Assembly: GCF_031202265.1 (NCBI RefSeq)
Contig: NZ_CP100604.1
Coordinates: forward strand, 3,082,501-3,146,500
Source: Bradyrhizobium sp. Ash2021
GTDB taxonomy: Bacteria; Pseudomonadota; Alphaproteobacteria; Rhizobiales; Xanthobacteraceae
Length of the DNA: 64,000 nucleotides
Direction: 5' to 3'
Shown here: positions 1-64,000 of the stretch, in pieces
Layout of the letters: the number at the start of each line of letters is the position of its first letter
Numbering within the stretch: position 1 is the first letter of the stretch
Translations under genes and position numbers: made by a program
The notes under the pieces: generated by a model
Told to the model about the DNA's origin: nothing
Seen by the model: only the letters and a program-made list of their open reading frames with translations
Databases searched by the model: none

Positions 1-1409
1 ACGTCATCCTGCTCAACGATCCCTATCATGGCGGCAGCCATCTGCCGGATCTGACCGTCTTCGTGCCGGTTTTTGCCGGCGACAGGCGTCTGCTCTGGAC
101 CATCGTGCGTGCCCATCAAAGCGATATCGGGGGCGCCACCCATGGCGCCTACAATCCCGGCGCCACCGAGATCTTCCAGGAGGGGCTGCGCATTCCGCCC
201 ATCAAACTCTACGAGGCCGGCCGGCCGCGCGAGGATCTGCTCGATCTGCTGGCGCTGAACGTCCGAAACCCGCGCGAGTTTCGCGGCGACCTCGCCGCGA
301 TGCTGGGGGCGGCGCATCTCGGCGAGCGGCGCGTCTCAAAACTGTTCTCGGAGTTCGGCGCGCCCGTCGTCGAAGCCGCCATTGAAGCGATCCTCGACGC
401 GACCGAGCAGCAGACCCGCGCCGTGGTCTCGACCTGGAAGGACGGCGTGTTTCACGGCGAGGCGTTTCTCGACGATGACGGCCATGGCCGCAGCGACATC
501 CGCATCGCGGCTAAGGTCACCAAGAACGGCAGCGATATCGAGGTCGATCTGTCCGGATCCGATCCGCAATCGACCAGTTTTGTGAATTCCTCGCATGCCA
601 ACATGCAGGCTGCGGTCGCGATGGCCTTTGCCTATCTGATCGACGCCGAAATTCCGAAAAACACCGGCGCGCTGCGGCCGCTGAAGGTGATCGCAAAACA
701 GGGCACGATCGTCTGGGCCGACCCCGGCCGTCCGGTGACGCTGTGCACCAGCCATCCTTCCAATGAAATCGTCGAGGCGATCGTCAAAGCGATGTCGGCG
801 TCGTGCCCCGAACGCGCGATGGCCGGATGGGGCCGCCGGTTCCGGATCGCGATCCAGGGCGAAGACCCGCGCACCGGGCGCGATTTCATCTGGCACATGT
901 TTCACGCCCGCCCCGGCGGCGGCGCCTCGTCCGGTGGCGACGGCTGGTCGTCGATCGGCGAATGGCATTCGGTCGGCGGCCTCAAATTCGGCAGCCTGGA
1001 AGTCGCCGAAGTGCGCTTCCCGCTGCACTTCCGGCAGCATGAATTCCGCGCCGGCTCCGGCGGCGACGGACAGTTTCGCGGCGGGCTCGGCGTCTCCCTC
1101 GATCTGGTGCTGGAGACGGAGAAACCGGCGAAGGGCAATACCGCCGGCGATGGCGTGCGCTATGGGCCCTGCGGCATGCTCGGCGGCGAGGACGGCCAAC
1201 CGCATCGCTATCGTCTGCTGTCGGAAGGCCGCGAGCCGCGCGTGTTGCGCACCAAGGAAGTCGGCATCGAACTCCACCCCGGCGATTGCCTCGAAGTCCG
1301 CTCCTCCGGCGGCGGCGGCTGGGGGCCGCCTTCCCTGAGATCGGCGAACGCGCGCCAGCGCGACGCGGAGCAGGGACTGACCGGCACTCCGGCGGAGCAG
1401 CGTAGCTGA
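1..1409 (+). CDS. hyuB: Hydantoinase B / oxoprolinase family protein, 5'-truncated by the window edge
   Basis: The reading frame is open from base 3, so the true start lies upstream; about 468 C-terminal residues of a family usually near 550-600 aa are visible. The first visible residues read NDPYHGGSHLPD, the hallmark of HyuB/acetophenone carboxylase-type subunits. The C-terminal part has the expected glycine-rich segments (RPGGGASSGGDG and a terminal SSGGGGWGPP). HyuA/HyuB pairs perform ATP-dependent opening of hydantoin- or oxoproline-like rings, or related carboxylations, in the cytoplasm. The stop codon is 2 nt before hyuA, so the two subunits are cotranscribed. The substrate cannot be read from sequence. 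Confidence 0.93.
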   Translation, partial: VILLNDPYHGGSHLPDLTVFVPVFAGDRRLLWTIVRAHQSDIGGATHGAYNPGATEIFQEGLRIPPIKLYEAGRPREDLLDLLALNVRNPREFRGDLAAMLGAAHLGERRVSKLFSEFGAPVVEAAIEAILDATEQQTRAVVSTWKDGVFHGEAFLDDDGHGRSDIRIAAKVTKNGSDIEVDLSGSDPQSTSFVNSSHANMQAAVAMAFAYLIDAEIPKNTGALRPLKVIAKQGTIVWADPGRPVTLCTSHPSNEIVEAIVKAMSASCPERAMAGWGRRFRIAIQGEDPRTGRDFIWHMFHARPGGGASSGGDGWSSIGEWHSVGGLKFGSLEVAEVRFPLHFRQHEFRAGSGGDGQFRGGLGVSLDLVLETEKPAKGNTAGDGVRYGPCGMLGGEDGQPHRYRLLSEGREPRVLRTKEVGIELHPGDCLEVRSSGGGGWGPPSLRSANARQRDAEQGLTGTPAEQRS

Positions 1410-1411
1410 CA

Positions 1412-3454
1412 ATGTTCAGAATAGGAGTTGATGTCGGCGGGACCTACACCGACCTGGTCGCCACGGATGAAACCGGGCGGACGATCTTTGCAAAATCGCC
1501 GTCGACGCCGGCCGACCAGTCGCTCGGCGTCATGGCGGGCCTGGAAGAACTGGCGCGCCGTCTGGGCGTGACGCGTGCGGAGATGCTCGCTACGACCGAG
1601 CGCCTCGTTCATGGCACGACGGTCGCGACCAACGCGCTGCTGGAGCGCAAGGGAGCAAAAGTAGCGCTGCTCACCACCGAGGGCCATCGCGATATCATCG
1701 AAATGCGCGAAGGCCTGAAACCCGACCGTTACGATTTGCGCTCGCCGCCGCCGGAACCGCTGGTGCCGCGCGAGCGCCGCTTTGGCGTGCGCGAACGGCT
1801 CAAGGCCAGTGGTGAAGTTCTCACGCCGCTGGACGTCGGATCGCTCGGCGACGCCATTGCCGCGGTCAGGAAATCCGGCGCGACCTCGGTCGCGGTTTGC
1901 TTTCTGCATTCATACCTCAATCCCGTCCACGAACGCGACGCGGTCGAGCGTCTGACAAAGGAATTGCCCGGCATCAGCGTGTCGCGGTCGAGCGACGTGC
2001 TGCCGCAGATCAAGGAATATGAGCGCGTCTCGACCACGATTGTGAACGCCTATGTCGAACCGGTCGTGCGGCGCTATCTGACCAATCTGGAAGCGCGGCT
2101 GACCGAGGCCGGATTCAAAGGCAGCCTTTTCGTCGTGCTGTCGCATGGCGGCATGGCGCCGGTGGAGGAAGCCTCGCGTCTGGCCGCCGGCACGGTGCTG
2201 TCCGGACCCGCCGGTGGCATTTCGGGCAGCCGGCGCTGCGCCGATCTGCTCAAAATTCCCGATCTGGTGCCGTTCGACATGGGTGGAACCAGCACCGATA
2301 TCTCGCTGATCTCGGACGGGCAGGTGTCGCTGTCCGCCGACGGCATGCTCGCCGGCCAGCGCATCGCGCTCCGCAGCCTCGACATTGCCAGCATCGCGGC
2401 GGGCGGCGGTTCGATCGCCAGCGTCGATAGCAGCGGTACATTGCGGGTCGGGCCGGAGAGCGCCGGCTCGGTGCCGGGGCCGGCTTGTTACGGCAATGGC
2501 GGCACTGCCGCCACCGTTACCGACGCCAACGTCGTGCTCGGCTATCTCGATGCCGCCGCCTTCATGGGCGGCGCGCGGCCGCTCGACCGCGCGGCCGCCG
2601 AGGCCGCGGTCGACCGGATCGCGGCATCGCTGGAACTGTCGCGGCTGGAGGCTGCCGCCGGCATCCACAAAATGATCAACCTGACGATGGCGGATGGCAT
2701 TCGCCTGATGACGTTGCGCCGCGGCGTCGATCCCAGAAAATTGGCGCTGCTGAGCTTTGGCGGCGCAGCGGGGTTGCACGCCGCCGAAGTCGCGCGCGAA
2801 CTGGAAATCAAGCGCATCATCGTGCCGACGGTGGCCTCGGTGCTGTCGGCCTGGGGCATGCTGACCAGCGACCTGCGTTACGAACTGAGCCGGACCCATT
2901 ACGGCGCCGGTCCGCGGATTTCGGCCGGCGAAGTGCGTGAGCTCTTTGCCGAACTGGAACAACTGGCGGCCGGCCGACTGCGCGCCTGGTTCAACGGGCC
3001 GGTTTCGATCGAACGCTCGGCAGAGATGCGCTACGGCGAGCAGGTCTTTGAAATCGACGTATCCCTGACCGATCTTGATCTGGCTGTGCCTGACATCGTC
3101 GAGCAGATCGAGGAGCGCTTTCACCGCCGGCATGAGGAGTTGTACACCTACGCCTCGCGCGGCCAGGAGGTGGTGTTCGTCAACGCGCGGGTCGCGGCGG
3201 TCGGCGCAGTCGCGCCAATCGATCGGGATACGGGATCCGCAATGTCGTCCGGCGCCTGCTCGCCACGCACGACGCGGCAGGCGTTCTTCGGCGCGTGGCG
3301 CGAGGTTCCCGTCTATTCGCTCGACGCACTCCAGCCCGGTCATTCCCTGGCGGGACCTGCGATCATCGAGGCCGAGACCACGACGGTGCTGGTCGATAGC
3401 GGCGACCGGGTAACCGTTAACGCGCTGGGCTGGCTGGATATCAGGCTGCGCTGA
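1412..3454 (+). CDS. hyuA: Hydantoinase A / oxoprolinase family protein (HyuA)
   Basis: This 680-residue protein opens with the actin/HSP70-like phosphate-binding motif DVGGTYTD (residues 7-14). It has a second ATP-fold motif, FDMGGTSTD, near residue 290 and the GGAAGLHA motif near 450. These mark the Hydant_A_N plus Hydantoinase_A arrangement, and the length is normal for HyuA. It provides the ATPase subunit partnering HyuB for hydrolysis (or carboxylation) of a cyclic amide such as a hydantoin or 5-oxoproline. It starts 2 nt after hyuB. A Liv-type binding protein follows about 130 bp later, suggesting uptake of the same substrate class (inference). Confidence 0.93.
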   Translation: MFRIGVDVGGTYTDLVATDETGRTIFAKSPSTPADQSLGVMAGLEELARRLGVTRAEMLATTERLVHGTTVATNALLERKGAKVALLTTEGHRDIIEMREGLKPDRYDLRSPPPEPLVPRERRFGVRERLKASGEVLTPLDVGSLGDAIAAVRKSGATSVAVCFLHSYLNPVHERDAVERLTKELPGISVSRSSDVLPQIKEYERVSTTIVNAYVEPVVRRYLTNLEARLTEAGFKGSLFVVLSHGGMAPVEEASRLAAGTVLSGPAGGISGSRRCADLLKIPDLVPFDMGGTSTDISLISDGQVSLSADGMLAGQRIALRSLDIASIAAGGGSIASVDSSGTLRVGPESAGSVPGPACYGNGGTAATVTDANVVLGYLDAAAFMGGARPLDRAAAEAAVDRIAASLELSRLEAAAGIHKMINLTMADGIRLMTLRRGVDPRKLALLSFGGAAGLHAAEVARELEIKRIIVPTVASVLSAWGMLTSDLRYELSRTHYGAGPRISAGEVRELFAELEQLAAGRLRAWFNGPVSIERSAEMRYGEQVFEIDVSLTDLDLAVPDIVEQIEERFHRRHEELYTYASRGQEVVFVNARVAAVGAVAPIDRDTGSAMSSGACSPRTTRQAFFGAWREVPVYSLDALQPGHSLAGPAIIEAETTTVLVDSGDRVTVNALGWLDIRLR

Positions 3455-3586
3455 CGGATCGTCCGGCCACCGGTCAAGCGCAACAATTGATTTCAACAGT
3501 CACACTTGCGCGGTATTGTTGTGATCGCTGGACGGAACGCAGCGGGCGGCTTCCGGGGGGTGGTCGACGCGTTTGAGGCGATGTTG

Positions 3587-4822
3587 ATGCAAACAATAAA
3601 ACAAACCGGACTTTCGATATCTCTCCTCCTCGCCGCGCTCCTCACGTCTACGCCACCGAGCGCGCAGCAGGCCGCCGACGCCGGCGCGGCCGACAGCGAC
3701 ATCCGCATCGGCAATATCATGCCCTACACCGGACCGCTGGCTGGGTTTGCGACCATCGGCAAGGCGGAGGCTGCCTATTTCAACATGGTCAACGAGCGCG
3801 GCGGCATTAACGGACACAAGATAAGGTTCATCTCCCGCGACGACAGTTCGAATGTGAAGGAAGCAGTCGAGCAGACCAGCGATCTCGTCGAGAAGGAGAA
3901 CGTGCTGCTGATGTTCGGGTCGTTCGGAACGCCGGGCAATCTGGCGACCCGGAAATATCTCAACGACAAGAAGATACCCCAGCTCTTCGTCGCCTCCGCC
4001 GACGAGGAGTGGGCGCACCCCAAAAAATTTCCGTGGACGATGGGCTGGCAGCCGACGTTTCGGGCAGAGGGACGGATTTACGCCAACTACATCCAGGCTT
4101 CCTATTCGGACCGCAAGATCGCCGTGCTCTGGCAGAACGATCAGTTCGGTCGCGATCTCTTCCGCGGATTGCAGGAAGGCTTGGGAGTGACGGCCGACAG
4201 GATTGTGGCGGACATCGCCATTGAAGCGGACATGTCGATCGATGCCCAGGTCGACATCCTCAAGAACTCCGGCGCTGAAGTGCTCGTCCTCAATTGCGCG
4301 CCGCCGATCTCGGCCCGTGCCATCCGTAGAGCGGCCGAATTGGACTGGCATCCGGTGTTGGTGCTGGTCAATGCGGCGGCTTCGATAGCAAACGCGTTGA
4401 GACCGGCGGGGCTTCAGAATGCCGTCGGCGTGATTTCAACCTCGTTCCTCAAGGATGCCGGCGATACAACCTGGAAAGAAGACCCTGCCATCAAGGCGTG
4501 GCTGGCGTTCATGGACAAATATTATCCCGACGGCGACAGGGAGGACGCCTACGCCCTGTTTGGCTACGCGGCAGCCGAAACGCTGTTGCAGGTGTTGACC
4601 CAGTGCGGCAACGACCTGTCGCGCGAGAACATCATGCGGCAGGCGGCGTCCCTGAAAGACTATCAGAACCCCATCGCGCTGCCGGGCATCGCGATCAACA
4701 CCGGGCCGACCGACTTCCGCCCGATCGAGCAGATGCGGCTGGTGCAGTTCGACGGCAACGCCTGGCAGCCGATCGGCGACGTGATCGAGAGCGCGTTTAC
4801 CAGCGTTCCCGGGGATAATTGA
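3587..4822 (+). CDS. ABC transporter substrate-binding protein, branched-chain amino acid type
   Basis: A 411-residue periplasmic binding protein of the Peripla_BP_6/LivK type. I chose the ATG at 3587, with GAGG 8 nt upstream, over an ATG at 3581 because the product then begins with a clean Sec signal peptide: short basic n-region, SLLLAAL hydrophobic core, cleavage near PSAQQ. After it comes IRIGNIMPYTGPLAGF, typical of the amide/amino-acid binding clade. No permease or ATPase genes adjoin it, so it is an orphan receptor, possibly serving one of the other Liv systems or the hyuAB substrate (inference). It converges on the enolase-superfamily gene across a hairpin-rich repeat. Confidence 0.9.
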   Translation: MQTIKQTGLSISLLLAALLTSTPPSAQQAADAGAADSDIRIGNIMPYTGPLAGFATIGKAEAAYFNMVNERGGINGHKIRFISRDDSSNVKEAVEQTSDLVEKENVLLMFGSFGTPGNLATRKYLNDKKIPQLFVASADEEWAHPKKFPWTMGWQPTFRAEGRIYANYIQASYSDRKIAVLWQNDQFGRDLFRGLQEGLGVTADRIVADIAIEADMSIDAQVDILKNSGAEVLVLNCAPPISARAIRRAAELDWHPVLVLVNAAASIANALRPAGLQNAVGVISTSFLKDAGDTTWKEDPAIKAWLAFMDKYYPDGDREDAYALFGYAAAETLLQVLTQCGNDLSRENIMRQAASLKDYQNPIALPGIAINTGPTDFRPIEQMRLVQFDGNAWQPIGDVIESAFTSVPGDN

Positions 4823-4830
4823 TTGAGGCA

Positions 4831-4984
4831 TTTCTCCCTCTCCCCGCTCTTCGCGAGGAGAGGGGCGGGGTGAGGGGCTCTCTCCGCCGATTCGATGCGC
4901 GAAGTGTTCGCGGAGGGTCCCCCTCACCCGAAATTCAAGCTGGGCTTGAATTTCGACCTCTCCCCGCAAGCGGGGCGAAGGTGA
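4831..4984. repeat. Family A intergenic hairpin repeat, copy A1
   Basis: This is a compound inverted repeat. Outer arms are CCCTCTCCCC-like and CGACCTCTCCCCGC-like, with inner GGGTGAGGGG/CCCCTCACCC arms and a small AAATTCAAGC/GCTTGAATTT hairpin. Equivalent copies lie at about 21776, 33084 and 45260. It fills the space between two convergent genes, where the structured RNA could act as a bidirectional terminator. I recognise it as a REP-like family of Bradyrhizobium-type genomes from memory. Confidence 0.8.
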
Positions 4985-4985
4985 C

Positions 4986-6206
4986 CTACCGCTTTCCCGC
5001 CTGCCCGTAATTCAGCAACCCGGCCTTGCTCTTCGCCGGATGCGCGCGCAGGCCTTCCTCGTTCGGCTCGGTACCCCAGCCCGGCCGGTCCGGAATGACG
5101 AGGTGGCCGTCGACATAGTCGGGGACATGCGTGAACAGCTCGTGATCCCACGCGAGGCGATCGATATCGGTTTCCATGATCCGCAAATTCGGCACCGCCG
5201 CGCAGAAATGCGCATTCATCATGGTGCAGAGATGTCCGTAGAAATTATGCGGGGCGACGTTGACCTCGAAATGCTCCGCGGCGGCGGCGATCTTCATCGA
5301 CTGCCACACGCCGTTCCAGGGCGTGTCGATGATCGCGACATCCATCGCCTGTTCGGTGAAATAGGGCAGGAATTCGCGCAAGCCCAGCAGCGTCTCGCAG
5401 GACGAGATTGGGTGCGGGCTCTGGCGGCGGATGTAGCCCAGCGCCTGCGGATTGAAACTGTCGATTTCGACCCAGAACATGTCCATATCCCGGATCGCGC
5501 GCAAGATCTTCAGATAGCCTTCGGTCTTGGCGTTGAAGTTGAGGTCGAGCAGCAGATCGACGTCGGGCCCGGCGCCGTCGCGGATCGCCTCCAGGTGCAT
5601 GCAGAGATTGCGCAGCACCTTGCGGTCGACATTGATCTCGGGCTCGAACGGCGAGCCGAAGCCCGGCCGCCAGCCCTGCGGCTTGCCGTCGGTGTAGACG
5701 AAGATATTGGTCTTCATCGCGGTAAAGCGCTTTTCGCGCACCTCGTAGCCGATCGCCTTGACGCCGTCGAGGTCGGTAATGGCCGGCTTGTACCAGTCGG
5801 GATGATTGATGCGCCAGGTCGCGCAATGCGACCAGTAGACCCGGACGCGATCGCGGATTTTGCCGCCGAGCAGTTCATAGCAGGGCACGCCGAGCGCTTT
5901 TGCCTTGACGTCCAGCAGCGCGTTCTCGATCGCGCCGAGCGCCAGCGCCACCACGCCGCCGGCGGCGGGGCGCGTCGCCGAAAACAGCTCGGCATAGATC
6001 CGTTCATGCTGGAAGGCGTTCTGGCCGATGATCCGCGTCGACAGCCGCTGGATTGCGGTGCCGACGCCGGGCGCGCCGAACCCTTCGTCGAATTCGCTCC
6101 AGCCGACGATGCCGTCTTCGGTCATGACCTTGACGAAGTGGTAGTTGCGCCAGCCGGCGTCGCAGGACAGCGTTTCGACACTTCTGATGCTGGATGCCTT
6201 GGTCAT
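4986..6206 (-). CDS. Mandelate racemase/muconate lactonizing enzyme family protein (enolase superfamily)
   Basis: The ATG at 6206 has AGGA just upstream; the 406-residue product is normal for the superfamily. A residue-164-like lysine occurs in the AMKTN segment. Three metal ligands follow as Asp in LLLDLNFN (about 218), Glu in FWVEID (about 245) and Glu in SCETL (about 269), with a candidate catalytic His in APHNFYGH (about 319). This is the geometry of acid-sugar dehydratases and racemases that abstract a proton alpha to a carboxylate with Mg2+. The usual KxK motif is K-T-N here, so racemase activity is uncertain. Its neighbour on the same strand is an amidohydrolase, separated by a repeat. 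The substrate is unknown. Confidence 0.88.
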   Translation of the reverse strand: MTKASSIRSVETLSCDAGWRNYHFVKVMTEDGIVGWSEFDEGFGAPGVGTAIQRLSTRIIGQNAFQHERIYAELFSATRPAAGGVVALALGAIENALLDVKAKALGVPCYELLGGKIRDRVRVYWSHCATWRINHPDWYKPAITDLDGVKAIGYEVREKRFTAMKTNIFVYTDGKPQGWRPGFGSPFEPEINVDRKVLRNLCMHLEAIRDGAGPDVDLLLDLNFNAKTEGYLKILRAIRDMDMFWVEIDSFNPQALGYIRRQSPHPISSCETLLGLREFLPYFTEQAMDVAIIDTPWNGVWQSMKIAAAAEHFEVNVAPHNFYGHLCTMMNAHFCAAVPNLRIMETDIDRLAWDHELFTHVPDYVDGHLVIPDRPGWGTEPNEEGLRAHPAKSKAGLLNYGQAGKR

Positions 6207-6305
6207 GATTTTCCTGCCCGGTCGTGTTTTTGAGTTGGCCGATAACAACAATGGATTGATCGGCCCGTCAATTGCAGGAGTGGTAGGGCACCAATGCACC
6301 TTGCA

Positions 6306-6430
6306 CGTCATGCCCGGGCTTGTCCGGGGCATCCACGTCTTGCGGTCGCTCCGTCAGGAGGACGTGGATGGCCGGGCATAGACGAGCGGAAGCGACGCCG
6401 TCCTTCGGACGGCTATGCCCGGCCATGACG
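6306..6430. repeat. Family C intergenic inverted repeat, copy C1
   Basis: Arms start with CGTCATGCCCGGGC and end with GCCCGGCCATGACG, with an inner pair GGACGTGGATG/CATCCACGTC. The element lies between the amidohydrolase stop codon and the downstream enolase-superfamily gene. It would therefore be transcribed and could form a long hairpin within the putative operon. The 26.0 kb element (25995-26098) has the same outline but different inner sequence. Confidence 0.75.
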
Positions 6431-6435
6431 GAAAC

Positions 6436-7677
6436 CTAGCCCTGCGGCGGAAACAGCGTCGGCCGGCGCCGCTCGAACACCTGGCGCCCGTGCTTGAACC
6501 CCATCAGCACGTCAGGCAATTCCGCGATCGCGTTGGGGCCGGAGTCGGTATCGAGGATGATCAGATCGGCGGGGTTGCCGACGGCGATGCCGTAATCCCG
6601 CAGGTTCATCAGGCGTGCGGGGAGGTCGGTCACCAGGTCGAGACAGGCGTCGAACTCGCTGACGCCGGCATGGGCAACATTGGCGTAGAAGTTGGCCATC
6701 CGCAGCAGCGACGCGTCGCCGAACGGGGTAAATGGATTGAGCACGTTGTTGGTCGCGACCGAGCACAGCACGCCGCTTTCGACCAGCCTGTGCGCGACGG
6801 TGAGCCCGCGCGGCGAGTTGTGCGTGGCGTCCCGCCCCATCAGATAAAGATCGGTTGCGGGAAGCACGGTGACGGCGACGCCGGCCTTGGCCAGCCGTTC
6901 GGTCGCCGCTTTGAGTTGATCCGGCGGCATCGCCGACAGTTTTGAGGCGTGACCGATGGCGACGCGGCCGTGATAATTGCGCCGGTCGGTCTGCCGGCAG
7001 ACCTCCTCCATATGGCACCAGGATGGATCGAGATCGAAGTCGAGGTGGAGATCGACATCGACGTCGAACTGTTGCGCCAGGTCGAACAGCTTTTCGATAT
7101 GCGCATTCGGGTCGGTGTCCATATAGGGACAGCCGCCGATGGCCTCGCCGCCGTCGTGCAGGGCTTCGACCAGCAGCTCCTCGGTGCCGGGATCGTTGGT
7201 CAGGCCTTCCTGCGGAAACACGCAGATCGACAGGTCGATCGCCCAGCCATAATCGCGTTTCAGCGTCTTGACCGCCTCGAACCCGCGCAAGCCGATGCGC
7301 GGATCGATTTCGACATGGGTACGCATGTGCGTGGTGCCGTGCACGACGGCGCGTTCGATCACGCGGGCGCCGCGCGCATAGATATCGTCGACCGTAAAAT
7401 CGCGCTTCATCGCCGCCACCGCGGCAATGGCCTGGCTGACGGTGCCATGATCGTGCCCGCAGCGGCCGAGCAGGCACGCCTTGTCGAGGTGGATGTGGGT
7501 GTCGACGAAGCCGGGGAGAACCAGTCTGCCGCCGGCGTCGAACTCCATGGCTTCGCAGGCGAGACGTGGTTCGATGGCGGCGATCCGGCCACCGGATACC
7601 CCGATATCGACGGGTGTTGCCGCGGACCGCGTCCTGGCATTGCGGAAGATCAGGTCGAAGGCGGTTCGCGCGTTCAT
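6436..7677 (-). CDS. Cytosine-deaminase/AtzC-like amidohydrolase
   Basis: A 413-residue amidohydrolase with the N-terminal metal motif DTHIHLDK (His61, His63), a second region HLDFDLD, and GHASK near residue 240. This is the order seen in cytosine deaminase and N-isopropylammelide amidohydrolase. At the usual catalytic Asp (GxDNVxDPF in relatives) the sequence reads ATNNVLNPF, so both Asp positions are Asn (near residue 310). It may belong to a divergent subfamily with another mechanism or substrate. The ATG at 7677 was chosen; an in-frame TTG lies 6 nt upstream and no strong ribosome site is visible. It is divergent from the NTF2-like gene, with a TGCATGCA palindrome between them. Confidence 0.88.
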   Translation of the reverse strand: MNARTAFDLIFRNARTRSAATPVDIGVSGGRIAAIEPRLACEAMEFDAGGRLVLPGFVDTHIHLDKACLLGRCGHDHGTVSQAIAAVAAMKRDFTVDDIYARGARVIERAVVHGTTHMRTHVEIDPRIGLRGFEAVKTLKRDYGWAIDLSICVFPQEGLTNDPGTEELLVEALHDGGEAIGGCPYMDTDPNAHIEKLFDLAQQFDVDVDLHLDFDLDPSWCHMEEVCRQTDRRNYHGRVAIGHASKLSAMPPDQLKAATERLAKAGVAVTVLPATDLYLMGRDATHNSPRGLTVAHRLVESGVLCSVATNNVLNPFTPFGDASLLRMANFYANVAHAGVSEFDACLDLVTDLPARLMNLRDYGIAVGNPADLIILDTDSGPNAIAELPDVLMGFKHGRQVFERRRPTLFPPQG

Positions 7678-7786
7678 GGGCAAGGCGGGCTGGAGGAGGC
7701 AGACTGGAAGCGAACCCTAGCGGAAGCGCCATCATCAGGCAGCACTAGATTGTGTGCAGTTTATAGGCCAAAGTGTTCAAAAAATG

Positions 7787-7794
7787 TGCATGCA
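7787..7794. promoter_or_regulatory. Candidate GntR operator TGCATGCA, site 1
   Basis: An 8-bp perfect palindrome lies between the divergent amidohydrolase (start 7677) and NTF2-like gene (start 7842). Its downstream flank AATTTGGTGGCC resembles the flank of the copy at 9207 (GTTTCAGGCCC), so the match extends beyond the core. That it binds the neighbouring GntR protein is inference. Confidence 0.4.
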
Positions 7795-7841
7795 ATTTGG
7801 TGGCCGGATTGTAGTATTTCGACGTCCACGGAGAATTCGTC

Positions 7842-8261
7842 ATGTCCGCTGCCGCGCAAGCCGAAGCCCGATCCTTGTCGGATGCCGAAGTGGTCGAAGC
7901 CTATCTGACCGCATCGATGATCCCCGATCCGGACGCCGCCGCAGCCTATATGAAGCCGGGCACGGTGATCACCTTCACCGGCGGGCGCGAATTCGACCAT
8001 CCGCGCGGGCCGACCGGCTTCAATGCGCGGCGCTATCGCTGGGTAAAAAAGCAGATGGACCGCTTCGATGTCTGCCCCGGCAATGGCGAGACCGTCGTCT
8101 ACAGCGTCGGCACGCTGTACGGCGAATGGATCGACGGCACGCCGTTCGAGGGCAACCGCTATGTCGACCGCTTCGTGGTCAAGGACGGGCAGATCGTGAA
8201 GATGGATGTCTGGAACGACAGCGCGGAGCGGATCTTGGTTCAGCGCGGGATCGAGGCGTAG
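7842..8261 (+). CDS. NTF2-like (SnoaL-type) small protein
   Basis: This 139-residue protein begins with ATG after GGAG (spacing about 8). The N-terminal helix, the FTGGREF strand, and the C-terminal segment RYVDRFVVKDGQIVKMDVW are typical of the NTF2-like cone fold used by SnoaL/ketosteroid-isomerase relatives. Such proteins are often small isomerases, dehydratases or ligand binders in catabolic clusters. Position next to an amidohydrolase and a GntR regulator suggests a role in the same pathway, but catalytic residues cannot be assigned from sequence alone. Confidence 0.85.
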   Translation: MSAAAQAEARSLSDAEVVEAYLTASMIPDPDAAAAYMKPGTVITFTGGREFDHPRGPTGFNARRYRWVKKQMDRFDVCPGNGETVVYSVGTLYGEWIDGTPFEGNRYVDRFVVKDGQIVKMDVWNDSAERILVQRGIEA

Positions 8262-8282
8262 CAGCGTTAGCCTGAGGCCATC

Positions 8283-8367
8283 CGTCATTGCGAGCGAAGC
8301 GAAGCAATCCATAGCGCCGCAAGAAGAAAGAATGGATTGCTTCGTCGCTGCGCTCCTCGCAATGACG
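8283..8367. repeat. Family B intergenic inverted repeat, copy B1
   Basis: The arms are CGTCATTGCGAGCGAAGCG plus AAGCAATCCAT, and ATGGATTGCTTCG plus CTCGCAATGACG, around a short loop. This forms an approximately 85-bp long-stem hairpin between the convergent NTF2-like and GntR genes. Full copies also occur at 12061, 25883 and 29787, with decayed copies at 25313 and 52759. Confidence 0.85.
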
Positions 8368-8374
8368 GTGTTGC

Positions 8375-9133
8375 CTACCTCGCCCTCACCACCTTCGGCA
8401 GTTTCACCACGCGATCGCCGTCGCCTTCCTCGGCGTAGGGCGCCAGAATATCCAGCAAATCGCGGCCGCGTTGCGGGGCGGGTGTCACCAGCGCGCGGTT
8501 GGCGACGGAATCCAGGTGACTGTGCATCAGGCTCATCACCTTGCCTTCGTCACCCTTCACGAGCGCCGCGATGATCGCGCGATGTTCATTGATCGCGCAT
8601 TCCGACGAGTGCGGGCGGCTGTACAGCGATAGCGTCAGGCAGCAGCGATAGGCGACCTCGCTGACATAACGCACCAGAATCGGGCTGTTGGTCATGTGGG
8701 CGAGCAGGATGTGGAATTCGGTCGCGAGGCGGATCGATACCGGGTCGGAACCGTCGCGGGCGCCGTCTTCGGCGTCGACATGCGTGTTGAGCGTGGCGAT
8801 CTGGGCTTTGGTCAGCTTGCCGGCGAGCTGGCGCACCACCAGCCGCTCGAGCTCGATCCGGATGTCGAAGGCATCGCGGGCTTCCTGCCAGCTCGGCGTC
8901 GCCACCACCGCAATCCGGTTGCGGCGAAGTTCGACCAGCCCTTCGGCGGCCAGTTGTCCAAGCGCATGGCGCGCAATGGTGCGGCTGACGCCGAAGCGTT
9001 CGCCGAGCGAATCCTCCGGCAATTTGGCGCCGGGTTCCAAAGCCTGCTCGATGATGGCGCGGCGCAGCGCGCGGCAGATGACGCTGACCTTGTCGGAAGA
9101 TTCGGCAGTTTTGCTGGCAGCGCGAGGCGCCAT
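8375..9133 (-). CDS. GntR family transcriptional regulator, FCD (FadR) subfamily
   Basis: A 252-residue regulator. Residues 15-85 form the winged helix (LPEDSLGERFGVSRTIARHA, then LVELRRNRIAVV), and the rest is an all-helical FCD effector domain with acidic/His metal-site candidates (EFHILLAH, NEHRAII). AAGGA precedes the ATG. FCD regulators usually repress catabolic and transport operons and respond to a carboxylate or similar effector. It is divergent from the SsuABC-type transporter. TGCATGCA palindromes upstream of both genes, and upstream of the NTF2/amidohydrolase pair, outline a plausible local regulon (inference). Confidence 0.9.
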   Translation of the reverse strand: MAPRAASKTAESSDKVSVICRALRRAIIEQALEPGAKLPEDSLGERFGVSRTIARHALGQLAAEGLVELRRNRIAVVATPSWQEARDAFDIRIELERLVVRQLAGKLTKAQIATLNTHVDAEDGARDGSDPVSIRLATEFHILLAHMTNSPILVRYVSEVAYRCCLTLSLYSRPHSSECAINEHRAIIAALVKGDEGKVMSLMHSHLDSVANRALVTPAPQRGRDLLDILAPYAEEGDGDRVVKLPKVVRAR

Positions 9134-9206
9134 CGGCGAATCCTTGATCGAAGGGCTTCGAATAGGACCTCTATATCACAAATGTCCAACAATTGAGCGC
9201 CTCAAT

Positions 9207-9214
9207 TGCATGCA
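9207..9214. promoter_or_regulatory. Candidate GntR operator TGCATGCA, site 2
   Basis: A perfect 8-bp palindrome 74 bp upstream of the GntR start codon, in the divergent region facing the ABC transporter. The flank GTTTCAGGCCC is similar to that of site 1 at 7787, which favours a genuine shared site. Autoregulation by the GntR protein is inferred. Confidence 0.4.
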
Positions 9215-9308
9215 GTTTCAGGCCCGATTGCCCAAAACGAATCCGGTGAATCCAGCGGCCTTTCGCGATGTTGTTGATTTAAAACGCGAGTTTCGCTGGC
9301 ATCCGGCT

Positions 9309-9316
9309 TGCATGCA
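9309..9316. promoter_or_regulatory. Candidate GntR operator TGCATGCA, site 3
   Basis: A third TGCATGCA palindrome, 46 bp upstream of the preferred ATG (9362) of the transporter ATPase gene, in what would be its leader. A GCATGC hexamer follows at 9333-9338. If the upstream ATG at 9326 were the true start, this site would abut the coding region. Confidence 0.35.
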
Positions 9317-9361
9317 CTTGCTGCCATGATGCGCATGCAACCAGTCTCGGAGTTCGAGGGA

Positions 9362-10192
9362 ATGCCGGTTCCGGCCGCCCCAGCCCCTGTCGCCATCGAA
9401 CTGTCGGACGCCTCCGTCACCTTCGGACGCGGTGCGCGCGCGGTGCCGGCCTTGTCCAAAACCACGCTCCGTATCGCGGACGGCGAGTTCGTTGCCCTTG
9501 TCGGGCCGTCCGGCTGCGGCAAGTCGACCATCCTGCGGCTGGTGAGCGGCCTGGTTCAGCCGACCACCGGCGTTGTCATCGTCGGCGGCCGCGAAGTCGC
9601 GGCGCGCGCCTTGCGCGTCGGCATGGCGTTCCAGAATCCGACCATGCTGCCGTGGATGACGATCGAGCGGAACATCATGCTGCCGCTCAAGATCGTCGAG
9701 CCGTTCCGCTCGCAGTTTCGAAAACTGCGCAAGACCGAATTCCGCGACAAGGCCAACGCATTGCTGGAGCAGGTCGGGCTCAAGGGATTTGGCAGCCGGT
9801 TTCCCTGGCAACTCTCGGGCGGCATGCTTCAGCGCGCCAATCTGTGCCGCGCGCTGATCCATGAGCCGCGCATGCTGTTGCTCGACGAGCCCTTTGGCGC
9901 GCTCGACCAGTTCACCCGCGAAGAGCTGTGGTCGATCCTGCAGGATCTCTGGATGGCCCACAGCGCCACCGTGCTGCTGGTGACCCACGATCTGCGCGAG
10001 GCCGCGTTCCTCGCCAGCCGCATCTGCGTGATGAGCGCGCGGCCCGGCCGCATTCTCGACGACAGCCAGGTCACCTTCAGCCGCCCGCGTACGGTCGCCA
10101 ACACATTCGAGCCCGACTTCGTGGCGCTCAACCAAAAACTGCGGGCCTTCATCGTCGATGCCCGAACCGCATCAGCGGAGGGAGCGGCTTAA
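9362..10192 (+). CDS. ABC transporter ATP-binding protein, SsuB/TauB type
   Basis: A 276-residue ATPase with Walker A GPSGCGKST, signature LSGGMLQRA and Walker B LLLDEPFGA, followed by the D-loop and the switch His in VTHDLREA. I prefer the ATG at 9362 because GGAG lies 9 nt upstream; alternative ATGs at 9326-9335 lack a ribosome site. It energises the importer formed with the next two genes. This transporter class (NitT/TauT) imports sulfonates, nitrate, taurine, pyrimidine precursors and similar small molecules. It is the first gene of a three-gene operon divergent from the GntR gene. Confidence 0.92.
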   Translation: MPVPAAPAPVAIELSDASVTFGRGARAVPALSKTTLRIADGEFVALVGPSGCGKSTILRLVSGLVQPTTGVVIVGGREVAARALRVGMAFQNPTMLPWMTIERNIMLPLKIVEPFRSQFRKLRKTEFRDKANALLEQVGLKGFGSRFPWQLSGGMLQRANLCRALIHEPRMLLLDEPFGALDQFTREELWSILQDLWMAHSATVLLVTHDLREAAFLASRICVMSARPGRILDDSQVTFSRPRTVANTFEPDFVALNQKLRAFIVDARTASAEGAA

Positions 10193-10195
10193 GCC

Positions 10196-10972
10196 ATGCC
10201 CGAACTCGATTACCGTCAAAAGGCCTGGTCGGCGGGGCTGATCGTGCTGTTCTTCGTCGGCTGGGAGCTGTTCTGCCTGATGACCGGCATGTCCGACCTC
10301 GTGCTGCCGCGCCCGTCGCAGGTTTTCGTCACGCTGTACCAGAAATTCCCGATCCTGTGGCCGCACATCATCCAGACGCTGGCCACGACCATGGCCGGCT
10401 TCGTGCTTGGCGTCGCACTCGGCGTCGTGCTTGGCGCCGTCATCGGCGTTTCCAAAACTGCCTATGATACCGCCTATCCGCTGCTGGTGGGCTTTTCGTC
10501 GATCCCGAAAGTCGCCGTCGTGCCGATCTTCGTGCTGTGGTTCGGCTCCGGCACGGTGCCGGCGGTGCTGACCTCGCTGTCGATCTGTTTCTTTCCCATC
10601 GTCGTGAACATCGCGACCGGGCTCGCCACCACCGAGCCGGAACTCGAAGACGTGCTCAAGGCGCTCGGCGCCAGCAAGTTCGACATCCTCTGGAATGTCG
10701 GCCTGCCGCGCACGATGCCGTTCTTCTTTGCGTCCCTGAAGGTCGCGATCTCCTACGCCTTTGTCGGCGCGGTGCTGTCGGAGACCGTGGCCTCAAACCG
10801 CGGCATCGGCAATGTGATGATGACCGCGTCGTCCAATTTCAACGTGCCGCTGGTGTTCGCCGGCCTGTTCGTGCTCGCTGGCCTCGGCGTCGCGCTCTAC
10901 GTGATCTTTTCGCTGATCGAGGGCCGCGTCACCGGCTGGGCCACCCGCAAGAACGACGTGATCGCCACATGA
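10196..10972 (+). CDS. ABC transporter permease, SsuC/TauC type
   Basis: A 258-residue membrane protein with about six transmembrane helices and the BPD_transp_1 coupling segment (EPELEDVLKALGASKFDI), which contacts the ATPase. The start codon lies 3 nt after the ATPase stop and is preceded by GGAGGGA. It forms the membrane channel of the NitT/TauT-type importer encoded at 9362-12043. Confidence 0.92.
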   Translation: MPELDYRQKAWSAGLIVLFFVGWELFCLMTGMSDLVLPRPSQVFVTLYQKFPILWPHIIQTLATTMAGFVLGVALGVVLGAVIGVSKTAYDTAYPLLVGFSSIPKVAVVPIFVLWFGSGTVPAVLTSLSICFFPIVVNIATGLATTEPELEDVLKALGASKFDILWNVGLPRTMPFFFASLKVAISYAFVGAVLSETVASNRGIGNVMMTASSNFNVPLVFAGLFVLAGLGVALYVIFSLIEGRVTGWATRKNDVIAT

Positions 10973-11017
10973 ATTTCATTTCGCCAACCGCCGTCCAACC
11001 CAGTTGAGGAGGTCACC

Positions 11018-12043
11018 ATGTTAACTAGAGTAGGTGCTGCACTGTTAGGGGTCGCTCTGTTCGCGGGCGCAGCCAGCGCCCAGGAAACCACCATCAAGTT
11101 TACGCTCGGCTGGAAGACGCAAGGGTCCGACGCCGCGTTCTTCTATGCCAAGGACAACGGCTACTTCAAGGACGAGGGCCTCAACGTCGTGATCGACCAG
11201 GGCGAAGGCTCCGGTGCGACCGTGACGCGCATCATGTCGGGTGCCTATGACGCCGGCTTCGGCGACGTCAACGCCATCATCCAGAACGCTGCGACGCGGC
11301 CACAGGATGCGCCCGTCATGGTCTACATGATCTGGAATCAGCCGCCGTTCGCGATCGTGACCAGGAACGGCAGCGGCATCAACAGTATCAAGGATTTCGA
11401 GGGCCACACGCTGGGCGGCGCGCAGGGCACGCCGACCACGCGGCTGTTGCCGGTGTTCGTGCAGAAGAACAAACTGGAGAGCGAGAAGATCAAGATTTCC
11501 AACATGGCGCCGAACCTGCAGGAGCCGATGTTGATCAAGGGCGATATCGACGCCGCGCTGGTGTTCAACATTACCAGCTACTTCAATCTGGTGCTGAACC
11601 GCCAGGATCCGGACAAGGACTACAAATGGTTCTCGTTCGGCGACTACGGCATGGACCTCTATTCCAACGGCGTAATGGTCTCGCGCAAGCTGCTGGCGTC
11701 CAATCCCAAGGCCGTGGCGGGCCTCGTCCGCGCCATCAACAAGGGCTTGATCGCGGTCGCCAGGGATCAGAACGCCGGCATGAAGGCGGCGGTCAACTAC
11801 GACAATCTGATCAACGTCGACGTCGAGAAGCGCCGCCTGCAATACTCCTTCGACAAGCTGATCGTCTCGGCCGAGATGAAGGATATCGGCGTCGGCGACA
11901 TCAGGGATGACCGCATGGCCCGCAACATCGGGATCATTGTCGAGGGTTATCAGCTGGCGCGTACGCCGACGCCTTCCGAGATCTTCACGCGCGAATTCCT
12001 GCCGCCGCGCGGCGAGCGCGAACTGACCTACATCACGAACTGA
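11018..12043 (+). CDS. ABC transporter substrate-binding protein, NMT1/THI5-like
   Basis: A 341-residue binding protein with a strong ribosome site (GAGGAGG) and a Sec signal peptide cleaved after about residue 22 (AGAASAQ). The mature start TTIKFTLGWKTQGSDAAFFY and the following AKDNGYFKDEGL are typical of the NMT1/SsuA family, which binds pyrimidine precursors, sulfonates, nitrate or aromatic acids. It completes the SsuABC-type operon. Flanking amidohydrolases suggest a nitrogen heterocycle or amide as ligand, but that is inference. Confidence 0.9.
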   Translation: MLTRVGAALLGVALFAGAASAQETTIKFTLGWKTQGSDAAFFYAKDNGYFKDEGLNVVIDQGEGSGATVTRIMSGAYDAGFGDVNAIIQNAATRPQDAPVMVYMIWNQPPFAIVTRNGSGINSIKDFEGHTLGGAQGTPTTRLLPVFVQKNKLESEKIKISNMAPNLQEPMLIKGDIDAALVFNITSYFNLVLNRQDPDKDYKWFSFGDYGMDLYSNGVMVSRKLLASNPKAVAGLVRAINKGLIAVARDQNAGMKAAVNYDNLINVDVEKRRLQYSFDKLIVSAEMKDIGVGDIRDDRMARNIGIIVEGYQLARTPTPSEIFTREFLPPRGERELTYITN

Positions 12044-12060
12044 CAGAAGGTGCTTCAGAT

Positions 12061-12181
12061 CGTCATTGCGAGCGCAGCGAAGCAATCCATCTAGCGGCAC
12101 TAAGAAAGAATGGATTGCTTCGTCGCGGAGTTTAGCATCGGGCCGGCCGAAGGCCGGACCCGTTGGCTCCTCGCAATGACG
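12061..12181. repeat. Family B intergenic inverted repeat, copy B2
   Basis: The left arm CGTCATTGCGAGCGCAGCGA and the central AAGCAATCCAT/ATGGATTGCTT pair match copy B1. The right arm is interrupted by about 35 bp, including a GGCCGGCCGAAGGCCGG hairpin, before ending CTCCTCGCAATGACG. The segment CGACCCGTTGGCTC seen in degraded copies is related to this inserted part. Confidence 0.8.
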
Positions 12182-12194
12182 AAAAGGTGCGGTG

Positions 12195-13637
12195 ATGACG
12201 ACCGAAGTGACGGCAACCAGCCTGTTCTGTGGCCCTGACCGGGGGCTGCTCGAGCACGTCGTGCTGCGGCACGACAACGGCATCATCACCTCCATCTCGG
12301 AAGCCGTGGGAGCCGCGACCGGGCCTCGCTCCTTCGTCATTCCGGCCTTCGTCAACGCCCACGACCATGCGCGGGCGCCCACCTCGTCGTTCGGGGCGCT
12401 CGGCATGCCTCTGGAAAGCTGGATCTTGCGGTCCGCGCTGGGCACGCCGGTCGACCCTTACCTCACGGCAGCATCCGCGCTGGCCCGCTCGGCGCGGGCC
12501 GGCTGTGCCGCGATGATGGTTCACTATACCCGGCCGAGCGGGACCATGCCGCTGGTGGACGAGGCCAGGGCGATCGCGCGGGCAGCCTCCGACGTCGGTA
12601 TCCGCATCGCGTTCGCGCTCGCGGTGCGCGACCAGAACCCGGTGGTGTATGGCGATAGCGAACCGGTGCTGTCGAGCCTATCCAGCGATGATCGCAAAAC
12701 GGTCGAGGAACTGTTCGTCCGATCGCCGATGTCACCCAGGGCCTATATCGAACTGACGGATGCGATCGCCTCCGCGATCGCCGGCCCGAAGATCGATGTG
12801 CAGCTTGGCCCCGCCGGTGTGCAGTGGTGTTCGAAACAGTTGCTGGAAGCCGTCGCCGAGAACTCGGCGCGGACCGGCCGGCGCATCCATATGCATTTGC
12901 TGGAGACGGTCTATCAGCGCGCCTGGGCCGACGAGCATTTCCCGCAAGGGATCGTTCGCTATCTCAGCGATATCGGATTTCTCTCCGAGCGGCTGACGCT
13001 GGCGCATTGCATCCATGCCCGGCCGGACGAAATCGATCTCATCGCGGCATCCGGCGCACGCATCGTCACCAATTTCAGCTCCAACATGCACCTGCGCTCC
13101 GGTCTCGCCCCGATCGCCGCCGCGCACAAATGCGGCTGCGCCATCGCGGTCGGCGTCGATGGGCTGGCGCTGGACGAGGACGACGACGTGCTGCGGGAAA
13201 TGCGGCTGGTGCAGATGATGCACGGCGGCCTCGGCTTCAAGCGGAATTGGACATGTCCGGAGTTCTTCGGTCTCGCGGTTCGCAACGGCCGTCGCGCCAC
13301 CGGCGCGCCGGGAACCGGCGAGCTTGTCGCGAGCGCGCCGGCCGATTTCGTGACGGTCGATCTCGATCGCCTCGATCGCGATCAGATCCTGCCGGTCGAT
13401 CCGCTGGATCTCCTGTTTGCGCGAGGCAATGCATCGTTGCTACGCGATGTGGTTGTGGATGGGCGGCTGGTCGTCAGCGAAGGCCGGTGCCTTGGTGTTG
13501 ATCTCCCGGCAATCGAGGACGAGCTGCGCGGAATCTATCGCGCGAATGCAAGGCAGCTCTCCAATTTTCAACGCGCCTGGCCGCCGCTTTCGGCCGCATT
13601 GCCAAACTGGTTCGAAGCGCAGCTGGATTGCCGATAA
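12195..13637 (+). CDS. Metal-dependent amidohydrolase (cytosine deaminase/TrzA-like superfamily)
   Basis: A 480-residue protein with the HxH metal motif in FVNAHDHARAP (His56, His58) and the substrate-His segment HMHLLETVYQ near 232. It has a zinc His in LAHCIHA near 270 and an intact catalytic Asp in VGVDGLALDEDDD near 322. This is the full set for a mononuclear-zinc deaminase or chlorohydrolase-like amidohydrolase such as the guanine deaminase or TrzA clade. The ATG at 12195 follows AAGGTGCGGTG. It sits between the NMT1-type transporter and the CaiB-like gene and probably acts on the imported compound. It has an intact active site, unlike the amidohydrolase at 6436. Confidence 0.88.
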   Translation: MTTEVTATSLFCGPDRGLLEHVVLRHDNGIITSISEAVGAATGPRSFVIPAFVNAHDHARAPTSSFGALGMPLESWILRSALGTPVDPYLTAASALARSARAGCAAMMVHYTRPSGTMPLVDEARAIARAASDVGIRIAFALAVRDQNPVVYGDSEPVLSSLSSDDRKTVEELFVRSPMSPRAYIELTDAIASAIAGPKIDVQLGPAGVQWCSKQLLEAVAENSARTGRRIHMHLLETVYQRAWADEHFPQGIVRYLSDIGFLSERLTLAHCIHARPDEIDLIAASGARIVTNFSSNMHLRSGLAPIAAAHKCGCAIAVGVDGLALDEDDDVLREMRLVQMMHGGLGFKRNWTCPEFFGLAVRNGRRATGAPGTGELVASAPADFVTVDLDRLDRDQILPVDPLDLLFARGNASLLRDVVVDGRLVVSEGRCLGVDLPAIEDELRGIYRANARQLSNFQRAWPPLSAALPNWFEAQLDCR

Positions 13638-13777
13638 GCGCAAGCGCTTCCTCGCGAATTCCGTAACGCGGAACAAAATTCCGCTTGCATCGACACCTCA
13701 GCAAGGTTTCATGCTCGTCAACAAGAAACCGAACCGGCGGCCCTCTTGCGCCGGTCATTTTGTGATGAGGAAGCGTG

Positions 13778-16233
13778 ATGGGCGCGTTGTCGCATCTGCG
13801 GATTGTCGAGATCGGGAGCGCCGCCGCGACGAGCTACTGCGCCCGGCTGTTCGCCGATTTCGGCGCGACCGTTCAAAAGGTCGAACCATCAGCGGGCGAT
13901 CCGCTTCGCCGCGCCGCGCCGCTGACGCCGAAAGGGCAGAGCGCCTGGTTTGCATTCCTCAATTTCAACAAATCCAGCATCGCGCTCGATCCCGATGATG
14001 CGAAAGCCGCGGCGCGCCTGTCGGAACTGATCGAGCACTGCGACATCCTGATCGACGGCCGCGACGTCGACGCGGCGAATTGTCCGGCATTCGACCTTGC
14101 CGCCGTCAAGCAACGCCATCCCGGCCTCATTCATCTCGAAGCGAGCTGGTTCTGCGGTGAGGGGCCTTATGCGCAATTCGAGGCGACCGATTCGACCATC
14201 CGCGCGCTGACGGGGCTGATAAAGCTGGTCGGACCGGTTGAAGGACCGCCGATGCATGCGCCGGATTTCCAGACCGGCATCCTTGCCGGCCTGTGGGGAT
14301 TCATATCGGCGGCCTCGGCGGTGCTGGGCCGGATGCAGGACGGGCGCGGACGCAGCAGCCGCCTGAGCATCTTCGAATCCAGCATCGCCGTCACCGAATA
14401 CATCATGTTCGAGTCGTTTTCGCGCGGCGACATCATCCGCCGGATCGGCGTCAACCGGTTCTGGCCGACTTTTCCGGTCGGCATCTACGAAACCAGACAA
14501 GGCTGGCTTGGTGTCACCACCGTGACCCCGGCGCAATGGCGCGCGTTCTGCGAAATGCTGGGCCTGCCTGAGCTGCGCGACGATCCGGCGCTGTTTCTGG
14601 GTGTCGACCGGCTCCAGCACATCGCGGCGATCGAAAGCAAGATCATTCCGAAATTGAAGGAACGCACCGCGCAGGATTGGTTCGCCGAAGGCTTGCGGCG
14701 AAAGATCCCGATCGTGCCGGTGCCCGCGATTGCCGACCTGATCGCGGACGAAGAGAAGCAGGCGCGCGGCGCGATCGTTCCGATCATGATCGGCGACGAG
14801 GCCGGCTTCACTGCCGGCTCGATGCAGCGCCTGACCGGCACGCCGCCGCGCCGTGGCGGCGCGGTTCCCGATATCGGCGAGCAGATGCTTGGCCGCGCCC
14901 ATGCGCACAAGACAGAGATGCCGGCGGCTTCGCCCAGCCCGGGCGGCGCCAATCGCCTGCCGCTCGACGGCATCCGCGTGATCGATTTCTCGATGGGCTG
15001 GGCCGGCCCGATCTGCACCCGAACGCTCGCCGATCTCGGCGCCGATGTGATCAAGATCGAGGCCATTCAATACCCGGACTGGTGGCGCGGCGTCGACCGC
15101 CGCCCGGCCTATATTCTCGAGCAGATGTACGAGAAGTCGGTGCGTTACTGCATCATGAACCGCAACAAGCGCGGGATCACGCTCGATTTGACCCGGCCGG
15201 CGGGCCTCGATCTGGCAAAGCAGTTGCTCGTCGATGCCGATCTCGTCGTCGACAATTATTCGGTCGAGGTGCTGCCGAAGCTCGGGCTCGGCTATGAGGT
15301 ACTGAGCCAGCTCAATCCAAAACTCGTGATGATGTCGATGTCGGCCTTTGGCGCCGGCAGCACCAATCGCGATTGCCGCGCCTATGGCTCGACGCTGGAG
15401 CAGGGCTCGGGCCTGCCGAGCGTGGTCGGCGACCCCGATGGTCCGCCGGTCATGAGCCACACCGCGTTCGGCGATGCGGTCGGCGGCCTGAACGGCTGCG
15501 CCGCGGTCTTGACCGCGCTGATCCACGCCAAATTGACCGGCAAGGGCCAGTTCATCGATCTGGCGCAGATCGAATGCATGATGCCGTTCGCGGCGCCCTG
15601 GATCGTGGCGCATTCGATCGGCGGCGAGGCGCCGACAAAATACGGCAACCGTCATCCGGATTTCGTGCCGCATGGCTGCTTCCTATGCTCGGGGCAGGAC
15701 AAAGGTCAGGACAACTGGATCGTGGTCGCGGTTTCCGGCGATGCGATGTGGCCAAAACTTGCGCGGCTGCTCGGCCGTGCCGACTGGGCGAGCGATGAAA
15801 CGCTGAAGACGGCTGCCGGCCGGCGCAACATCGAGAGCGAAATCGAGACCGCCATTGCTGACTGGACTTCGTCGCGCGAGCCGGAGGCGGCGATGACAGC
15901 GTTGCAGGCGGCGAGTATCGCCTCCGGCGTGGCGCGGCTGCCGATCGAACTGCTGCAGGACCCGCAATTGCATGCGCGCGGCTTCATCCAGGAAATCGAC
16001 CGCGCCTTTATCGGCAGGCATCCGCAGCCGTCAATGCCGTTCCGCGAAGGCGCCAACCCGTTTCCGATCCGAAAACCGCCGCCGACGCTTGGCCAGCATA
16101 ATCGCGAAATTCTTGCAGGCCTGCTGGGGCTGTCCGACGCCGAGATCGAGCAATTGACCCGCGACGGCATCATCGGCACCGAGATGCTGATGGAGGAACA
16201 GCTGGTGAAAGAGAAGAAGCGGGCGGCGGGCTG

Positions 16234-16234
<1 letters not shown>
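13778..16234 (+). CDS. Double-length CaiB/BaiF family CoA-transferase
   Basis: An 818-residue tandem fusion of two class III CoA-transferase domains, each near 390 aa (about 1-380 and 395-790). The first begins with HLRIVEIGSAAATSYCARLF. The second begins with LDGIRVIDFSMGWAGPICTR and continues LADLGADVIKIEA. Each half keeps an Asp at the position of the formyl-CoA transferase nucleophile (APDFQTG in the first, FGDAVGG in the second). Usual family members are single-domain dimers of about 400 aa that swap CoA between carboxylic acids. The stop overlaps the start of the peptide-transporter ATPase by one base, so it belongs to that operon. Confidence 0.9.
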
Positions 16235-17312
<1,078 letters not shown>

Positions 17313-17316
<4 letters not shown>

Positions 17317-18329
17317 TTGCGCAGGCCGCCGACATTGCACAGGACGCCCGAGAGACCGCGATCGTCTCGGTGCGCGATCTCGAGGTGCAATTCCAGACCA
17401 CCGATCGCCGCGCCACCGTCAAGGCGGTCGATGGCGTCAGCTTCGACGTCCGCCGCGGCGAGACCTTTGGCATCATCGGCGAATCCGGGTCGGGCAAGAC
17501 CACGATCGGCCGCGCGCTGGTATTTTTGCTTAAGCCCAGCGCCGGCGCCATCCTGCATGACGGCGTCGATCCGCTTGCGTTGCCGCGCAAACAGTTCCAG
17601 AGCCACTGCCGCGATTACCAGATCATCTTCCAGGACCCGAACGCCGCGCTGAATCCGCGCATGACGATATTGGCTTCAGTGCTGGAGCCGCTCGAACTGG
17701 CGCGCGCCGGCACCAGGGCGGAGCGCCTGGCGCGGGCGCGGGAGGCGATGGACCGCGTCGGCCTGCCGCAGGAAGCCGGCGAGCGCTATCCGCACCAATT
17801 GTCCGGCGGCCAGAAGCAGCGCGTGGTGATCGCCCGCGCGCTGACGCTGCGGCCAAAGCTGATCGTCTGCGACGAGGTGGTGGCGGCGCTGGATATGTCG
17901 ATCCGCGGCGACGTGCTCAATCTGTTCGCCGAATTGCAGCGCGACCTCGGGCTGACCTACGTGTTCATCACCCACGATCTCGCCGTGGTGTCCCATATCA
18001 GCGAGCGGGTGGCGGTGATGTATCTCGGCCGCTTCGTCGAGCTTGGCCCGACCGACAAAGTCTCGGAACGGCCGTTGCATCCCTATACGCAGGCGCTGAT
18101 GTCGGCCGAGCCGCGGCCGTTGCCGTCGTCGATGCGCGACGATCATCGCATCGTGCTGCAGGGCGAAATCCCGAGCCCGATCGATCCGCCGTCGGGATGC
18201 CGCTTCCGCACCCGCTGCCAATATGCGCAAGCCCTCTGCGCCGCCCGGACGCCGGAGTGGCGCGAGCTGATGCCCGATCACTGGGTCGCCTGCCATTTTG
18301 CCGACCGCCCGAACTTTTCGCCGAACTAA
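17313..18329 (+). CDS. Oligopeptide/dipeptide ABC transporter ATP-binding protein, DppF/OppF type
   Basis: The 338-residue product starts at the ATG that overlaps the previous stop as ATGA; a longer in-frame extension to 17157 runs inside the upstream gene and is rejected. Walker A GESGSGKTT, signature LSGGQKQRV, Walker B IVCDEVVAALD and the C-terminal CRFRTRCQYA motif identify the second ATPase of the importer. It should form a heterodimer with the preceding protein on the DppBC channel. Confidence 0.92.
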
Positions 18330-18350
18330 AAAACTGCCGGAGGATAGGCC

Positions 18351-19895
18351 ATGACACAGACACGACGCGAGGCAATGGCGCTGATGACGGCCGCGCTGGC
18401 AGCTTCTGCCTTTGGCGGCCGCGCCTTCGCGCAAGGCACGCCGAAGCGCGGCGGCATCTTGCGCATCTCGGCGCCGGCCAATCCGTCCAGCCTCGACCCC
18501 GCGACCGGCGGCGCCGGCTCCGATCATGCGTTCCTGTTCACGATGTACGACACGCTGACCGAGTGGGATTTCGAAACGTTGAAGCCGAAGCCGGGCCTCG
18601 CCGAAAGCTGGAGTTTTACCGATCCCACCACCTTCGTGCTCAACATCCGCGCCGGCATCACCTTTCATGACGGCACGCCGCTCGACGCCGGAGCGGTCAA
18701 ATTCAATCTGGAGCGCAACAAGAGCGACCAGAAATCCAACATCAAGGCCGATCTCGCCTCGATGGCCTCGGCCGAAGTCACCGGTCCGATGCAGGTGACG
18801 CTGAAGCTCAATACACCCGACGCCGCGCTGCCCGGCATTCTCTCCGACCGCGCCGGCATGATGGTGTCGCCGGCAGCGCTGAAGGCCAGCGAAGCCGGCA
18901 ATGTCGCGCGCAAGCCGGTCGGCGCCGGCGCCTATGCCTTTGTCAGCTGGGCGGATGGCGAAAAGATCGTGGTCAAGCGCAACGAAAAATACTGGAAGCC
19001 CAACCGTCCCTATCCCGACGGCATCGAGTTTTCCATCATTCCGGAACTGACCACCGGCGCACGCTCGGTCACCGCCGGGCAGAACGACCTGATCTATCAG
19101 CTGCCGCCGCGCCAGAAGGCGATCATCGAGCGCGCCAGCAGCATCAAGGTCTTCAACGGGCCGACCTTGTATGTGTTCCAGATCTTTCTGAACTGGGCCA
19201 AGCCGCCGTTCGACAATTTGAAGGTTCGCCAGGCTTTCAATTTTGCGATCGACCGCGAGACGTTCGTCAAGGCCGCGCTCGCAGGCCTCGCCGAACCCGC
19301 TTACATGAACCTGCCGAAAGCGCATTGGGCTTACGACAAATCGGTCGCCGAGCTCTATCCCTATGATCCCGACAAGGCGCGCAAGCTGCTGGCGGAGGCG
19401 GGCTTCAAGGAGGGAACGGTGATCGAGATCGGCGGCTATACCGATCAGGATTCGGTGCAGCGCCAGGAAATTTTGATCGAGCAGTTCCGCAAGGCCGGCA
19501 TGAATGTGAAGTTTGTCAATGCGCCGATCGCGGAAGCCTCCGCCGCGTTCTTCGGGCCGGAGAAGCGCGGCTCCGGCCTGCTCGCGGCCTGGACCGGACG
19601 GCCGGACCCGAGCCTGACCTATTCGCTGATGTTCACCAAGGACGCCTATTACAATGGCGGCCGCGCCCCGGTGCCACCGGAGCTTGAGGCCGCGATCAGG
19701 GAATCGCGCGCGTCGGAAGATATCGAATTCCGCCGCAAGGCGTTCTCGACGGTGCAGCGGCTGGTGATGGAGAATGCCTTCGTGGCGCCGCTCGCCTTCC
19801 AGTTCGAGCTGGTCGCGATGAACAAGAAGGTGCAGGGCTATCGGCCGAACCTGCTCGGCAAGCCGAAATACGACGACGTCTGGCTGGAAAGCTGA
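18351..19895 (+). CDS. ABC transporter substrate-binding protein, peptide/nickel (SBP_bac_5) family
   Basis: A 514-residue family 5 extracytoplasmic binding protein. The N-terminus MTQTRREAMALMTAALAAS carries a twin-arginine-like RR followed by a hydrophobic stretch and a cleavage site near AFAQG, so Tat export is possible. Typical family features include GGILRISAPANPSSLDP and ITFHDGTPLDA. AGGA precedes the ATG. The ligand may be a peptide, opine, glutathione or other nonpeptide compound; the linked CaiB transferase and acyl-CoA carboxylase favour a carboxylate-containing substrate (inference). Confidence 0.92.
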   Translation: MTQTRREAMALMTAALAASAFGGRAFAQGTPKRGGILRISAPANPSSLDPATGGAGSDHAFLFTMYDTLTEWDFETLKPKPGLAESWSFTDPTTFVLNIRAGITFHDGTPLDAGAVKFNLERNKSDQKSNIKADLASMASAEVTGPMQVTLKLNTPDAALPGILSDRAGMMVSPAALKASEAGNVARKPVGAGAYAFVSWADGEKIVVKRNEKYWKPNRPYPDGIEFSIIPELTTGARSVTAGQNDLIYQLPPRQKAIIERASSIKVFNGPTLYVFQIFLNWAKPPFDNLKVRQAFNFAIDRETFVKAALAGLAEPAYMNLPKAHWAYDKSVAELYPYDPDKARKLLAEAGFKEGTVIEIGGYTDQDSVQRQEILIEQFRKAGMNVKFVNAPIAEASAAFFGPEKRGSGLLAAWTGRPDPSLTYSLMFTKDAYYNGGRAPVPPELEAAIRESRASEDIEFRRKAFSTVQRLVMENAFVAPLAFQFELVAMNKKVQGYRPNLLGKPKYDDVWLES

Positions 19896-19898
19896 ACC

Positions 19899-20855
19899 AT
19901 GGCGCGACGAAGTCCGGCAAGGGTGATCGGCAGCCGCCTGTTGCAGGCGCTGCCCGTGATCCTGCTCGCGACCTTCATGGTGTTTGCGCTGTTAAAACTC
20001 GTACCCGGCGACATCGCGGTGACGCTGGCCGGCGACAACGCGTCCGACACCCGCATCGCCGAGATCAAGAAAATCTACGGGCTCGACCGGTCGTTCCTGG
20101 TGCAATATGGCGCCTGGCTCGGAAAAGTCACGCAGGGCGACCTCTCGCAATCGCTGCTGACCGGCGAGAAGGTCGCAACCTCGATCGGGCGCGCGTTTCC
20201 CAACACGCTGCTGATCGTGGCGATCGCGCTGGTGCTGGCGCTGGTGACGGGAATCCCGATGGGCGTCATCGCGGCGATCAAGCCCAATGGATGGGTTGAC
20301 AAATCGGTCAGCATGATCGCTTCCCTCGGCGTCGCGATTCCCGGCTTCTGGCTGGCGATGATTCTGGTCGCCGAAATTTCGCTGAAACTGAACTGGCTGC
20401 CGGCCACCGGCGCAAAATCCTTCAGCGTGTCGCCGGTCGAGGCTGTCAGGCACGCGCTGCTGCCCGGCATTGCGATCGCGGCCTATGGCATGGCCGAGGT
20501 GGCGCGGCAGTTGCGCGGCTCGCTCTTGGAAGTGCTGTCGTCGCAATATGTGCGCACCCTGCACGCCAAGGGCCTGTCGATGTCGCGCATTCTCTGGCAG
20601 CACGGCCTGAAGAATGTCAGCGTCAATCTCTTCACCATCATCAGCCTCCTGGTCAACCGCATGCTGGCGGCGACCGTCGTGATCGAGGCGGTGTTCGCCA
20701 TTCCCGGCCTCGGCAGCCTGATCGTGCGCGGCGCCATCCAGCGTGACTTTCCGATCGTGCAGGGCGTGGTGTTCGCGATGGTGATCGTCGTCATCGCGGT
20801 CAATCTGATCGCGGATCTGCTGTGCGCGGCCGTCGATCCCAGGATCGAGTCATGA
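19899..20855 (+). CDS. Peptide-type ABC transporter permease, DppB family
   Basis: A 318-residue membrane protein beginning 3 nt after the binding-protein stop. Features are the single N-terminal helix (QALPVILLATFMVFALLKLV), a periplasmic segment, and a five-helix BPD_transp_1 core with the EAA-type loop SSQYVRTLHAKGLS. It pairs with the next gene product to form the transport channel. Confidence 0.92.
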   Translation: MARRSPARVIGSRLLQALPVILLATFMVFALLKLVPGDIAVTLAGDNASDTRIAEIKKIYGLDRSFLVQYGAWLGKVTQGDLSQSLLTGEKVATSIGRAFPNTLLIVAIALVLALVTGIPMGVIAAIKPNGWVDKSVSMIASLGVAIPGFWLAMILVAEISLKLNWLPATGAKSFSVSPVEAVRHALLPGIAIAAYGMAEVARQLRGSLLEVLSSQYVRTLHAKGLSMSRILWQHGLKNVSVNLFTIISLLVNRMLAATVVIEAVFAIPGLGSLIVRGAIQRDFPIVQGVVFAMVIVVIAVNLIADLLCAAVDPRIES

Positions 20856-21736
20856 CAGATGTTGCGCTCACGAACCGGGAACTACAGGCTAGGCCCACCC
20901 GCCTGCGCCGCTTCCTGCGCTGGCTCGCCACCGATCTGCGCGCGGCGCTGGCGATCCTCGTGCTGCTGGTGCTCGTGATCGTTGCGATCGGCGCGCCCTG
21001 GATCGCGCCCTATGCGCCGACCGCGCAGGACGTCAACAACATGCTGGCGCCGCCGGGTGCGGCCCATCTGCTCGGCACCGACGATCTCGGCCGCGACATC
21101 TTTAGCCGGCTGATCTACGGCGCGCCGGCGACGGTGTATGCGAGTCTGCTGGCCGTCACGGTGGCGGTCGCCATCGGCTTGCCGGTCGGCCTGATCGCCG
21201 GATTCTTCGGCGGCTGGACCGATGATATCATCAGTCGGGTGATCGACACGTTTTTGTCGTTTCCGGCGATCGTGCTGGCGATCGCGGTCACCGGCGCGCT
21301 CGGCATCGGCCTCACCAACGGCATGATCGCGGTCGGTATCGTGATGTTTCCGGCGCTGGCGCGCATCGTCCGCGCCCGCACGCTGATCGTGCGCCAGGAA
21401 CTCTATGTCGACGCGGCGCGCGGTTTCGGCGCGCCAAGCTGGTACATCCTGTGGAAGCACGTGCTGCCGAATGCGCTGCAGCCGGTGATCGTGCAGGTGA
21501 CGTTGCTGCTGGCGGCCGCATTGTTGGCTGAAGCCAGCCTCAGCTTCCTCGGCCTCGGCATCCAGCCGCCCAATCCAAGCTGGGGCGCAATGCTGGCCCG
21601 CGCCTACCAATATATGGAAATCGCGCCGGAGCAGATGTATGCGCCCGGGCTCGCCATTCTGGTGGTTTCGCTGGCCTTCAACGCGCTCGGAGAATCCTTG
21701 CGCATCGTACTCGATCCGACCATGAAGGATCGCTGA
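20852..21736 (+). CDS. Peptide-type ABC transporter permease, DppC family
   Basis: The 294-residue product begins at the ATG overlapping the DppB stop as ATGA. It has a cytoplasmic basic N-terminus, one helix, the DppC-typical HLLGTDDLGRDIFSRLIYGA segment, and a core with the EAA loop YVDAARGFGAPSW. It completes the five-gene importer and is followed by a family A hairpin that may end the transcript. Confidence 0.92.
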   Translation: MTDVALTNRELQARPTRLRRFLRWLATDLRAALAILVLLVLVIVAIGAPWIAPYAPTAQDVNNMLAPPGAAHLLGTDDLGRDIFSRLIYGAPATVYASLLAVTVAVAIGLPVGLIAGFFGGWTDDIISRVIDTFLSFPAIVLAIAVTGALGIGLTNGMIAVGIVMFPALARIVRARTLIVRQELYVDAARGFGAPSWYILWKHVLPNALQPVIVQVTLLLAAALLAEASLSFLGLGIQPPNPSWGAMLARAYQYMEIAPEQMYAPGLAILVVSLAFNALGESLRIVLDPTMKDR

Positions 21737-21775
21737 GTGTGGCTGTTAATTGTCAAAGCAACGCGAGCTGCCCTC

Positions 21776-21925
21776 TTACCTCGCCCCGCTTGCGGGGAGA
21801 GGTCGGCGCGCAGCGCCGGGTGAGGGGGACACTCAACGAGCGTGCTTGCGGAAACTCCCCCTCACCCGAAGCCTTCGCTTCGCTACGGCTTCGACCTCTC
21901 CCCGCAAGCGGGGCGAGGTGAAGTG
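21776..21925. repeat. Family A intergenic hairpin repeat, copy A2
   Basis: Outer arms CCTCGCCCCGCTTGCGGGG and CCCCGCAAGCGGGGCGAGG are near-perfect complements about 110 bp apart. Inner arms GGGTGAGGGG and CCCCTCACCC, plus a GAAGC/GCTTC hairpin, complete a cruciform-like element between the dppC-type gene and the acyl-CoA carboxylase gene. Confidence 0.82.
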
Positions 21926-21980
21926 ACCTCTCGCTCACTGATGCAACTCACTACGTTCTAGAGTCCAAACGGAACCGCAT

Positions 21981-24900
21981 ATGCCCTTCAAGAAACTGCT
22001 GATCGCCAATCGCGGCGAGATTGCCATTCGCATCGCACGTGCCGCCGGCGAGGCCGGTCTTGCCACGGTCGCGATCTATCCCGCCGACGACGCGCTGTCG
22101 CTGCACGTCCGCAGCGCGGACGAGGCCTACGAAATCCCGGGGCGGGGCGCGCGGGCCTATCTCGACATCGAGGCGGTCGTCGCCGCCGCCAGGGCGACCG
22201 GGTGCGACGCGCTGCATCCCGGCTACGGCTTTCTCAGCGAGAATTCCGCGCTGGCGCGGCGCTGCGCGGAGCAGGGGATCACCTTCGTCGGCCCCTCGCC
22301 GGAGGCGCTGGACCTGTTCGGCGACAAGGCGCAGGCCAAGGCGCTGGCCAAACGTTGCGGCGTTCCCATTATCGATGGCACGAGCGGTGCGACCAGTCTC
22401 GACGAAGCCAAGGCGTTTTTTGCATCATTGGGCGCCAGCGGCGCGATCATGATCAAGGCGATCGCCGGCGGCGGCGGGCGCGGCATGCGCATTGTGGACG
22501 ATGCCGCCAAGCTGGAAGAGGCCTATGCGCGCTGCCAGTCCGAGGCCAGGGCGGCCTTCGGCAGCGATGGCGTCTATGTCGAACGCCTGATCCGCAACGC
22601 CCGCCACATCGAGGTGCAGATCATCGGCGACCGCCATGGCGCGATCAGCCATCTGTGGGAGCGCGAATGCACTATCCAGCGCCGTAACCAGAAGCTGATC
22701 GAGGTGGCACCCAGCCCCTCGCTGGATGACGCCCTGCGCAAGCGCATCATCGAGGCGGCAAAAGCGCTTGCCGCGGCGGCGCTCTACGACAATCTCGGCA
22801 CCTTCGAGTTCCTGGTCGATATCGACGCCAAAGGCGGCGACACCGCGTTCGCCTTCATCGAGGCCAATCCGCGGCTTCAGGTCGAGCATACCGTCACCGA
22901 GGAGGTGCTCGGCGTCGATCTGGTGAAATCGCAGCTCGCGGTCGCGGCCGGTGCTACGCTGGCTTCGCTCGGCCTTGCGCAGGCTTCGGTCCCCACGCCG
23001 CGCGGCTATGCGATGCAGCTTCGCGTCAACATGGAGGTGATGGACGCCAACGGCGTGACCAGGCCGACCGGCGGCACGCTTGCGGTGTTCGACCTGCCGT
23101 CCGGTCCCAGCGTTCGCGTCGATACCTTTGGCTACACCGGTTACAGGACCAGCGCGGCCTTCGACTCCCTGCTCGCAAAAGTCATTGTCCATTCGCCGGG
23201 CGCGAACTGGGGAGATGTGGTTCAGAAAGCCACGCGCAGCTTGCGCGAATTCCGCATCGGCGGCGTCACCACCAATATCCCGTTCCTCGGCGCGGTGCTG
23301 GCGCATCCGGAATTTATCGCCAACCACATCAGTACCGGCTTCATCGATACCCATGTCGCGGCATTGGTCGGCGCGGCAAACGAGATTTCCGAGCCGTTGT
23401 TTTTCGAAGCGACCGGCGCTGCCGGCGATGGCGCCAAATCCTTGGCCAGCGAAACCGCGCCGGCAGGTTCGGTCCCGGTGCCGGCGCCGCTGCAGGGCAC
23501 GATTGTTGCGATCGAGGTCGGCGAGGGCGACCTCGTTCGTCCCGGGCAGCAAATCGCCGTGCTCGAATCCATGAAGATGGAACACCTCGTGACCGCGCCG
23601 CATGGCGGCAGGGTGACCAGGATCGCGGCCGGTGTCGGCGTGACGCTGATGCAGGACGAGGCGATTCTGTTCCTCGAGCCGGCCGAGATCGATGGCCATC
23701 ATGAGGCCGAAGAGGAAGACATCGACCTCGATCACATCCGCCCCGACCTCGCCGAACTGATCGCGCGCCACGCCATCACGCTGGACGAAAACCGCCCGGC
23801 CTCGGTCGAGCGCCGGCGCAAGACCAATCAGCGAACCGCGCGCGAAAACATCGCGCAGCTGGTCGATGCGGGCTCGTTCGTCGAATACGGCTCGCTGGCG
23901 ATCGCCGCCCAGCGCCGGCGGCGCAAGGTCGACGACCTCATCCGGAACACGCCCGCCGACGGGCTGATCTCGGGTGTTGCCACCGTCAACGCGGAAAAAT
24001 TCGGCGCGGAAGGCGCACGCTGCATGGTGATCTCCTATGACTATACCGTGCTGGCCGGCACCCAGGGCCACATGAACCACAAGAAGATCGACCGCATGCT
24101 CGGCCTGACCGAGCAGTGGCGCCTGCCGCTGGTGTTTTATGCCGAAGGCGGCGGCGGCCGTCCCGGCGATACCGACCGGCTCGGCATGACCGGCCTCGAC
24201 GGGCCGTCCTTCGTGCAGTTTGCAAAGCTGTCCGGGCTGGTGCCGGTCATCGGCGTCGTCTCCGGCTATTGTTTTGCGGGCAACGCCGCGATGCTCGGCT
24301 GCTGCGATGTCATCATTGCGACGAGGAACGCATCGATCGGGATGGGCGGCCCCGCGATGATCGAGGGCGGCGGCCTCGGCGTCTATCACCCCGCCGAAGT
24401 CGGGCCGGTCTCGTTCCAGTCGCCGAACGGCGTCATCGACATCCTGGTCGAGGACGAGCAGGAAGCCACCGCCGCCGCGCAAAAATACCTGTCGTATTTT
24501 CAGGGCGCGGTTTCGGATTGGAAAGCGCCGGACCAGCGCCTGCTGCGGCGGGCGATCCCGGAAAATCGCTTACGCGTCTACGACATCCGCAATGTCATCG
24601 ATCTGCTGGCCGACGAAGGCTCGGTGCTGGAAATCCGCCGGGATTTTGCCGTCGGCATGATCACCGCCTTCATTCGCATCGAGGGCAAGCCGTTCGGATT
24701 GATCGCCAACAACCCAAAACATCTCGGCGGCGCGATCGACGCGCCGGCCGGCGACAAGGCCGCGCGCTTCCTGCAGCTGTGCGATGCCTTCGACATCCCG
24801 ATCGTATCCCTGTGCGACACGCCGGGCTTCATGGTCGGCCCTGAGGCCGAGAAGACCGCGATCGTGCGCCATGTGGCGCGGATGTTCGTGACCGGCGCCA

Positions 24901-25292
24901 GCCTCACCGTGCCGCTGTTCGGCATCGTGCTGCGCAAGGGTTACGGCCTCGGCGCGCAGTCGATGATCGGCGGAGGCTTTCATGCCTCGTTCTTCACGGT
25001 GGCGTGGCCGACCGGCGAGTTCGGCGGCATGGGTCTCGAAGGCTATGTCCGGCTCGGCTTCCGCAAGGAGATGGAGGCGATCGAAGACCCGGTCGAGCGC
25101 GAGAACTACTACAAGGCCAAGGTCGCCGAGCTCTATGCCAACGGTAAGGCGGTCTCGATTGCCTCGGTGCTCGAGATCGATGAGGTGATCGATCCCGCCG
25201 ACACGCGGCACTGGATCATGTCGGGCCTGCGCTCGGTGCCGAAGCCGGAGCCGCGCAGCGGCCGCAAGCGGCCGTGCATCGATGCGTGGTGA
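21981..25292 (+). CDS. Single-chain biotin-dependent acyl-CoA carboxylase (BC-BCCP-CT fusion)
   Basis: A 1103-residue polypeptide carrying all catalytic parts of an acyl-CoA carboxylase. Biotin carboxylase occupies about 1-450 (KKLLIANRGEIAIRIARAAG; ATP-grasp GGGGRGMRIV). A biotinyl domain at about 485-560 carries the modified lysine in LESMKMEH. A carboxyltransferase spans about 590-1085 and fuses both halves of the usual CT (GYCFAGNAAMLGCCDV; CDTPGFMVGPEAE). Acetyl- and propionyl-CoA carboxylases normally split these across two to four subunits; single-chain versions of about 120 kDa are known for long-chain acyl-CoA carboxylases. Substrate is not deducible. Proximity to a CoA-transferase suggests assimilation of a CoA thioester from the upstream catabolic island (inference). 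Confidence 0.93.
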   Translation: MPFKKLLIANRGEIAIRIARAAGEAGLATVAIYPADDALSLHVRSADEAYEIPGRGARAYLDIEAVVAAARATGCDALHPGYGFLSENSALARRCAEQGITFVGPSPEALDLFGDKAQAKALAKRCGVPIIDGTSGATSLDEAKAFFASLGASGAIMIKAIAGGGGRGMRIVDDAAKLEEAYARCQSEARAAFGSDGVYVERLIRNARHIEVQIIGDRHGAISHLWERECTIQRRNQKLIEVAPSPSLDDALRKRIIEAAKALAAAALYDNLGTFEFLVDIDAKGGDTAFAFIEANPRLQVEHTVTEEVLGVDLVKSQLAVAAGATLASLGLAQASVPTPRGYAMQLRVNMEVMDANGVTRPTGGTLAVFDLPSGPSVRVDTFGYTGYRTSAAFDSLLAKVIVHSPGANWGDVVQKATRSLREFRIGGVTTNIPFLGAVLAHPEFIANHISTGFIDTHVAALVGAANEISEPLFFEATGAAGDGAKSLASETAPAGSVPVPAPLQGTIVAIEVGEGDLVRPGQQIAVLESMKMEHLVTAPHGGRVTRIAAGVGVTLMQDEAILFLEPAEIDGHHEAEEEDIDLDHIRPDLAELIARHAITLDENRPASVERRRKTNQRTARENIAQLVDAGSFVEYGSLAIAAQRRRRKVDDLIRNTPADGLISGVATVNAEKFGAEGARCMVISYDYTVLAGTQGHMNHKKIDRMLGLTEQWRLPLVFYAEGGGGRPGDTDRLGMTGLDGPSFVQFAKLSGLVPVIGVVSGYCFAGNAAMLGCCDVIIATRNASIGMGGPAMIEGGGLGVYHPAEVGPVSFQSPNGVIDILVEDEQEATAAAQKYLSYFQGAVSDWKAPDQRLLRRAIPENRLRVYDIRNVIDLLADEGSVLEIRRDFAVGMITAFIRIEGKPFGLIANNPKHLGGAIDAPAGDKAARFLQLCDAFDIPIVSLCDTPGFMVGPEAEKTAIVRHVARMFVTGASLTVPLFGIVLRKGYGLGAQSMIGGGFHASFFTVAWPTGEFGGMGLEGYVRLGFRKEMEAIEDPVERENYYKAKVAELYANGKAVSIASVLEIDEVIDPADTRHWIMSGLRSVPKPEPRSGRKRPCIDAW

Positions 25293-25312
25293 TGGAAAGG
25301 GATTCCATCAAC

Positions 25313-25344
25313 CGTCATCGCGACCCGTTGGCTCGCAATGACGG
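25313..25344. repeat. Decayed family B repeat, copy B5
   Basis: A remnant reading CGTCATCGCGACCCGTTGG then CTCGCAATGACGGG keeps only the outer arms of the family B element, immediately after the carboxylase gene. The CGACCCGTTGGCTC core also occurs within copy B2 and in the remnant at 52759, indicating a common deletion derivative. Confidence 0.55.
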
Positions 25345-25359
25345 GTTTGGGCTTGGATG

Positions 25360-25870
25360 CAATACGCAAAATGCCCGACGGGCAAATCAGTATTTTCTGT
25401 CAAGTCCTTCGTAAGAAAAAATCCTGCTTGCCCTCATGGGGCAAATCAGTGGCATTTCTCCGCGCGTCTCACCCGACAAGAGGGGCGGCTCGCGATCGTC
25501 ACGAAACGCGCGGTGGGATGCGGTGGACGTGGATGCGCCTTTGACGAACGGCGCTGATGCGGACGGCGAAGTCGTGTGGTCCTGACGCCCCGATGCTGGC
25601 GTCAAGTTCCAGGGAAGCAAGCTTCTCAGGGGCGACGGTGGCAAGAAAGCCCGTTCACCGGGGAGAGCGCGAAGTAAGCCGTAAAACCATTGCGCAGGGA
25701 AGGCCGGATTGCCTCCGCTGAACCTGTATGCTCGTGTGCGTGTTCTTATGCACAAATTGCACGCGAGACCGCGGGTGCAGCGCGCACCCGGCTTTCCCTG
25801 CGCCCTCTGTTTTCGAGAGGGCCAAATAATTCACAAACCTCGGGCGCGTCGCGCCGCGAGAAGGCGGACT
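25360..25870. repeat. Approximately 500-bp non-coding dispersed repeat (family E)
   Basis: No convincing gene lies here, although short frames are open on both strands. The sequence contains GGTGGCAAGAAAGCCCG, TTCACCGGGGAGAGCGCGAAG, CGCAGGGAAGGCCGGATTG and GGTGCAGCGCGCACCCGG. I recall a closely similar block recurring many times in Bradyrhizobium and Rhodopseudomonas genomes, where it spawns spurious hypothetical proteins (for example a minus-strand peptide containing GAGKAGCALHPRSRVQ). It may be a structured RNA, a small non-autonomous element or an architectural repeat; its function is unknown to me. Element limits are approximate. Confidence 0.6.
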
Positions 25871-25882
25871 CATGTTTGGCAC

Positions 25883-25969
25883 CGTCATTGCGAGGAGCAC
25901 TTGCGACGAAGCAATCCATTGCTCCGCTTGCGCCGATGGATGGATTGCTTCGCTACGCTCGCAATGACG
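25883..25969. repeat. Family B intergenic inverted repeat, copy B3
   Basis: CGTCATTGCGAGGAGCAC, then GAAGCAATCCATTG, pairs with GGATTGCTTCG and CTCGCAATGACG around a central GCTTGCGC-containing loop. It lies directly after the family E block, so two unrelated repeat families are nested in one intergenic region. Confidence 0.8.
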
Positions 25970-25994
25970 TGGATAGGTCAGTGCGACCCCCTGT

Positions 25995-26098
25995 CGTCAT
26001 CGCCCGCGAAGGCGGGCGATCCAGTATTCCAGAGACGTCAATGATAGAAGCGAGAAGCCGCGGCGTACTGGATTCCCCGCTTTCGCGGGGGATGACGG
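25995..26098. repeat. Family C-like intergenic inverted repeat, copy C2
   Basis: Left arm CGTCATCGCCCGCGAAGGCG with GGGCGATCCAGTA; right arm TACTGGATTCCCCGC, then TTTCGCGGGGGATGACG. The arms pair over most of their length around an approximately 30-nt centre. It is just downstream of the monooxygenase stop codon (26131, minus strand), so it may act as a transcript 3' end. Confidence 0.75.
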
Positions 26099-26130
26099 CC
26101 GGTGGGCGCGGAAGGTCCGCGCGCAAGAAC

Positions 26131-27768
26131 TTACCCCAGCCGCAACTCCTCATACCCCTTCGCAGCCACCTCATCGCACTTCGCGCGATAGGCCGGCGCG
26201 CTGCCGCTGTAGCGGGCGACGATGCGGGTTTGCTTGCCCTCGACATTGGAGTTGATCCCGGTCATCCAGGAATTGACCTCGTTGGACAAGAGGCCGACGC
26301 CGAGCGCCTTGACGTGATCGGTCCACGACGCCACGCCGGCAGAGGTCGCCTCCAGCCGCGTCAGGTTGTTTTCCCGCGCAAAGCGGATCAGGCCGGTGAC
26401 CCAGTCGACGCTGTATTCGATGCTGCGCGGAATATTGCCGAGCGCGGTGTGCGGCCCCATCAGCATCATCATGTTGGGAAAACCGTCGACCATGATGCCG
26501 AGATAGGTCTGTGGCCCGCTCTTCCACTTGTCCTTCAGTCGCGCGCCGTCGACGCCGCGAAAATCGATCTTGTCGAAGCTGCCGGTGATGGCGTCGAATC
26601 CGGTGGCGAAAATGATGATGTCGAATTCGTATTCCTTGGCACTGGTCTTGATGCCCCGAGGCGTGATCCGTTCGATCGGCGTTTCCGTGATGTCGACCAG
26701 CTCGACATTGTCGCGGTTGTAGACCTCGTAATAAAAGGTCTCGAGCGGAAGGCGGCGGGTGCCAAAGCCGTGATTCCTGGGGATCAGTTTCTCCGCCACC
26801 TTCTGGTCGTTGACACGCGCGCGGATCTTGCGCGCGACGAAATCGCTGATCGTGGCATTGGCCTTGCGGTCGATCAGGATGTCGCGGAAATTGCCCTGCC
26901 AGATGCCGAAGCCGCGCTCGCCGTACAGCCTTTCGTAGAACGCCTCGCGCTCCTCATCGGACACCTCGAACGCGCCGCGCGGATCCGGCGTGTGCAGGAA
27001 GCACGCAAACGTCTCCTGGCAGCGGGCGAACATTTCAGGATAGCCGGCTTTGATCTTCTGCTGCGTCTCGGCGTCGATCTTGCCGTTGTGCAGCGGCGCG
27101 CACCAATTGGGTGTGCGCTGGAACACGGTGAGATGCCCGACGCTTCCGGCAATGGTCTGGATGGTCTGCACGCCGGTGGCGCCGGTGCCGATCACGGCGA
27201 CACGTTTTCCGGCAAAATCGACCGGCTCATGCGGCCATCGCGCGGTATGGAAGGATTGTCCTTTAAAACTGTCGCGGCCCTCGATGCGCGGCAGCGTCGG
27301 CGTCGACAGCGGGCCGATCGCGGTGATCAGGAAGCGGGCGCGGAAGTTTTGGCCGTCCTCCAGCGTGACATTCCAGCTTCGTACATCCTCCTGATAGATC
27401 GCGGCCGTGACCCGGCTGCGAAACTGGATGTCGCGGCGCAGATCGAATTTGTCGGCGACGTGCTGGAGGTAGCGCAGCGTTTCCGGCTGGCCGGCGAAAT
27501 GCTCGGACCAGTCCCATTCCGCCAGCAACTCTTTGGAAAAAGAGTAGCCGTAGGAATAGCTCTCGGAATCGAAGCGGGCGCCGGGATAGCGGTTCCAGTA
27601 CCAGGTGCCGCCGACCTCGGTGCCGGCCTCCAGCACGCGCACCCGCAACCCCTGTTCGCGCAAGCGATAGAGCTGGTACAGGCCCGACATGCCGGCGCCG
27701 ACGATGATGGCGTCGTATTCCGGCACGGCTGTAGTTTGAGGTCGTTCGGTCTGGCTCGCATTGGCCAC
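26131..27768 (-). CDS. Baeyer-Villiger flavin-containing monooxygenase
   Basis: A 545-residue class B flavoprotein. It contains the exact type I Baeyer-Villiger fingerprint FxGxxxHxxxWP as FKGQSFHTARWP near residue 170. This is flanked by two dinucleotide-binding motifs: GAGMSG near 24 for FAD and GTGATG near 193 for NADPH. The start is GTG with GGGAG 8 nt upstream. Such enzymes insert oxygen next to a ketone, giving esters or lactones (cyclohexanone, cyclopentadecanone or steroid monooxygenases). It is divergent from the small protein and the P450/GMC genes. Together these could hydroxylate, oxidise and cleave an alicyclic or terpenoid substrate (inference). Confidence 0.93.
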   Translation of the reverse strand: MANASQTERPQTTAVPEYDAIIVGAGMSGLYQLYRLREQGLRVRVLEAGTEVGGTWYWNRYPGARFDSESYSYGYSFSKELLAEWDWSEHFAGQPETLRYLQHVADKFDLRRDIQFRSRVTAAIYQEDVRSWNVTLEDGQNFRARFLITAIGPLSTPTLPRIEGRDSFKGQSFHTARWPHEPVDFAGKRVAVIGTGATGVQTIQTIAGSVGHLTVFQRTPNWCAPLHNGKIDAETQQKIKAGYPEMFARCQETFACFLHTPDPRGAFEVSDEEREAFYERLYGERGFGIWQGNFRDILIDRKANATISDFVARKIRARVNDQKVAEKLIPRNHGFGTRRLPLETFYYEVYNRDNVELVDITETPIERITPRGIKTSAKEYEFDIIIFATGFDAITGSFDKIDFRGVDGARLKDKWKSGPQTYLGIMVDGFPNMMMLMGPHTALGNIPRSIEYSVDWVTGLIRFARENNLTRLEATSAGVASWTDHVKALGVGLLSNEVNSWMTGINSNVEGKQTRIVARYSGSAPAYRAKCDEVAAKGYEELRLG

Positions 27769-27920
27769 TTGGCATTACTCCCGGGATACTTGGTTGACCC
27801 AAACGCTATCCGGTCTCGCGCCCATCAACAAACCTCGGAGCGCGTAGCTGCTATCGCGAATTGGCGGGCGCTCCAGGCGTGCCCGCGCTCTTCCGTCGGC
27901 TTGCCGCATCGCTCGCACAG

Positions 27921-27934
27921 GTATAATATTATAC
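27921..27934. promoter_or_regulatory. 14-bp perfect palindrome GTATAATATTATAC, candidate operator/promoter
   Basis: An AT-only-core palindrome in an otherwise GC-rich region between the divergent monooxygenase (start 27768) and small-protein gene (start 27969). It contains a TATAAT sequence and is preceded by TTGCCG at 27901, so it could overlap a sigma70 -10 box and act as a repressor site. No regulator gene adjoins it. Confidence 0.45.
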
Positions 27935-27968
27935 AACGATCAACCTTGGATATTTGAGAGGTCGAACC

Positions 27969-28412
27969 ATGGCATATGCGCAACCGGCCGCGGCGCTCGC
28001 GGGCAAATGGACCTATCGAAGCTTTCTCAACGACCCGACGCTGATCGGCGACGATCCGAATACGGCGCCGGCGAACCTGTATGCGCTGCTGTTCGCGGAG
28101 GCCGTGTTCACGTTCGAGATTCCGAACGATACGACGCTGACGGGTGCGATCGACTGGACCGGCGGCGGCCTCGATCTTAAGGGAAAGATCCGGGAGAACG
28201 ACGGTGGACCGATCGTGGAGATCGTCGGTACCGGGCGCCCCAACACCGGTACCGCGAACTGGGAGTATGATTATCACGGCCAGCTTGCCTATCAGTGGCC
28301 GAACGGCGTCAACCAGGTGCCGGCGATCGTCGGTAACGTGATCCGTGCAAAACCTCACAACGGCAACCCTGCGGGCGTGGTGGCGTCTTTCATCGCGGTC
28401 AAGCAGCCCTGA
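27969..28412 (+). CDS. Small hypothetical protein, predicted beta-rich
   Basis: 147 residues starting at the ATG behind GAGAGG; an in-frame upstream start at 27954 lacks support. I do not recognise the family. The sequence alternates hydrophobic strands and glycine turns (LAGKWTYRSFLNDP, AVFTFEIPNDTTLTGAIDW, IVEIVGTGRPN, WEYDYHGQLAYQW), suggesting a small beta barrel or sandwich. There is no signal peptide, cysteine or metal motif. It sits between the Baeyer-Villiger monooxygenase and the P450 and may be an accessory or substrate-binding component, but this is unsupported beyond position. Confidence 0.75.
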   Translation: MAYAQPAAALAGKWTYRSFLNDPTLIGDDPNTAPANLYALLFAEAVFTFEIPNDTTLTGAIDWTGGGLDLKGKIRENDGGPIVEIVGTGRPNTGTANWEYDYHGQLAYQWPNGVNQVPAIVGNVIRAKPHNGNPAGVVASFIAVKQP

Positions 28413-28557
28413 GCGCTCGTCAGATCCACGCCTGGTCGGCTTTACTAAGCATCCGGTTTGACTCTATCGTCTGCCGCCCGGGCCCGGCCGTATCGACGCG
28501 TCCGGGCTCAAGACGACGATCGCGTCAAGCGGCGACGGCAAATGAGGGAGCGAAGCG

Positions 28558-29784
28558 ATGGCCCAGGCGCTGCAGCGCAAGCTGACCTCGATCGACGTCA
28601 GCGATCCCCATCTTTATCAGGACGACGTTTGGCGGCCACTGTTCGCGCAACTGCGCCGCGACGATTCCGTGCATTATTGCGAGGCTTCGCCGTTCGGCCC
28701 GTACTGGTCGGTGACCCGCTACGACGACATTTTTACGGTCGAGCTCGATCACGAAAACTATTCGTCGAGTTCGGAACTCGGCGGTATCCAGGTGGCCGAT
28801 CAGCCCAAGGGACAGGAGTTTGCGAATTTCATCCGGATGGACCCGCCCGGTCACACCGCGCACCGCCGTACCGTCGCTCCGATCGTGGCGCCGTCGAACC
28901 TCGTCAATCTCGAACCCTTGATCCGCCAGCGCACGTCGGATGTGCTCGACGCGCTGCCGCGCCACGAGACTTTCGACTGGGTTGCGCGGGTTTCGACCGA
29001 GCTGACCAACATGATGCTGGCGACGCTGTTCGATTTCCCTTGGGCAGACCGTTCGATGCTGACCTGGTGGTCCGATGTCGCCATCGCCAATGTCGACTCG
29101 CCCGATGCCGTCGTTCATTCGGCGGACGAGCGCGTCGCCGAACTGACCAAGATGGGCGAATATTTCCGCAAATTGTGGGATGCGCGTGCAGATGCTCCGC
29201 CGGCCTTCGACCTGATCTCGATGCTGGCGCATTCCGAGGCGACGCGAAACCTGCAGGCGCGCGAATTCATCGGGACGATCGCGCTGCTCATCGTCGGTGG
29301 CAACGACACCACGCGCAATTCCATGACCGGCGGGCTGATGGCGCTGGTCGAAAATCCCGCGCAGTTCGAATTGTTGCGCTCGAAGCGCGAGCTGATCCCG
29401 AGCCTTGTCGCCGAGACCATCCGCTATCACACGCCGGTGCTGCATATGCGCCGCACCGCGCGCCACGACCTCGAACTCGCCGGCCGCAGGATTGCAAAGG
29501 GCGACAAGGTCGTGATGTGGTACATCTCGGGCAATCGCGACGAGGACAAGATCGAGCGCGCCGACCAATTCATTATCGATCGCGTCAAGCCGCGGCAGCA
29601 TCTTTCGTTCGGCGCCGGCATTCACCGCTGTGTCGGCGACCGCCTCGCCGAACAGCAATTACGGATATTGTGGGAGGAAATTTTGCAACGGGATCTTCAT
29701 TTCGAAATCATGGGTCCGCCGCAGCGGCTCTATTCGAATTTCATTCGCGGCATTCGTTCGCTGCCGGTAAGGATTGTGAATTAG
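28558..29784 (+). CDS. Cytochrome P450, CYP153-like
   Basis: A 408-residue soluble P450. The heme-thiolate motif FGAGIHRCVG is near residue 357. The I-helix oxygen-activation motif GGNDTT is near 246 (Gly-Gly-Asn-Asp instead of the common AGxDT), and the K-helix ExxR is ETIRYH. The segments VHYCEASPFGPYWSVTRYDD and LATLFDFPWADR closely resemble the CYP153 terminal alkane/alicyclic hydroxylases as I recall them. Such enzymes need a ferredoxin and ferredoxin reductase, neither of which is adjacent. The following GMC dehydrogenase would oxidise the alcohol product. Confidence 0.9.
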   Translation: MAQALQRKLTSIDVSDPHLYQDDVWRPLFAQLRRDDSVHYCEASPFGPYWSVTRYDDIFTVELDHENYSSSSELGGIQVADQPKGQEFANFIRMDPPGHTAHRRTVAPIVAPSNLVNLEPLIRQRTSDVLDALPRHETFDWVARVSTELTNMMLATLFDFPWADRSMLTWWSDVAIANVDSPDAVVHSADERVAELTKMGEYFRKLWDARADAPPAFDLISMLAHSEATRNLQAREFIGTIALLIVGGNDTTRNSMTGGLMALVENPAQFELLRSKRELIPSLVAETIRYHTPVLHMRRTARHDLELAGRRIAKGDKVVMWYISGNRDEDKIERADQFIIDRVKPRQHLSFGAGIHRCVGDRLAEQQLRILWEEILQRDLHFEIMGPPQRLYSNFIRGIRSLPVRIVN

Positions 29785-29786
29785 TC

Positions 29787-29871
29787 CGTCATTGCGAGGA
29801 GCGAAGCGACGAAGCAATCCATCTTGCCGCGCGAAGAAAGAATGGATTGCTTCGCTTCGCTCGCAATGACG
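29787..29871. repeat. Family B intergenic inverted repeat, copy B4
   Basis: CGTCATTGCGAGGAGCGAAG with GAAGCAATCCATC pairs with GAATGGATTGCTTCG and CTTCGCTCGCAATGACG. The element lies between the P450 and GMC genes, which run in the same direction, and would be carried in any joint transcript. Confidence 0.85.
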
Positions 29872-29896
29872 CCAGAGAGACCTTCAAGGAACCACA

Positions 29897-31495
29897 ATGA
29901 ACGATCCCGTTGACGTCCTGATCATCGGCGCCGGCGCGTCCGGCGCGGCGGTGGCCTGGAGCCTTGCCGACACCAGGATGCACATCCTCTGTCTCGACCA
30001 GGGCGGCTGGATGAATCCCGCACAATATCCGAGCACGGGCCGTGACTGGGAAGCGCGCTTCTATGGCGACTATTCGACCAGTCCCAATATCCGTGCCCGG
30101 CCGGAAGACTATCCGATCAACGACGACAACTCGCCGATCAAGGTGGTGAATTTCAATGGCGTCGGCGGCTCGACGGTGATGTACACCGCGCACTGGCCGC
30201 GCCTGCATCCGTCCGACTTCAAAGTGAAGACGCTCGACGGCGTTGCCGACGACTGGCCGATCGATTACGACGCGCTTTCGCCGTTCTTCGCCGAGAACGA
30301 CCGCATGATGGGCGTCTCGGGACTGTCAGGCGATCCGCTTTCGCCGCTGACGGAGCCGCCGATGCCGCCGCAGCCGCTCGGCCGCTCCGGCGCGATCTTC
30401 GGCAAGGCAATGAACAAGCTTGGGTGGCACTGGTGGCCGTCGGATACGACGGTTGCGACCACGGACTATGAGGGGCGCGCGCGCTGCATCAATCTCGGCC
30501 ATTGCACGCCGGCCTGCGCACAGGGCGCCAAGGCGTCAACCGATATCACCTATTGGCCGCATGCGCTGCGCGCCGGGGTCGAACTGCGCACGCATTGCCG
30601 GGTGCGCGAGATCACCACCAACGAGCACGGCATGGCATCCGGTGTCGTTTATTACGACAAGGACGGCGTCGAACAGTTTCAGGCGGCCGAAGTCGTCATC
30701 ATCGCCTGCAACGGCGTCGGCACGCCGCGGCTGCTGTTGAATTCGGCCTCCGGCCGTTTCCCGAATGGCCTCGCCAACTCCAGCGGGTTGGTCGGCAAGA
30801 ACCTGATGTTCCACCCCTACGGGCAGGTTTACGGATATGTCGAAGAACCGACCGACAGCAACCGGGCGCCGCCGACCTGCCTGTGGAGCAAGGAATTTTA
30901 CGACACCGATCTGTCGCGCGGCTTTGTGCGCGGCTACGCGATCCAGTTCGGCCGTGGGGTCGGGCCGGTGTTCGAAGCCGTGATGAGCGAGGGCAAGGGT
31001 ATCCTGCCTTGGGGCGCCGATCATCACCGTGTGTTCCGCAAGCTCAACGGCCACAGGCTCGCCATCTCCGCGATCTGCGAGGATCTGCCGGAGGAACACA
31101 ACCGCGTCACGCTGGATCCCGTGCTGAAAGACAGCCACGGCATTCCGGCGCCGCGCGTCGACTATACCATCGGCGCCAACAGCGCGAAGATGCTTGAGCA
31201 CGGGCTGGCGCGCGGCCGTGAAATCCTCGAAGCCGCCGGCGCCACCGATCTCTGCATCAACAGTCCGATCCCCTATGGCGGCTGGCATCTGCTCGGCACC
31301 GCGCGGATGGGCACCGACCCGGCACGCTCGGTCGTCAACGAATGGGGCCGGTCGCACGACGTGAAGAATCTCTTCATCGTCGACGGCAGCGTGTTCGTGA
31401 CGTCGGGCGGCGTCAATCCGACCTCCACCATCCAGGCAATCGCGCTCTACATCGCCGACCAGATGAAGCAGCGCCTCGCCAATTTGTTCGATTGA
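29897..31495 (+). CDS. GMC family oxidoreductase (FAD-dependent alcohol dehydrogenase)
   Basis: A 532-residue flavoprotein with the N-terminal dinucleotide motif IIGAGASGAAVAWSLAD (residues 6-22). It has a central substrate domain and the GMC C-terminal signature HLLGTARMG near 462, followed by VDGSVFVTSGGVNPTSTIQA. Its size and lack of a secretion signal fit cytoplasmic or membrane-associated choline/alkanol dehydrogenase relatives. Position after a CYP153-like P450 suggests oxidation of the hydroxylated product. The next gene, 7 nt downstream, encodes a small protein of the type that accompanies some GMC dehydrogenases. Confidence 0.92.
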   Translation: MNDPVDVLIIGAGASGAAVAWSLADTRMHILCLDQGGWMNPAQYPSTGRDWEARFYGDYSTSPNIRARPEDYPINDDNSPIKVVNFNGVGGSTVMYTAHWPRLHPSDFKVKTLDGVADDWPIDYDALSPFFAENDRMMGVSGLSGDPLSPLTEPPMPPQPLGRSGAIFGKAMNKLGWHWWPSDTTVATTDYEGRARCINLGHCTPACAQGAKASTDITYWPHALRAGVELRTHCRVREITTNEHGMASGVVYYDKDGVEQFQAAEVVIIACNGVGTPRLLLNSASGRFPNGLANSSGLVGKNLMFHPYGQVYGYVEEPTDSNRAPPTCLWSKEFYDTDLSRGFVRGYAIQFGRGVGPVFEAVMSEGKGILPWGADHHRVFRKLNGHRLAISAICEDLPEEHNRVTLDPVLKDSHGIPAPRVDYTIGANSAKMLEHGLARGREILEAAGATDLCINSPIPYGGWHLLGTARMGTDPARSVVNEWGRSHDVKNLFIVDGSVFVTSGGVNPTSTIQAIALYIADQMKQRLANLFD

Positions 31496-31502
31496 GGAAG
31501 TG

Positions 31503-31952
31503 ATGTCCGCCGAAAATATCCTGACTTCAGCGCAACGCGACGACCTGCGCAGCATCGCCGCGATGATTATACCGGCAAGTGACGAGTACAAGGTACCCGG
31601 CGCCGACGATGCGGCTGTCCAGGCCGACATCCTTGCAACGCTCGGCCGCGATACCGATATGGTACGTCAGGCACTCGATCACCTCGCGCGCCTCGCCGGC
31701 AAGCCTCTCGCCGACCTCGATCCGGCACGGCGCGATGCGGTGGCCAGGGAATTCCGGAGCACGGGCGGACCCGCTGCGGCGATGCTCGTTCGCGTCGTGC
31801 TGCAATGCTACTACCGCGACGACCGCGTGCTGCGTTCGCTGGGGCTGGAACTGCGCGCGCCCTTTCCGTTAGGATACACGCTGGAGCAGGGCGACTGGTC
31901 GCTGCTCGATCCCGTGAAGGCGAGGCCTCCAACGTTGCGGCGGGCGCAATAG
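31503..31952 (+). CDS. Small partner protein of GMC dehydrogenase (gluconate 2-dehydrogenase subunit 3-like)
   Basis: 149 residues, ATG 7 nt after the GMC stop with AGGAAG upstream. The opening LTSAQRDDLRSIAAMIIPAS followed by KVPGADDAAV matches the general pattern of gluconate 2-dehydrogenase subunit 3 proteins (an alpha-helical chaperone or linker for GMC dehydrogenases). However, no Tat signal is present here. I infer a stabilising partner of the upstream flavoprotein from this pattern and the tight gene spacing. The assignment is tentative. Confidence 0.75.
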   Translation: MSAENILTSAQRDDLRSIAAMIIPASDEYKVPGADDAAVQADILATLGRDTDMVRQALDHLARLAGKPLADLDPARRDAVAREFRSTGGPAAAMLVRVVLQCYYRDDRVLRSLGLELRAPFPLGYTLEQGDWSLLDPVKARPPTLRRAQ

Positions 31953-32037
31953 GTGGCGGGGCTGCCCTGCGCCCGTGCGCTGGCTCTTGCGAGAGCGAAA
32001 TCCGGCCACCATCTGATGAGGTCGAAGGAATTTCGCT

Positions 32038-33063
32038 ATGCTGGATCTTACCTCTGATATTCCCGGCGACGGACTGTCGCCGGGAGCGACCGAAAAAACG
32101 CCCGCCAACGATCAAGCGCTGCTCGACGCCTATTCCAATGCCGTGATCGGCGTGACCGAACGCGTCGGGCCCGCGGTGGTCCGGGTCGAAACCGGACCGA
32201 AAGTCCGCAACGCGCGCGAGCGGGGCGGGCTTGGTTCCGGCATCGTGATCTCGCCGGATGGCCTCGTGCTGACCAACAGTCACGTGGTCGGATCGTCGAA
32301 GGAGATCAGGCTTCGGGATACCGAAGGCTTTGTGACCGACGCCCATGTGCTGGGTGTCGATCCCGACACCGACCTCGCGCTGCTGCGGGCCGACGGTGCG
32401 CGCGATTTGGCCTATGCCTCGCTCGGTAACTCAAAAAGCCTGCGCCGCGGCCAATTGGTGGTCGCGATCGGCAACCCGCTCGGCTTTGAATCGACCGTCA
32501 CCGCGGGCGTGGTGTCGGCGCTCGGCCGCTCGATCCGCTCGGTCAGCGGCCGGACCATCGAGGACGTGATCCAGACCGATGCCGCGCTCAATCCCGGCAA
32601 TTCCGGCGGGCCGCTGGTGTCCTCCTCGGCCGAGGTGATCGGCATCAACACCGCCATCATCAGCGGTGCGCAGGGCATCTGCTTTGCGGTGGCGAGCAAC
32701 ACCGCGCAGTTCGTGCTGTCGGAGATCATCCGCCACGGCTATGTCCGCCGCGCCTATATCGGCGTGGCCGGCCAGACCGCGCCGATCCCGCGGCGGCATG
32801 CGGTCGTCGCCGGCGTCGACAACAAGATGGGCGCGCTCCTGGCGCAGGTCGAGCCGGACAGTCCGGCCGCGAAGGCGGGATTGTTGCCGGGCGATGTCGT
32901 GATCAAGCTCGACGGCGTCGATGTCAACGGCGTCGACGATCTGATCCGCGCGCTGGACCGCGACCGGATCGACCGGAGCCTTGCGATGGACGTGCTGCGG
33001 ATGGGTCGCCTGCGGGCGCTCGATATCCACCCGATCGAGCGCAAGCCTGTGGCAAGGCAGTAG
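32038..33063 (+). CDS. HtrA/DegP-type serine protease without signal peptide
   Basis: A 341-residue S1C protease. The triad is His in LTNSHVV (about 82), Asp in DTDLALLR (about 113) and Ser in NPGNSGGPLV (about 190). One C-terminal PDZ domain carries the substrate-groove region YIGVAGQT and the PAAKAGLLPGDVVIKLDG segment. Most DegP/DegQ proteins are periplasmic with a Sec leader. This one begins with a polar acidic segment and no hydrophobic stretch, so it is predicted to be cytoplasmic. AAGGA precedes the ATG. It stands alone and converges on the alpha/beta hydrolase gene across a hairpin repeat. Confidence 0.92.
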   Translation: MLDLTSDIPGDGLSPGATEKTPANDQALLDAYSNAVIGVTERVGPAVVRVETGPKVRNARERGGLGSGIVISPDGLVLTNSHVVGSSKEIRLRDTEGFVTDAHVLGVDPDTDLALLRADGARDLAYASLGNSKSLRRGQLVVAIGNPLGFESTVTAGVVSALGRSIRSVSGRTIEDVIQTDAALNPGNSGGPLVSSSAEVIGINTAIISGAQGICFAVASNTAQFVLSEIIRHGYVRRAYIGVAGQTAPIPRRHAVVAGVDNKMGALLAQVEPDSPAAKAGLLPGDVVIKLDGVDVNGVDDLIRALDRDRIDRSLAMDVLRMGRLRALDIHPIERKPVARQ

Positions 33064-33083
33064 GCAGTTCGCGCGCTGTTTTT

Positions 33084-33228
33084 CCCCCTCTCCCCTTGTG
33101 GGAGAGGGTGGCTTCGCGAAGCGAAGACGGGTGAGGGGTATCTCTCCGCGAACACTGAATGCGCGGTGAGATACCCCTCATCCGGCGCTGCGCGCCACCT
33201 TCTCCCACAAGGGGAGAAGGAAAGAGAG
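33084..33228. repeat. Family A intergenic hairpin repeat, copy A3
   Basis: Outer arms CCCTCTCCCCTTGTGGGAG and CTCCCACAAGGGGAGAAGG pair almost perfectly. Inner GGGTGAGGGGTATCTC pairs with GAGATACCCCTCATCC. The element separates the convergent HtrA-type and alpha/beta hydrolase genes and could terminate both transcripts. Confidence 0.82.
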
Positions 33229-33246
33229 GGCCGTGGACTGACTACA

Positions 33247-34029
33247 TTACTGCTGCAGCGCCGCCAGCAACTCGTCGGGCGCTTCCACCATCATCATGTG
33301 CCCCGCGCCGGACAGCACCACGGTGCGGGCGTTCGGCGTCGCGGCGGCCAGCGTCTTGCCGGCCTTCGCAGGCGTCATCATGTCGCGCTCGCCGAGGATG
33401 AAGGTGGCGGGCACCTTGACCTGCGCCGCCGCAGCGAGTGCGCCCTGATAGGCGTTACAGGCATTGAGATCACTATACAGCACGCCCGGGCGGGTCTGCT
33501 GCAGCACGCGTTGTGCGCCCTGGTGCATCCAGAGTCCCGGCGCGAGGCTGCCGCCGAGTTCCGCCTTGAAGCCGAGGCCCCAGATCGAGACCATGTCGAT
33601 CGCGTCGGGATCGTTGGCCTCGGCGGCCTTCAGCAGGTCGGGACCGACCGTCATCGTCGCGGCGGTTCCGATCAGGCTCAGGCCCGCGACCTTTTCCGGA
33701 TGCCGCGCGGATGTTTCGAGTGCAATCAGCGAGCCCATGGAGTGCCCGACCAGCTTTGCCTTGGGCGCACCGGCGGCATCGAGCAGCGCCGCGGTCCAGT
33801 CGGCCATGCCGGCGATGGTCGGCAAGGCATTGCCCAACGAACGGCCATGGCCCGGCAAATCCGGCGCCAATACGCAATAGCCGTGATGGGCGAACCAGCG
33901 GCTGTGCAGCGCCCAGGTCGAATGATCAAAACCCGCGCCGTGCAGCATCGCGACCGCGGGCAACGAGGGATCGAACGGCCGGCCACCGGTGGCGACGAAT
34001 GTATCGAACCCATTGACGGACAGTTGCAT
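33247..34029 (-). CDS. Alpha/beta hydrolase
   Basis: A 260-residue single-domain hydrolase with the nucleophile elbow GHSMGS near residue 92, an oxyanion-hole region MLHGAGFDHSTW near 28, and the terminal catalytic-His segment LSGAGHMMMVEAP near 240. It resembles small esterases, lactonases or carbon-carbon hydrolases, with no signal peptide. It starts 3 nt beyond the metY stop on the same strand, so the two are probably cotranscribed. The substrate is not evident. Confidence 0.9.
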   Translation of the reverse strand: MQLSVNGFDTFVATGGRPFDPSLPAVAMLHGAGFDHSTWALHSRWFAHHGYCVLAPDLPGHGRSLGNALPTIAGMADWTAALLDAAGAPKAKLVGHSMGSLIALETSARHPEKVAGLSLIGTAATMTVGPDLLKAAEANDPDAIDMVSIWGLGFKAELGGSLAPGLWMHQGAQRVLQQTRPGVLYSDLNACNAYQGALAAAAQVKVPATFILGERDMMTPAKAGKTLAAATPNARTVVLSGAGHMMMVEAPDELLAALQQ

Positions 34030-34032
34030 GAC

Positions 34033-35328
34033 TTAAACCCTCTGCGACGCGCGAAGCGCCTGGCCGAGATCGTCGATGATGTCAGATGCGGCTTCGATGC
34101 CGACCGACAGCCGCACCAGTTCCTCGCCGATGCCCGCGGCCTGAAGCTGGGCGGCGTCCATCTGCTGATGCGTGGTGCTGGCCGGATGAATCACCAGCGT
34201 CTTGGCGTCGCCGACATTGGCGAGATGGCTGACCATGCGGAGCGTCTCGATGAACTTTTTGCCCGCAGGCCGGCCACCCTTGATACCGAAGCTGACGATC
34301 GATCCGGCGCCGCGCGGCAACAGTTTCTTGGCGAGTTCGAAGTCCGGATGATCTTTCAGCGCGGGATGCAGCACCCAGTCGACGGCCTTGTTGCTCTTGA
34401 GGAATTCGAGCACCGCCAGCGTGTTGGTCATATGTCGTTCCATGCGCACGCCCAAGGTTTCCACGCCCTGCAGCAGCTGGAACGCATTGGTCGGCGACAG
34501 GCAGGCGCCGAAGTCGCGCAGGCCCTCGGTGCGGGCGCGCATGATGAAGGCGGCCTGGCCGAATTGCTCGTCGAAGACGATGCCGTGATAACCGGCATAG
34601 GGCTCGGTCAGCACGGGAAATTTGCCGGAGGCGTGCCAGTCGAACCGGCCGCCATCGACAATGACGCCGCCGATTGCGATGCCGTGGCCGCCGATCCATT
34701 TGGTCGCGGAGTTCATCACGATGTCGGCGCCGAGCTCGATCGGGCGGCTGAGAAACGGCGTCGCAAAGGTGTTGTCGATCAACAGCGGAATCTTTGCGTC
34801 ATGCGCGATTTGAGCGACCGCCGGAATGTCCAGAACCTCGAGGCCGGGATTGCCGATGGTCTCGCCGATCACCATCCGCGTATTCGGCTTGATCGCCGCG
34901 CGGAATTCATCCAGCGCGCGGGGCTTCACAAACGTGGTCGTGATGCCGAAGCGCGGCAGCGTGTGCGCGAGCAAGTTGATGGTGCCGCCATAGAGCGAGG
35001 AGGAAGCGACGATATGATCGCCGTTACTGAGCAGGGTCGCGATCGCGAGATGCATCGCGGCCATGCCGCTCGCGGTGCAGATCGCGCCGACACCGGCTTC
35101 CAGCGCCGCCAGCCGCTCTTCGAGCACCGCGGTCGTGGGATTGGAAATCCGGGTGTAGATATGCCCGGCCCGTTCCAGGTTGAACAACGCGGCGGCGTGA
35201 TCGGAATCCTGAAAGACGTAGGACGTGGTCTGATAGATCGGCACCGCGCGCGCACCGGTGACGGGATCGGGACGCTGGCCCGCATGCAGGCTCAGGGTTT
35301 CGAAGGCAGGCGGCTTGGGTGCGGGCAT
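34033..35328 (-). CDS. metY: O-acetylhomoserine aminocarboxypropyltransferase (MetY-type sulfhydrylase)
   Basis: A 431-residue Cys/Met-metabolism PLP enzyme. [20 protein letters not shown] and [19 protein letters not shown] are signature N-terminal segments of the MetY/CysD clade. The Schiff-base lysine is in [11 protein letters not shown] near residue 210. It makes homocysteine from O-acetylhomoserine and sulfide, and can also use methanethiol to make methionine. The length of about 430 aa fits MetY better than MetZ or MetB (about 390). It sits between pncB and an alpha/beta hydrolase on the minus strand. A methanethiol oxidase is encoded 15 kb away, but no direct link is visible. Confidence 0.93.
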
Positions 35329-35376
35329 GCGGGGCTCGTCTTATCGATGGGGGGCCTGGGAGGAAGGCGCGTTGGT

Positions 35377-36681
35377 TCAGACGTGCACGGCGGCGCGGAC
35401 GCGGCCGACATTGCCGAACACGCGCAAATAGCGATCGACCTCGGATGCGGTGCCGGTGGCTTTTTCCGGATTGTCGGACAATTTGACGGCGGGCCGCCCG
35501 TCGACCGATGTCACCTTGCAGACGATCGAAATCGGGTCGAGCAGGGCCGATCCGTCCGGTGCGCAGCCGACGAAATCATTGGTGAGGTTGGTGCCCCAGC
35601 CGAAGCTGACGCGGACGCGGCCGGCGAAATGGCGATGGGTCTCCTCGATCGAGCCGACATCCATGCCGTCGGAGAAAACCAGAAGCTTCTCCTTGGGATC
35701 GCGGCCCTTCTGCTTCCACCATTTGATGATGTCTTCACCGGCCGTGATCGGCGGCGCGCTGTCGGGGCGAAAGCCGGTCCAGTCCGCGACCCAATCGGGC
35801 GCGTCGCGCAAAAACGGTTTGGTGCCGAAGGCGTCGGGCAGCGCGATCAGCAAATTGCCGCCATAGGTATGGCGCCATTGGTCGAGGATGCGATAGGGCG
35901 CCCAGCGCAGTTCGGTATCGTCGTCCGCCAGGGCGGCCGCAACCATCGGCAGTTCATGCGCGTTGGTTCCGATCGCTTCGAGATCGTTGTCCATCGCGAG
36001 CAGCACGTTGGAAGTGCCGGTGAAGGACGACCCCAAACCTTCCTTGACCGCCTCGACGCACCAGCGCTGCCACAGAAAACCATGGCGGCGGCGGGTGCCG
36101 AAATCGGAAAGCCGCAAGCCGTCGAGCTTGCGCAGCCGCTCGACCTTGGACCAGAGCTTTGCTTTGGCGCGGGCATAGAGCACGTCGAGGGCAAACCGCC
36201 CCTGTCCCTTCAATGCCTGACGCGAACGCAGTTCGTTCATGATCGCGAGCGCAGGGATCTCCCACATCGTGGTATGGGTCCACGGCCCGTGGAAGTGAAG
36301 TTCGTACTGACCGTCGACCTTGTTCAGCTCATATTCGGGCAGGCGGAAAGCGGCGAGCCAGTTGATGAAGTCAGGCGAGAACATCTGGGTCTTGCCGTAG
36401 AACGTGTTACCGGCGAGCCAGATCAGCTCCTTCTTGGTGAAACGGATGGAACGGGCGTGGTCGAGCTGGGCGCGAAGCTCGTCCTCGTCGATGATTTCGG
36501 CAAGCCGCACCTGCTTGCTGCGGTTGATCACCGAAAAGGTCACGCGCTGATCCGGGTAAAACTCCCGGATCATCTGCTGCATCAATAGCTTGTAAAAATC
36601 GGTATCGAGCAGGCTGCGCACGATCGGGTCGAGCCGCCAGCCATGGTTGTAAGTGCGGGATGCGATATCGGTCACTGCCAT
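35377..36681 (-). CDS. pncB: Nicotinate phosphoribosyltransferase
   Basis: A 434-residue PncB. It opens with the conserved [15 protein letters not shown] motif, and shows the active-site region [20 protein letters not shown] (the autophosphorylated His lies in HTTMWE). DGMDVGS and NDFVG segments follow toward the C-terminus. It converts nicotinate and PRPP to nicotinate mononucleotide in NAD salvage. It lies 61 bp downstream of nicB on the same strand, so salvage and catabolism of nicotinate may share a transcript, which is unusual and informative for assigning the neighbouring hydroxylase. Confidence 0.95.
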
Positions 36682-36742
36682 GGCGGAACTGTACCGTGCC
36701 GGAAGCCGCTCAACCAGTGGGTTTTGGCGGCGGCATGGCAGC

Positions 36743-39700
36743 TCAGCGCGCTATTTCCTGCCGGATACGGCCGATCGCCGCATGAATTTCGCTCCAGGCC
36801 GGCTTATCCGGGGCAAATTGCCGCCGCAGGTAAGAGGCCAGTTCCGCAACCTGGCCGTCGCTCAGGCTGTCCTTGAAGGCCGGCATGTAGCCGAGATCGC
36901 TCGATGCAGGGGAAGCGATGCCGTGCAGGATCACCTGGATCAGATTGTCCGGTACCGCGCTGTGCAGATTGCTGTTCAGCGCCAGCGAGGGCCGGCTGCC
37001 GAACAGCGGCGCGCCGCCGATCTCGTGGCAAACTGCGCAGGCGCCCTGGTAGAGGCGGGCGCCGAGGGACGAGGCCGCGACGGTGTTGGTGCCGGTCGAG
37101 GTTTCGAGTTCGGCGGCTGTCAGTTCCTGCGTCGACTTGTCTGGGGCGTCGTCGTTGAACGAACCAAGATACACCGCCATCGCGCGGATATCCTGATCGG
37201 GCAGGGCTGCCAGCTCCTTCACGACGGGTGCCATCGGCCCAGCCGCGACGCCGTGAAAGCGCGACTCGCCAGTCCGCAAGTAAGCGTAAAGCTCGTCCTC
37301 GCTCCACGGGATCGGCGCTTGCGACAGCGACGTCAGCGCCGGCGCTTCCCAGCCTTCCGCGAAACCGCCGGCGAGGTAGGCAGTTTGCCTTTCCGCACCG
37401 AGCGCATTGCGCGGCGAATGACAGGTGCTGCAATGGCCAAAGCTTTCGACCAGGTAGGCGCCGCGATTCCAGATCTCCGATTTGGTCGCGTTTGCCTGGA
37501 ATACGTTCGCTTGATGGAACAGCGCGTTCCACCCCGCCAGCAGCGGGCGGAGGTTGAACGGAAATGCCAGCGCGTTTCTCGGCGTCTCGGCGCGGACCGG
37601 TGTCTGCGCCATCAGATAGGCATAGAGCGCCTGCAAATCGGCGTCGGTCGCTTTGGCGAAATGCGTGTAGGGAAACACCGGATAAAGATGCCGGCCGTCG
37701 CGATGGATGCCCTCACGCATCGAGCGCTCGAAGGCGGGATAGGACCACGCGCCGATGCCGGTTTCGATATCGGGCGTGATGTTGGTCGAGGTGATCGTGC
37801 CGAACGGCGTTTCGATGGCGCGGCCGCCGGCGTTGAGGACGCCGTTTAGCGAGGTGTGGCAGACCGCGCAGTCGCCGAGCGCGGCCAGTTGCTGGCCGCG
37901 GGCGATGGTCGCGGCCGAAAACACCGACGGGTCCGGCCGCGCGATTGGCGCGATGGATCGCCACGGGAGCATGGCGGCGCCGACGCCAACCAACGCCGCG
38001 CAAAGGGCTGCGGCTGTTGCAAGCACGCCGCGACGTCCGGCAAACGGGTTTCGCCATTTGTCGGATGCGACAGCAGGCGTGCGCGAGGGCAACGCGGCTG
38101 GCGCAGCCTGCTCCTCGCCGCGCAACCCTTTCAGAATGCGCTCGGGCGTGAACGGCAGCTCGCGAAACCGCACGCCGGTCGCGTCGAAAATGGCGTTGGC
38201 GATCGCGGCGGCGCTGGGAACGGAAGCGGACTCGCCGACGCCGAGCGGCGGTTGATCCTGACGCGGCAGCATCAGCACGTCGATCTTGGGCACATCCGGG
38301 AATTTGATGATGGGGTAGGCGCCCCATTCGCGGCTTGTTACCGAATGGCGGTCGAACGAGACCTCTTCCATCAGCGCGCGGCTGGTCGACTGGATCACGT
38401 TGCCGTGGATCTGGTGGCGAACGCCGTCCGGATTGATCATCAGGCCGGAATCCTGCCCGGCAACCACGCGGGTGACGCTGACGTCGCCGGTCGCCTTGTT
38501 GACCGCGACATCGGCGATCCAGGCCGACCACGCCGCGCCATAGCCGGGAAACTTGCTGTGAACATAGAGCGCGTAGGCAAACCCGCGGCCGCGCACGATA
38601 TCGCCTTCGGCCTCCGGTTCCTGCCGGACCGGACGCGGAACCCAGCCGGCGCGTTCGGCAACCGCGTTGACGAGATCGACCGCGCGCGCGTCTTTCAGGT
38701 AGCGCAGACGATATTCGATCGGATCGACGCCGGCTTCGGCCGCGAGCTCATCGATGTAGCATTCATGCGCAAACGTATTCGGCAGCGCAGAGACCCCGCG
38801 AAACCAGGAGGCGCGCACGATCGGCGGCATGTCGTGCGCTACCACGCGCAGGTGGTCGTAATCGTAAGGCGGAATCGCGGTGCGATCGCCCATCTCGAAT
38901 ACCGCAGGCTCCGGCGCAATCCTTCCCGTGAGCAACAGCGCCAGGGTCGGCGCGCCGTTGGATGGATAGCGCGTGGCAAAATCGTACGCCGCAACGCTGC
39001 CATCTGCATTGAGCCCACCCTTGACGTCCATCAGCTGCCCGGCGCCCTTCGGCTCCCAGGCGTGCTCTTGTTCCCGCGTCAATTGTACGCGGACGGGGCG
39101 GCCGACCGCGCGCGACAGCAAGAGCGCGTCGGCGGACACATCATCAGCGCAATTGCGGCCATAGCAGCCGGCGGCTTCCATCCGGATCACGTCAATCTCG
39201 GCTTCCGGCCGTTCGATCAAGAGCGCCAGATCGATGCGCAGGATGTGCGGATTTTGCGTGCCGGACCACACCCGGATAGCACCGTCCTGATAATCCGCGA
39301 CAGAACACGATGGACCGATCGAGCCGTGCATCTGGTAGGGCCAGACATAGGTCCGCGGCATCGGTTTTGCGGCGGCCGCGATGGCGGCATCGACATCGCC
39401 TTTGTCGATCAACGTCCGCGGCGTCGACGGATTGGCGCGCAGTGCCGTCTCGACATCGCCGAGGTCAGGCAGCGTCGGCACCGGCTTCCAGCTGACCTTC
39501 AACCGTGCCGCCGCCTTGATCGCGTTTTCCTCGCGCTCGGCGACGACACCGACGAAATCGCCGATCCGGACCACCGCCACCAGCCCCGGAATGTCGCGCA
39601 CCGAAGCTTCGTCGACCGCGATCAGGCTGGTGCCGACAAACGCGCCGGCATCGACGCCGGCATAAGGCGGACGCACGACCCGGCCGTGCAGCATGCCTGG

Positions 39701-40300
39701 CAAGCGGACGTCGTGAACATAGACCAGTTCGCCGGTCGCTTTCGCCGGAAGATCGACGCGGGGCACCGATTGCCCGACGATGGTGTAGGCATTGACGTCC
39801 TTCACGGGAACGTCGTCGCCAAGTTCGAGGCGAATGATGTCGTCGGCGATCAATTCGCCATAGCTGACGCTGCGGTTGTCCTTGCCGCGGATCAGCCCGT
39901 CTTCGATCGCGAGATCCGCGACCGGCAGTTCCAGCCGTTCGGCCGCGCGCGCGATCAGGAATTGGCGTGCCTGCGCCGCGGCCTTGCGCAATGGCACGGA
40001 TGTGATCTGGATGGTTTCGCTCGCTATCGTCGCGCCCTGATTGGGCACCCGCGAGGTGTCGCCGAGCACCACGACGACTCGGGCAAAGGACACGTCGAGT
40101 TCCTCGGCGACGATCTGTCCGAGCGCGGTGCGAATGCCGGTTCCGAGATCGACATGGCCGTTATAGGCGGTGACCGAGCCATCTGCGGTGATCTTGATGA
40201 ACGTCTCGAATGCGCTGCTCTCGCCCCACCAGCCGAGACGAACCACCGACAGCGATCCCTGCTGCCGTTCACGATTCCCTGGGGAGTTCGGCACCGCCAT
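36743..40300 (-). CDS. nicB: Nicotinate dehydrogenase large subunit: molybdopterin domain fused to three c-type heme domains (NicB-like)
   Basis: An 1185-residue protein; the ATG at 40300 overlaps the stop of the small subunit. Residues 1-730 form a xanthine-dehydrogenase-type molybdopterin region with a GVGES motif supplying the catalytic Glu. A hydrophobic helix follows at about 745-775 ([20 protein letters not shown]). Three cytochrome c domains then have heme motifs CAVCH (about 810), CSTCH (about 957) and CAVCH (about 1087). Length and layout match Pseudomonas putida NicB (about 1187 aa), which hydroxylates nicotinate at C6 and passes electrons to cytochromes. Other Mo-hydroxylases of this layout (isoquinoline or aldehyde type) are possible. 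Linkage to pncB, a hydroxynicotinate reductase and an enamidase favours nicotinate. Confidence 0.88.
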
Positions 40301-40767
40301 CAATCCTGGGCCTCTGCGACAAGCCCGGCCGCCCGCATTGCTGCGCGCACGATCTCGATATGCGCGCCGCACCGGCACAGATTGTAGCGCAGCGATTCCA
40401 GCACCTCGGCTTCGGAGGGATGCGGGTTACGCGTCAAGAGCGCCTTGGTGGATATGATCATGCCGTTGAGGCAATAGCCGCATTGCGCGGCCTGTTCCTC
40501 GATGAAAGCGGCCTGCACGGGATCGGGATGCTCGCGTGTGCCGAGGCCTTCGAGCGTCACAATGTCGCGTCCGGCGCAGCCTTGAATAGGAATCGCGCAA
40601 GCGCGCGCGGCGATGCCGTCGATCAGCACGGCGCAGGCGCCGCATTCGCCGAGCCCGCAGCCATATTTCGGTCCGTTCAATGCGAGATCGTTGCGCAGCA
40701 CATAGAGCAATGCGGTGTCGGGAGCGGCGTCGACATCATGGACCCTGCCGTTAACGGTCAGGCGCAT
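40300..40767 (-). CDS. nicA: Nicotinate dehydrogenase 2Fe-2S subunit (NicA-like)
   Basis: 155 residues with the two-cluster arrangement of molybdenum hydroxylase small subunits. A plant-type [2Fe-2S] site comes first as CGLGECGAC plus a later Cys. The second cluster is CGYC in AAQCGYCLNGMI, with CRC in YNLCRCGAH. The length is close to P. putida NicA (157 aa). The ATG follows AGGGAG, and a GTATAC-centred palindrome sits within its likely promoter. It would pass electrons from the Mo site of NicB toward the heme domains. The stop shares a base with the nicB start, giving translational coupling. Confidence 0.9.
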   Translation of the reverse strand: MRLTVNGRVHDVDAAPDTALLYVLRNDLALNGPKYGCGLGECGACAVLIDGIAARACAIPIQGCAGRDIVTLEGLGTREHPDPVQAAFIEEQAAQCGYCLNGMIISTKALLTRNPHPSEAEVLESLRYNLCRCGAHIEIVRAAMRAAGLVAEAQD

Positions 40768-40829
40768 CGTGATCGTGCTCCCTAAAACCCCGACGATTGC
40801 ACTGTAATGTCGGATCTAAACCTGATCGG

Positions 40830-40857
40830 AGGATAACGTTTGTATACAAACGTGCAA
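40830..40857 (-). promoter_or_regulatory. Predicted nicA promoter
   Basis: Read on the minus strand, TTGCAC (40857-40852) and TATCCT (40835-40830) are separated by 16 bp and resemble sigma70 -35 and -10 boxes upstream of nicA. The 18-bp operator palindrome exactly fills the spacer, as expected for a repressor-controlled promoter. No transcription start has been mapped. Confidence 0.4.
40836..40853. promoter_or_regulatory. Operator palindrome 1 of the nicotinate regulon
   Basis: ACGTTTGTATACAAACGT is an 18-bp perfect palindrome in the 295-bp divergent region between nicA and the hydroxynicotinate reductase gene. The GTATAC core with TTT/AAA flanks recurs in variant form at 40990 and twice at 54140. 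Likely the site of a dimeric repressor; the MarR protein encoded at 48845 is the candidate in this window. Confidence 0.65.
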
Positions 40858-40959
40858 GCCGCCCGTTCCGCGGTGCAGTGCGTTGCCCGCTTTATAAACA
40901 ACGGTGCGAGGCAATTGATTTTTTATTCGGCAATGGCGGTTTTTCGCTTCCCCGACCGC

Positions 40960-40988
40960 TTGACAGGTTTCCAGCCTGCGCGCAGGAT
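40960..40988 (+). promoter_or_regulatory. Predicted promoter of the hydroxynicotinate reductase operon
   Basis: TTGACA (40960-40965), a 17-bp spacer and CAGGAT (40983-40988) resemble a sigma70 promoter with a perfect -35 and a weak -10. The GTTCGTATACGAAC palindrome begins one base after the -10 box and would cover the start site, consistent with repression. Confidence 0.45.
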
Positions 40989-40989
40989 C

Positions 40990-41003
40990 GTTCGTATACG
41001 AAC
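40990..41003. promoter_or_regulatory. Operator palindrome 2 of the nicotinate regulon
   Basis: GTTCGTATACGAAC, a 14-bp perfect palindrome just downstream of the predicted -10 box for the reductase operon. It shares the GTATAC core and TTY/RAA flanks with the sites at 40836 and 54140. It lies 152 bp from operator 1, so each divergent promoter has its own site. Confidence 0.65.
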
Positions 41004-41062
41004 AATATGCCCGGCGGCTGAAAACGGGGTATGATTGAGGCCGCCCGAGAGTAGGCTTGTTC

Positions 41063-42514
41063 ATGACGATCGATGCGACGACGGCCGCCGGTGGCGACAA
41101 GATCCGCTGCGATGCCTGCCCGGTGATGTGCTACATCAAGCCGGGCGCGGCAGGCGCCTGCGACCGCTATGCCAATCACAACGGCGAACTGGTGCGGGTC
41201 GATCCGCATATCGTGCTGGAGCGAACGGTTGAGCACGGTGGCCGTCTGGTGCCGTTTCAGGCCACCGGCGACTGGGACGGCAAGATCGTCCATCAGCCGG
41301 AGGTCTTTGTCACGGCGATCGGGGCAGGCACGACTTACCCTGACTACAAGCCGGCGCCCTTTATCGTTTCCTCGGAGATCGACGGCGTCGACATGGTCAC
41401 GGTCGTGACCGAAGGCATCTTCAGCTATTGCGGCGTCAAGGTGAAGATCGACACCGACCGCTATCTCGGTCCGGAAACCGCGACCGTGCGCGCGCAGGGC
41501 GAAGCGATCGGCCATGTCACGACATCCGAATACGGCTCGCAGATGCTGTCGCTCGGCGGCGTGCATCATCTCACCGGCGGTTCCAAGAAGGAAGGCCGCG
41601 TCACCTGTGACGCGCTGATGGACCTCTCCAATTGCAAGCCGGTCGAGCTCACGATCGACGGCGGCGCCACCGTGGTGGTGCAGGCCGGCTATCCGCCCAT
41701 CGTCAATGGCGTCGCGGAAGAACGCATGCGGGTCGGCTGCGGCTCGGCCACCATCGGCATGTTCGCCAAGCAGTGGCAGGGCAAGGTCGATGAGGTGGTC
41801 GTGGTGGATGACCACATTACCGGCGTCCTCAGCGAACATCAGGCCGGCAAGCTGCTGGATATTCCCGATACCGGGATCAAGATGAAGGGCCGGCGCTCGA
41901 CGCCGGGCCGCTATTTCCAGGTCGCCGAGCCCGGCACCGGCTGGGGCGGCACCAAGATTTCCAATCCGTTGTCGGTGCTCGGCCCGTTCGATCCGAAGGA
42001 GGCGCGGCCGGGCCTCACCATGCTGATGGTCTCCACCACCGGCGAACATGCGGCATATTACGAACTCGACGAGGCGCTGAAGCCGGTCGAAAAGCAGATG
42101 CCGCTGGACCTGAAACTTTCCGTCGAGCGGATTCAGGAAAACTGCGAACCGGCGCTGTGCACGGTGTTGTTCATGGGCGGCGCGGGCGGATCGCTGCGCG
42201 CCGGCGTCACCGACAATCCGGTGCGGCTGACGCGTTCGGTGAAGGACGCGCTGACGCGCGTCACCAGCGGCGGCGCGCCGGTCTATGTCTGGCCGGGCGG
42301 CGGCATCACCTTCATGGTCGACGTCACGCAGATGCCGGCAGGCGCTTTCGGTTACGTTCCGACGCCGGCGTTGGTGGCGCCGATCGAGTTCACGCTCAAA
42401 CTGTCGGATTATGCGGCATTGGGCGGCCATATGGATTATGTGCGTCCGCTGGCGTCGTTGAAGGACAACACCGAAACCCGTCCGATGCCTTACATTCCCG
42501 GGCGTCGCGCATGA
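41063..42514 (+). CDS. hnr: 6-hydroxynicotinate reductase
   Basis: A 483-residue protein that I recognise as the proteobacterial counterpart of Eubacterium barkeri Hnr, which reduces 6-hydroxynicotinate to 1,4,5,6-tetrahydro-6-oxonicotinate using low-potential electrons. The N-terminus has a cysteine cluster CDACPVMC (C16, C19, C23) plus C33, suitable for Fe-S binding; further cysteines occur at 123, 182, 191, 226, 361 and 366. The E. barkeri enzyme carries covalent flavin, one [2Fe-2S] and two [4Fe-4S] clusters. A GGAT sequence at 200-203 partly resembles an ApbE flavinylation site. The ATG at 41063 is preferred to an in-frame TTG at 41057. The stop overlaps the UPF0280 gene (ATGA). Identification rests on recalled similarity plus the enamidase and nicAB neighbours. 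Confidence 0.85.
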   Translation: MTIDATTAAGGDKIRCDACPVMCYIKPGAAGACDRYANHNGELVRVDPHIVLERTVEHGGRLVPFQATGDWDGKIVHQPEVFVTAIGAGTTYPDYKPAPFIVSSEIDGVDMVTVVTEGIFSYCGVKVKIDTDRYLGPETATVRAQGEAIGHVTTSEYGSQMLSLGGVHHLTGGSKKEGRVTCDALMDLSNCKPVELTIDGGATVVVQAGYPPIVNGVAEERMRVGCGSATIGMFAKQWQGKVDEVVVVDDHITGVLSEHQAGKLLDIPDTGIKMKGRRSTPGRYFQVAEPGTGWGGTKISNPLSVLGPFDPKEARPGLTMLMVSTTGEHAAYYELDEALKPVEKQMPLDLKLSVERIQENCEPALCTVLFMGGAGGSLRAGVTDNPVRLTRSVKDALTRVTSGGAPVYVWPGGGITFMVDVTQMPAGAFGYVPTPALVAPIEFTLKLSDYAALGGHMDYVRPLASLKDNTETRPMPYIPGRRA

Positions 42515-43419
42515 AACGGCTGCCGCAAATCGCGCTTCTTCCCGACGGCAAGCGGCTGCATTTGCAGGACGGTCCGATTGATCTGATCGTCGAGGCGAAA
42601 GGCAACGACGCGGATGTTGGTGCGGCTTACGAGGCCGCGGCGCGGCGCTTCCCCGGCTTGCTGGATGAACTCTGCGCCGAGCTTTCGGAATTGCGCAGCG
42701 CGGCCGATCCGGCGCGATGCTCGCTGAAAGGCGTCGTCGCGCGCCGCATGCATGCGGCGGTCGCGCCATTTGCGGCCGATTGCTTCATCACGCCGATGGC
42801 GGCGGTGGCTGGCAGCGTGGCGGAAGAGATTCTCGGCGCGATGCAGGGCGCAGCACGGCTCGATCGCGCTTACGTCAATAATGGTGGCGATATCGCGCTG
42901 CATCTGGCCGAAGGCGAACAGTTCACGGTGGGCCTAATGGACCGTCCGGACCGGCATGGATTGCTGCGGACGATGGTCATCGAGGCTGACGATTGCATCC
43001 GGGGCGTCGCGACCAGCGGACGCCACGGCCGCAGCTTCTCGCTCGGCATTGCCGACGCCGTCACCGTGCTGGCGCGAACGGCGTCCCATGCGGATGCCGC
43101 CGCGACCGTCATCGCCAATGCCGTCGATCTGCCCGGGCATCCCGCGATCGTCCGCTGTCCAGCCGATGCGTTGCAGCCGGACAGCGATCTCGGTGCGCGG
43201 CTCGTCACCCGGGACGTCGGAAGGCTGTCGAACGATGAGATCGAGGACGCGCTCGCGGCGGGTGCACGGTGCGCGCGCCAAGCGCTCGTGGCAGGATTGA
43301 TCGAGGGTGCAGCCTTGCGGCTACTCGGCGAAATCGTCGTGGTGGGGGTGACGGGGACCCCGACGCAGGGATCGCAAGCGCTTCACAACCAGACGATAGA
43401 AAGGACGATGCATGCTTGA
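42511..43419 (+). CDS. UPF0280 family protein, ApbE-like fold; candidate flavin transferase
   Basis: A 302-residue protein whose ATG overlaps the reductase stop as ATGA. Segments such as AAVAGSVAEEIL, YVNNGGDIALHL, GVATSGRHGRSFSLGIADAV and the following TVLA mark the UPF0280 family. That family shares the fold superfamily of ApbE, the FAD:protein FMN transferase. The NNGGDI and ATSG-type motifs parallel the NxGGD and TSG(D) motifs of ApbE. No substrate has been assigned to UPF0280 that I know of. Because the E. barkeri reductase carries covalent flavin, tight coupling to hnr makes a dedicated flavinylation role an attractive inference. Confidence 0.85.
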   Translation: MKRLPQIALLPDGKRLHLQDGPIDLIVEAKGNDADVGAAYEAAARRFPGLLDELCAELSELRSAADPARCSLKGVVARRMHAAVAPFAADCFITPMAAVAGSVAEEILGAMQGAARLDRAYVNNGGDIALHLAEGEQFTVGLMDRPDRHGLLRTMVIEADDCIRGVATSGRHGRSFSLGIADAVTVLARTASHADAAATVIANAVDLPGHPAIVRCPADALQPDSDLGARLVTRDVGRLSNDEIEDALAAGARCARQALVAGLIEGAALRLLGEIVVVGVTGTPTQGSQALHNQTIERTMHA

Positions 43420-44026
43420 TCGGGGAACAGGGCTGACAGGGATGAGCGCGATCATTCGCAAAATCGTCACGGTGGTCGAGGAAACCCATCTGGAGATGGG
43501 GCAGAAGATTTTGCCGCCGACCCGGCGTGCGGCGGCGATTGCCGTGATCGAAAACCCGTTTGCCGGAAAATATGTCGAGGACCTCTCGCCGCTGATCGCG
43601 ATCGGCGAGGAACTCGGCGAATTGCTGTCGAAGAGGGCAGTGGCGGCGCTCGGGATCGACGGCGCCAAGGCGCAAAGCTACGGCAAGGCCGCCGCGGTCG
43701 GCGAAAACGGTGAACTCGAGCATGCGGCCGCGATCTTGCATCCGAAGATGGGCGCCCCGGTGCGCAAAGTGCTGAGCAAGGGTGCTGCGCTAATTCCGTC
43801 GTCGAAGAAGCGCAGCGGCCCGGGAACCACGCTGGATATTCCGCTCGGGCACAAGGATGCGGCGTTCGTGCGCAGCCATTTCGATGGCATGGAGGTGCAG
43901 ATCAACGATGCGCCGCGCGCCAATGAAATCATGGTCGCGGTCGCGGTGACCGACAGCGGCCGGCCGCTGCCGCGGGTCGGCGGGCTCACGATTTCTGAAG
44001 TCAAGGGCGAAGACGGTTTGAGATAA
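43412..44026 (+). CDS. Amino-acid-synthesis/DUF1185 family protein
   Basis: A 204-residue protein starting inside the last codons of the UPF0280 gene (8-nt overlap), with AAGGA 7 nt upstream. Segments IRKIVTVVEETHLEMG, RAAAIAVIENPFAGKYVEDL, HPKMGAPVRKVL and DIPLGHKDAAFVRSHFDGME are characteristic of the AA_synth (PF06684) family. Its biochemical role is not established as far as I know. The overlapping arrangement hnr-UPF0280-DUF1185 suggests that the three products act together, perhaps in maturation or turnover of the reductase or a later ring-derived intermediate. Confidence 0.85.
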   Translation: MLDRGTGLTGMSAIIRKIVTVVEETHLEMGQKILPPTRRAAAIAVIENPFAGKYVEDLSPLIAIGEELGELLSKRAVAALGIDGAKAQSYGKAAAVGENGELEHAAAILHPKMGAPVRKVLSKGAALIPSSKKRSGPGTTLDIPLGHKDAAFVRSHFDGMEVQINDAPRANEIMVAVAVTDSGRPLPRVGGLTISEVKGEDGLR

Positions 44027-44051
44027 TTCTCTGTAACATTGGAGGTTGGGT

Positions 44052-45254
44052 ATGCGACGGAGTTATTTGCTGGGAGCGGGATTGGCGATCATGGTCGCCG
44101 GCATGGCCAATACCGCCGTGGCCCAAAGCGAAATCAAGATCGGCGAAATCAACAGCTATTCGCTGTTGCCCGCGTTCACCGAGCCCTATCGCAAGGGCTG
44201 GCAGCTCGCGGTCGAGGAGATCAACGCCGCGGGCGGCATCAACGGCAAAAAACTCGTCGTCGTCTCCAAGGATGACGGCGGCAAGCCGGCCGACGCGCAG
44301 ACCGCCGCCAACGAGCTGGTATCGAGCGAAAACGTAGCGATGCTGACCGGCACGTTCCTGTCCAATATCGGTCTCGCCGTCAGCGATTTTGCCAATCAGA
44401 AGAAGGTATTTTTCCTCGCGGCCGAGCCTTTGACCGACGCCATCACCTGGGCCAAGGGCAACCGCTACACCTTCCGCCTCCGGCCCTCCAATTACATGCA
44501 GGCGGCGATGTTGGTGGAAGAGGCGGCGAAATTACCGGCCAAACGCTGGGCAACGATTGCGCCGAATTATGAATACGGCCAGTCGGCGGTCGCGGTATTC
44601 AAGAAGCTCATGTCGGAAAAGCGCCCCGACATCCAGTGGGTTGACGAGCAGTGGCCGCCGCAGGGCAAGATCGATGCGGGTCCGGTAGTGCAGGCGCTTG
44701 CCGCCGCCAATCCCGAGGCGATCCTCAACGTCACCTTCGGCGCCGATCTCGTCAAATTCGTGCGTGAAGGCAACACCCGCGGCCTGTTCAAGGATCGCGC
44801 GGTGGTGAGTTTCCTGACCGGCGAACCGGAATATCTCGATCCGCTGAAGGAGGAGACGCCGGACGGCTGGATCGTGACCGGCTATCCCTGGTACTCGATC
44901 AAGACGCCGGAGCATGACGCGTTCCTGAAGGCCTATCAAGCCAAGTACAACGACTATCCGCGGCTCGGCTCGATCGTCGGCTACCAGACCATCAAGTCGG
45001 CGGCGGCGATCCTTGCCAAAGCGAATTCGACCGATCCGGAAAAGCTGATCGCAGCGACGGAGGGATTGTCGGTGCCGTCGCCGCTCGGCGAGATCACCTT
45101 CCGCAAGATCGACCATCAGTCCACGCTCGGCGCTTACGTCGGCAAGACCGCGGTGAAGGACGGCAAGGGCGTGATGGTGGATTCGGTCTACCGAAAGGGT
45201 TCCGACTATCTGCCTGGTGATGCCGAAGTCGAAAAGCTTCGTCCGAAGGAGTGA
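44052..45254 (+). CDS. ABC transporter substrate-binding protein, branched-chain amino acid type
   Basis: A 400-residue Peripla_BP_6 protein with a textbook GGAGG ribosome site, a basic n-region (MRRSYLL) and a signal peptide cleaved near TAVAQSE. The mature start EIKIGEINSYSLLPAFTEPY is typical. It precedes fused permease and two ATPase genes (45447-48822), forming a complete Liv-type importer. Location between the hydroxynicotinate reductase operon and a MarR regulator suggests that nicotinate or another pyridine carboxylate is the ligand (inference). A hairpin repeat separates it from the permease gene. Confidence 0.92.
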   Translation: MRRSYLLGAGLAIMVAGMANTAVAQSEIKIGEINSYSLLPAFTEPYRKGWQLAVEEINAAGGINGKKLVVVSKDDGGKPADAQTAANELVSSENVAMLTGTFLSNIGLAVSDFANQKKVFFLAAEPLTDAITWAKGNRYTFRLRPSNYMQAAMLVEEAAKLPAKRWATIAPNYEYGQSAVAVFKKLMSEKRPDIQWVDEQWPPQGKIDAGPVVQALAAANPEAILNVTFGADLVKFVREGNTRGLFKDRAVVSFLTGEPEYLDPLKEETPDGWIVTGYPWYSIKTPEHDAFLKAYQAKYNDYPRLGSIVGYQTIKSAAAILAKANSTDPEKLIAATEGLSVPSPLGEITFRKIDHQSTLGAYVGKTAVKDGKGVMVDSVYRKGSDYLPGDAEVEKLRPKE

Positions 45255-45259
45255 GACCT

Positions 45260-45395
45260 ACCTCTCCCGAAGGGAGAGGTCGAATTTAGAGCGCAGCGAA
45301 AAATTCGGGTGAGGGGTTTTGATCTATCGTTGGTCCGTAACCCCTCACCCGGATCGCTTGCGCGATCCGACCTCTCCCTATGGGAGAGGTGAAGT
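45260..45395. repeat. Family A intergenic hairpin repeat, copy A4
   Basis: CTACCTCTCCCGAAGGGAGAGGTCG is itself a hairpin and pairs with CGACCTCTCCCTATGGGAGAGGTG at the other end. Inner arms are GGGTGAGGGGTT and AACCCCTCACCC. It lies inside the transporter operon between the binding-protein and permease genes, where it could stabilise the upstream mRNA or attenuate downstream transcription. Confidence 0.82.
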
Positions 45396-45446
45396 AAACG
45401 CACTGCATTTTGGCATCTCATTGGATGCCCCTAACCCGGATCGCCC

Positions 45447-47333
45447 ATGGCCTTTTACTTCGTTCAGTTCCTGACTGGTCTGGCCAGCGCGGCGTCGCTG
45501 TTTCTGGTCGCGTCAGGCCTGTCGATCATTTTCGGCGTGACGCGGATCGTCAATTTCGCCCATGGCGCGTTCTACATGCTCGGCGCCTATGTCGCGTTCA
45601 CGCTGACCGAACGGCTTTCCGGCGCGTTTGGATTTTGGGGCGGCATGGTCGTCGCGGCGCTCGTCGTGGCCGCGATCGGCGTGCTGGTCGAGATGGTGCT
45701 GCTGCGGCGGATCTATCACGCGCCGGAGCTGTTTCAGTTGCTCGCGACCTTCGGCCTGACCTTGATGGTCGAGGATCTTGTGGTGTTGATCTGGGGACCG
45801 GAGGATCTGCTCGGCCGCCGCGCGCCGGGCTTCAAGGGCGCGGTCGATTTCTTCGGCCAGAACATTCCGAGTTACGATCTGTTTCTGATCGCGCTCAGCC
45901 CGGTCGTGCTGGGATTGCTGTGGCTGATGTTCCAGCGCACGCGCTGGGGCGTGCTGGTTCGCGCCGCGACGCAGGACCGCGACATGGTGGCGGCGCTCGG
46001 CGTCAATCAGAAATGGCTGTTCACCAGCGTGTTTGCGGTCGGCGTATTTCTCGCCGCCCTCGGCGGCGCGCTGCAGATTCCGCGTGATGCCGTGCATCAC
46101 GCGCTGGACCTGCGCATCATCGTCGATGTCTTCGTCGTGGTGGTGATCGGCGGCCTCGGCAGCATCATCGGCGCTTTCGTGGCCGCCGTGCTGGTGTCGG
46201 AACTCAACGCCTTCGGCATCCTGATCTTCCCGAAAATATCGATCATCCTGGTGTTCCTGGTGATGGCCGTGGTGCTGATCGTGCGGCCGTGGGGGCTGTT
46301 CGGCAAAGCCGAGGCGCCGGCGCGCCGCACGCCGGGTCTGACCGTCAATCCCTGGCGTCCGCTCGGCCCGGGCGAACGATGGGCCGCGGTGGCTGCGCTG
46401 ATCGCAGCGGCAGCGCTGCCGTTCGTCAGCGGCAACTACGCGCTGACCGTCGGTTCCGAGATCGCGATCTTCGTGATCTTTGCGGCCAGCCTGCATTTCC
46501 TGATGTCGGTCGGCGGGCTCGCCTCGTTCGGCCATGCCGCCTATTTCGGGCTCGGCGCCTATGGCGTCGCCTTCCTCGCCAAGATGGCGGGACTGCCGAT
46601 GATCGTCTCGCTTCTGCTCGGCCCGCTGCTCGGATGTCTTGGGGCTGCGGTGTTCGGCTTCTTCGCCGTGCAATTGTCCGGCGTCTATTTCGCGATGCTG
46701 ACGCTGGCGTTTGCGCAGATCGTCTGGTCGATCGCGTTCCAATGGGTCGCGGTCACCGGCGGCGACAACGGCATTTTGGGCGTTTGGCCGGAGAAATGGG
46801 CGGCGAGCCCGTCGCATTTTTACTGGCTCTCGCTTGGGATCGCGGCATTGGCGGTGGCGGTGCTGCGGATCATCGTGTTCTCGCCATTCGGCTTTGCGCT
46901 ACGCGCGACGCGGGATTCGCCGCTGCGCAGTGAAGCCGTCGGCATCAACGGCAAGCGCATCCAGTGGACCGCCTTTGTGATCGCCGGCACCGTCGCCGGT
47001 GTCGCCGGCGCGCTGTTTGCGTACCTCAAGGGCAGCGTCTTCCCCGACAGCCTCGGCATATCGCTCTCGGTCGATGCACTGGTCATGGTGCTGCTCGGCG
47101 GCGTCGAAACCGTCTCCGGCGCGGTCGTCGGCGCCATCGTCTACAAGGCGCTGAATATCTGGCTGGTGAGTCAGACCGATCTCTCCAAGCTGGTGCTTGG
47201 CGGCTTCATCGTCCTGATCGTGGTGGCTTTCCCCAAGGGCATCGTCGGCATGCTGGAGACGATCAGGAATCGCCGTCGTCCTTCTTCACCAAAGACTGCA
47301 CTGGTCACCTCGCGCATCGAGACCGCCGAATGA
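45447..47333 (+). CDS. Fused branched-chain-type ABC permease (LivH-LivM in one chain)
   Basis: A 628-residue membrane protein joining the two usual permeases. Residues 1-290 are LivH-like (SGLSIIFGVTRIVNFAHGAF, and TQDRDMVAALGVNQKWL as coupling segment). Residues 300-620 are LivM-like (GLASFGHAAYFGLGAYGVAF, and RDSPLRSEAVGINGKRI as coupling segment). Separate LivH and LivM are about 290-340 aa each, so this is a clean fusion. The upstream ribosome site is weak. It overlaps livG by ATGA. Confidence 0.92.
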   Translation: MAFYFVQFLTGLASAASLFLVASGLSIIFGVTRIVNFAHGAFYMLGAYVAFTLTERLSGAFGFWGGMVVAALVVAAIGVLVEMVLLRRIYHAPELFQLLATFGLTLMVEDLVVLIWGPEDLLGRRAPGFKGAVDFFGQNIPSYDLFLIALSPVVLGLLWLMFQRTRWGVLVRAATQDRDMVAALGVNQKWLFTSVFAVGVFLAALGGALQIPRDAVHHALDLRIIVDVFVVVVIGGLGSIIGAFVAAVLVSELNAFGILIFPKISIILVFLVMAVVLIVRPWGLFGKAEAPARRTPGLTVNPWRPLGPGERWAAVAALIAAAALPFVSGNYALTVGSEIAIFVIFAASLHFLMSVGGLASFGHAAYFGLGAYGVAFLAKMAGLPMIVSLLLGPLLGCLGAAVFGFFAVQLSGVYFAMLTLAFAQIVWSIAFQWVAVTGGDNGILGVWPEKWAASPSHFYWLSLGIAALAVAVLRIIVFSPFGFALRATRDSPLRSEAVGINGKRIQWTAFVIAGTVAGVAGALFAYLKGSVFPDSLGISLSVDALVMVLLGGVETVSGAVVGAIVYKALNIWLVSQTDLSKLVLGGFIVLIVVAFPKGIVGMLETIRNRRRPSSPKTALVTSRIETAE

Positions 47334-48121
47334 GCATGGTCCCTACATTGCTGTCGGTCGATGGGCTGACGAAGTCCTATGGCGGCGTGCATGCCGTGCG
47401 CGGCGTCTCGTTCGAACTGCGGGCGGGCGAAATCCTGGCGCTGATCGGCCCCAACGGCGCCGGCAAGAGCACCTGCTTCGACATGCTCAACGGCCAGAAC
47501 ATTCCCGATAGCGGCCGGATCAATCTGCTGGGCGAGGATACCGCGGGCAAGAAGCCACGCGCGATCTGGCGGCTCGGCGTCGGCCGCACTTTTCAGATCA
47601 CCGCGACGTTCCCGACCATGACGGTGCGCGAGAATGTCCAGGTTGCGCTGGTGTCCTATGGCCGGCAATTGTTCAATCTCTGGACCTCGACGGCGCATTA
47701 CGCGCGGGACGAGGCCGGACGGCTACTGGATCTCGTCGGCATGGGTGCCTACGCCGAGCGCCCCTGCGGCGAACTCGCCTATGGCGATCTCAAGCGGCTC
47801 GAGCTCGCGGTGGCGCTGGCCAATCAGCCGAAACTGCTGCTGATGGACGAGCCGACCGCCGGCATGGCGCCGCGCGAGCGCATCGAATTGATGCGGCTCA
47901 CCGCGCGCATCGCCCGCGAGCAGTCGATCGGCGTTCTCTTCACCGAACACGACATGGATGTGGTGTTCGAGCACGCCGACCGCATCCTGGTGCTCAATCG
48001 CGGTACATTGATCGCCGAGGGATCGCCGGAAGAAGTCCGCGGCAATCCACAAGTCCGCGCCATCTATCTCGGCGAGGGTCTGGTCTACGACGCCCGCCAC
48101 CGCGAGGGAGCGGGCGCATGA
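47330..48121 (+). CDS. livG: Branched-chain-type ABC transporter ATP-binding protein, LivG
   Basis: 263 residues from the ATG in the ATGA overlap with the permease; an ATG 6 nt downstream is an alternative. Walker A GPNGAGKST, the LivG-typical RTFQITATFPTMTVRENV segment, Walker B LLMDEPTAGM and switch His in FTEHDMDVVFEHAD are all present. The signature loop is atypical, reading CGELAYGDLKRLE in place of LSxGxxR. It energises the Liv-type importer. Confidence 0.92.
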   Translation: MSMVPTLLSVDGLTKSYGGVHAVRGVSFELRAGEILALIGPNGAGKSTCFDMLNGQNIPDSGRINLLGEDTAGKKPRAIWRLGVGRTFQITATFPTMTVRENVQVALVSYGRQLFNLWTSTAHYARDEAGRLLDLVGMGAYAERPCGELAYGDLKRLELAVALANQPKLLLMDEPTAGMAPRERIELMRLTARIAREQSIGVLFTEHDMDVVFEHADRILVLNRGTLIAEGSPEEVRGNPQVRAIYLGEGLVYDARHREGAGA

Positions 48122-48822
48122 AGCTTTCAGTCAAAGACCTCAACAGCTTTTATGGCCCCGCGCATATTCTGTTCGATATCGGACTTGAAGTCGGCGATGG
48201 CGAGGTGGTCGCACTGCTCGGGCGCAACGGCGCCGGCAAGTCGACGACCTTCCGCTCCATCGTCGGCCTGGTCGCGAACCGCACCGGCCGCATCCTGTTC
48301 GAAGGCAAGGACGTATCGGCCGAGCCGACGCATGCGATCGTGCGCGGCGGGCTCGGCTATGTGCCGGAAGAGCGCCGTATCTTCACCGATCTGACGGTCG
48401 AGGAAAATCTCGAAGTCGGCCGGCAACCGAAGCGGCCGAATGCGCCGTATTGGACTCGGGAAAAGCTGTTCACGCTGTTTCCGAACCTCGGCGAAATGCG
48501 CGGCCGCGCGGGCGGGCGCATGAGCGGCGGCGAGCAACAGATGCTGACGATCGCGCGCACGCTGATGGGAAATCCGTCGCTGGTGCTGCTCGACGAGCCG
48601 TCGGAGGGGCTGTCGCCAAAAATCGTCGAGCAGATGGTCGACGCCATCCTGGCCATGAAGAAAGAGGGCGTCAGCATCGTGGTATCCGAGCAGAATTTGC
48701 ACTTCGCGCGCCTGATTTCCGACCGCGCCTACATCATCGAGCGCGGCAAGATCTGTTTCGGCGGCACGATGAGCGAACTCGACGCGCGTCCGGATATCCG
48801 CGACGCGCATCTGTCGCTGTGA
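48118..48822 (+). CDS. livF: Branched-chain-type ABC transporter ATP-binding protein, LivF
   Basis: 234 residues with Walker A GRNGAGKST, LGYVPEERRIFTDLTVEENL typical of LivF, signature MSGGEQQML and Walker B VLLDEPSEGLSP. It starts in an ATGA overlap with livG and ends the transporter operon. The MarR gene follows 22 nt later on the same strand. Confidence 0.93.
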   Translation: MKLSVKDLNSFYGPAHILFDIGLEVGDGEVVALLGRNGAGKSTTFRSIVGLVANRTGRILFEGKDVSAEPTHAIVRGGLGYVPEERRIFTDLTVEENLEVGRQPKRPNAPYWTREKLFTLFPNLGEMRGRAGGRMSGGEQQMLTIARTLMGNPSLVLLDEPSEGLSPKIVEQMVDAILAMKKEGVSIVVSEQNLHFARLISDRAYIIERGKICFGGTMSELDARPDIRDAHLSL

Positions 48823-48844
48823 CCGGCGCAGGACAAGAATAGGG

Positions 48845-49312
48845 ATGGGAAACGCCATGGCCAGAAATGGTTCGCCCAAGCGAAGCGTCAAGCCGTCAAA
48901 GCCGTCCTACATCCTGGACGAGCAGATCGGCTTCATCCTGCGCCAGGTGTGGCAACGCCACGCCATGATCTTCGCCCGCGACATCGGCATCAACCTGACG
49001 CCGACGCAATGGGCGGCGCTGGCAAAATTGACCGAGACCGGGCCATGCTCGCAAAACCTGCTCGGACGGCTGACAGCAATGGACGTCGCCACCATCAAGG
49101 GCGTGATCGACCGCCTCACCGCGCGCGGCCTGACCGAGACCAGCCCCGATCCCGAAGACGGCCGGCGCTTGCTGGTGAGTCTGACGCGCGCCGGCCAGCA
49201 GCTGGCCGAAAAAGCTGCGCCGAACGCACTGGCGATCACCAAGGAGACGCTGGCGCCGCTCGACGCCAGGGAGCGCGAGACGCTGATGGGATTGCTGAAC
49301 AAGCTGCGGTGA
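48845..49312 (+). CDS. MarR family transcriptional regulator; candidate nicotinate-regulon repressor
   Basis: A 155-residue MarR protein with a basic N-terminal tail (RNGSPKRSVKPSKPS). The helix-turn-helix and wing read LTPTQWAALAKLTETGPCSQ, LLGRLTAMDVATIKGVIDRL, then SPDPEDGRRLLVSLT. MarR-type repressors control nicotinate catabolism in Pseudomonas (NicR) and Bordetella (BpsR), where 6-hydroxynicotinate is the inducer. This is the only regulator within the nicotinate island, so it is the natural candidate for binding the GTATAC palindromes at 40836, 40990 and 54140. That link is inference; GTATAC-type sites are also common for GntR regulators. A second ATG at 48857 is possible. Confidence 0.88.
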   Translation: MGNAMARNGSPKRSVKPSKPSYILDEQIGFILRQVWQRHAMIFARDIGINLTPTQWAALAKLTETGPCSQNLLGRLTAMDVATIKGVIDRLTARGLTETSPDPEDGRRLLVSLTRAGQQLAEKAAPNALAITKETLAPLDARERETLMGLLNKLR

Positions 49313-49374
49313 CAGGGCGCGTGCTTCATTCAGCTTGAATTGCTGTCATGTTGCAATGCCGCGCAGAACTCGCG

Positions 49375-50049
49375 CTATTCCGCGAGGCCGAACCCGAGTG
49401 CGATGAGCCCCACCAGAATGAGGCTGACGGCCCAGGATGAATCCAGATTGAACCAGCTCCGCGATACGAATTTGAGGCCAAGATAACGGTAGACCAGCCA
49501 CGCCAGGAATCCGCCGGCGGCGATCATCGTGCTGGTGTGAACGATGGAGACGAGCGCCGCCATACCGAGATTGCCATTGATGATGGTCCCGACGGCCTCG
49601 TGGCCCTTATCCAGGTCGGCTTCCCGGCAGAGCCCGAGATAGATCGGCACCAGCATCAGTCCCGCACCGTGGGCGATTGCGACCGCGAAGGACCAAAGTC
49701 CCAGTTGCGTCGGTGATATTCGCGCCAGTGCCCGCGGATGGCGCCGATCGACAAGCCGAAAGATACCGAACCCGATGACGAGGAGGCTGGCGCCGATCTG
49801 TATCTGGCGCTGCCATTCGACGAGGGCGACCAGCAGCGCGAAGGGAAGGATCACCAGCAGCATCGCGAGCAGATGGCCCGCCGCCAGCGGCCCAAGCGCG
49901 GCCACCAGCGCACGCGGACTCCTCTCCATCAATCCGGCCGATACGGCGAGCGGCCACCCCATTCCCGGATTTACTCCGTGATAGAGGCCGCTCGCGATGA
50001 CAGCCAGCCAGAGCCAGGCCGGTGTCCAATCGGCCGCGCTCACATTCAA
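49375..50049 (-). CDS. Small polytopic membrane protein coupled to methanethiol oxidase
   Basis: 224 residues with about six hydrophobic helices. I do not recognise a named family. An early SGLYHGVNPGMGWPLAVSAG motif carries a membrane His and resembles the HGxxP motifs of metal or sulfur-compound exporter families (UreH/NicO-like, TauE-like), but the match is weak. The ATG overlaps the stop of the upstream SBP56 gene by 4 nt, so the two are translationally coupled. It may therefore serve that enzyme, for example in copper delivery or sulfur-compound transport. That role is speculative. Confidence 0.78.
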   Translation of the reverse strand: MNVSAADWTPAWLWLAVIASGLYHGVNPGMGWPLAVSAGLMERSPRALVAALGPLAAGHLLAMLLVILPFALLVALVEWQRQIQIGASLLVIGFGIFRLVDRRHPRALARISPTQLGLWSFAVAIAHGAGLMLVPIYLGLCREADLDKGHEAVGTIINGNLGMAALVSIVHTSTMIAAGGFLAWLVYRYLGLKFVSRSWFNLDSSWAVSLILVGLIALGFGLAE

Positions 50050-51446
50050 ACCGACGGATAGCAGAACGAATCCGTCGAACAGTCACCGCCGTCGAGCCGG
50101 ATCTGATGCGCCCGGTACCCGTCGGGGAAGTTGACCCAGTAATCCCTGGCCAGCTCGAGCCCGCCGCCCGGGCCTGCATTGGCCATGACCTCGGCGCCCG
50201 GTATTCCACTCGGATAGAACTGGTCGTCCCACGTCGAGTAGAGCGAGTTGGTCCAGTATACGCGCTTGCCATCGCGGCTGATCTCGACCATCTGCGGGCC
50301 GCCGGCAAAGGCCTTGCCGTTCGGATGAGGCGTACGCCGTACAATGCCGCCGATGTGGACCGATCCGGCGAGCTTCGGCTTTCGGGGATCGCTGACATCG
50401 TATTGACGCATCTCGCCGGTGCCCCAGCACGCGACGTAGAGAAACTTGTCATCCATGGACAGGTCGATATCGGATACCAGCGGCGGCACGGCGCCGAAGC
50501 CCTGCAGAAGCGGCGGCAGCTGGTCCTTCGGCGCGGCCTCCGGCGGGATCGTCGCCGTCTTCTCGATGTGAAACTTGCCGCCCTCGCGCCACCAGGTCCA
50601 GATCGAGCCTTCGAGGTTTGTGGTGTCGACCACGACGCCCAGGAAGCCATACTCGCGAACCGGATCATGCGCGGGACGCACTTCCAGCGCCATCTGATGG
50701 TTGGCGCCGAGATCGATGGTCTGGACATTCCGCCGCGCCCGCAGATCCCAGAAGTGGATCCGATGGCCGTATTTGTTCGAGAGCAGATCCTCCGGCACGA
50801 TCCCGTTCTCGAACTGCGGTGGCAACGCCCACTCGCTCGTCACCATGTAGTCGCGCGGCAGATTCCACCAGAAGTCATAGTGCAGTTTCTGGGCGCCACG
50901 ATCGATCTCCCAGCGTCCGAGGACATCGAATGTCTCGCAGTCCATGATGAAGACGCCGGGCGGTCCATCGGTCCCATCCTTGCCGCCGCCACCGAGCGTG
51001 CTGATGTAAATGCCTTCAGGCCCGCAATGGACCGTGTGGGGCCGCGAGTAGCCGGTCTTCTTGAAGATTTCTTCAGGCTCGATGATCTTGCGAATATTCG
51101 CCTTGGTGGGATCCGGCTTCGTATCAACGATGTAAATGCGGGACGACCGCATGCCGGGAATGATGAGGTAGCGGCGCTCGAGGAATGCGTGCCCGGCGAG
51201 CGGCGACAGCGCCGACGAGCAGGCGTTCCATCCGAAATGGTGAAACTCGTCGCCTTTGGTCGGCATTGTCAGTGTGTGGACGACCTGGCTGAAGGTCGGA
51301 GAGTCAGGCTTTGCATCAATCACCGCGAGCGCGTCGGGTTCTGAAAAGTCCGGGCTGAGCAGCAAGGTGTAGGCAAAGCTCTCTGGCGGGGCTTCCATTG
51401 CAAGCTTCGGCGATGCATGAAATGTGGGATCTGGCCTGATCGTCAT
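50046..51446 (-). CDS. mtoX: Selenium-binding protein 56 family / methanethiol oxidase
   Basis: A 466-residue seven-bladed propeller-type SBP56 protein. Recognisable segments include HHFGWNACSSAL, GMRSSRIYIVDTKPDPTKAN, TGYSRPHTVHCGPEGIYIST, KLHYDFWWNLPRDYMVTSEW and YGHRIHFWDLRAR. His residues in these blades form the likely metal site. Bacterial members are copper-dependent methanethiol oxidases producing formaldehyde, sulfide and hydrogen peroxide. The ATG at 51446 has GGGAGG upstream and leaves no signal peptide, unlike some periplasmic MtoX proteins. The second Cys of the human CSSC motif is Ala here. Sulfide dehydrogenase and Sox genes lie about 9 kb away. Confidence 0.9.
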   Translation of the reverse strand: MTIRPDPTFHASPKLAMEAPPESFAYTLLLSPDFSEPDALAVIDAKPDSPTFSQVVHTLTMPTKGDEFHHFGWNACSSALSPLAGHAFLERRYLIIPGMRSSRIYIVDTKPDPTKANIRKIIEPEEIFKKTGYSRPHTVHCGPEGIYISTLGGGGKDGTDGPPGVFIMDCETFDVLGRWEIDRGAQKLHYDFWWNLPRDYMVTSEWALPPQFENGIVPEDLLSNKYGHRIHFWDLRARRNVQTIDLGANHQMALEVRPAHDPVREYGFLGVVVDTTNLEGSIWTWWREGGKFHIEKTATIPPEAAPKDQLPPLLQGFGAVPPLVSDIDLSMDDKFLYVACWGTGEMRQYDVSDPRKPKLAGSVHIGGIVRRTPHPNGKAFAGGPQMVEISRDGKRVYWTNSLYSTWDDQFYPSGIPGAEVMANAGPGGGLELARDYWVNFPDGYRAHQIRLDGGDCSTDSFCYPSV

Positions 51447-51627
51447 CGGACTGCCTCCCTGTTTGCCTTGGTGTGTACCAACACGGCTCAGCGGCATGCA
51501 GCAGCAAAAACTAACCCGGCCCGTTGATTCCTCTTGCGAGTGCCGCCGGCTGGGGTTCGCTTGTGGTCACCATACTCCTCAATGGCATCAGGTGAAAGGA
51601 ACGATGCAGAGGCCAGGCCTGCGACAA

Positions 51628-51745
51628 TCAGCGCACCACGATCTCCGGCACCCGCGTCACCCCTGGCGTGTTGCGGCTGCGTTGCGTCCACACGATGCCG
51701 TCGATGATGTCATGCCGATGCCGGGGAGGTCGCCGAGCTGGATGC
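51628..51745 (-). pseudogene. Frameshifted remnant of a second enamidase 3' end
   Basis: Read on the minus strand, this stretch parallels the last ~110 bp of the intact enamidase gene (52860-52979), roughly 80-85% identical by eye. It would encode QLGDLPGIGMT, then after a one-base deletion (GATGATGTC versus GATGATGGTC on the plus strand) IDGIVWTQRSRNTPGVTRVPE before a stop. The rest of the gene is missing upstream. This is a decayed partial duplication in the same orientation as the functional copy 1.1 kb away. Confidence 0.75.
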
Positions 51746-51885
51746 CACCCGTCCGGGCTGGCGCGCCACCGGGTTTACCAGCGATCGAACGTGAGTGACG
51801 CGGGTCTGTCTTGTGAACGCGATTAGCCGTCCGGTGTCTGATGCTATCGCGCCGCGCTCACGCGTAGCGCTGCTTGCGGGCGCGC

Positions 51886-52023
51886 TCATTCCCTGCGGTC
51901 ATGCTTCGCGCTGCCGACGGCATCATCCGATGGGAATATGCTTTCGTATATCGCGCGGGCCTCGCGGATCAAACGGGTTCGCTCGAGTTCGGATTTCGCG
52001 ACAAAACGGATGACTTCACCCAT
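51886..52023 (-). CDS. 45-residue small hypothetical protein
   Basis: ATG at 52023 with GGAG 6 nt upstream; the product reads MGEVIRFVAKSELERTRLIR, then EARAIYESIFPSDDAVGSAK and HDRRE. I recall very similar short proteins (IxFVPKSExERxRLIREARAxYDSIFP) recurring in Bradyrhizobium genomes. The charged heptad-like pattern suggests a single amphipathic helix. Function unknown. It lies between the enamidase remnant and the intact enamidase gene. Confidence 0.6.
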   Translation of the reverse strand: MGEVIRFVAKSELERTRLIREARAIYESIFPSDDAVGSAKHDRRE

Positions 52024-52210
52024 GGGGTTCTCCAAGGCTGGAAAAACATTCCGCCAACAGCTGGTTCTAAGTCTTCAGAGTTGGAAGACCTACTCCCATC
52101 ACAAGAACTTATTTCTGGATGGGTGGCGCCCTGTGAAAAACCCACCTCTTTTCGGGGGCACCGGAGAAAGAAATCTGTGAGTGTGGGGTGTCGTTTCCGA
52201 TGTAGGCGGG

Positions 52211-52231
52211 CGCGAGGCCGAAGGCCTCGCG
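52211..52231. other. 9-bp stem hairpin in an otherwise empty 331-bp gap
   Basis: CGCGAGGCC-GAA-GGCCTCGCG forms a perfect stem with a three-base loop. It has no T-run on either side, so it is not a classical terminator. The surrounding gap 52024-52354 is less GC-rich than its neighbours and shows no convincing gene. Confidence 0.4.
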
Positions 52232-52354
52232 GCCGATGGGTTCCGATGACCGTGTTCTTACGGGTCGTAATTGGCAAACAGCTTGCGATGGGTGTGTCAG
52301 CTGTTCGGCTTCCGGGCTCTGGATGTGCCGAACTAAGCCATTGGGAGCACGCAA

Positions 52355-52639
52355 ATGAACATACAATCTCGTTTCGAGACAGCGCGCGAAGGTGCAGTAC
52401 GAGAGGTCGCAGTAATTAGTAAGATACTGGCTGATCTTGTTCGCACCGTTCAACTGATCGAATCCGACATCGCAGCCGAAGAAGAGCGCGCCGGGGTTTC
52501 CGACCGATCCGACGCTAAGTATCCGATACTGGCGAGGACGCTGATCGAGCGGCGCGACAATCTCAAGATGACCATTGCCGCCCTTGAACAGCGTCACACC
52601 GAGCGAGCTCGGCCCGCGCAAGCGGCAACCGCGGCTTAA
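52355..52639 (+). CDS. 94-residue hypothetical protein, predicted helical
   Basis: The ATG follows GGGAG. The product (MNIQSRFETAREGAVREVAV, then ISKILADLVRTVQLIESDIA and an Arg/Glu-rich helix) is predicted almost wholly alpha-helical with heptad-like spacing, so it is probably a coiled coil. I recall close relatives as small hypothetical proteins in Bradyrhizobium. A clear hairpin terminator follows its stop, supporting it as a real, separately transcribed gene. No function is known to me. Confidence 0.75.
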   Translation: MNIQSRFETAREGAVREVAVISKILADLVRTVQLIESDIAAEEERAGVSDRSDAKYPILARTLIERRDNLKMTIAALEQRHTERARPAQAATAA

Positions 52640-52648
52640 AGGCACAAA

Positions 52649-52685
52649 AAAGCCGCCGCTGGGGTTGGCTCAGCGGCGGCTTCTT
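52649..52685 (+). terminator. Rho-independent-type terminator after the 94-aa gene
   Basis: AGCCGCCGCTG (52651-52661) and CAGCGGCGGCT (52671-52681) form an 11-bp GC-rich stem with a 9-nt loop. It is preceded by an A-run and followed by TTCTTCC. The stop codon of the 94-residue gene is 10 nt upstream. Confidence 0.8.
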
Positions 52686-52758
52686 CCGTTACGAGTCCCT
52701 ATTGCGGTCCCGTCCCAAGGGGTTACGCGGCGCCAAGACAAAAGCGAAACCGCCGGAG

Positions 52759-52823
52759 GTGGATTGCTTCGCGGAGCCAGTCATCGGGCGCGCATTCGCG
52801 CGACCCGGTGGCTCGCAATGACG
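52759..52823. repeat. Decayed family B repeat, copy B6
   Basis: GTGGATTGCTTCGCGGAG, a GGCGCGCATTCGCGCGACCC block and GGTGGCTCGCAATGACG represent the right half of a family B element, including the CGACCCGGTGGCTC segment seen at 25313 and related to 12061. The left half is absent. Confidence 0.6.
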
Positions 52824-52859
52824 ACCCTGCCGTTTCCTGACATCAAACCGGCGGATGGA

Positions 52860-54056
52860 TCAGTGCCCGACAATCTCCGGCACCCTTGTCGCCGGCGGCG
52901 TGTTGCGGCTGCGCTGGGTGCGGACGATGCCGTCGATGATGGTCATGCCGATGCCGGGGAGGTCACCGAGCTGGACGCTGTGCAAAATGTTCTTGCCGGG
53001 CGAATGCTGCGCCATGTCCATGATCACGAAATCGGCTGAGCGGCCGACCTCGATGATGCCGCAGTCCAGCGCCCGCATCCGCGCGGTGTTGCCGGTGGCG
53101 AGGCAGAAGGCGATTTCGGCAGGCAGATCGCCGAGCGATGACAGCAGCGAGACCATGCGCAGGATTCCGAGCGGCTGCACGCCGGAGCCGGCCGGTGCGT
53201 CGGTGCCGAGAATGACGCGGCTGAGATCGCCCATCTCGCGCGCGGTTCGCAGCGTAAACAGCGCCGAGCGCTCATTGCCGTTGTGAACCAGTTCGAGGCC
53301 GCGCTTGCAGCCTTCGCAGATACAGCGGATCTGGTCATCGGGCAGGGCGGTATGGCCGCCATTAATGTGGCCGATCACGTCGGTATCGGCCTCCAGCACC
53401 ACGTCCTTGTCGATCAGGCCGGAGCCGGGAATTGAAGGTCCGCCGGTATGGATCGTGCTCTGGATGCCGTATTTGCGCGCCCAGCCCACCATTTTCCGCG
53501 CGGTCGGTCCATCCTTCACGCCGCCGAGCCCGACCTCGCCGAGCAGTTTGACGCCGGCTGCGGCCAATTCCTTGAAGTCGTCCTCGACCATTTCGTTTTC
53601 GATCACGGGCGCGCCGGCATGGATTTTCACGCCGCCAGGGCGCAGCGTCCAGAACGAGCGCTGCGCAAAGATCGCCATCGCCTTGACGCCGACGACGTCG
53701 CGCGGACGGCCGGGCATATGAACCTCGCCGGCGGAAATCATCGTGGTGACGCCGCCATGCAGGTAGCTGTCGATCCAGCCGATCTGGTTCTGCCGCGGTG
53801 TCCAGTCGCCGGCGACGGGATGGACGTGGCTGTCGATCAGGCCGGGCGCGACGGTGGTGCCGTTGGCATTGACGGTGGTGGTGGCGTCATCGGTGTTGAC
53901 GTCCTTGAAGCGTCCGATCGCAGTGATTTTTCCATTCTCGGCGACGATCGTGTCGGCGTCGAGGATTGGCTTTTCCATGGCGCCGGAAAGCAACAGCCCG
54001 ATATTGCGGATCACCAGCTTGCTCGGGCCAGCGGTCTGGGGGGCGTCATGGGCCAT
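52860..54056 (-). CDS. ena: Enamidase (1,4,5,6-tetrahydro-6-oxonicotinate amidohydrolase)
   Basis: 398 residues from the ATG behind AAGGA. I recognise close similarity to Eubacterium barkeri enamidase, a bifunctional Fe-Zn amidohydrolase that opens tetrahydro-6-oxonicotinate to ammonia and 2-formylglutarate. The matches include IRNIGLLLSG near the N-terminus, the metal motif DSHVHPVAGDWTPRQ, LHGGVTTMISAGEVHMPGRP, KLLGEVGLGGVK, IHTGGPSIPGSG, GHINGGHTALP, LGTDAPAGSGVQPLGILRM and the terminal QRSRNTPPATRVPEI. All expected metal ligands (HxH, bridging Glu or Lys region, two His, Asp) appear present. It is divergent from a ferredoxin reductase across a double operator shared with nicA and hnr. Confidence 0.92.
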   Translation of the reverse strand: MAHDAPQTAGPSKLVIRNIGLLLSGAMEKPILDADTIVAENGKITAIGRFKDVNTDDATTTVNANGTTVAPGLIDSHVHPVAGDWTPRQNQIGWIDSYLHGGVTTMISAGEVHMPGRPRDVVGVKAMAIFAQRSFWTLRPGGVKIHAGAPVIENEMVEDDFKELAAAGVKLLGEVGLGGVKDGPTARKMVGWARKYGIQSTIHTGGPSIPGSGLIDKDVVLEADTDVIGHINGGHTALPDDQIRCICEGCKRGLELVHNGNERSALFTLRTAREMGDLSRVILGTDAPAGSGVQPLGILRMVSLLSSLGDLPAEIAFCLATGNTARMRALDCGIIEVGRSADFVIMDMAQHSPGKNILHSVQLGDLPGIGMTIIDGIVRTQRSRNTPPATRVPEIVGH

Positions 54057-54115
54057 CACTTTATCCTTCTTGTTCAATGCCTTCGCAGGGCGCTGGCAGC
54101 CATCTTGCGCGCGGC

Positions 54116-54144
54116 TTGACACCGGGATCAAGCCGGATTATTCA
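54116..54144 (+). promoter_or_regulatory. Predicted promoter of the ferredoxin-NADP reductase gene
   Basis: TTGACA (54116-54121), 17 bp and TATTCA (54139-54144) form a sigma70-like promoter upstream of the reductase gene. The double palindrome begins inside its -10 box, so repressor binding would block transcription. The same TTGACA box and operator placement occur at the hnr promoter (40960). Confidence 0.45.
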
Positions 54145-54175
54145 TTCGTATACAAACGAATGTATACGAATGAAT
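54140..54175. promoter_or_regulatory. Double operator of the nicotinate regulon
   Basis: Two 14-bp arms, ATTCATTCGTATAC (54140-54153) and GTATACGAATGAAT (54162-54175), are perfect inverted repeats around an 8-bp spacer. Each arm contains a GTATAC core, 14 bp apart centre to centre, with TTC/RAA-type flanks like the sites at 40836 and 40990. It lies between the divergent enamidase and ferredoxin reductase genes. Confidence 0.7.
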
Positions 54176-54215
54176 TGAGCGTCGCAATCGGCCTTCGCAG
54201 CGTGGGATCGGCAGC

Positions 54216-54989
54216 ATGAGCAATTTCAACCAGGAAAGCGTTTTGAGCGTCCATCACTGGACCGACACGCTGTTCAGTTTCACCACCACCCGCGATCCCT
54301 CGTTCCGGTTCCGGAACGGTGAATTCACCATGATCGGGCTGAAGGTCGGCGAGAAGCCGCTGCTGCGCGCCTACAGCGTCGCCAGCGCCAATTACGAGGA
54401 CACCCTCGAATTCTTCTCGATCAAGGTGCCGGACGGGCCGCTGACCTCGCGCCTCCAGCATTTAAAGCAAGGCGACGAGATCATCGTCAGTCGCAAGGCC
54501 ACCGGCACGCTGGTGATCGACAATCTCGAGGACGGCCGCAATCTCTATCTGATCGGCACCGGCACGGGCTTGGCCCCGTTTCTCAGCGTGATCAAGGATC
54601 CCGAGACCTATGAGCGTTTCGAGAAGGTGGTGCTGCTGCACGGCTGCCGCCGCGTCAAAGAGCTCGCCTATGGCGAGATGATCACCGAAAAGCTGCCGAA
54701 TGACGAATTGATCGGCGACCTCGTGCGCAACCAGCTGATCTATTATCCGACCGTAACGCGCGACCCGTTCCGCAACCGTGGCCGCATCACCGACCTGATC
54801 AACTCCGGCAAGCTGTTCGGCGATATCGGGCTGGCGTCGCTCGAACCCGAACATGACCGCGTCATGATCTGCGGCAGCCCGGCGTTGGTGCACGACACCC
54901 GCGCGCTGCTGACCGGTAAGGGCTTTGTCGAAGGCAACCACGGCGAAGCCGCGCAGTTCGTGGTCGAAAAGGCGTTCGCGGAGCGCTGA
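54216..54989 (+). CDS. fpr: Ferredoxin--NADP+ reductase
   Basis: A 257-residue reductase of the bacterial Fpr (FpnR) type. The FAD-binding motif is RAYSVASANYEDTLEF (RxYS, about 49-64), the NAD(P) loop is GTGTGLAPFLSV (about 112-123), and MICGSPALVHDTRALL comes near 215. It interconverts NADPH and reduced ferredoxin or flavodoxin. Shared control with enamidase through the double operator suggests it supplies low-potential electrons, via a ferredoxin not encoded here, to hydroxynicotinate reductase. It might also serve the CYP153-like P450, though no operator supports that. Confidence 0.92.
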   Translation: MSNFNQESVLSVHHWTDTLFSFTTTRDPSFRFRNGEFTMIGLKVGEKPLLRAYSVASANYEDTLEFFSIKVPDGPLTSRLQHLKQGDEIIVSRKATGTLVIDNLEDGRNLYLIGTGTGLAPFLSVIKDPETYERFEKVVLLHGCRRVKELAYGEMITEKLPNDELIGDLVRNQLIYYPTVTRDPFRNRGRITDLINSGKLFGDIGLASLEPEHDRVMICGSPALVHDTRALLTGKGFVEGNHGEAAQFVVEKAFAER

Positions 54990-54991
54990 CG

Positions 54992-55172
54992 CGACCTCAT
55001 CACGAGGAGCCGCGCAAGCGGCGTCACGAGGGATCGGCCACGAACCTCATGGTTCTCCCGGCGATGAGAAGCATCGTCCGGAGACGCGCGAAGACGCGCT
55101 CCTCACCATGAGGGTCTAAGACCTCATCCTGAGGAGCCACGCGCAGCGTGGCGTCTCGAAGGATGAAGCCAC
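54992..55172. repeat. Family D intergenic hairpin repeat
   Basis: Contains ACCTCATCACGAGGAGC-CGCGCAAGCGGCGTC and, about 120 bp later, ACCTCATCCTGAGGAGC-CACGCGCAGCGTGGCGTC. Each holds a small hairpin, and CTCACCATGAGG/CCTCATGGTT segments lie between them. I recall this element as common in Bradyrhizobium. It separates the convergent fpr and cytochrome genes. Confidence 0.72.
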
Positions 55173-55178
55173 GCGCAA

Positions 55179-55796
55179 TTATTTCGCCGGACACGCCGCG
55201 CCGGTTTTCACCCAGGCTTCCACCAGTGCGCCGGCCTCCTGTTGCGTGCCGGGCGCCGGCGAGCGGCCGAAGCCGGGATGCCAGGCCCAGCCGACCAGCG
55301 TGTCGGCACCGATGTGATGAATGAGGTCTTCGACCTTGCGGCCGCCGTTGCGGGCGGGATCCGTGATCTGGGCGCAAATCTCGGCGATCGTTTTGCCTTC
55401 CCACGCCATCTCGCGCGGCGCCAGATGCCATTCCGGATGGCCCGGCATGCGGCCCGGATCGAAATTGGCGTTGCCGTGACAGATCGAGCACCGCATCGTC
55501 TCGGTGCCATGTCCGTCGGGACCGCGCGTGACCGGTGGCTGGTGCAGCCGGCTCGCATCGGTCTGGTGCGGATGTTCGCCGGCGGGATGGCAATTCGTGC
55601 AGCGCGGATGCGTCAGCACCTTGCCGAGTTCGGTGAACATCGCCGCCGACCGCGCCGCGGTGCCGGCGATCCCGGCAAAACTTTCGGGCGAAGCCAGCGT
55701 GTTCGAAACGGGTTGCGAAGCCGCGTAACCGGTCAACATGCTCAAACCGATCGCTGCGACCGAAACCAAAATCTGAAACCGGGTTTCTGATTTCAT
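55179..55796 (-). CDS. Exported diheme c-type cytochrome associated with IorAB-type oxidoreductase
   Basis: A 205-residue protein with a Sec signal or anchor helix (FQILVSVAAIGLSMLTGYA) and two heme-binding motifs, CTNCH near 67 and CSICH near 102. It lies 2 nt downstream of the 2Fe-2S subunit gene on the same strand, so it probably accepts electrons from the exported molybdenum hydroxylase IorAB. Comparable small cytochromes accompany Mo-hydroxylases that use periplasmic acceptors instead of NAD. No specific family name is certain. Confidence 0.85.
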   Translation of the reverse strand: MKSETRFQILVSVAAIGLSMLTGYAASQPVSNTLASPESFAGIAGTAARSAAMFTELGKVLTHPRCTNCHPAGEHPHQTDASRLHQPPVTRGPDGHGTETMRCSICHGNANFDPGRMPGHPEWHLAPREMAWEGKTIAEICAQITDPARNGGRKVEDLIHHIGADTLVGWAWHPGFGRSPAPGTQQEAGALVEAWVKTGAACPAK

Positions 55797-55798
55797 GG

Positions 55799-56314
55799 TC
55801 AGGCCAGATAACGTTTGGGATCGGCGAGAACTACGTCACGCACCGCCTCGTGGTATTTGACGTAACCGGTGCAGCGGCAGATATGCCCGTCGAGCGCCTC
55901 GGCGATGGTCTTCTCGAGCTCATCCCGCGCCACCGGCTTTCGCGCCAGCCGCTCCAGCAACACCTGGGCTTCGTTGAGGAAGCCGGCAGTGCAGTAGCCG
56001 CACTGGAACGCGAAGTGTTCGATGAAAGCCTTCTGGAGCGCGGTCAGTTCGCCGTTTTTGGCGTGGCCCTCGACCGTCCGGATCGCCTTGCCGTCAAAAC
56101 TTATCGCCGACACGACACAGGTCGGACTGGTGTAGCTGGTGCCGTCCGGATTATCGATGATGACGGCGCAGCTCAGGCATTGCGCTGCGCCGCAGCCGAA
56201 TTTGGTGCCGGTCATCCCGAGATGCTCGCGCAGAAAATCGTTCATGGTCAGATCGTCGCGCACCTCGGTCGGTGCGAGCGCGCGGCCGTTGATGGTGATG
56301 GCAAGCCTCGTCAC
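55799..56314 (-). CDS. 2Fe-2S subunit of molybdenum hydroxylase (IorA-like)
   Basis: 171 residues from a GTG start that overlaps the large-subunit stop as GTGA, with GGGAG 8 nt upstream. It carries the two-cluster pattern CGAAQCLSC (plant-type ferredoxin) and CGYC...CRC (FQCGYCTAGF; HICRCTGY). It resembles isoquinoline 1-oxidoreductase alpha subunit or aldehyde dehydrogenase small subunits. Without its own signal it would need to be co-exported with the Tat-signal-bearing large subunit. Confidence 0.9.
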   Translation of the reverse strand: MTRLAITINGRALAPTEVRDDLTMNDFLREHLGMTGTKFGCGAAQCLSCAVIIDNPDGTSYTSPTCVVSAISFDGKAIRTVEGHAKNGELTALQKAFIEHFAFQCGYCTAGFLNEAQVLLERLARKPVARDELEKTIAEALDGHICRCTGYVKYHEAVRDVVLADPKRYLA

Positions 56315-59088
56315 GCGATCGCTCCCTTGAGCATGGCTTGGGTGACTGGCAGCGACTGGAAGCGGTGGCCGGTGGCATCGAAGATGGCGTTCAGGATCGC
56401 CGGCACCACCGGGACCATCACGACTTCCGCCATGCCCTTTGGCGGCTCGTCCGGCGTCAGCGGCGGCAGCATCTCGATCTCGAGGTCGTGTAGCGGCAGA
56501 TCCGATCCCCGCGCCACCAGATATTGTCCGAGGTTCCATTGGCCATTGCCGGGGCCGCCATCGTAGGGCGGCAAATTTTCCAGCAACGCATAGCCGACGC
56601 CCATCGCGAAACCGCCTTGCGACTGACCGCGCACGATTTCCGGCACCAGCGGCTGCCCGCATTCGAGCACGCTGTAAGCCTTGGCGATGCGCAGCGCGCC
56701 GGTTGTGCGATTGATCTCGACGCGGACGAGCGTGCCGCACATCGAGGTATAGACGTTGCCCCTCTGGTTGTTATGGGTCGGCGGAAACAGGACATTGACG
56801 CGATCCAGAGGCGCGAATTTTCCGCCACCCTTGCGCACGGCAAGCGCATCGATCTCCGCCCGGTATTGCTCGCCGCCAAACTGGAAGCGGGCGCGCGACC
56901 AGCCCCAGCGAGAGAAGCTGTGCGCGATCGCGCCCGTCACCAAATTTCGTGCATGTGCGGTTGCAGCCAGCACCGGCAATTCCAGCGGCGTCAGGCCGGG
57001 CAGGCTGAGCTGCCCGTCCTTCCAGCGTGCTTTCGCGAAATCTTTTGTCCGGGGATCGGCAGACGGGATGCGCCAGAGCTCGAGCGCCGCCGGCCACAGG
57101 CCGTAGCGGAAAATCACGCGCGCGGCCTCGGCGGCCGCGTGCGTACCCACATGCGCGCCGATCGAGGCGCTGGTCGCCGAGCTGATCGCGGGCACCCAGC
57201 GCGGATTTTTCTCCGCCGCGTCCTGCGTCTTCTGGTCCATCGTGTAGGGATCGCCGGATGTGACGAGCCCCAGCGCATCGTAGGTATCGACCCGCGCCAC
57301 CGATACCTGATCGGCCACGCCGCCGAGGTGGATGGCGACACGGTTGGCCAATGCGGTTCCGATGCCGTTGCCCATCTCGACATGATCGCCATCGATCGAA
57401 ATTTCGCCGTCCGCGCCGATCTCCACACGCCCGAGCGAAGCGTCGCCGCCGGTCCCGTAATCCTTGGTGACGCAGGCGACACCGGTGCCGACGAGGATTC
57501 CGCCGGACTGCAGGCGCGCCTTTTCCTCCGCTCGCTGCCGCCAGATCGGATGCATTTCGAGCTTGTCCAGAATCTCGGGCGTGCGAACCGAGACGGTGTA
57601 CAGATTTCCCATCATGGTTCTGTCGTTCGACTTGAGCGCATTGCGCCGCCGGAACTCGATCGGATTGAGCGGCAAGGCGGATGCCGCCTCATCGATCAAT
57701 ACTTCGAGCGCCGTCAAGGTCTGCAGCGTTCCGTAGCCGCGCATCGATCCCGCGGTGACGCCGCGGGTATGAACCGCCACCGTGGTGACGTCGACCTTGG
57801 GGATGTCATAGATGCCGATCGCTGCGGTCGCGCCGACCACCGCGACGTTGGCCGAAAAATTCGCCATGCCGCCGCCATCCAGCACATGGTCGGCGGCGAA
57901 CGCCCTGATCTTGCCGGTCGCGCGGTCGATCCCGATCTGCGAGCGCATCTTGAACGGATGACGTTTGATGCCGCCCTGAAACTGCTGATAGCGGTCATGC
58001 GCGAGCCGGACCGGATTGCCTGGAAAGAACATCGCGGCGAGCGCGACGTAGAGCACGAAGGACGTGTGATCGCGCCCGCCGAAACCGCCGCCGAGATAGG
58101 TGAACTGCGTATTGATGCGCGCGGGCTTGAACGGCGCGCGGGCCTTCCCGAGCAGGAACGCAATCGACTCGGTGGCCTCGTAAGGTCCCTGAACGCCGAG
58201 CACGAGCTCGAGTCTTTCGTCTTTCCTGTCGTACCAGCCGAGCCCGGCTTCCGGCTCCAGGAACATCGGGTCGACGGACTGGGTCTCAAAGGTGCGGTCG
58301 AGCACCAGCAAAGCCGGATTTTTCGGATCGAGTTCGGCGCGGATCTGCTCGCCGTGGACCGCGGCTTTGCCATAGGGCGCCGCAGTCTCCTTCGCGTAGG
58401 ATGACCAGACCGGAAGTGCGGTGTTCTGGATGCGCCCCGGTGTCACCCAGCCGGCCTGGATCGGGGAGTAGACGTCGGGAGACTCGGGCGTCGGCCCGGC
58501 CACACGCGTGAAACGGAAGGCGCCATAACTGGGAAGATCGACGGGGCCGGTTTCTTCGCCGAATTTCACGAATGTGCCATCGCGCAGCGCCAGCCGCGCG
58601 CGGTCGAACGCGTCGAACTGCTCGAAGATCAGCAACGCCACCGGCTGGCCCATATACAGCGGCGTCTTGCCGATCGGACAAAATAGATCACTGGCATAGA
58701 ATTCGGGAACGCGGGTGCCGATTTTCGCAAGGTCTTCCGCTGTCACCACCACCGACGGCTTTGATGCGCCGCTAAGGCGCGCGAGATCCATGCCGAGGTA
58801 GACATGCGTGGCATCGGGCGCGCGGACCAGGATCGCGTGCGATGTGGCAGCCGGCCATCCCGGCAGATCGGCGGCGCGAAAATCGGAGGCGTAAAGTTTT
58901 GCGCCCGTGACCTTGGCGACGCCGTCGATCCGCCCGGCGCCATTGGCCGCGGGATTCCATCCCCCGCGTCCCGGCAGCGTCGCGCGCGCCGGAAAGCCGG
59001 TCGGCTCCATCGCCTCCAACCGCGACAGGCTGAGCGCAATGCCGCTCGCCGTCACCCACTTCACGAACTCACGTCGCGAAGGCCGCAT
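56311..59088 (-). CDS. Tat-exported molybdopterin subunit of molybdenum hydroxylase (IorB-like)
   Basis: 925 residues from the ATG behind GAGAGGT. The N-terminus MRPSRREFVKWVTASGIAL is a twin-arginine signal, so the mature enzyme should be periplasmic. The remainder is a xanthine-dehydrogenase-family molybdopterin chain with DGVAKVTGAKLYASDFRAAD, a GGGFGGRD Mo-cofactor motif near 390 and RGYGTLQTLTALEVLIDEAA near 500. GMAEVVMVPVVPAILNAIFD near the C-terminus takes the place of GxGE. Similar to isoquinoline 1-oxidoreductase beta subunit; the true substrate (N-heterocycle or aldehyde) is unknown. Electrons should pass via IorA to the cytochrome at 55179. Confidence 0.9.
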   Translation of the reverse strand: MRPSRREFVKWVTASGIALSLSRLEAMEPTGFPARATLPGRGGWNPAANGAGRIDGVAKVTGAKLYASDFRAADLPGWPAATSHAILVRAPDATHVYLGMDLARLSGASKPSVVVTAEDLAKIGTRVPEFYASDLFCPIGKTPLYMGQPVALLIFEQFDAFDRARLALRDGTFVKFGEETGPVDLPSYGAFRFTRVAGPTPESPDVYSPIQAGWVTPGRIQNTALPVWSSYAKETAAPYGKAAVHGEQIRAELDPKNPALLVLDRTFETQSVDPMFLEPEAGLGWYDRKDERLELVLGVQGPYEATESIAFLLGKARAPFKPARINTQFTYLGGGFGGRDHTSFVLYVALAAMFFPGNPVRLAHDRYQQFQGGIKRHPFKMRSQIGIDRATGKIRAFAADHVLDGGGMANFSANVAVVGATAAIGIYDIPKVDVTTVAVHTRGVTAGSMRGYGTLQTLTALEVLIDEAASALPLNPIEFRRRNALKSNDRTMMGNLYTVSVRTPEILDKLEMHPIWRQRAEEKARLQSGGILVGTGVACVTKDYGTGGDASLGRVEIGADGEISIDGDHVEMGNGIGTALANRVAIHLGGVADQVSVARVDTYDALGLVTSGDPYTMDQKTQDAAEKNPRWVPAISSATSASIGAHVGTHAAAEAARVIFRYGLWPAALELWRIPSADPRTKDFAKARWKDGQLSLPGLTPLELPVLAATAHARNLVTGAIAHSFSRWGWSRARFQFGGEQYRAEIDALAVRKGGGKFAPLDRVNVLFPPTHNNQRGNVYTSMCGTLVRVEINRTTGALRIAKAYSVLECGQPLVPEIVRGQSQGGFAMGVGYALLENLPPYDGGPGNGQWNLGQYLVARGSDLPLHDLEIEMLPPLTPDEPPKGMAEVVMVPVVPAILNAIFDATGHRFQSLPVTQAMLKGAIA

Positions 59089-59171
59089 AGCGCTACCTCT
59101 CGGTCCACGCCGTGACGGGCGTGCGGACATGAAAGCCGTCGATGCACGAATCACTCGTGCATCCAGCGAGA

Positions 59172-60260
59172 CTATCGCAAGTCGGCGATCGATGCGGGGC
59201 CGGGGCCCGGCGTGATCAATGTCGGCCACTGCTTCGAGCCGAACGGCACCACCGGTGGCAGGAACGTGGTCATGCCGCGCTTTCCGGTCTCGGCTGCGAT
59301 CGCGACCCGCGCATCGCCGCCCATCAGCTCATAATCCATCAGATGATAATTGCCAAAGAACAGCGAACCGACCGAGCGATCCGCGATGATCCGCGTCAGC
59401 GATTCCAGCATGTCCGCCGGCGTCGTCGTAAAGGAGACGGTTTCGATCAGGAGCAGGCGGTCATTGATTGCCTCCGGACCGAAGAACTGCGCGAGCACGC
59501 TGAACAGCACGTTGTTCTGCCGCGCCACATAGATCGTATTGCTGGCGCCATAGGCCTTGTCCCAGTCGGCGCCAAGTTGCGCCTTCCAGTCGGTCAAGAC
59601 ATTCATCCAGTGTCCGACCTGGGTCTGCGCCGCCCAAGAGACGTTTTTCGCCAGGAACGGTGCCTGCTTCTTGCCGAAGGCCTCGAGCGTCGCAAAGGGG
59701 ATCACGCCCTTGGCAACGCACTCATCCATGAAGGCGATGTTGTTCTGCAGGATGGTGCGGTTGTTGTCGCGCCAGCCGGGCTCCATCGGCGTGAGGTCCA
59801 GCCCGTCGAGCGCCGACTGCATCCGGCTGCGGTAAGCCAGCATCGCGCCGCGCCAGGATTTGTCGTCCGCGTTGTCGACGTAGGGGCCGACAACCTCGGC
59901 CAGCGCCATCGTGCTGTGACCGACCGATTTGAGCAATTGATAGACGATCGGCACCTGCGGCGCTTCCGTCGGCGCCATTCCCGGGCGGTAAAGGATCATT
60001 CTGCCGCCGGCGCCGGAAAACAGCGCCAGGATCACCGGATGCTTGTTCAGGACATTCTGCTGGAAGATTTTTGCGGCGTCGCCGTACAGGTCGAACATAC
60101 CGGTGTTGAGCGCCAGCATGTCCTTGGTCGCGATATCGGCTGACGTCGACGCGGTCTTGCCTGCGATCGGCGCCATGTAGGATGGAAGGGTCTGGGCGTT
60201 GGCGACCGCACCGCAGCCGAACAGCAAAATCGCAATCGCCAGGGACGGGCAGCGCTTCAT
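59172..60260 (-). CDS. Exported protein of unknown function in the sox/ior cluster
   Basis: 362 residues from the ATG at 60260 with a clear Sec signal peptide (MKRCPSLAIAILLFGCGAVA, cleavage near NAQ); a Cys at the end of the core also permits a lipoprotein reading. I do not recognise the mature domain. It is rich in helices and aromatic residues (GGRMILYRPGMAPTEAPQVP; NIAFMDECVAKGVIPFATLE; SLFFGNYHLMDYELMGG) and lacks CxxCH or obvious metal motifs. It lies between soxA and the IorB-like gene on the same strand with gaps of about 150 and 84 bp. A periplasmic role linked to either system is possible. Confidence 0.78.
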   Translation of the reverse strand: MKRCPSLAIAILLFGCGAVANAQTLPSYMAPIAGKTASTSADIATKDMLALNTGMFDLYGDAAKIFQQNVLNKHPVILALFSGAGGRMILYRPGMAPTEAPQVPIVYQLLKSVGHSTMALAEVVGPYVDNADDKSWRGAMLAYRSRMQSALDGLDLTPMEPGWRDNNRTILQNNIAFMDECVAKGVIPFATLEAFGKKQAPFLAKNVSWAAQTQVGHWMNVLTDWKAQLGADWDKAYGASNTIYVARQNNVLFSVLAQFFGPEAINDRLLLIETVSFTTTPADMLESLTRIIADRSVGSLFFGNYHLMDYELMGGDARVAIAAETGKRGMTTFLPPVVPFGSKQWPTLITPGPGPASIADLR

Positions 60261-60410
60261 GTCCACACTCGCCGCGAGGGTAAGCCGTGATTATGGTTGA
60301 TTCGTACCTTGAGTGCAGTATTCGGTGATTGATGTTTTGCGCAAGCGATATGTGCCGCGATTGGCCGCGCTGGTTGCGATATCGTTGATGCCATCAGTAA
60401 AATGGCGCGC

Positions 60411-61187
60411 TTACGGCCGCACCGCTGGCGCCTCGACCGTCATGCCGCGCGCGCGCGACATCAGATAGAGCTCGAGCTCGACCAGTTCCGGTGCGCCGTA
60501 GTCGTAGGCCTGGGCGCGGATGCCCGTGATGCAGGCGCGCAGGCGCCGTTGCAGCGATCCCAGCGACTGCCACTCCAGGCGGTAGAGCGGATAGCCGGTC
60601 GGATGGGCCTGCGTGATCGCCGACCCCGCCAGCCGCTTGTCCCAATTATCGTCGTGGCAATTGGTGCAACCGAGATTGAGCTGCCCCTGCCGCTGCTTGA
60701 ACAACTCGCGTCCTTTGGCGATGAACAGTTCGAGTTGCGGGTCGGCGCCGGTCTCGATCGGAATGCCATGCGACTGCTGCGCGACGAAGGCGGTCAACGC
60801 CAGCAGATCGCGGCTCTCGTAAGGAAGCGGCGACGCCTGCTGATGGTTGACGCGGCACAGATTGATGCGCTGCTCCAGATCGACGGGGCGGCCGAGCGCT
60901 TTGTCGAACGCGGGATAGCGGGCAGCTATGCCCTTCATGGTCGCGCGGGCCTCGCCGTGGCAATCGGCACAAGCCTTGTCGGCGGTGCCTACCTTGCGCT
61001 TCCACAGCGCTTCGCCGTCGAGCACCCAGAGCATGCCGGGATTGGCGGTGTCGTCGTCCTGCATCGCCTGGGTGTCCGGCGTCATGAAGCTGTAGCCGGA
61101 GCGGCGCTGGTCTTGCGGGATATCCGTGGCGCGAACGGCGCCGGCCGTCAGCAGGGCAGCAAGGGCTATGATCCCGGCAAATCTCAT
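60411..61187 (-). CDS. soxA: Sulfur-oxidation c-type cytochrome SoxA
   Basis: 258 residues from the ATG that overlaps soxZ as ATGA; a Sec signal peptide precedes RATDIPQDQ. Two CxxCH motifs (CADCH near 92, CTNCH near 194) give a diheme SoxA. The conserved Cys in RLRACITGIRA is the candidate thiolate or persulfide ligand of the active-site heme. SoxAX joins a sulfur compound to the SoxY cysteine in the periplasm. It is the last gene of a soxX-Y-Z-A order behind fccB. Confidence 0.9.
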   Translation of the reverse strand: MRFAGIIALAALLTAGAVRATDIPQDQRRSGYSFMTPDTQAMQDDDTANPGMLWVLDGEALWKRKVGTADKACADCHGEARATMKGIAARYPAFDKALGRPVDLEQRINLCRVNHQQASPLPYESRDLLALTAFVAQQSHGIPIETGADPQLELFIAKGRELFKQRQGQLNLGCTNCHDDNWDKRLAGSAITQAHPTGYPLYRLEWQSLGSLQRRLRACITGIRAQAYDYGAPELVELELYLMSRARGMTVEAPAVRP

Positions 61188-61504
61188 TCGACGGTAATTG
61201 AGGCGGAGGCGGTTTCGGAAAAGCCCTTGTCGCCGATCCACTCGAATTCGAATTTTCCGCTCTCGGTCGCGGTGGTGAAGAAGGTGATGAACGGGTTGGC
61301 GGCGATGGCCTGAAAAAGGTCGGCGCGGAAGATCTCGGTGCCGTTGTAGCGGCAGCTGAAGCTCGTGATGATATCGCGCGGCACGACTTCGCCGGAGGCG
61401 AGGTGGCGATAGCCGGTCTCCATGATGTGCGACATCAAGGTCTTTATCTCGATGATGTCGCCGCGTTTTGCCGTGCGGGGTACGTTGATGAGGGCTGAAG
61501 GCAT
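61184..61504 (-). CDS. soxZ: Sulfur-carrier partner protein SoxZ
   Basis: 106 residues, normal length for SoxZ, with the immunoglobulin-like pattern KRGDIIEIKTLMSHIMETGY and a terminal FEFEWIGDKGFSETASASI. It has no signal peptide; SoxZ travels to the periplasm complexed with Tat-exported SoxY. Its ATG shares a base with the soxY stop. The ribosome site GAGGAGG lies inside the last codons of soxY, so the two genes are strictly coupled. Confidence 0.92.
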   Translation of the reverse strand: MPSALINVPRTAKRGDIIEIKTLMSHIMETGYRHLASGEVVPRDIITSFSCRYNGTEIFRADLFQAIAANPFITFFTTATESGKFEFEWIGDKGFSETASASITVE

Positions 61505-61983
61505 CAGATCACCTCCTCGGTGCAGGCGGCCAGCGTCACCACGACGTCGACACTGACGGACCAGAACGTATCGTCCGACAGCCGCGCGATGGCGACGACC
61601 TTCTGGCTGTCGGCGAGCCGGATGCGGGTCGAGACCTGCGCGCGGCCGGCGTGGGGGCCGAGATAGAAATTGCCGATATTGGGCTGCGGGTTCTTTTCGT
61701 TGAAGACGTGAATGCTCTTGACGTGGTTGTCCGCCGTCATCGGATTGGCGACACTGACCGTCATCGGCACCGTGTTGCCGTTCTCGACCAGCGGCGGAAT
61801 GTCGAGCTTGACCTTTCCGGTCCGCACCGCGGCTTCGCCGACCACGTTGCGGATCGCGGTGGCGAGCATCGCCGGCGTGGCTTCGGCGGGCCGCAGCGTC
61901 ACGATGGGGACAGCGCCCAGCACGGCCGCGCCGCCGGCGAGGCTGAGAAATTGGCGGCGGCTCGAATCACGGGGCTGGGGCAT
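61504..61983 (-). CDS. soxY: Sulfur-carrier protein SoxY with atypical C-terminus
   Basis: A 159-residue protein with a twin-arginine signal (SSRRQFLSLAGGAAVLG) and a SoxY core: VKLDIPPLVENGNTVPMTVS, HVKSIHVFNEKNPQPNIGNF, STRIRLADSQKVVAIARLSD. Classical SoxY ends in GGCGG, where the Cys carries the sulfur substrate on a flexible arm. Here the only candidate Cys sits in VTLAACTEEVI, five residues from the end, without the glycine arm. The EEV codons GAGGAGGTG serve as the soxZ ribosome site. The Cys may still be a carrier, but classic Sox chemistry is uncertain. Confidence 0.88.
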   Translation of the reverse strand: MPQPRDSSRRQFLSLAGGAAVLGAVPIVTLRPAEATPAMLATAIRNVVGEAAVRTGKVKLDIPPLVENGNTVPMTVSVANPMTADNHVKSIHVFNEKNPQPNIGNFYLGPHAGRAQVSTRIRLADSQKVVAIARLSDDTFWSVSVDVVVTLAACTEEVI

Positions 61984-61992
61984 GGTTGCTTC

Positions 61993-62451
61993 CTATTCGC
62001 GCAGCGTTGTCAGATACGCCACGATATCCTCGATCTGTTCGGCCGACAGGATCGGCTTGCCGCGCCAGGCCGGGCCGACACGGTTGAGGCCGTCGACGCG
62101 ATAATAGGACGGCATGATCGTCGCGGCATTGAGGCGGGAGGCGTCGACCAGCCGCAGCCGAAGCTGGCCCTCCGACCACCGGCTGCCGGAACCCGCAAGG
62201 CTCGGCGCCAGATCGCCCTGGAACTTCACTTCGGGAAATGGGCCGCTATGGCAGAGGATGCAAGTGTTTGACCGATCGATGACGAGCGCGTGTCCGCGTG
62301 CAACGTCGCCTCGCGTCGTCGTAAGCGATTCCGGAATGGCGTCGCCAACGATGGCATAGGAGCGCAAGGCCTGCGCGCCGGCCGGGCAGGGCAGCGCAAG
62401 CAGCGCCGCCGCGAGCCCGATCCCAATCATCAGGATTGCCGACCTAGCCAA
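61993..62451 (-). CDS. soxX: Monoheme c-type cytochrome SoxX
   Basis: The TTG at 62451, overlapping the fccB end by 8 nt, is preferred because it gives a signal peptide with a basic start (MARSAILMIGIGLAAALLAL, cleavage near GAQA). An ATG at 62430 would leave no charged n-region. The 152-residue product has one CILCH heme site and a candidate Met ligand in IMPSYYRVDGLN. SGPFPEVKFQGDLAPSLAG is typical of SoxX. It pairs with SoxA. Confidence 0.85.
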   Translation of the reverse strand: MARSAILMIGIGLAAALLALPCPAGAQALRSYAIVGDAIPESLTTTRGDVARGHALVIDRSNTCILCHSGPFPEVKFQGDLAPSLAGSGSRWSEGQLRLRLVDASRLNAATIMPSYYRVDGLNRVGPAWRGKPILSAEQIEDIVAYLTTLRE

Positions 62452-63718
62452 AGGCGTCCACCGTGATCGTCTTGAACCAGTTTTGCGCTTTCTCGGCTTC
62501 CTGCTGGCGAACGTCGCGCGGGGCATTGACCGGGCTTGTGTTGACTTCGACCTCGGCGAACTGGTCCTCTTTGGGCTGATAGATCCCCGACAGTGAGAAT
62601 GCATAGCCGGGCGCGACCGTGTTGTAGCAGGCGCCGTTCAGCCGGGGCATGTCGGGCGATTTGCCGGAAATCAGGTTCGCGATAATTGCGGCGCAGGCGT
62701 TGCCTTGCGCGTTCGCGGCCGATGCCGATTTCGGAATCTGTCCGGCGATGCAGGCGTCGCCGATGACGTGGACATCGGGCAGGAGCTTTGAGCCAAAGCT
62801 GACGGGATCGATCGGGCACCAGCCGGTGTTGTCGGCGGCGCCGGCGATCTCGGCGACGTGGCCGGCCTTTTGCGGCGGGATCACGCTGGCGACTTGCGCC
62901 GTGTAATTGCCGAAGTCGGTGACGATGGTGCCGGTCGCCGGATCGACCGAGGTGACCCGTCCGCCCTGCGACAGCGCGATCCGTTCGATCATGCCGGGAT
63001 ACAGTTCCTTCCAGGCGGCTTCGAACAATCGCTGCTGCGAAAAGCCATCCTTGGCGTCGAGGATCAGGATCTTCGAGCGCGGCTTTTTGGTCTTCAGATA
63101 ATGCGCGATCAGGCTGGCGCGCTCGTATGGCGCGGGCGGACAGCGCAAAGGTGCTGCGGGCACTGCCAGCACGACAACGCCGCCGTCCTCCATGGCTTCG
63201 ATCTGCCTTCGCAGCAGCGTCGTCTGCTCGCCGGCCTTCCAGGCGTGCGGCATCTTGAGGGATGCCGCTTCGTCATAGCCGGGCAATGCGTCGAAGCGCA
63301 GGTCGATGCCGGGCGCCAGCACCAGGCGGTCGTAGCTGACCGAACTTCCGTCGGCCAGGCCGACCGTGCGCGCGTGCGGATCGACCTTTGCGGCGGCCTG
63401 CGGAATCACGGTCACGCCATCGGCGGCGATTTTGTCATAGCCGAATTGCTGCGCTTCGATTTCCCGCAAGCCTGCGATCACCTCATTGCTGAACGGGCAG
63501 GCGGTAAAAATGCGGTTCGGCTCGATCAATGTCACCTGTAGCCTTGCATCGAGCTTCCGTAGTGCCCGCGCGCAGCTTGCGCCACCAAAGCCGCCGCCGA
63601 TCACGACGATACGCGCGGCGGATTGTGCGAACGACGGACACGACAAGGCCGCAGCCGCGGCAGAGGCGGCGATGCCGCGAGCGACAGCTCTGCGCGTCGG
63701 CCGGCCCGTGACGTCCAT
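62444..63718 (-). CDS. fccB: Flavocytochrome c sulfide dehydrogenase flavoprotein subunit (FccB/SoxF)
   Basis: 424 residues from the ATG (an in-frame GTG lies 6 nt upstream). A Tat-type leader GRPTRRAVARGIAASAAAAA is followed by the FAD motif VVIGGGFGGASCARAL, FTACPFSNEVIAG with a redox Cys, and the C-terminal region CYNTVAPGYAFSLSGIYQP typical of FccB. It oxidises sulfide in the periplasm and normally passes electrons to an FccA cytochrome; no separate fccA is visible, so SoxX or another cytochrome could accept. It heads soxX-Y-Z-A. Confidence 0.9.
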   Translation of the reverse strand: MDVTGRPTRRAVARGIAASAAAAALSCPSFAQSAARIVVIGGGFGGASCARALRKLDARLQVTLIEPNRIFTACPFSNEVIAGLREIEAQQFGYDKIAADGVTVIPQAAAKVDPHARTVGLADGSSVSYDRLVLAPGIDLRFDALPGYDEAASLKMPHAWKAGEQTTLLRRQIEAMEDGGVVVLAVPAAPLRCPPAPYERASLIAHYLKTKKPRSKILILDAKDGFSQQRLFEAAWKELYPGMIERIALSQGGRVTSVDPATGTIVTDFGNYTAQVASVIPPQKAGHVAEIAGAADNTGWCPIDPVSFGSKLLPDVHVIGDACIAGQIPKSASAANAQGNACAAIIANLISGKSPDMPRLNGACYNTVAPGYAFSLSGIYQPKEDQFAEVEVNTSPVNAPRDVRQQEAEKAQNWFKTITVDAFG

Positions 63719-63769
63719 AAGCACAATCCGAAAACCGGAGCGGCGGCCGTGAGGCCGCCGCTCGCTGCG

Positions 63770-64000
63770 TCAGGCGAAGGTGATGTTCTGGTCCCTCAGC
63801 GGCACCGAACGGATGCGTTTGCCCGTTGCCGCGAAATAGGCGTTGAGCACCGCCGGTCCAGCGACGCAGATGGTCGGCTCGCCGACGCCGCCCCAGAAGC
63901 CGCCGCTCGGCATGATGATTGATTCCACCTTCGGCATCTCGTTGATGCGCATCGAGTTGTAATTGTCGAAGTTGGACTGTTCGATCCGTCCGTCCTTCAC
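63770..64000 (-). CDS. C-terminal end of an IorB-like molybdopterin oxidoreductase, truncated by the window edge
   Basis: 76 codons of the 3' end of a gene continuing beyond base 64000; the GTG at the very edge is internal. The motif GGFWGGVGEPTICVAGPAVL, followed by NAYFAATGKRIRSVPL, is the standard C-terminus of xanthine-dehydrogenase-family molybdenum subunits, with the catalytic Glu in GVGEP. It lies 51 bp upstream of fccB on the same strand, so it may belong to the fccB-sox operon. It is the third Mo-hydroxylase large subunit in the window. Confidence 0.88.
   Translation of the reverse strand: MKDGRIEQSNFDNYNSMRINEMPKVESIIMPSGGFWGGVGEPTICVAGPAVLNAYFAATGKRIRSVPLRDQNITFA

Follow-up and report, generated by a model that had tools for sequence, protein, structure and literature searches.

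The window, meaning the whole stretch of 64,000 nucleotides that was analysed, contains a cluster of genes assigned to nicotinate breakdown, with the following genes, promoter elements and predicted operators.

36743..40378, minus strand: nicB-like large subunit of nicotinate dehydrogenase, cytochrome c domains at the C-terminus (matches to xanthine dehydrogenase-family and cytochrome c models)
40300..40767, minus strand: nicA-like 2Fe-2S subunit of nicotinate dehydrogenase (Fer2 and Fer2_2)
40836-40853, no strand: predicted operator O1, nicA side, ACGTTTGTATACAAACGT (exact-motif scan and comparative dyads)
40960-40965, plus strand: -35 TTGACA of the hnr promoter, followed after a 17-bp spacer by CAGGAT (40983-40988) as candidate -10
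40990-41003, no strand: predicted operator O2, hnr side, GTTCGTATACGAAC, covering the presumed start of transcription
41063..42514, plus strand: hnr, 6-hydroxynicotinate reductase (plasmid-borne relatives of 70-75% identity are so annotated)
42511..43419, plus strand: PRK04334 protein, UPF0280-type (NF003322, 417 bits, cut-off 290)
43412..44026, plus strand: AA_synth protein (PF06684)
44046..48822, plus strand: branched-chain amino acid-type ABC transporter, with binding protein, fused permeases and two ATPases (PF13458)
48845..49312, plus strand: MarR-family regulator (PF01047), the proposed repressor
52860..54065, minus strand: enamidase, ring opening (PDB 2vun ENAMIDASE, E = 1.5e-108, residues 14-397)
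54116-54121, plus strand: -35 TTGACA of the fpr promoter, followed after a 17-bp spacer by TATTCA (54139-54144) as candidate -10
54140-54175, no strand: predicted operator O3, a double dyad in the enamidase/fpr intergenic region (sequence and comparative dyads)
54216..54989, plus strand: fpr, ferredoxin-NADP(+) reductase, cluster-linked paralogue (best PDB match 6rr3, E = 2.5e-114)

The nicB-like gene keeps its position beside nicA in relatives; as listed, its reading frame overlaps nicA, and its actual start probably lies near 40300. No Pfam or NCBIfam model matched the hnr product in the profile search. Homologues were found in 26 plasmid records at 60-80% identity (of the 12 shown, 7 are named 6-hydroxynicotinate reductase and the other 5 carry no feature name), and it is by this homology to annotated Hnr that the product is assigned as 6-hydroxynicotinate reductase. 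The enamidase is likewise assigned by homology to the solved protein 2vun, which is the Eubacterium barkeri enamidase. UPF0280 is the name for the PRK04334-type protein. Concerning the ABC transporter, the PF13458 match is that of the binding protein, while the permease and ATPases were assigned by eye from ORF translations, and its role in nicotinate uptake is putative. By eye, no ferredoxin gene was noticed in the cluster.

Palindromic sites and promoter geometry

The initial annotation had reported perfect palindromes at 40836 and 40990 in the nicA/hnr divergent region and a 36-bp double inverted repeat with two GTATAC cores between the enamidase and fpr genes, and all of these were found as described. 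The inverted arms of the 36-bp element, 14 bp each, match perfectly across a spacer of 8 bp, and its two GTATAC centres are 14 bp apart. Judged from the sequence, the operator of the nicotinate genes is the dyad RTTYGTRYACRAAY, placed over the presumed transcription start. The strict GTATAC core proposed earlier has to be relaxed, as the centres GTACAC, GTGTAC and GCATAC were also found at these promoters.

The motif might have been scattered over the genome, a possibility raised in the same annotation. In a genome motif scan, exact TTYGTATACRAA was found at three places in 9,704,287 bases (9.70 Mb), all three inside the nicotinate cluster. The reversed-pattern control has 2 exact places genome-wide, so the number of sites is not above the control but their placement is; the chance that three randomly placed sites all fall in one given 64-kb window is about 3e-7. 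With one mismatch allowed, 21 places were counted against 37 for the control, and near-matches therefore carry no signal (contexts were inspected for 9 of these 21 loci). GTATAC by itself is only mildly rare in the window, where it was seen 5 times against 1.34 expected (2 of 100 shuffles reach 5), and it is the longer motif that counts. The fifth GTATAC copy of the window lies at 50256, within an SBP56-like ORF. A site at C1:2534702, before a haem-oxygenase-like gene and a Fer2 ferredoxin, was dropped as a regulon member and the ferredoxin was not added, because its flanks carry no nicotinate dyad arms and GTATAC occurs there three times at close range. Sites between SnoaL-like genes in nine genomes were also left out, since no link to nicotinate was found for them.

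The suggestion that the sites are placed alike relative to TTGACA at hnr and fpr agrees with our measurements, the hexamer lying 28 and 26 bp before GTATAC, respectively, with spacings that are kept in relatives. On the hnr side, 69 of 73 regions have a perfect TTGACA 28 bp ahead of GTATAC, three have it at 29 bp and one at 25 bp; on the fpr side, TTGAC precedes GTATAC by 26 bp in 53 of 54 regions, and at least 5 of the 6 TTGACA letters occur at this spacing in 51 of 52. These spacing counts (73 hnr and 52 fpr regions) leave out regions without GTATAC (3 hnr, 5 fpr) and those near contig ends.

Conservation of the dyads and the candidate regulator

For the genus and its close kin, 79 nicA/hnr and 59 enamidase/fpr regions from overlapping genomes were compared; the loci are mostly of closely related Bradyrhizobium, some probably counted twice under two names, and those with the N-terminus of a gene missing are omitted. 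Two dyads of at least 13/14, at least 100 bp apart, are present in 79 of 79 nicA/hnr regions, the hnr-side dyad likewise in all 79. At least one dyad of 13/14 was found in every one of the 59 enamidase/fpr regions (57 distinct); 50 of these regions have a pair of dyads, each at least 12/14, with a distance of 14 bp between them. RTTHGTATACDAAY occurs in 57 of 60 same-genus genomes, with 128 places in all where the reversed control has 8. Two of the three genomes without it have no hnr; the third, G045, has its hnr at the same contig coordinate as a locus (L074) whose hnr-side dyad centre is GTGTAC. Enamidase-fpr pairs distant from hnr retain the operator (L136, L148), and a pair about 4.6 Mb from hnr still carries the dyad. 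The idea of one operator type common to nicA, hnr, enamidase and fpr is thus supported by comparative footprints. Of the 60 genomes in which pncA had a match, 30 were examined.

Outside the genus, 14 of 20 hnr loci have a dyad of at least 13/14 (shuffles: 1.8, maximum 4), as do 5 of 20 marR loci (shuffles: 0.25, maximum 1); the other 15 marR loci have no 13/14 dyad within 1.5-kb flanks. Upstream of fpr it is present in 11 of 19 cases versus 0.065 in shuffles (maximum 2) and absent in 8, and 8 of the 11 sites come from one genus. It should be noted that the 14-mer has a real background there, with 35 places in 20 genomes against 24 for the reversed pattern. In nine genomes of another family (f174) the dyad separates fpr from a hydantoinase-A gene of divergent orientation; in G772 it lies 116 bp upstream of fpr, and in G786 a perfect copy stands directly upstream of marR (L311, L330). 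In G744 and G772 nicA and marR are divergent, and the dyad lies between them.

The best candidate for the regulator, on protein similarity, is the MarR protein of the operon, which carries the winged-helix domain (PF01047, 39.1 bits, cut-off 24.6). Its closest structures are 2nnn and 6pcp/6pco (6pcp, E = 1.2e-24), the latter two being those of BpsR. The BpsR pocket Tyr15, His23, Arg26 and His32 aligns with Y22, F30, R33 and H39, so that three of four residues are kept; the kept Tyr, Arg and His are those contacting the hydroxyl, carboxylate and ring N of 6-hydroxynicotinate in BpsR, and His23 is replaced by Phe. MarR is present at 70 of 80 named hnr loci, the remaining ten stopping before the marR position, and the pocket reads YFRH in all 70 named Bradyrhizobium/Afipia loci where it was found.

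The ferredoxin reductase and alternative explanations

The product of 54216..54989 is assigned as a bacterial ferredoxin-NADP(+) reductase (Fpr) from full-length matches to the solved proteins 6rr3, 2qdx and 1a8p (residues 1/2-257, E at most 1e-106). It scores 158.6 bits against the NCBIfam equivalog PRK10926, below the cut-off of 390, and is therefore not filed under that narrower group. A second full-length Fpr of the same genome is 64% identical, and in the tree, which omits four rows (one with a stop, three short), the cluster Fpr falls in a clade apart from this other, housekeeping-type copy. The second copy and the tree rule out that the cluster fpr is the sole fpr of the genome. Among 60 same-genus genomes, 54 have the cluster-type fpr (at least 89% identity) and all 54 have hnr; hnr occurs without it in 4 (G037, G053 and the fragmented assemblies G033 and G045), 2 have neither and none has the cluster-type fpr without hnr. 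In seven genomes extra fpr copies of 76-86% identity have no nicotinate genes adjoining (L240-L246). In G031 a second copy of hnr and fpr is arranged MFS-hnr-fpr-nicA-nicB, all on one strand, and no dyad of at least 13/14 was found in its 17 kb.

No fpr was found within the fetched stretch at any of 20 hnr loci outside the genus; together with the genomes having hnr but no cluster-type fpr, this indicates that a dedicated Fpr is not essential. The earlier reading, with fpr included in the nicotinate regulon, is largely supported: the separate clade and the recurrence of the link outside the genus speak for it. It needs correcting in that fpr does not generally belong to the hnr cluster.

The element at 54140-54175 is most probably an operator for both the enamidase and fpr. 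That it could be an operator for the enamidase only, with fpr a mere bystander on the opposite side, would fit the two genomes that lack the cluster-type fpr and still have the site before the enamidase, as a perfect dyad in G037 and as a 13/14 GCATAC variant in G053 (L247, L248). We consider this unlikely, however, as the fpr-side TTGAC is kept at its fixed spacing, the pairs relocated as a unit keep both genes, fpr stands directly behind hnr in G031, and the dyad lies between fpr and hydantoinase A in the nine f174 genomes and upstream of fpr in G772.

The palindromes could also be operators of another regulator, such as a GntR/FCD protein, which can have GTATAC-centred sites too. A fourth RTTHGTATACDAAY match of the genome does lie at a GntR-FCD gene (C1:6833641; the count is 4 and the place is inferred from the one-mismatch scan), and there is a GntR-like ORF at window positions 8375-9133 (family judged by eye). 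Against this, marR occupies its place at every named hnr locus that extends far enough, the dyad adjoins marR in G786, G744 and G772, and the related proteins BpsR and NicR control nicotinate genes, according to the available portions of PMC6837509 and PMC10269826; another regulator appears improbable. Conservation of the sites could finally reflect only recent common descent of ordinary intergenic sequence, given that most loci are of one genus and that identity of hnr across the 80 named loci is 87-98%, but near the hnr site invariance is essentially limited to the columns of the -35, of a GCGCGCA..AT stretch and of the dyad, the rest being variable, and other families have the dyads again, far more often than shuffles do. 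We regard such an explanation as hardly credible.

A proposed nicotinate regulon and known systems

Preferring the shared MarR operator, we find it rather likely that the genes form one nicotinate regulon. A MarR dimer would bind RTTYGTRYACRAAY at nicA, at hnr and in the shared enamidase/fpr region, cover the -10/+1 zone and block transcription; 6-hydroxynicotinate made by NicAB, or possibly a later ring intermediate, would open the repressor and free all the promoters at once. As a paralogue retained for the nicotinate pathway, Fpr would then reduce ferredoxin with NADPH and feed 6-hydroxynicotinate reductase, so that an aerobic cell could carry out a ring reduction originally found in an anaerobe. 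The computation shows the sites and, within this genome, their restriction to the cluster, as well as the conserved promoter geometry, the cluster-type Fpr clade and the recurrent fpr association; from these we infer binding and repression by MarR, 6-hydroxynicotinate as inducer and the electron route from this Fpr to Hnr. The keeping of shared dyads in many relatives suggests that breakdown enzymes and electron supply are switched on together.

To our knowledge, the low-potential electron supply to this reductase in aerobic bacteria is not settled, and the operator evidence names fpr (54216-54989) as a candidate source for Hnr in this lineage. It is about an even question whether aerobic bacteria with the reductive route repeatedly put fpr under the nicotinate repressor, the operator-fpr-ring hydrolase unit being a recurrent module that couples redox supply to an anaerobic ring reduction used aerobically. 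In such a joint reading, Bradyrhizobium and Afipia would use a dedicated paralogue divergent from the enamidase, G786, of a second family, an enamidase-linked fpr, and f174, a third family, would have captured its single genomic fpr divergent to hydantoinase A, with G772 as a further case. With the motif, nicotinate genes that are still missing, such as those for nicotinamidase, hydantoinase and transporters, can be sought throughout the Alphaproteobacteria.

The same enzyme cluster occurs in Bradyrhizobiaceae SG-6C, B. japonicum USDA110 and Azorhizobium caulinodans, and has been described as encoding the three initial steps, an ABC transporter putatively for nicotinate and two proteins of unknown function, with the SG-6C Hnr 42% identical to the E. 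barkeri enzyme (PMC3511419). As far as its main text is available, that paper has "ferredoxin" 0 times and "regulat*" 2 times and describes there no operator or ferredoxin reductase. In the open-licence literature, including the accessible parts of PMC6837509, PMC3511419, PMC10269826 and PMC9304392, we found no description of the operator, or of fpr with nicotinate in Bradyrhizobium.

BpsR of Bordetella bronchiseptica, whose ligand is 6-hydroxynicotinate (PMC6837509), and NicR of Pseudomonas putida are likewise MarR repressors of nic promoters, as far as the accessible text of PMC6837509 and PMC10269826 goes. With dyads conserved at nicotinate gene promoters as predicted operators, the regulon would be a variant of the NicR/BpsR kind, alike in the MarR protein and in the placement at promoters. 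It differs from them in the Phe at the position of His23, in regulating ring reduction (Hnr, enamidase) instead of the oxidative NicC route, and in the proposed addition of an Fpr.

Nicotinate fermentation in E. barkeri, whose Hnr uses ferredoxin (EC 1.3.7.1), shares 6-hydroxynicotinate reductase and enamidase with the cluster, whereas the cluster has a Mo dehydrogenase with cytochrome c domains and an Fpr that is likely to supply the reduced ferredoxin.

Palindromic elements of the nicotinate cluster

The initial annotation had placed three palindromic elements with GTATAC cores in the nicA/hnr and enamidase/fpr intergenic regions, and all three lie at the positions it gave. The cluster, in which some genes were assigned by eye, is organized as follows:

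35377-36681, same strand as nicB and directly behind it: pncB, nicotinate phosphoribosyltransferase (salvage)
minus strand: nicB-nicA
40836..40853: putative operator O1, nicA side
40990..41003: putative operator O2, hnr side
plus strand: hnr (6-hydroxynicotinate reductase), UPF0280 and AA_synth genes (42511-44026), ABC transporter, marR (48845..49312)
minus strand: membrane protein and SBP56-like genes, then enamidase
54140..54175: putative operator O3
plus strand: fpr, ferredoxin-NADP(+) reductase
55799-59229, after fpr: 2Fe-2S and Mo subunit genes of a second pair of the xanthine-dehydrogenase type, followed by cytochrome-like ORFs (by eye)

The enamidase matches the solved enamidase 2vun, the fpr product matches solved Fpr proteins and hnr matches plasmid genes annotated as 6-hydroxynicotinate reductase; among the best 80 of 319 hnr loci, the nearest named relative is that of B. 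erythrophlei GAS478 (98%). A pncB match was present in 55 of the 65 loci having at least 2.5 kb beyond nicB, and degradation and salvage of nicotinate may share one transcript.

GTATAC alone is only mildly rare in the window. The 12-mer TTYGTATACRAA occurs at 3 places in 9.70 Mb, all within the nicotinate cluster, while the same pattern read backwards occurs at 2, so that the signal is where the sites fall, not how many they are. With one mismatch allowed the contrast is lost (21 places versus 37 for the control). Three of the four matches of the 14-mer RTTHGTATACDAAY are in the cluster; the fourth, deduced from the one-mismatch listing, would be C1:6833641, at a GntR-FCD gene. Elsewhere (G000:C1:2534000-2535500; L135, L008), a stretch of some 265 bp that precedes a haem-oxygenase-like gene and a ferredoxin (Fer2) contains three GTATAC sites.

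Conservation of the sites in Bradyrhizobium and Afipia

In the genus and its kin, GTATAC was found upstream of hnr in 77 of the best 80 named loci (of 319 found), and the remaining three have a GTGTAC or GCATAC centre with the rest of the 14-bp dyad matching. All 79 nicA/hnr regions with both gene starts carry two dyads of at least 13/14, at least 100 bp apart, and all 59 enamidase/fpr regions (57 distinct) carry a dyad, two dyads being exactly 14 bp apart in 50 of them; these sets combine named contigs and further genomes, some organisms probably being present twice, and the counts are not independent. Three parts of the hnr upstream alignment do not vary: GCTTGACAG, the stretch GCGCGCA..AT and the dyad. 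Measured from its end, TTGACA lies 28 bp upstream of GTATAC in 69 of 73 hnr upstream regions; on the fpr side TTGAC occupies the matching place, 26 bp ahead of GTATAC, in 53 of 54, with GTACAC or GTGTAC replacing GTATAC in five further regions. The dyad would therefore lie over the presumed start site, a geometry consistent with repression by blocking.

The 14-mer RTTHGTATACDAAY is present in 57 of 60 same-genus genomes, at 128 places versus 8 for the reversed pattern. In two of the three genomes without it (G015, G041) hnr was not found, and in the third (G045) hnr shares its contig coordinate with L074, a locus carrying GTGTAC. Cluster-type fpr occurs in 54 of the 60 genomes, each also with hnr; four have hnr alone and two neither. 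Enamidase-fpr pairs retain the double dyad even when separated from hnr, by about 4.6 Mb in G025 and by being on a different contig in G020. G037 retains the dyad at the enamidase and G053 a GCATAC variant of it, cluster-type fpr being absent from both.

Other genes also carry such sites. RTTHGTATACDAAY lies between divergent SnoaL-like genes in 9 genomes (L137-L140, L142, L144-L147). A nicotinamidase gene (pncA match) whose N-terminus resembles a signal peptide has a TTYYGTTCGTRYACGAACRGAA-like dyad about 20-50 bp upstream (L150-L172); a dyad of at least 12/14 was found at 19 of 30 loci examined, all among the 23 of at least 89% identity. The window genome's own pncA (G000:C1:186131-186859, L174) has no such upstream dyad, and pncA is possibly a regulon member in sister species.

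Fpr lineages and loci outside the genus

In a tree of 68 Fpr rows, a single clade of 47 (support 100/98) holds the cluster Fprs, together with the G031 Fpr from a compact array and seven copies that lack nicotinate neighbours. Sister to this clade (99/91) is the enamidase-linked Fpr from G786, followed by the single Fpr of G518 (98/89); housekeeping-type Fprs, the window genome's included, fall outside (99/96). Besides the cluster copy, that genome encodes a single other full-length Fpr, with 64% identity to it, and the 6.8 kb around its gene (L133) showed no dyad of 13/14. The G031 array (L239, G031:C1:6212000-6229000) is a second copy on one strand, with MFS transporter, hnr (77%), fpr (82%), nicA and nicB, and contains no dyad of 13/14. 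The seven additional copies (L240-L246, in seven genomes) are 76-86% identical to the cluster copy and have no nicotinate neighbours within the fetched stretch.

In the class sample, hnr occurs in 68 of 385 genomes, two of the 68 being from the genus. At 20 of the loci outside the genus, UPF0280 (20/20) and AA_synth (16/20) accompany hnr, and fpr is near none; attaching flavin to Hnr is one possible role of UPF0280. Dyads scoring at least 13/14 were found at 14 of these loci versus 1.8 in shuffles, 11 of them with the dyad some 0.85-1.0 kb upstream of nicA, and near 5 of 20 marR homologues versus 0.25. Of 20 genomes with MarR homologues, 19 have fpr, in single copy (E 1e-40), and in 11 of the 19 a dyad stands 116-444 bp upstream (0.065 in shuffles): nine genomes of one family, f174, plus G786 and G772. 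Genome-wide, the motif has 35 matches in the 20 genomes versus 24 reversed, hence a background that is not nil; even so, chance does not account for 11 of the 35 falling at a single gene.

In the nine f174 genomes (L356-L364, L336) the dyad lies between divergent fpr and hydantoinase A genes, the latter 82-100% mutually identical (Pfam was run on three). Enamidase was not detected in 10 of 12 f174 genomes (E 1e-15), including seven of these nine, and hydantoinase A is a possible replacement ring hydrolase. In L369 (G796:C1:111589) a perfect dyad, GTTAGTATACAAAC, separates the end of a nicB gene from an ORF that resembles flavin monooxygenases and, by eye, nicC, so the motif may serve the oxidative nicotinate route as well. 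In L368 (G786:C19:284662) a dyad marks the beginning of an ORF resembling a binding protein, a possible further regulon member in that genome, with an amidase-like ORF adjoining (by eye).

Proposed regulation and known systems

The Hnr of Eubacterium barkeri uses ferredoxin, and the proposed step from Fpr to Hnr rests on this enzymology. MarR would repress at O1-O3, 6-hydroxynicotinate would release this repression, and Fpr would pass electrons through ferredoxin to Hnr. That hnr occurs without cluster-type fpr in G037 and in G053 (one contig) shows that Hnr can be served by the housekeeping Fpr or by a different donor.

The window MarR matches 2nnn and BpsR. In BpsR the 6-hydroxy group of the ligand is contacted by Tyr15, its ring nitrogen by His32 and its carboxylate by Arg26, with a further contribution from His23 (PMC6837509). 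Tyr, His and Arg are common to both proteins, whereas His23 is Phe in the window MarR; since these three residues are kept, its ligand is likely 6-hydroxynicotinate or a close ring compound. The resulting YFRH pocket is found in all 70 named genus-level loci with MarR; in 33 further loci the pocket is YFRH 20 times, including the genus-level L247, L248 and L250, YHRH 10 times and something else in 3. Both the enzyme cluster (PMC3511419) and the control of nicotinate genes by MarR proteins (PMC6837509, PMC10269826) have been published; in the open-licence literature searched, we found neither this operator nor fpr as part of the regulon described.
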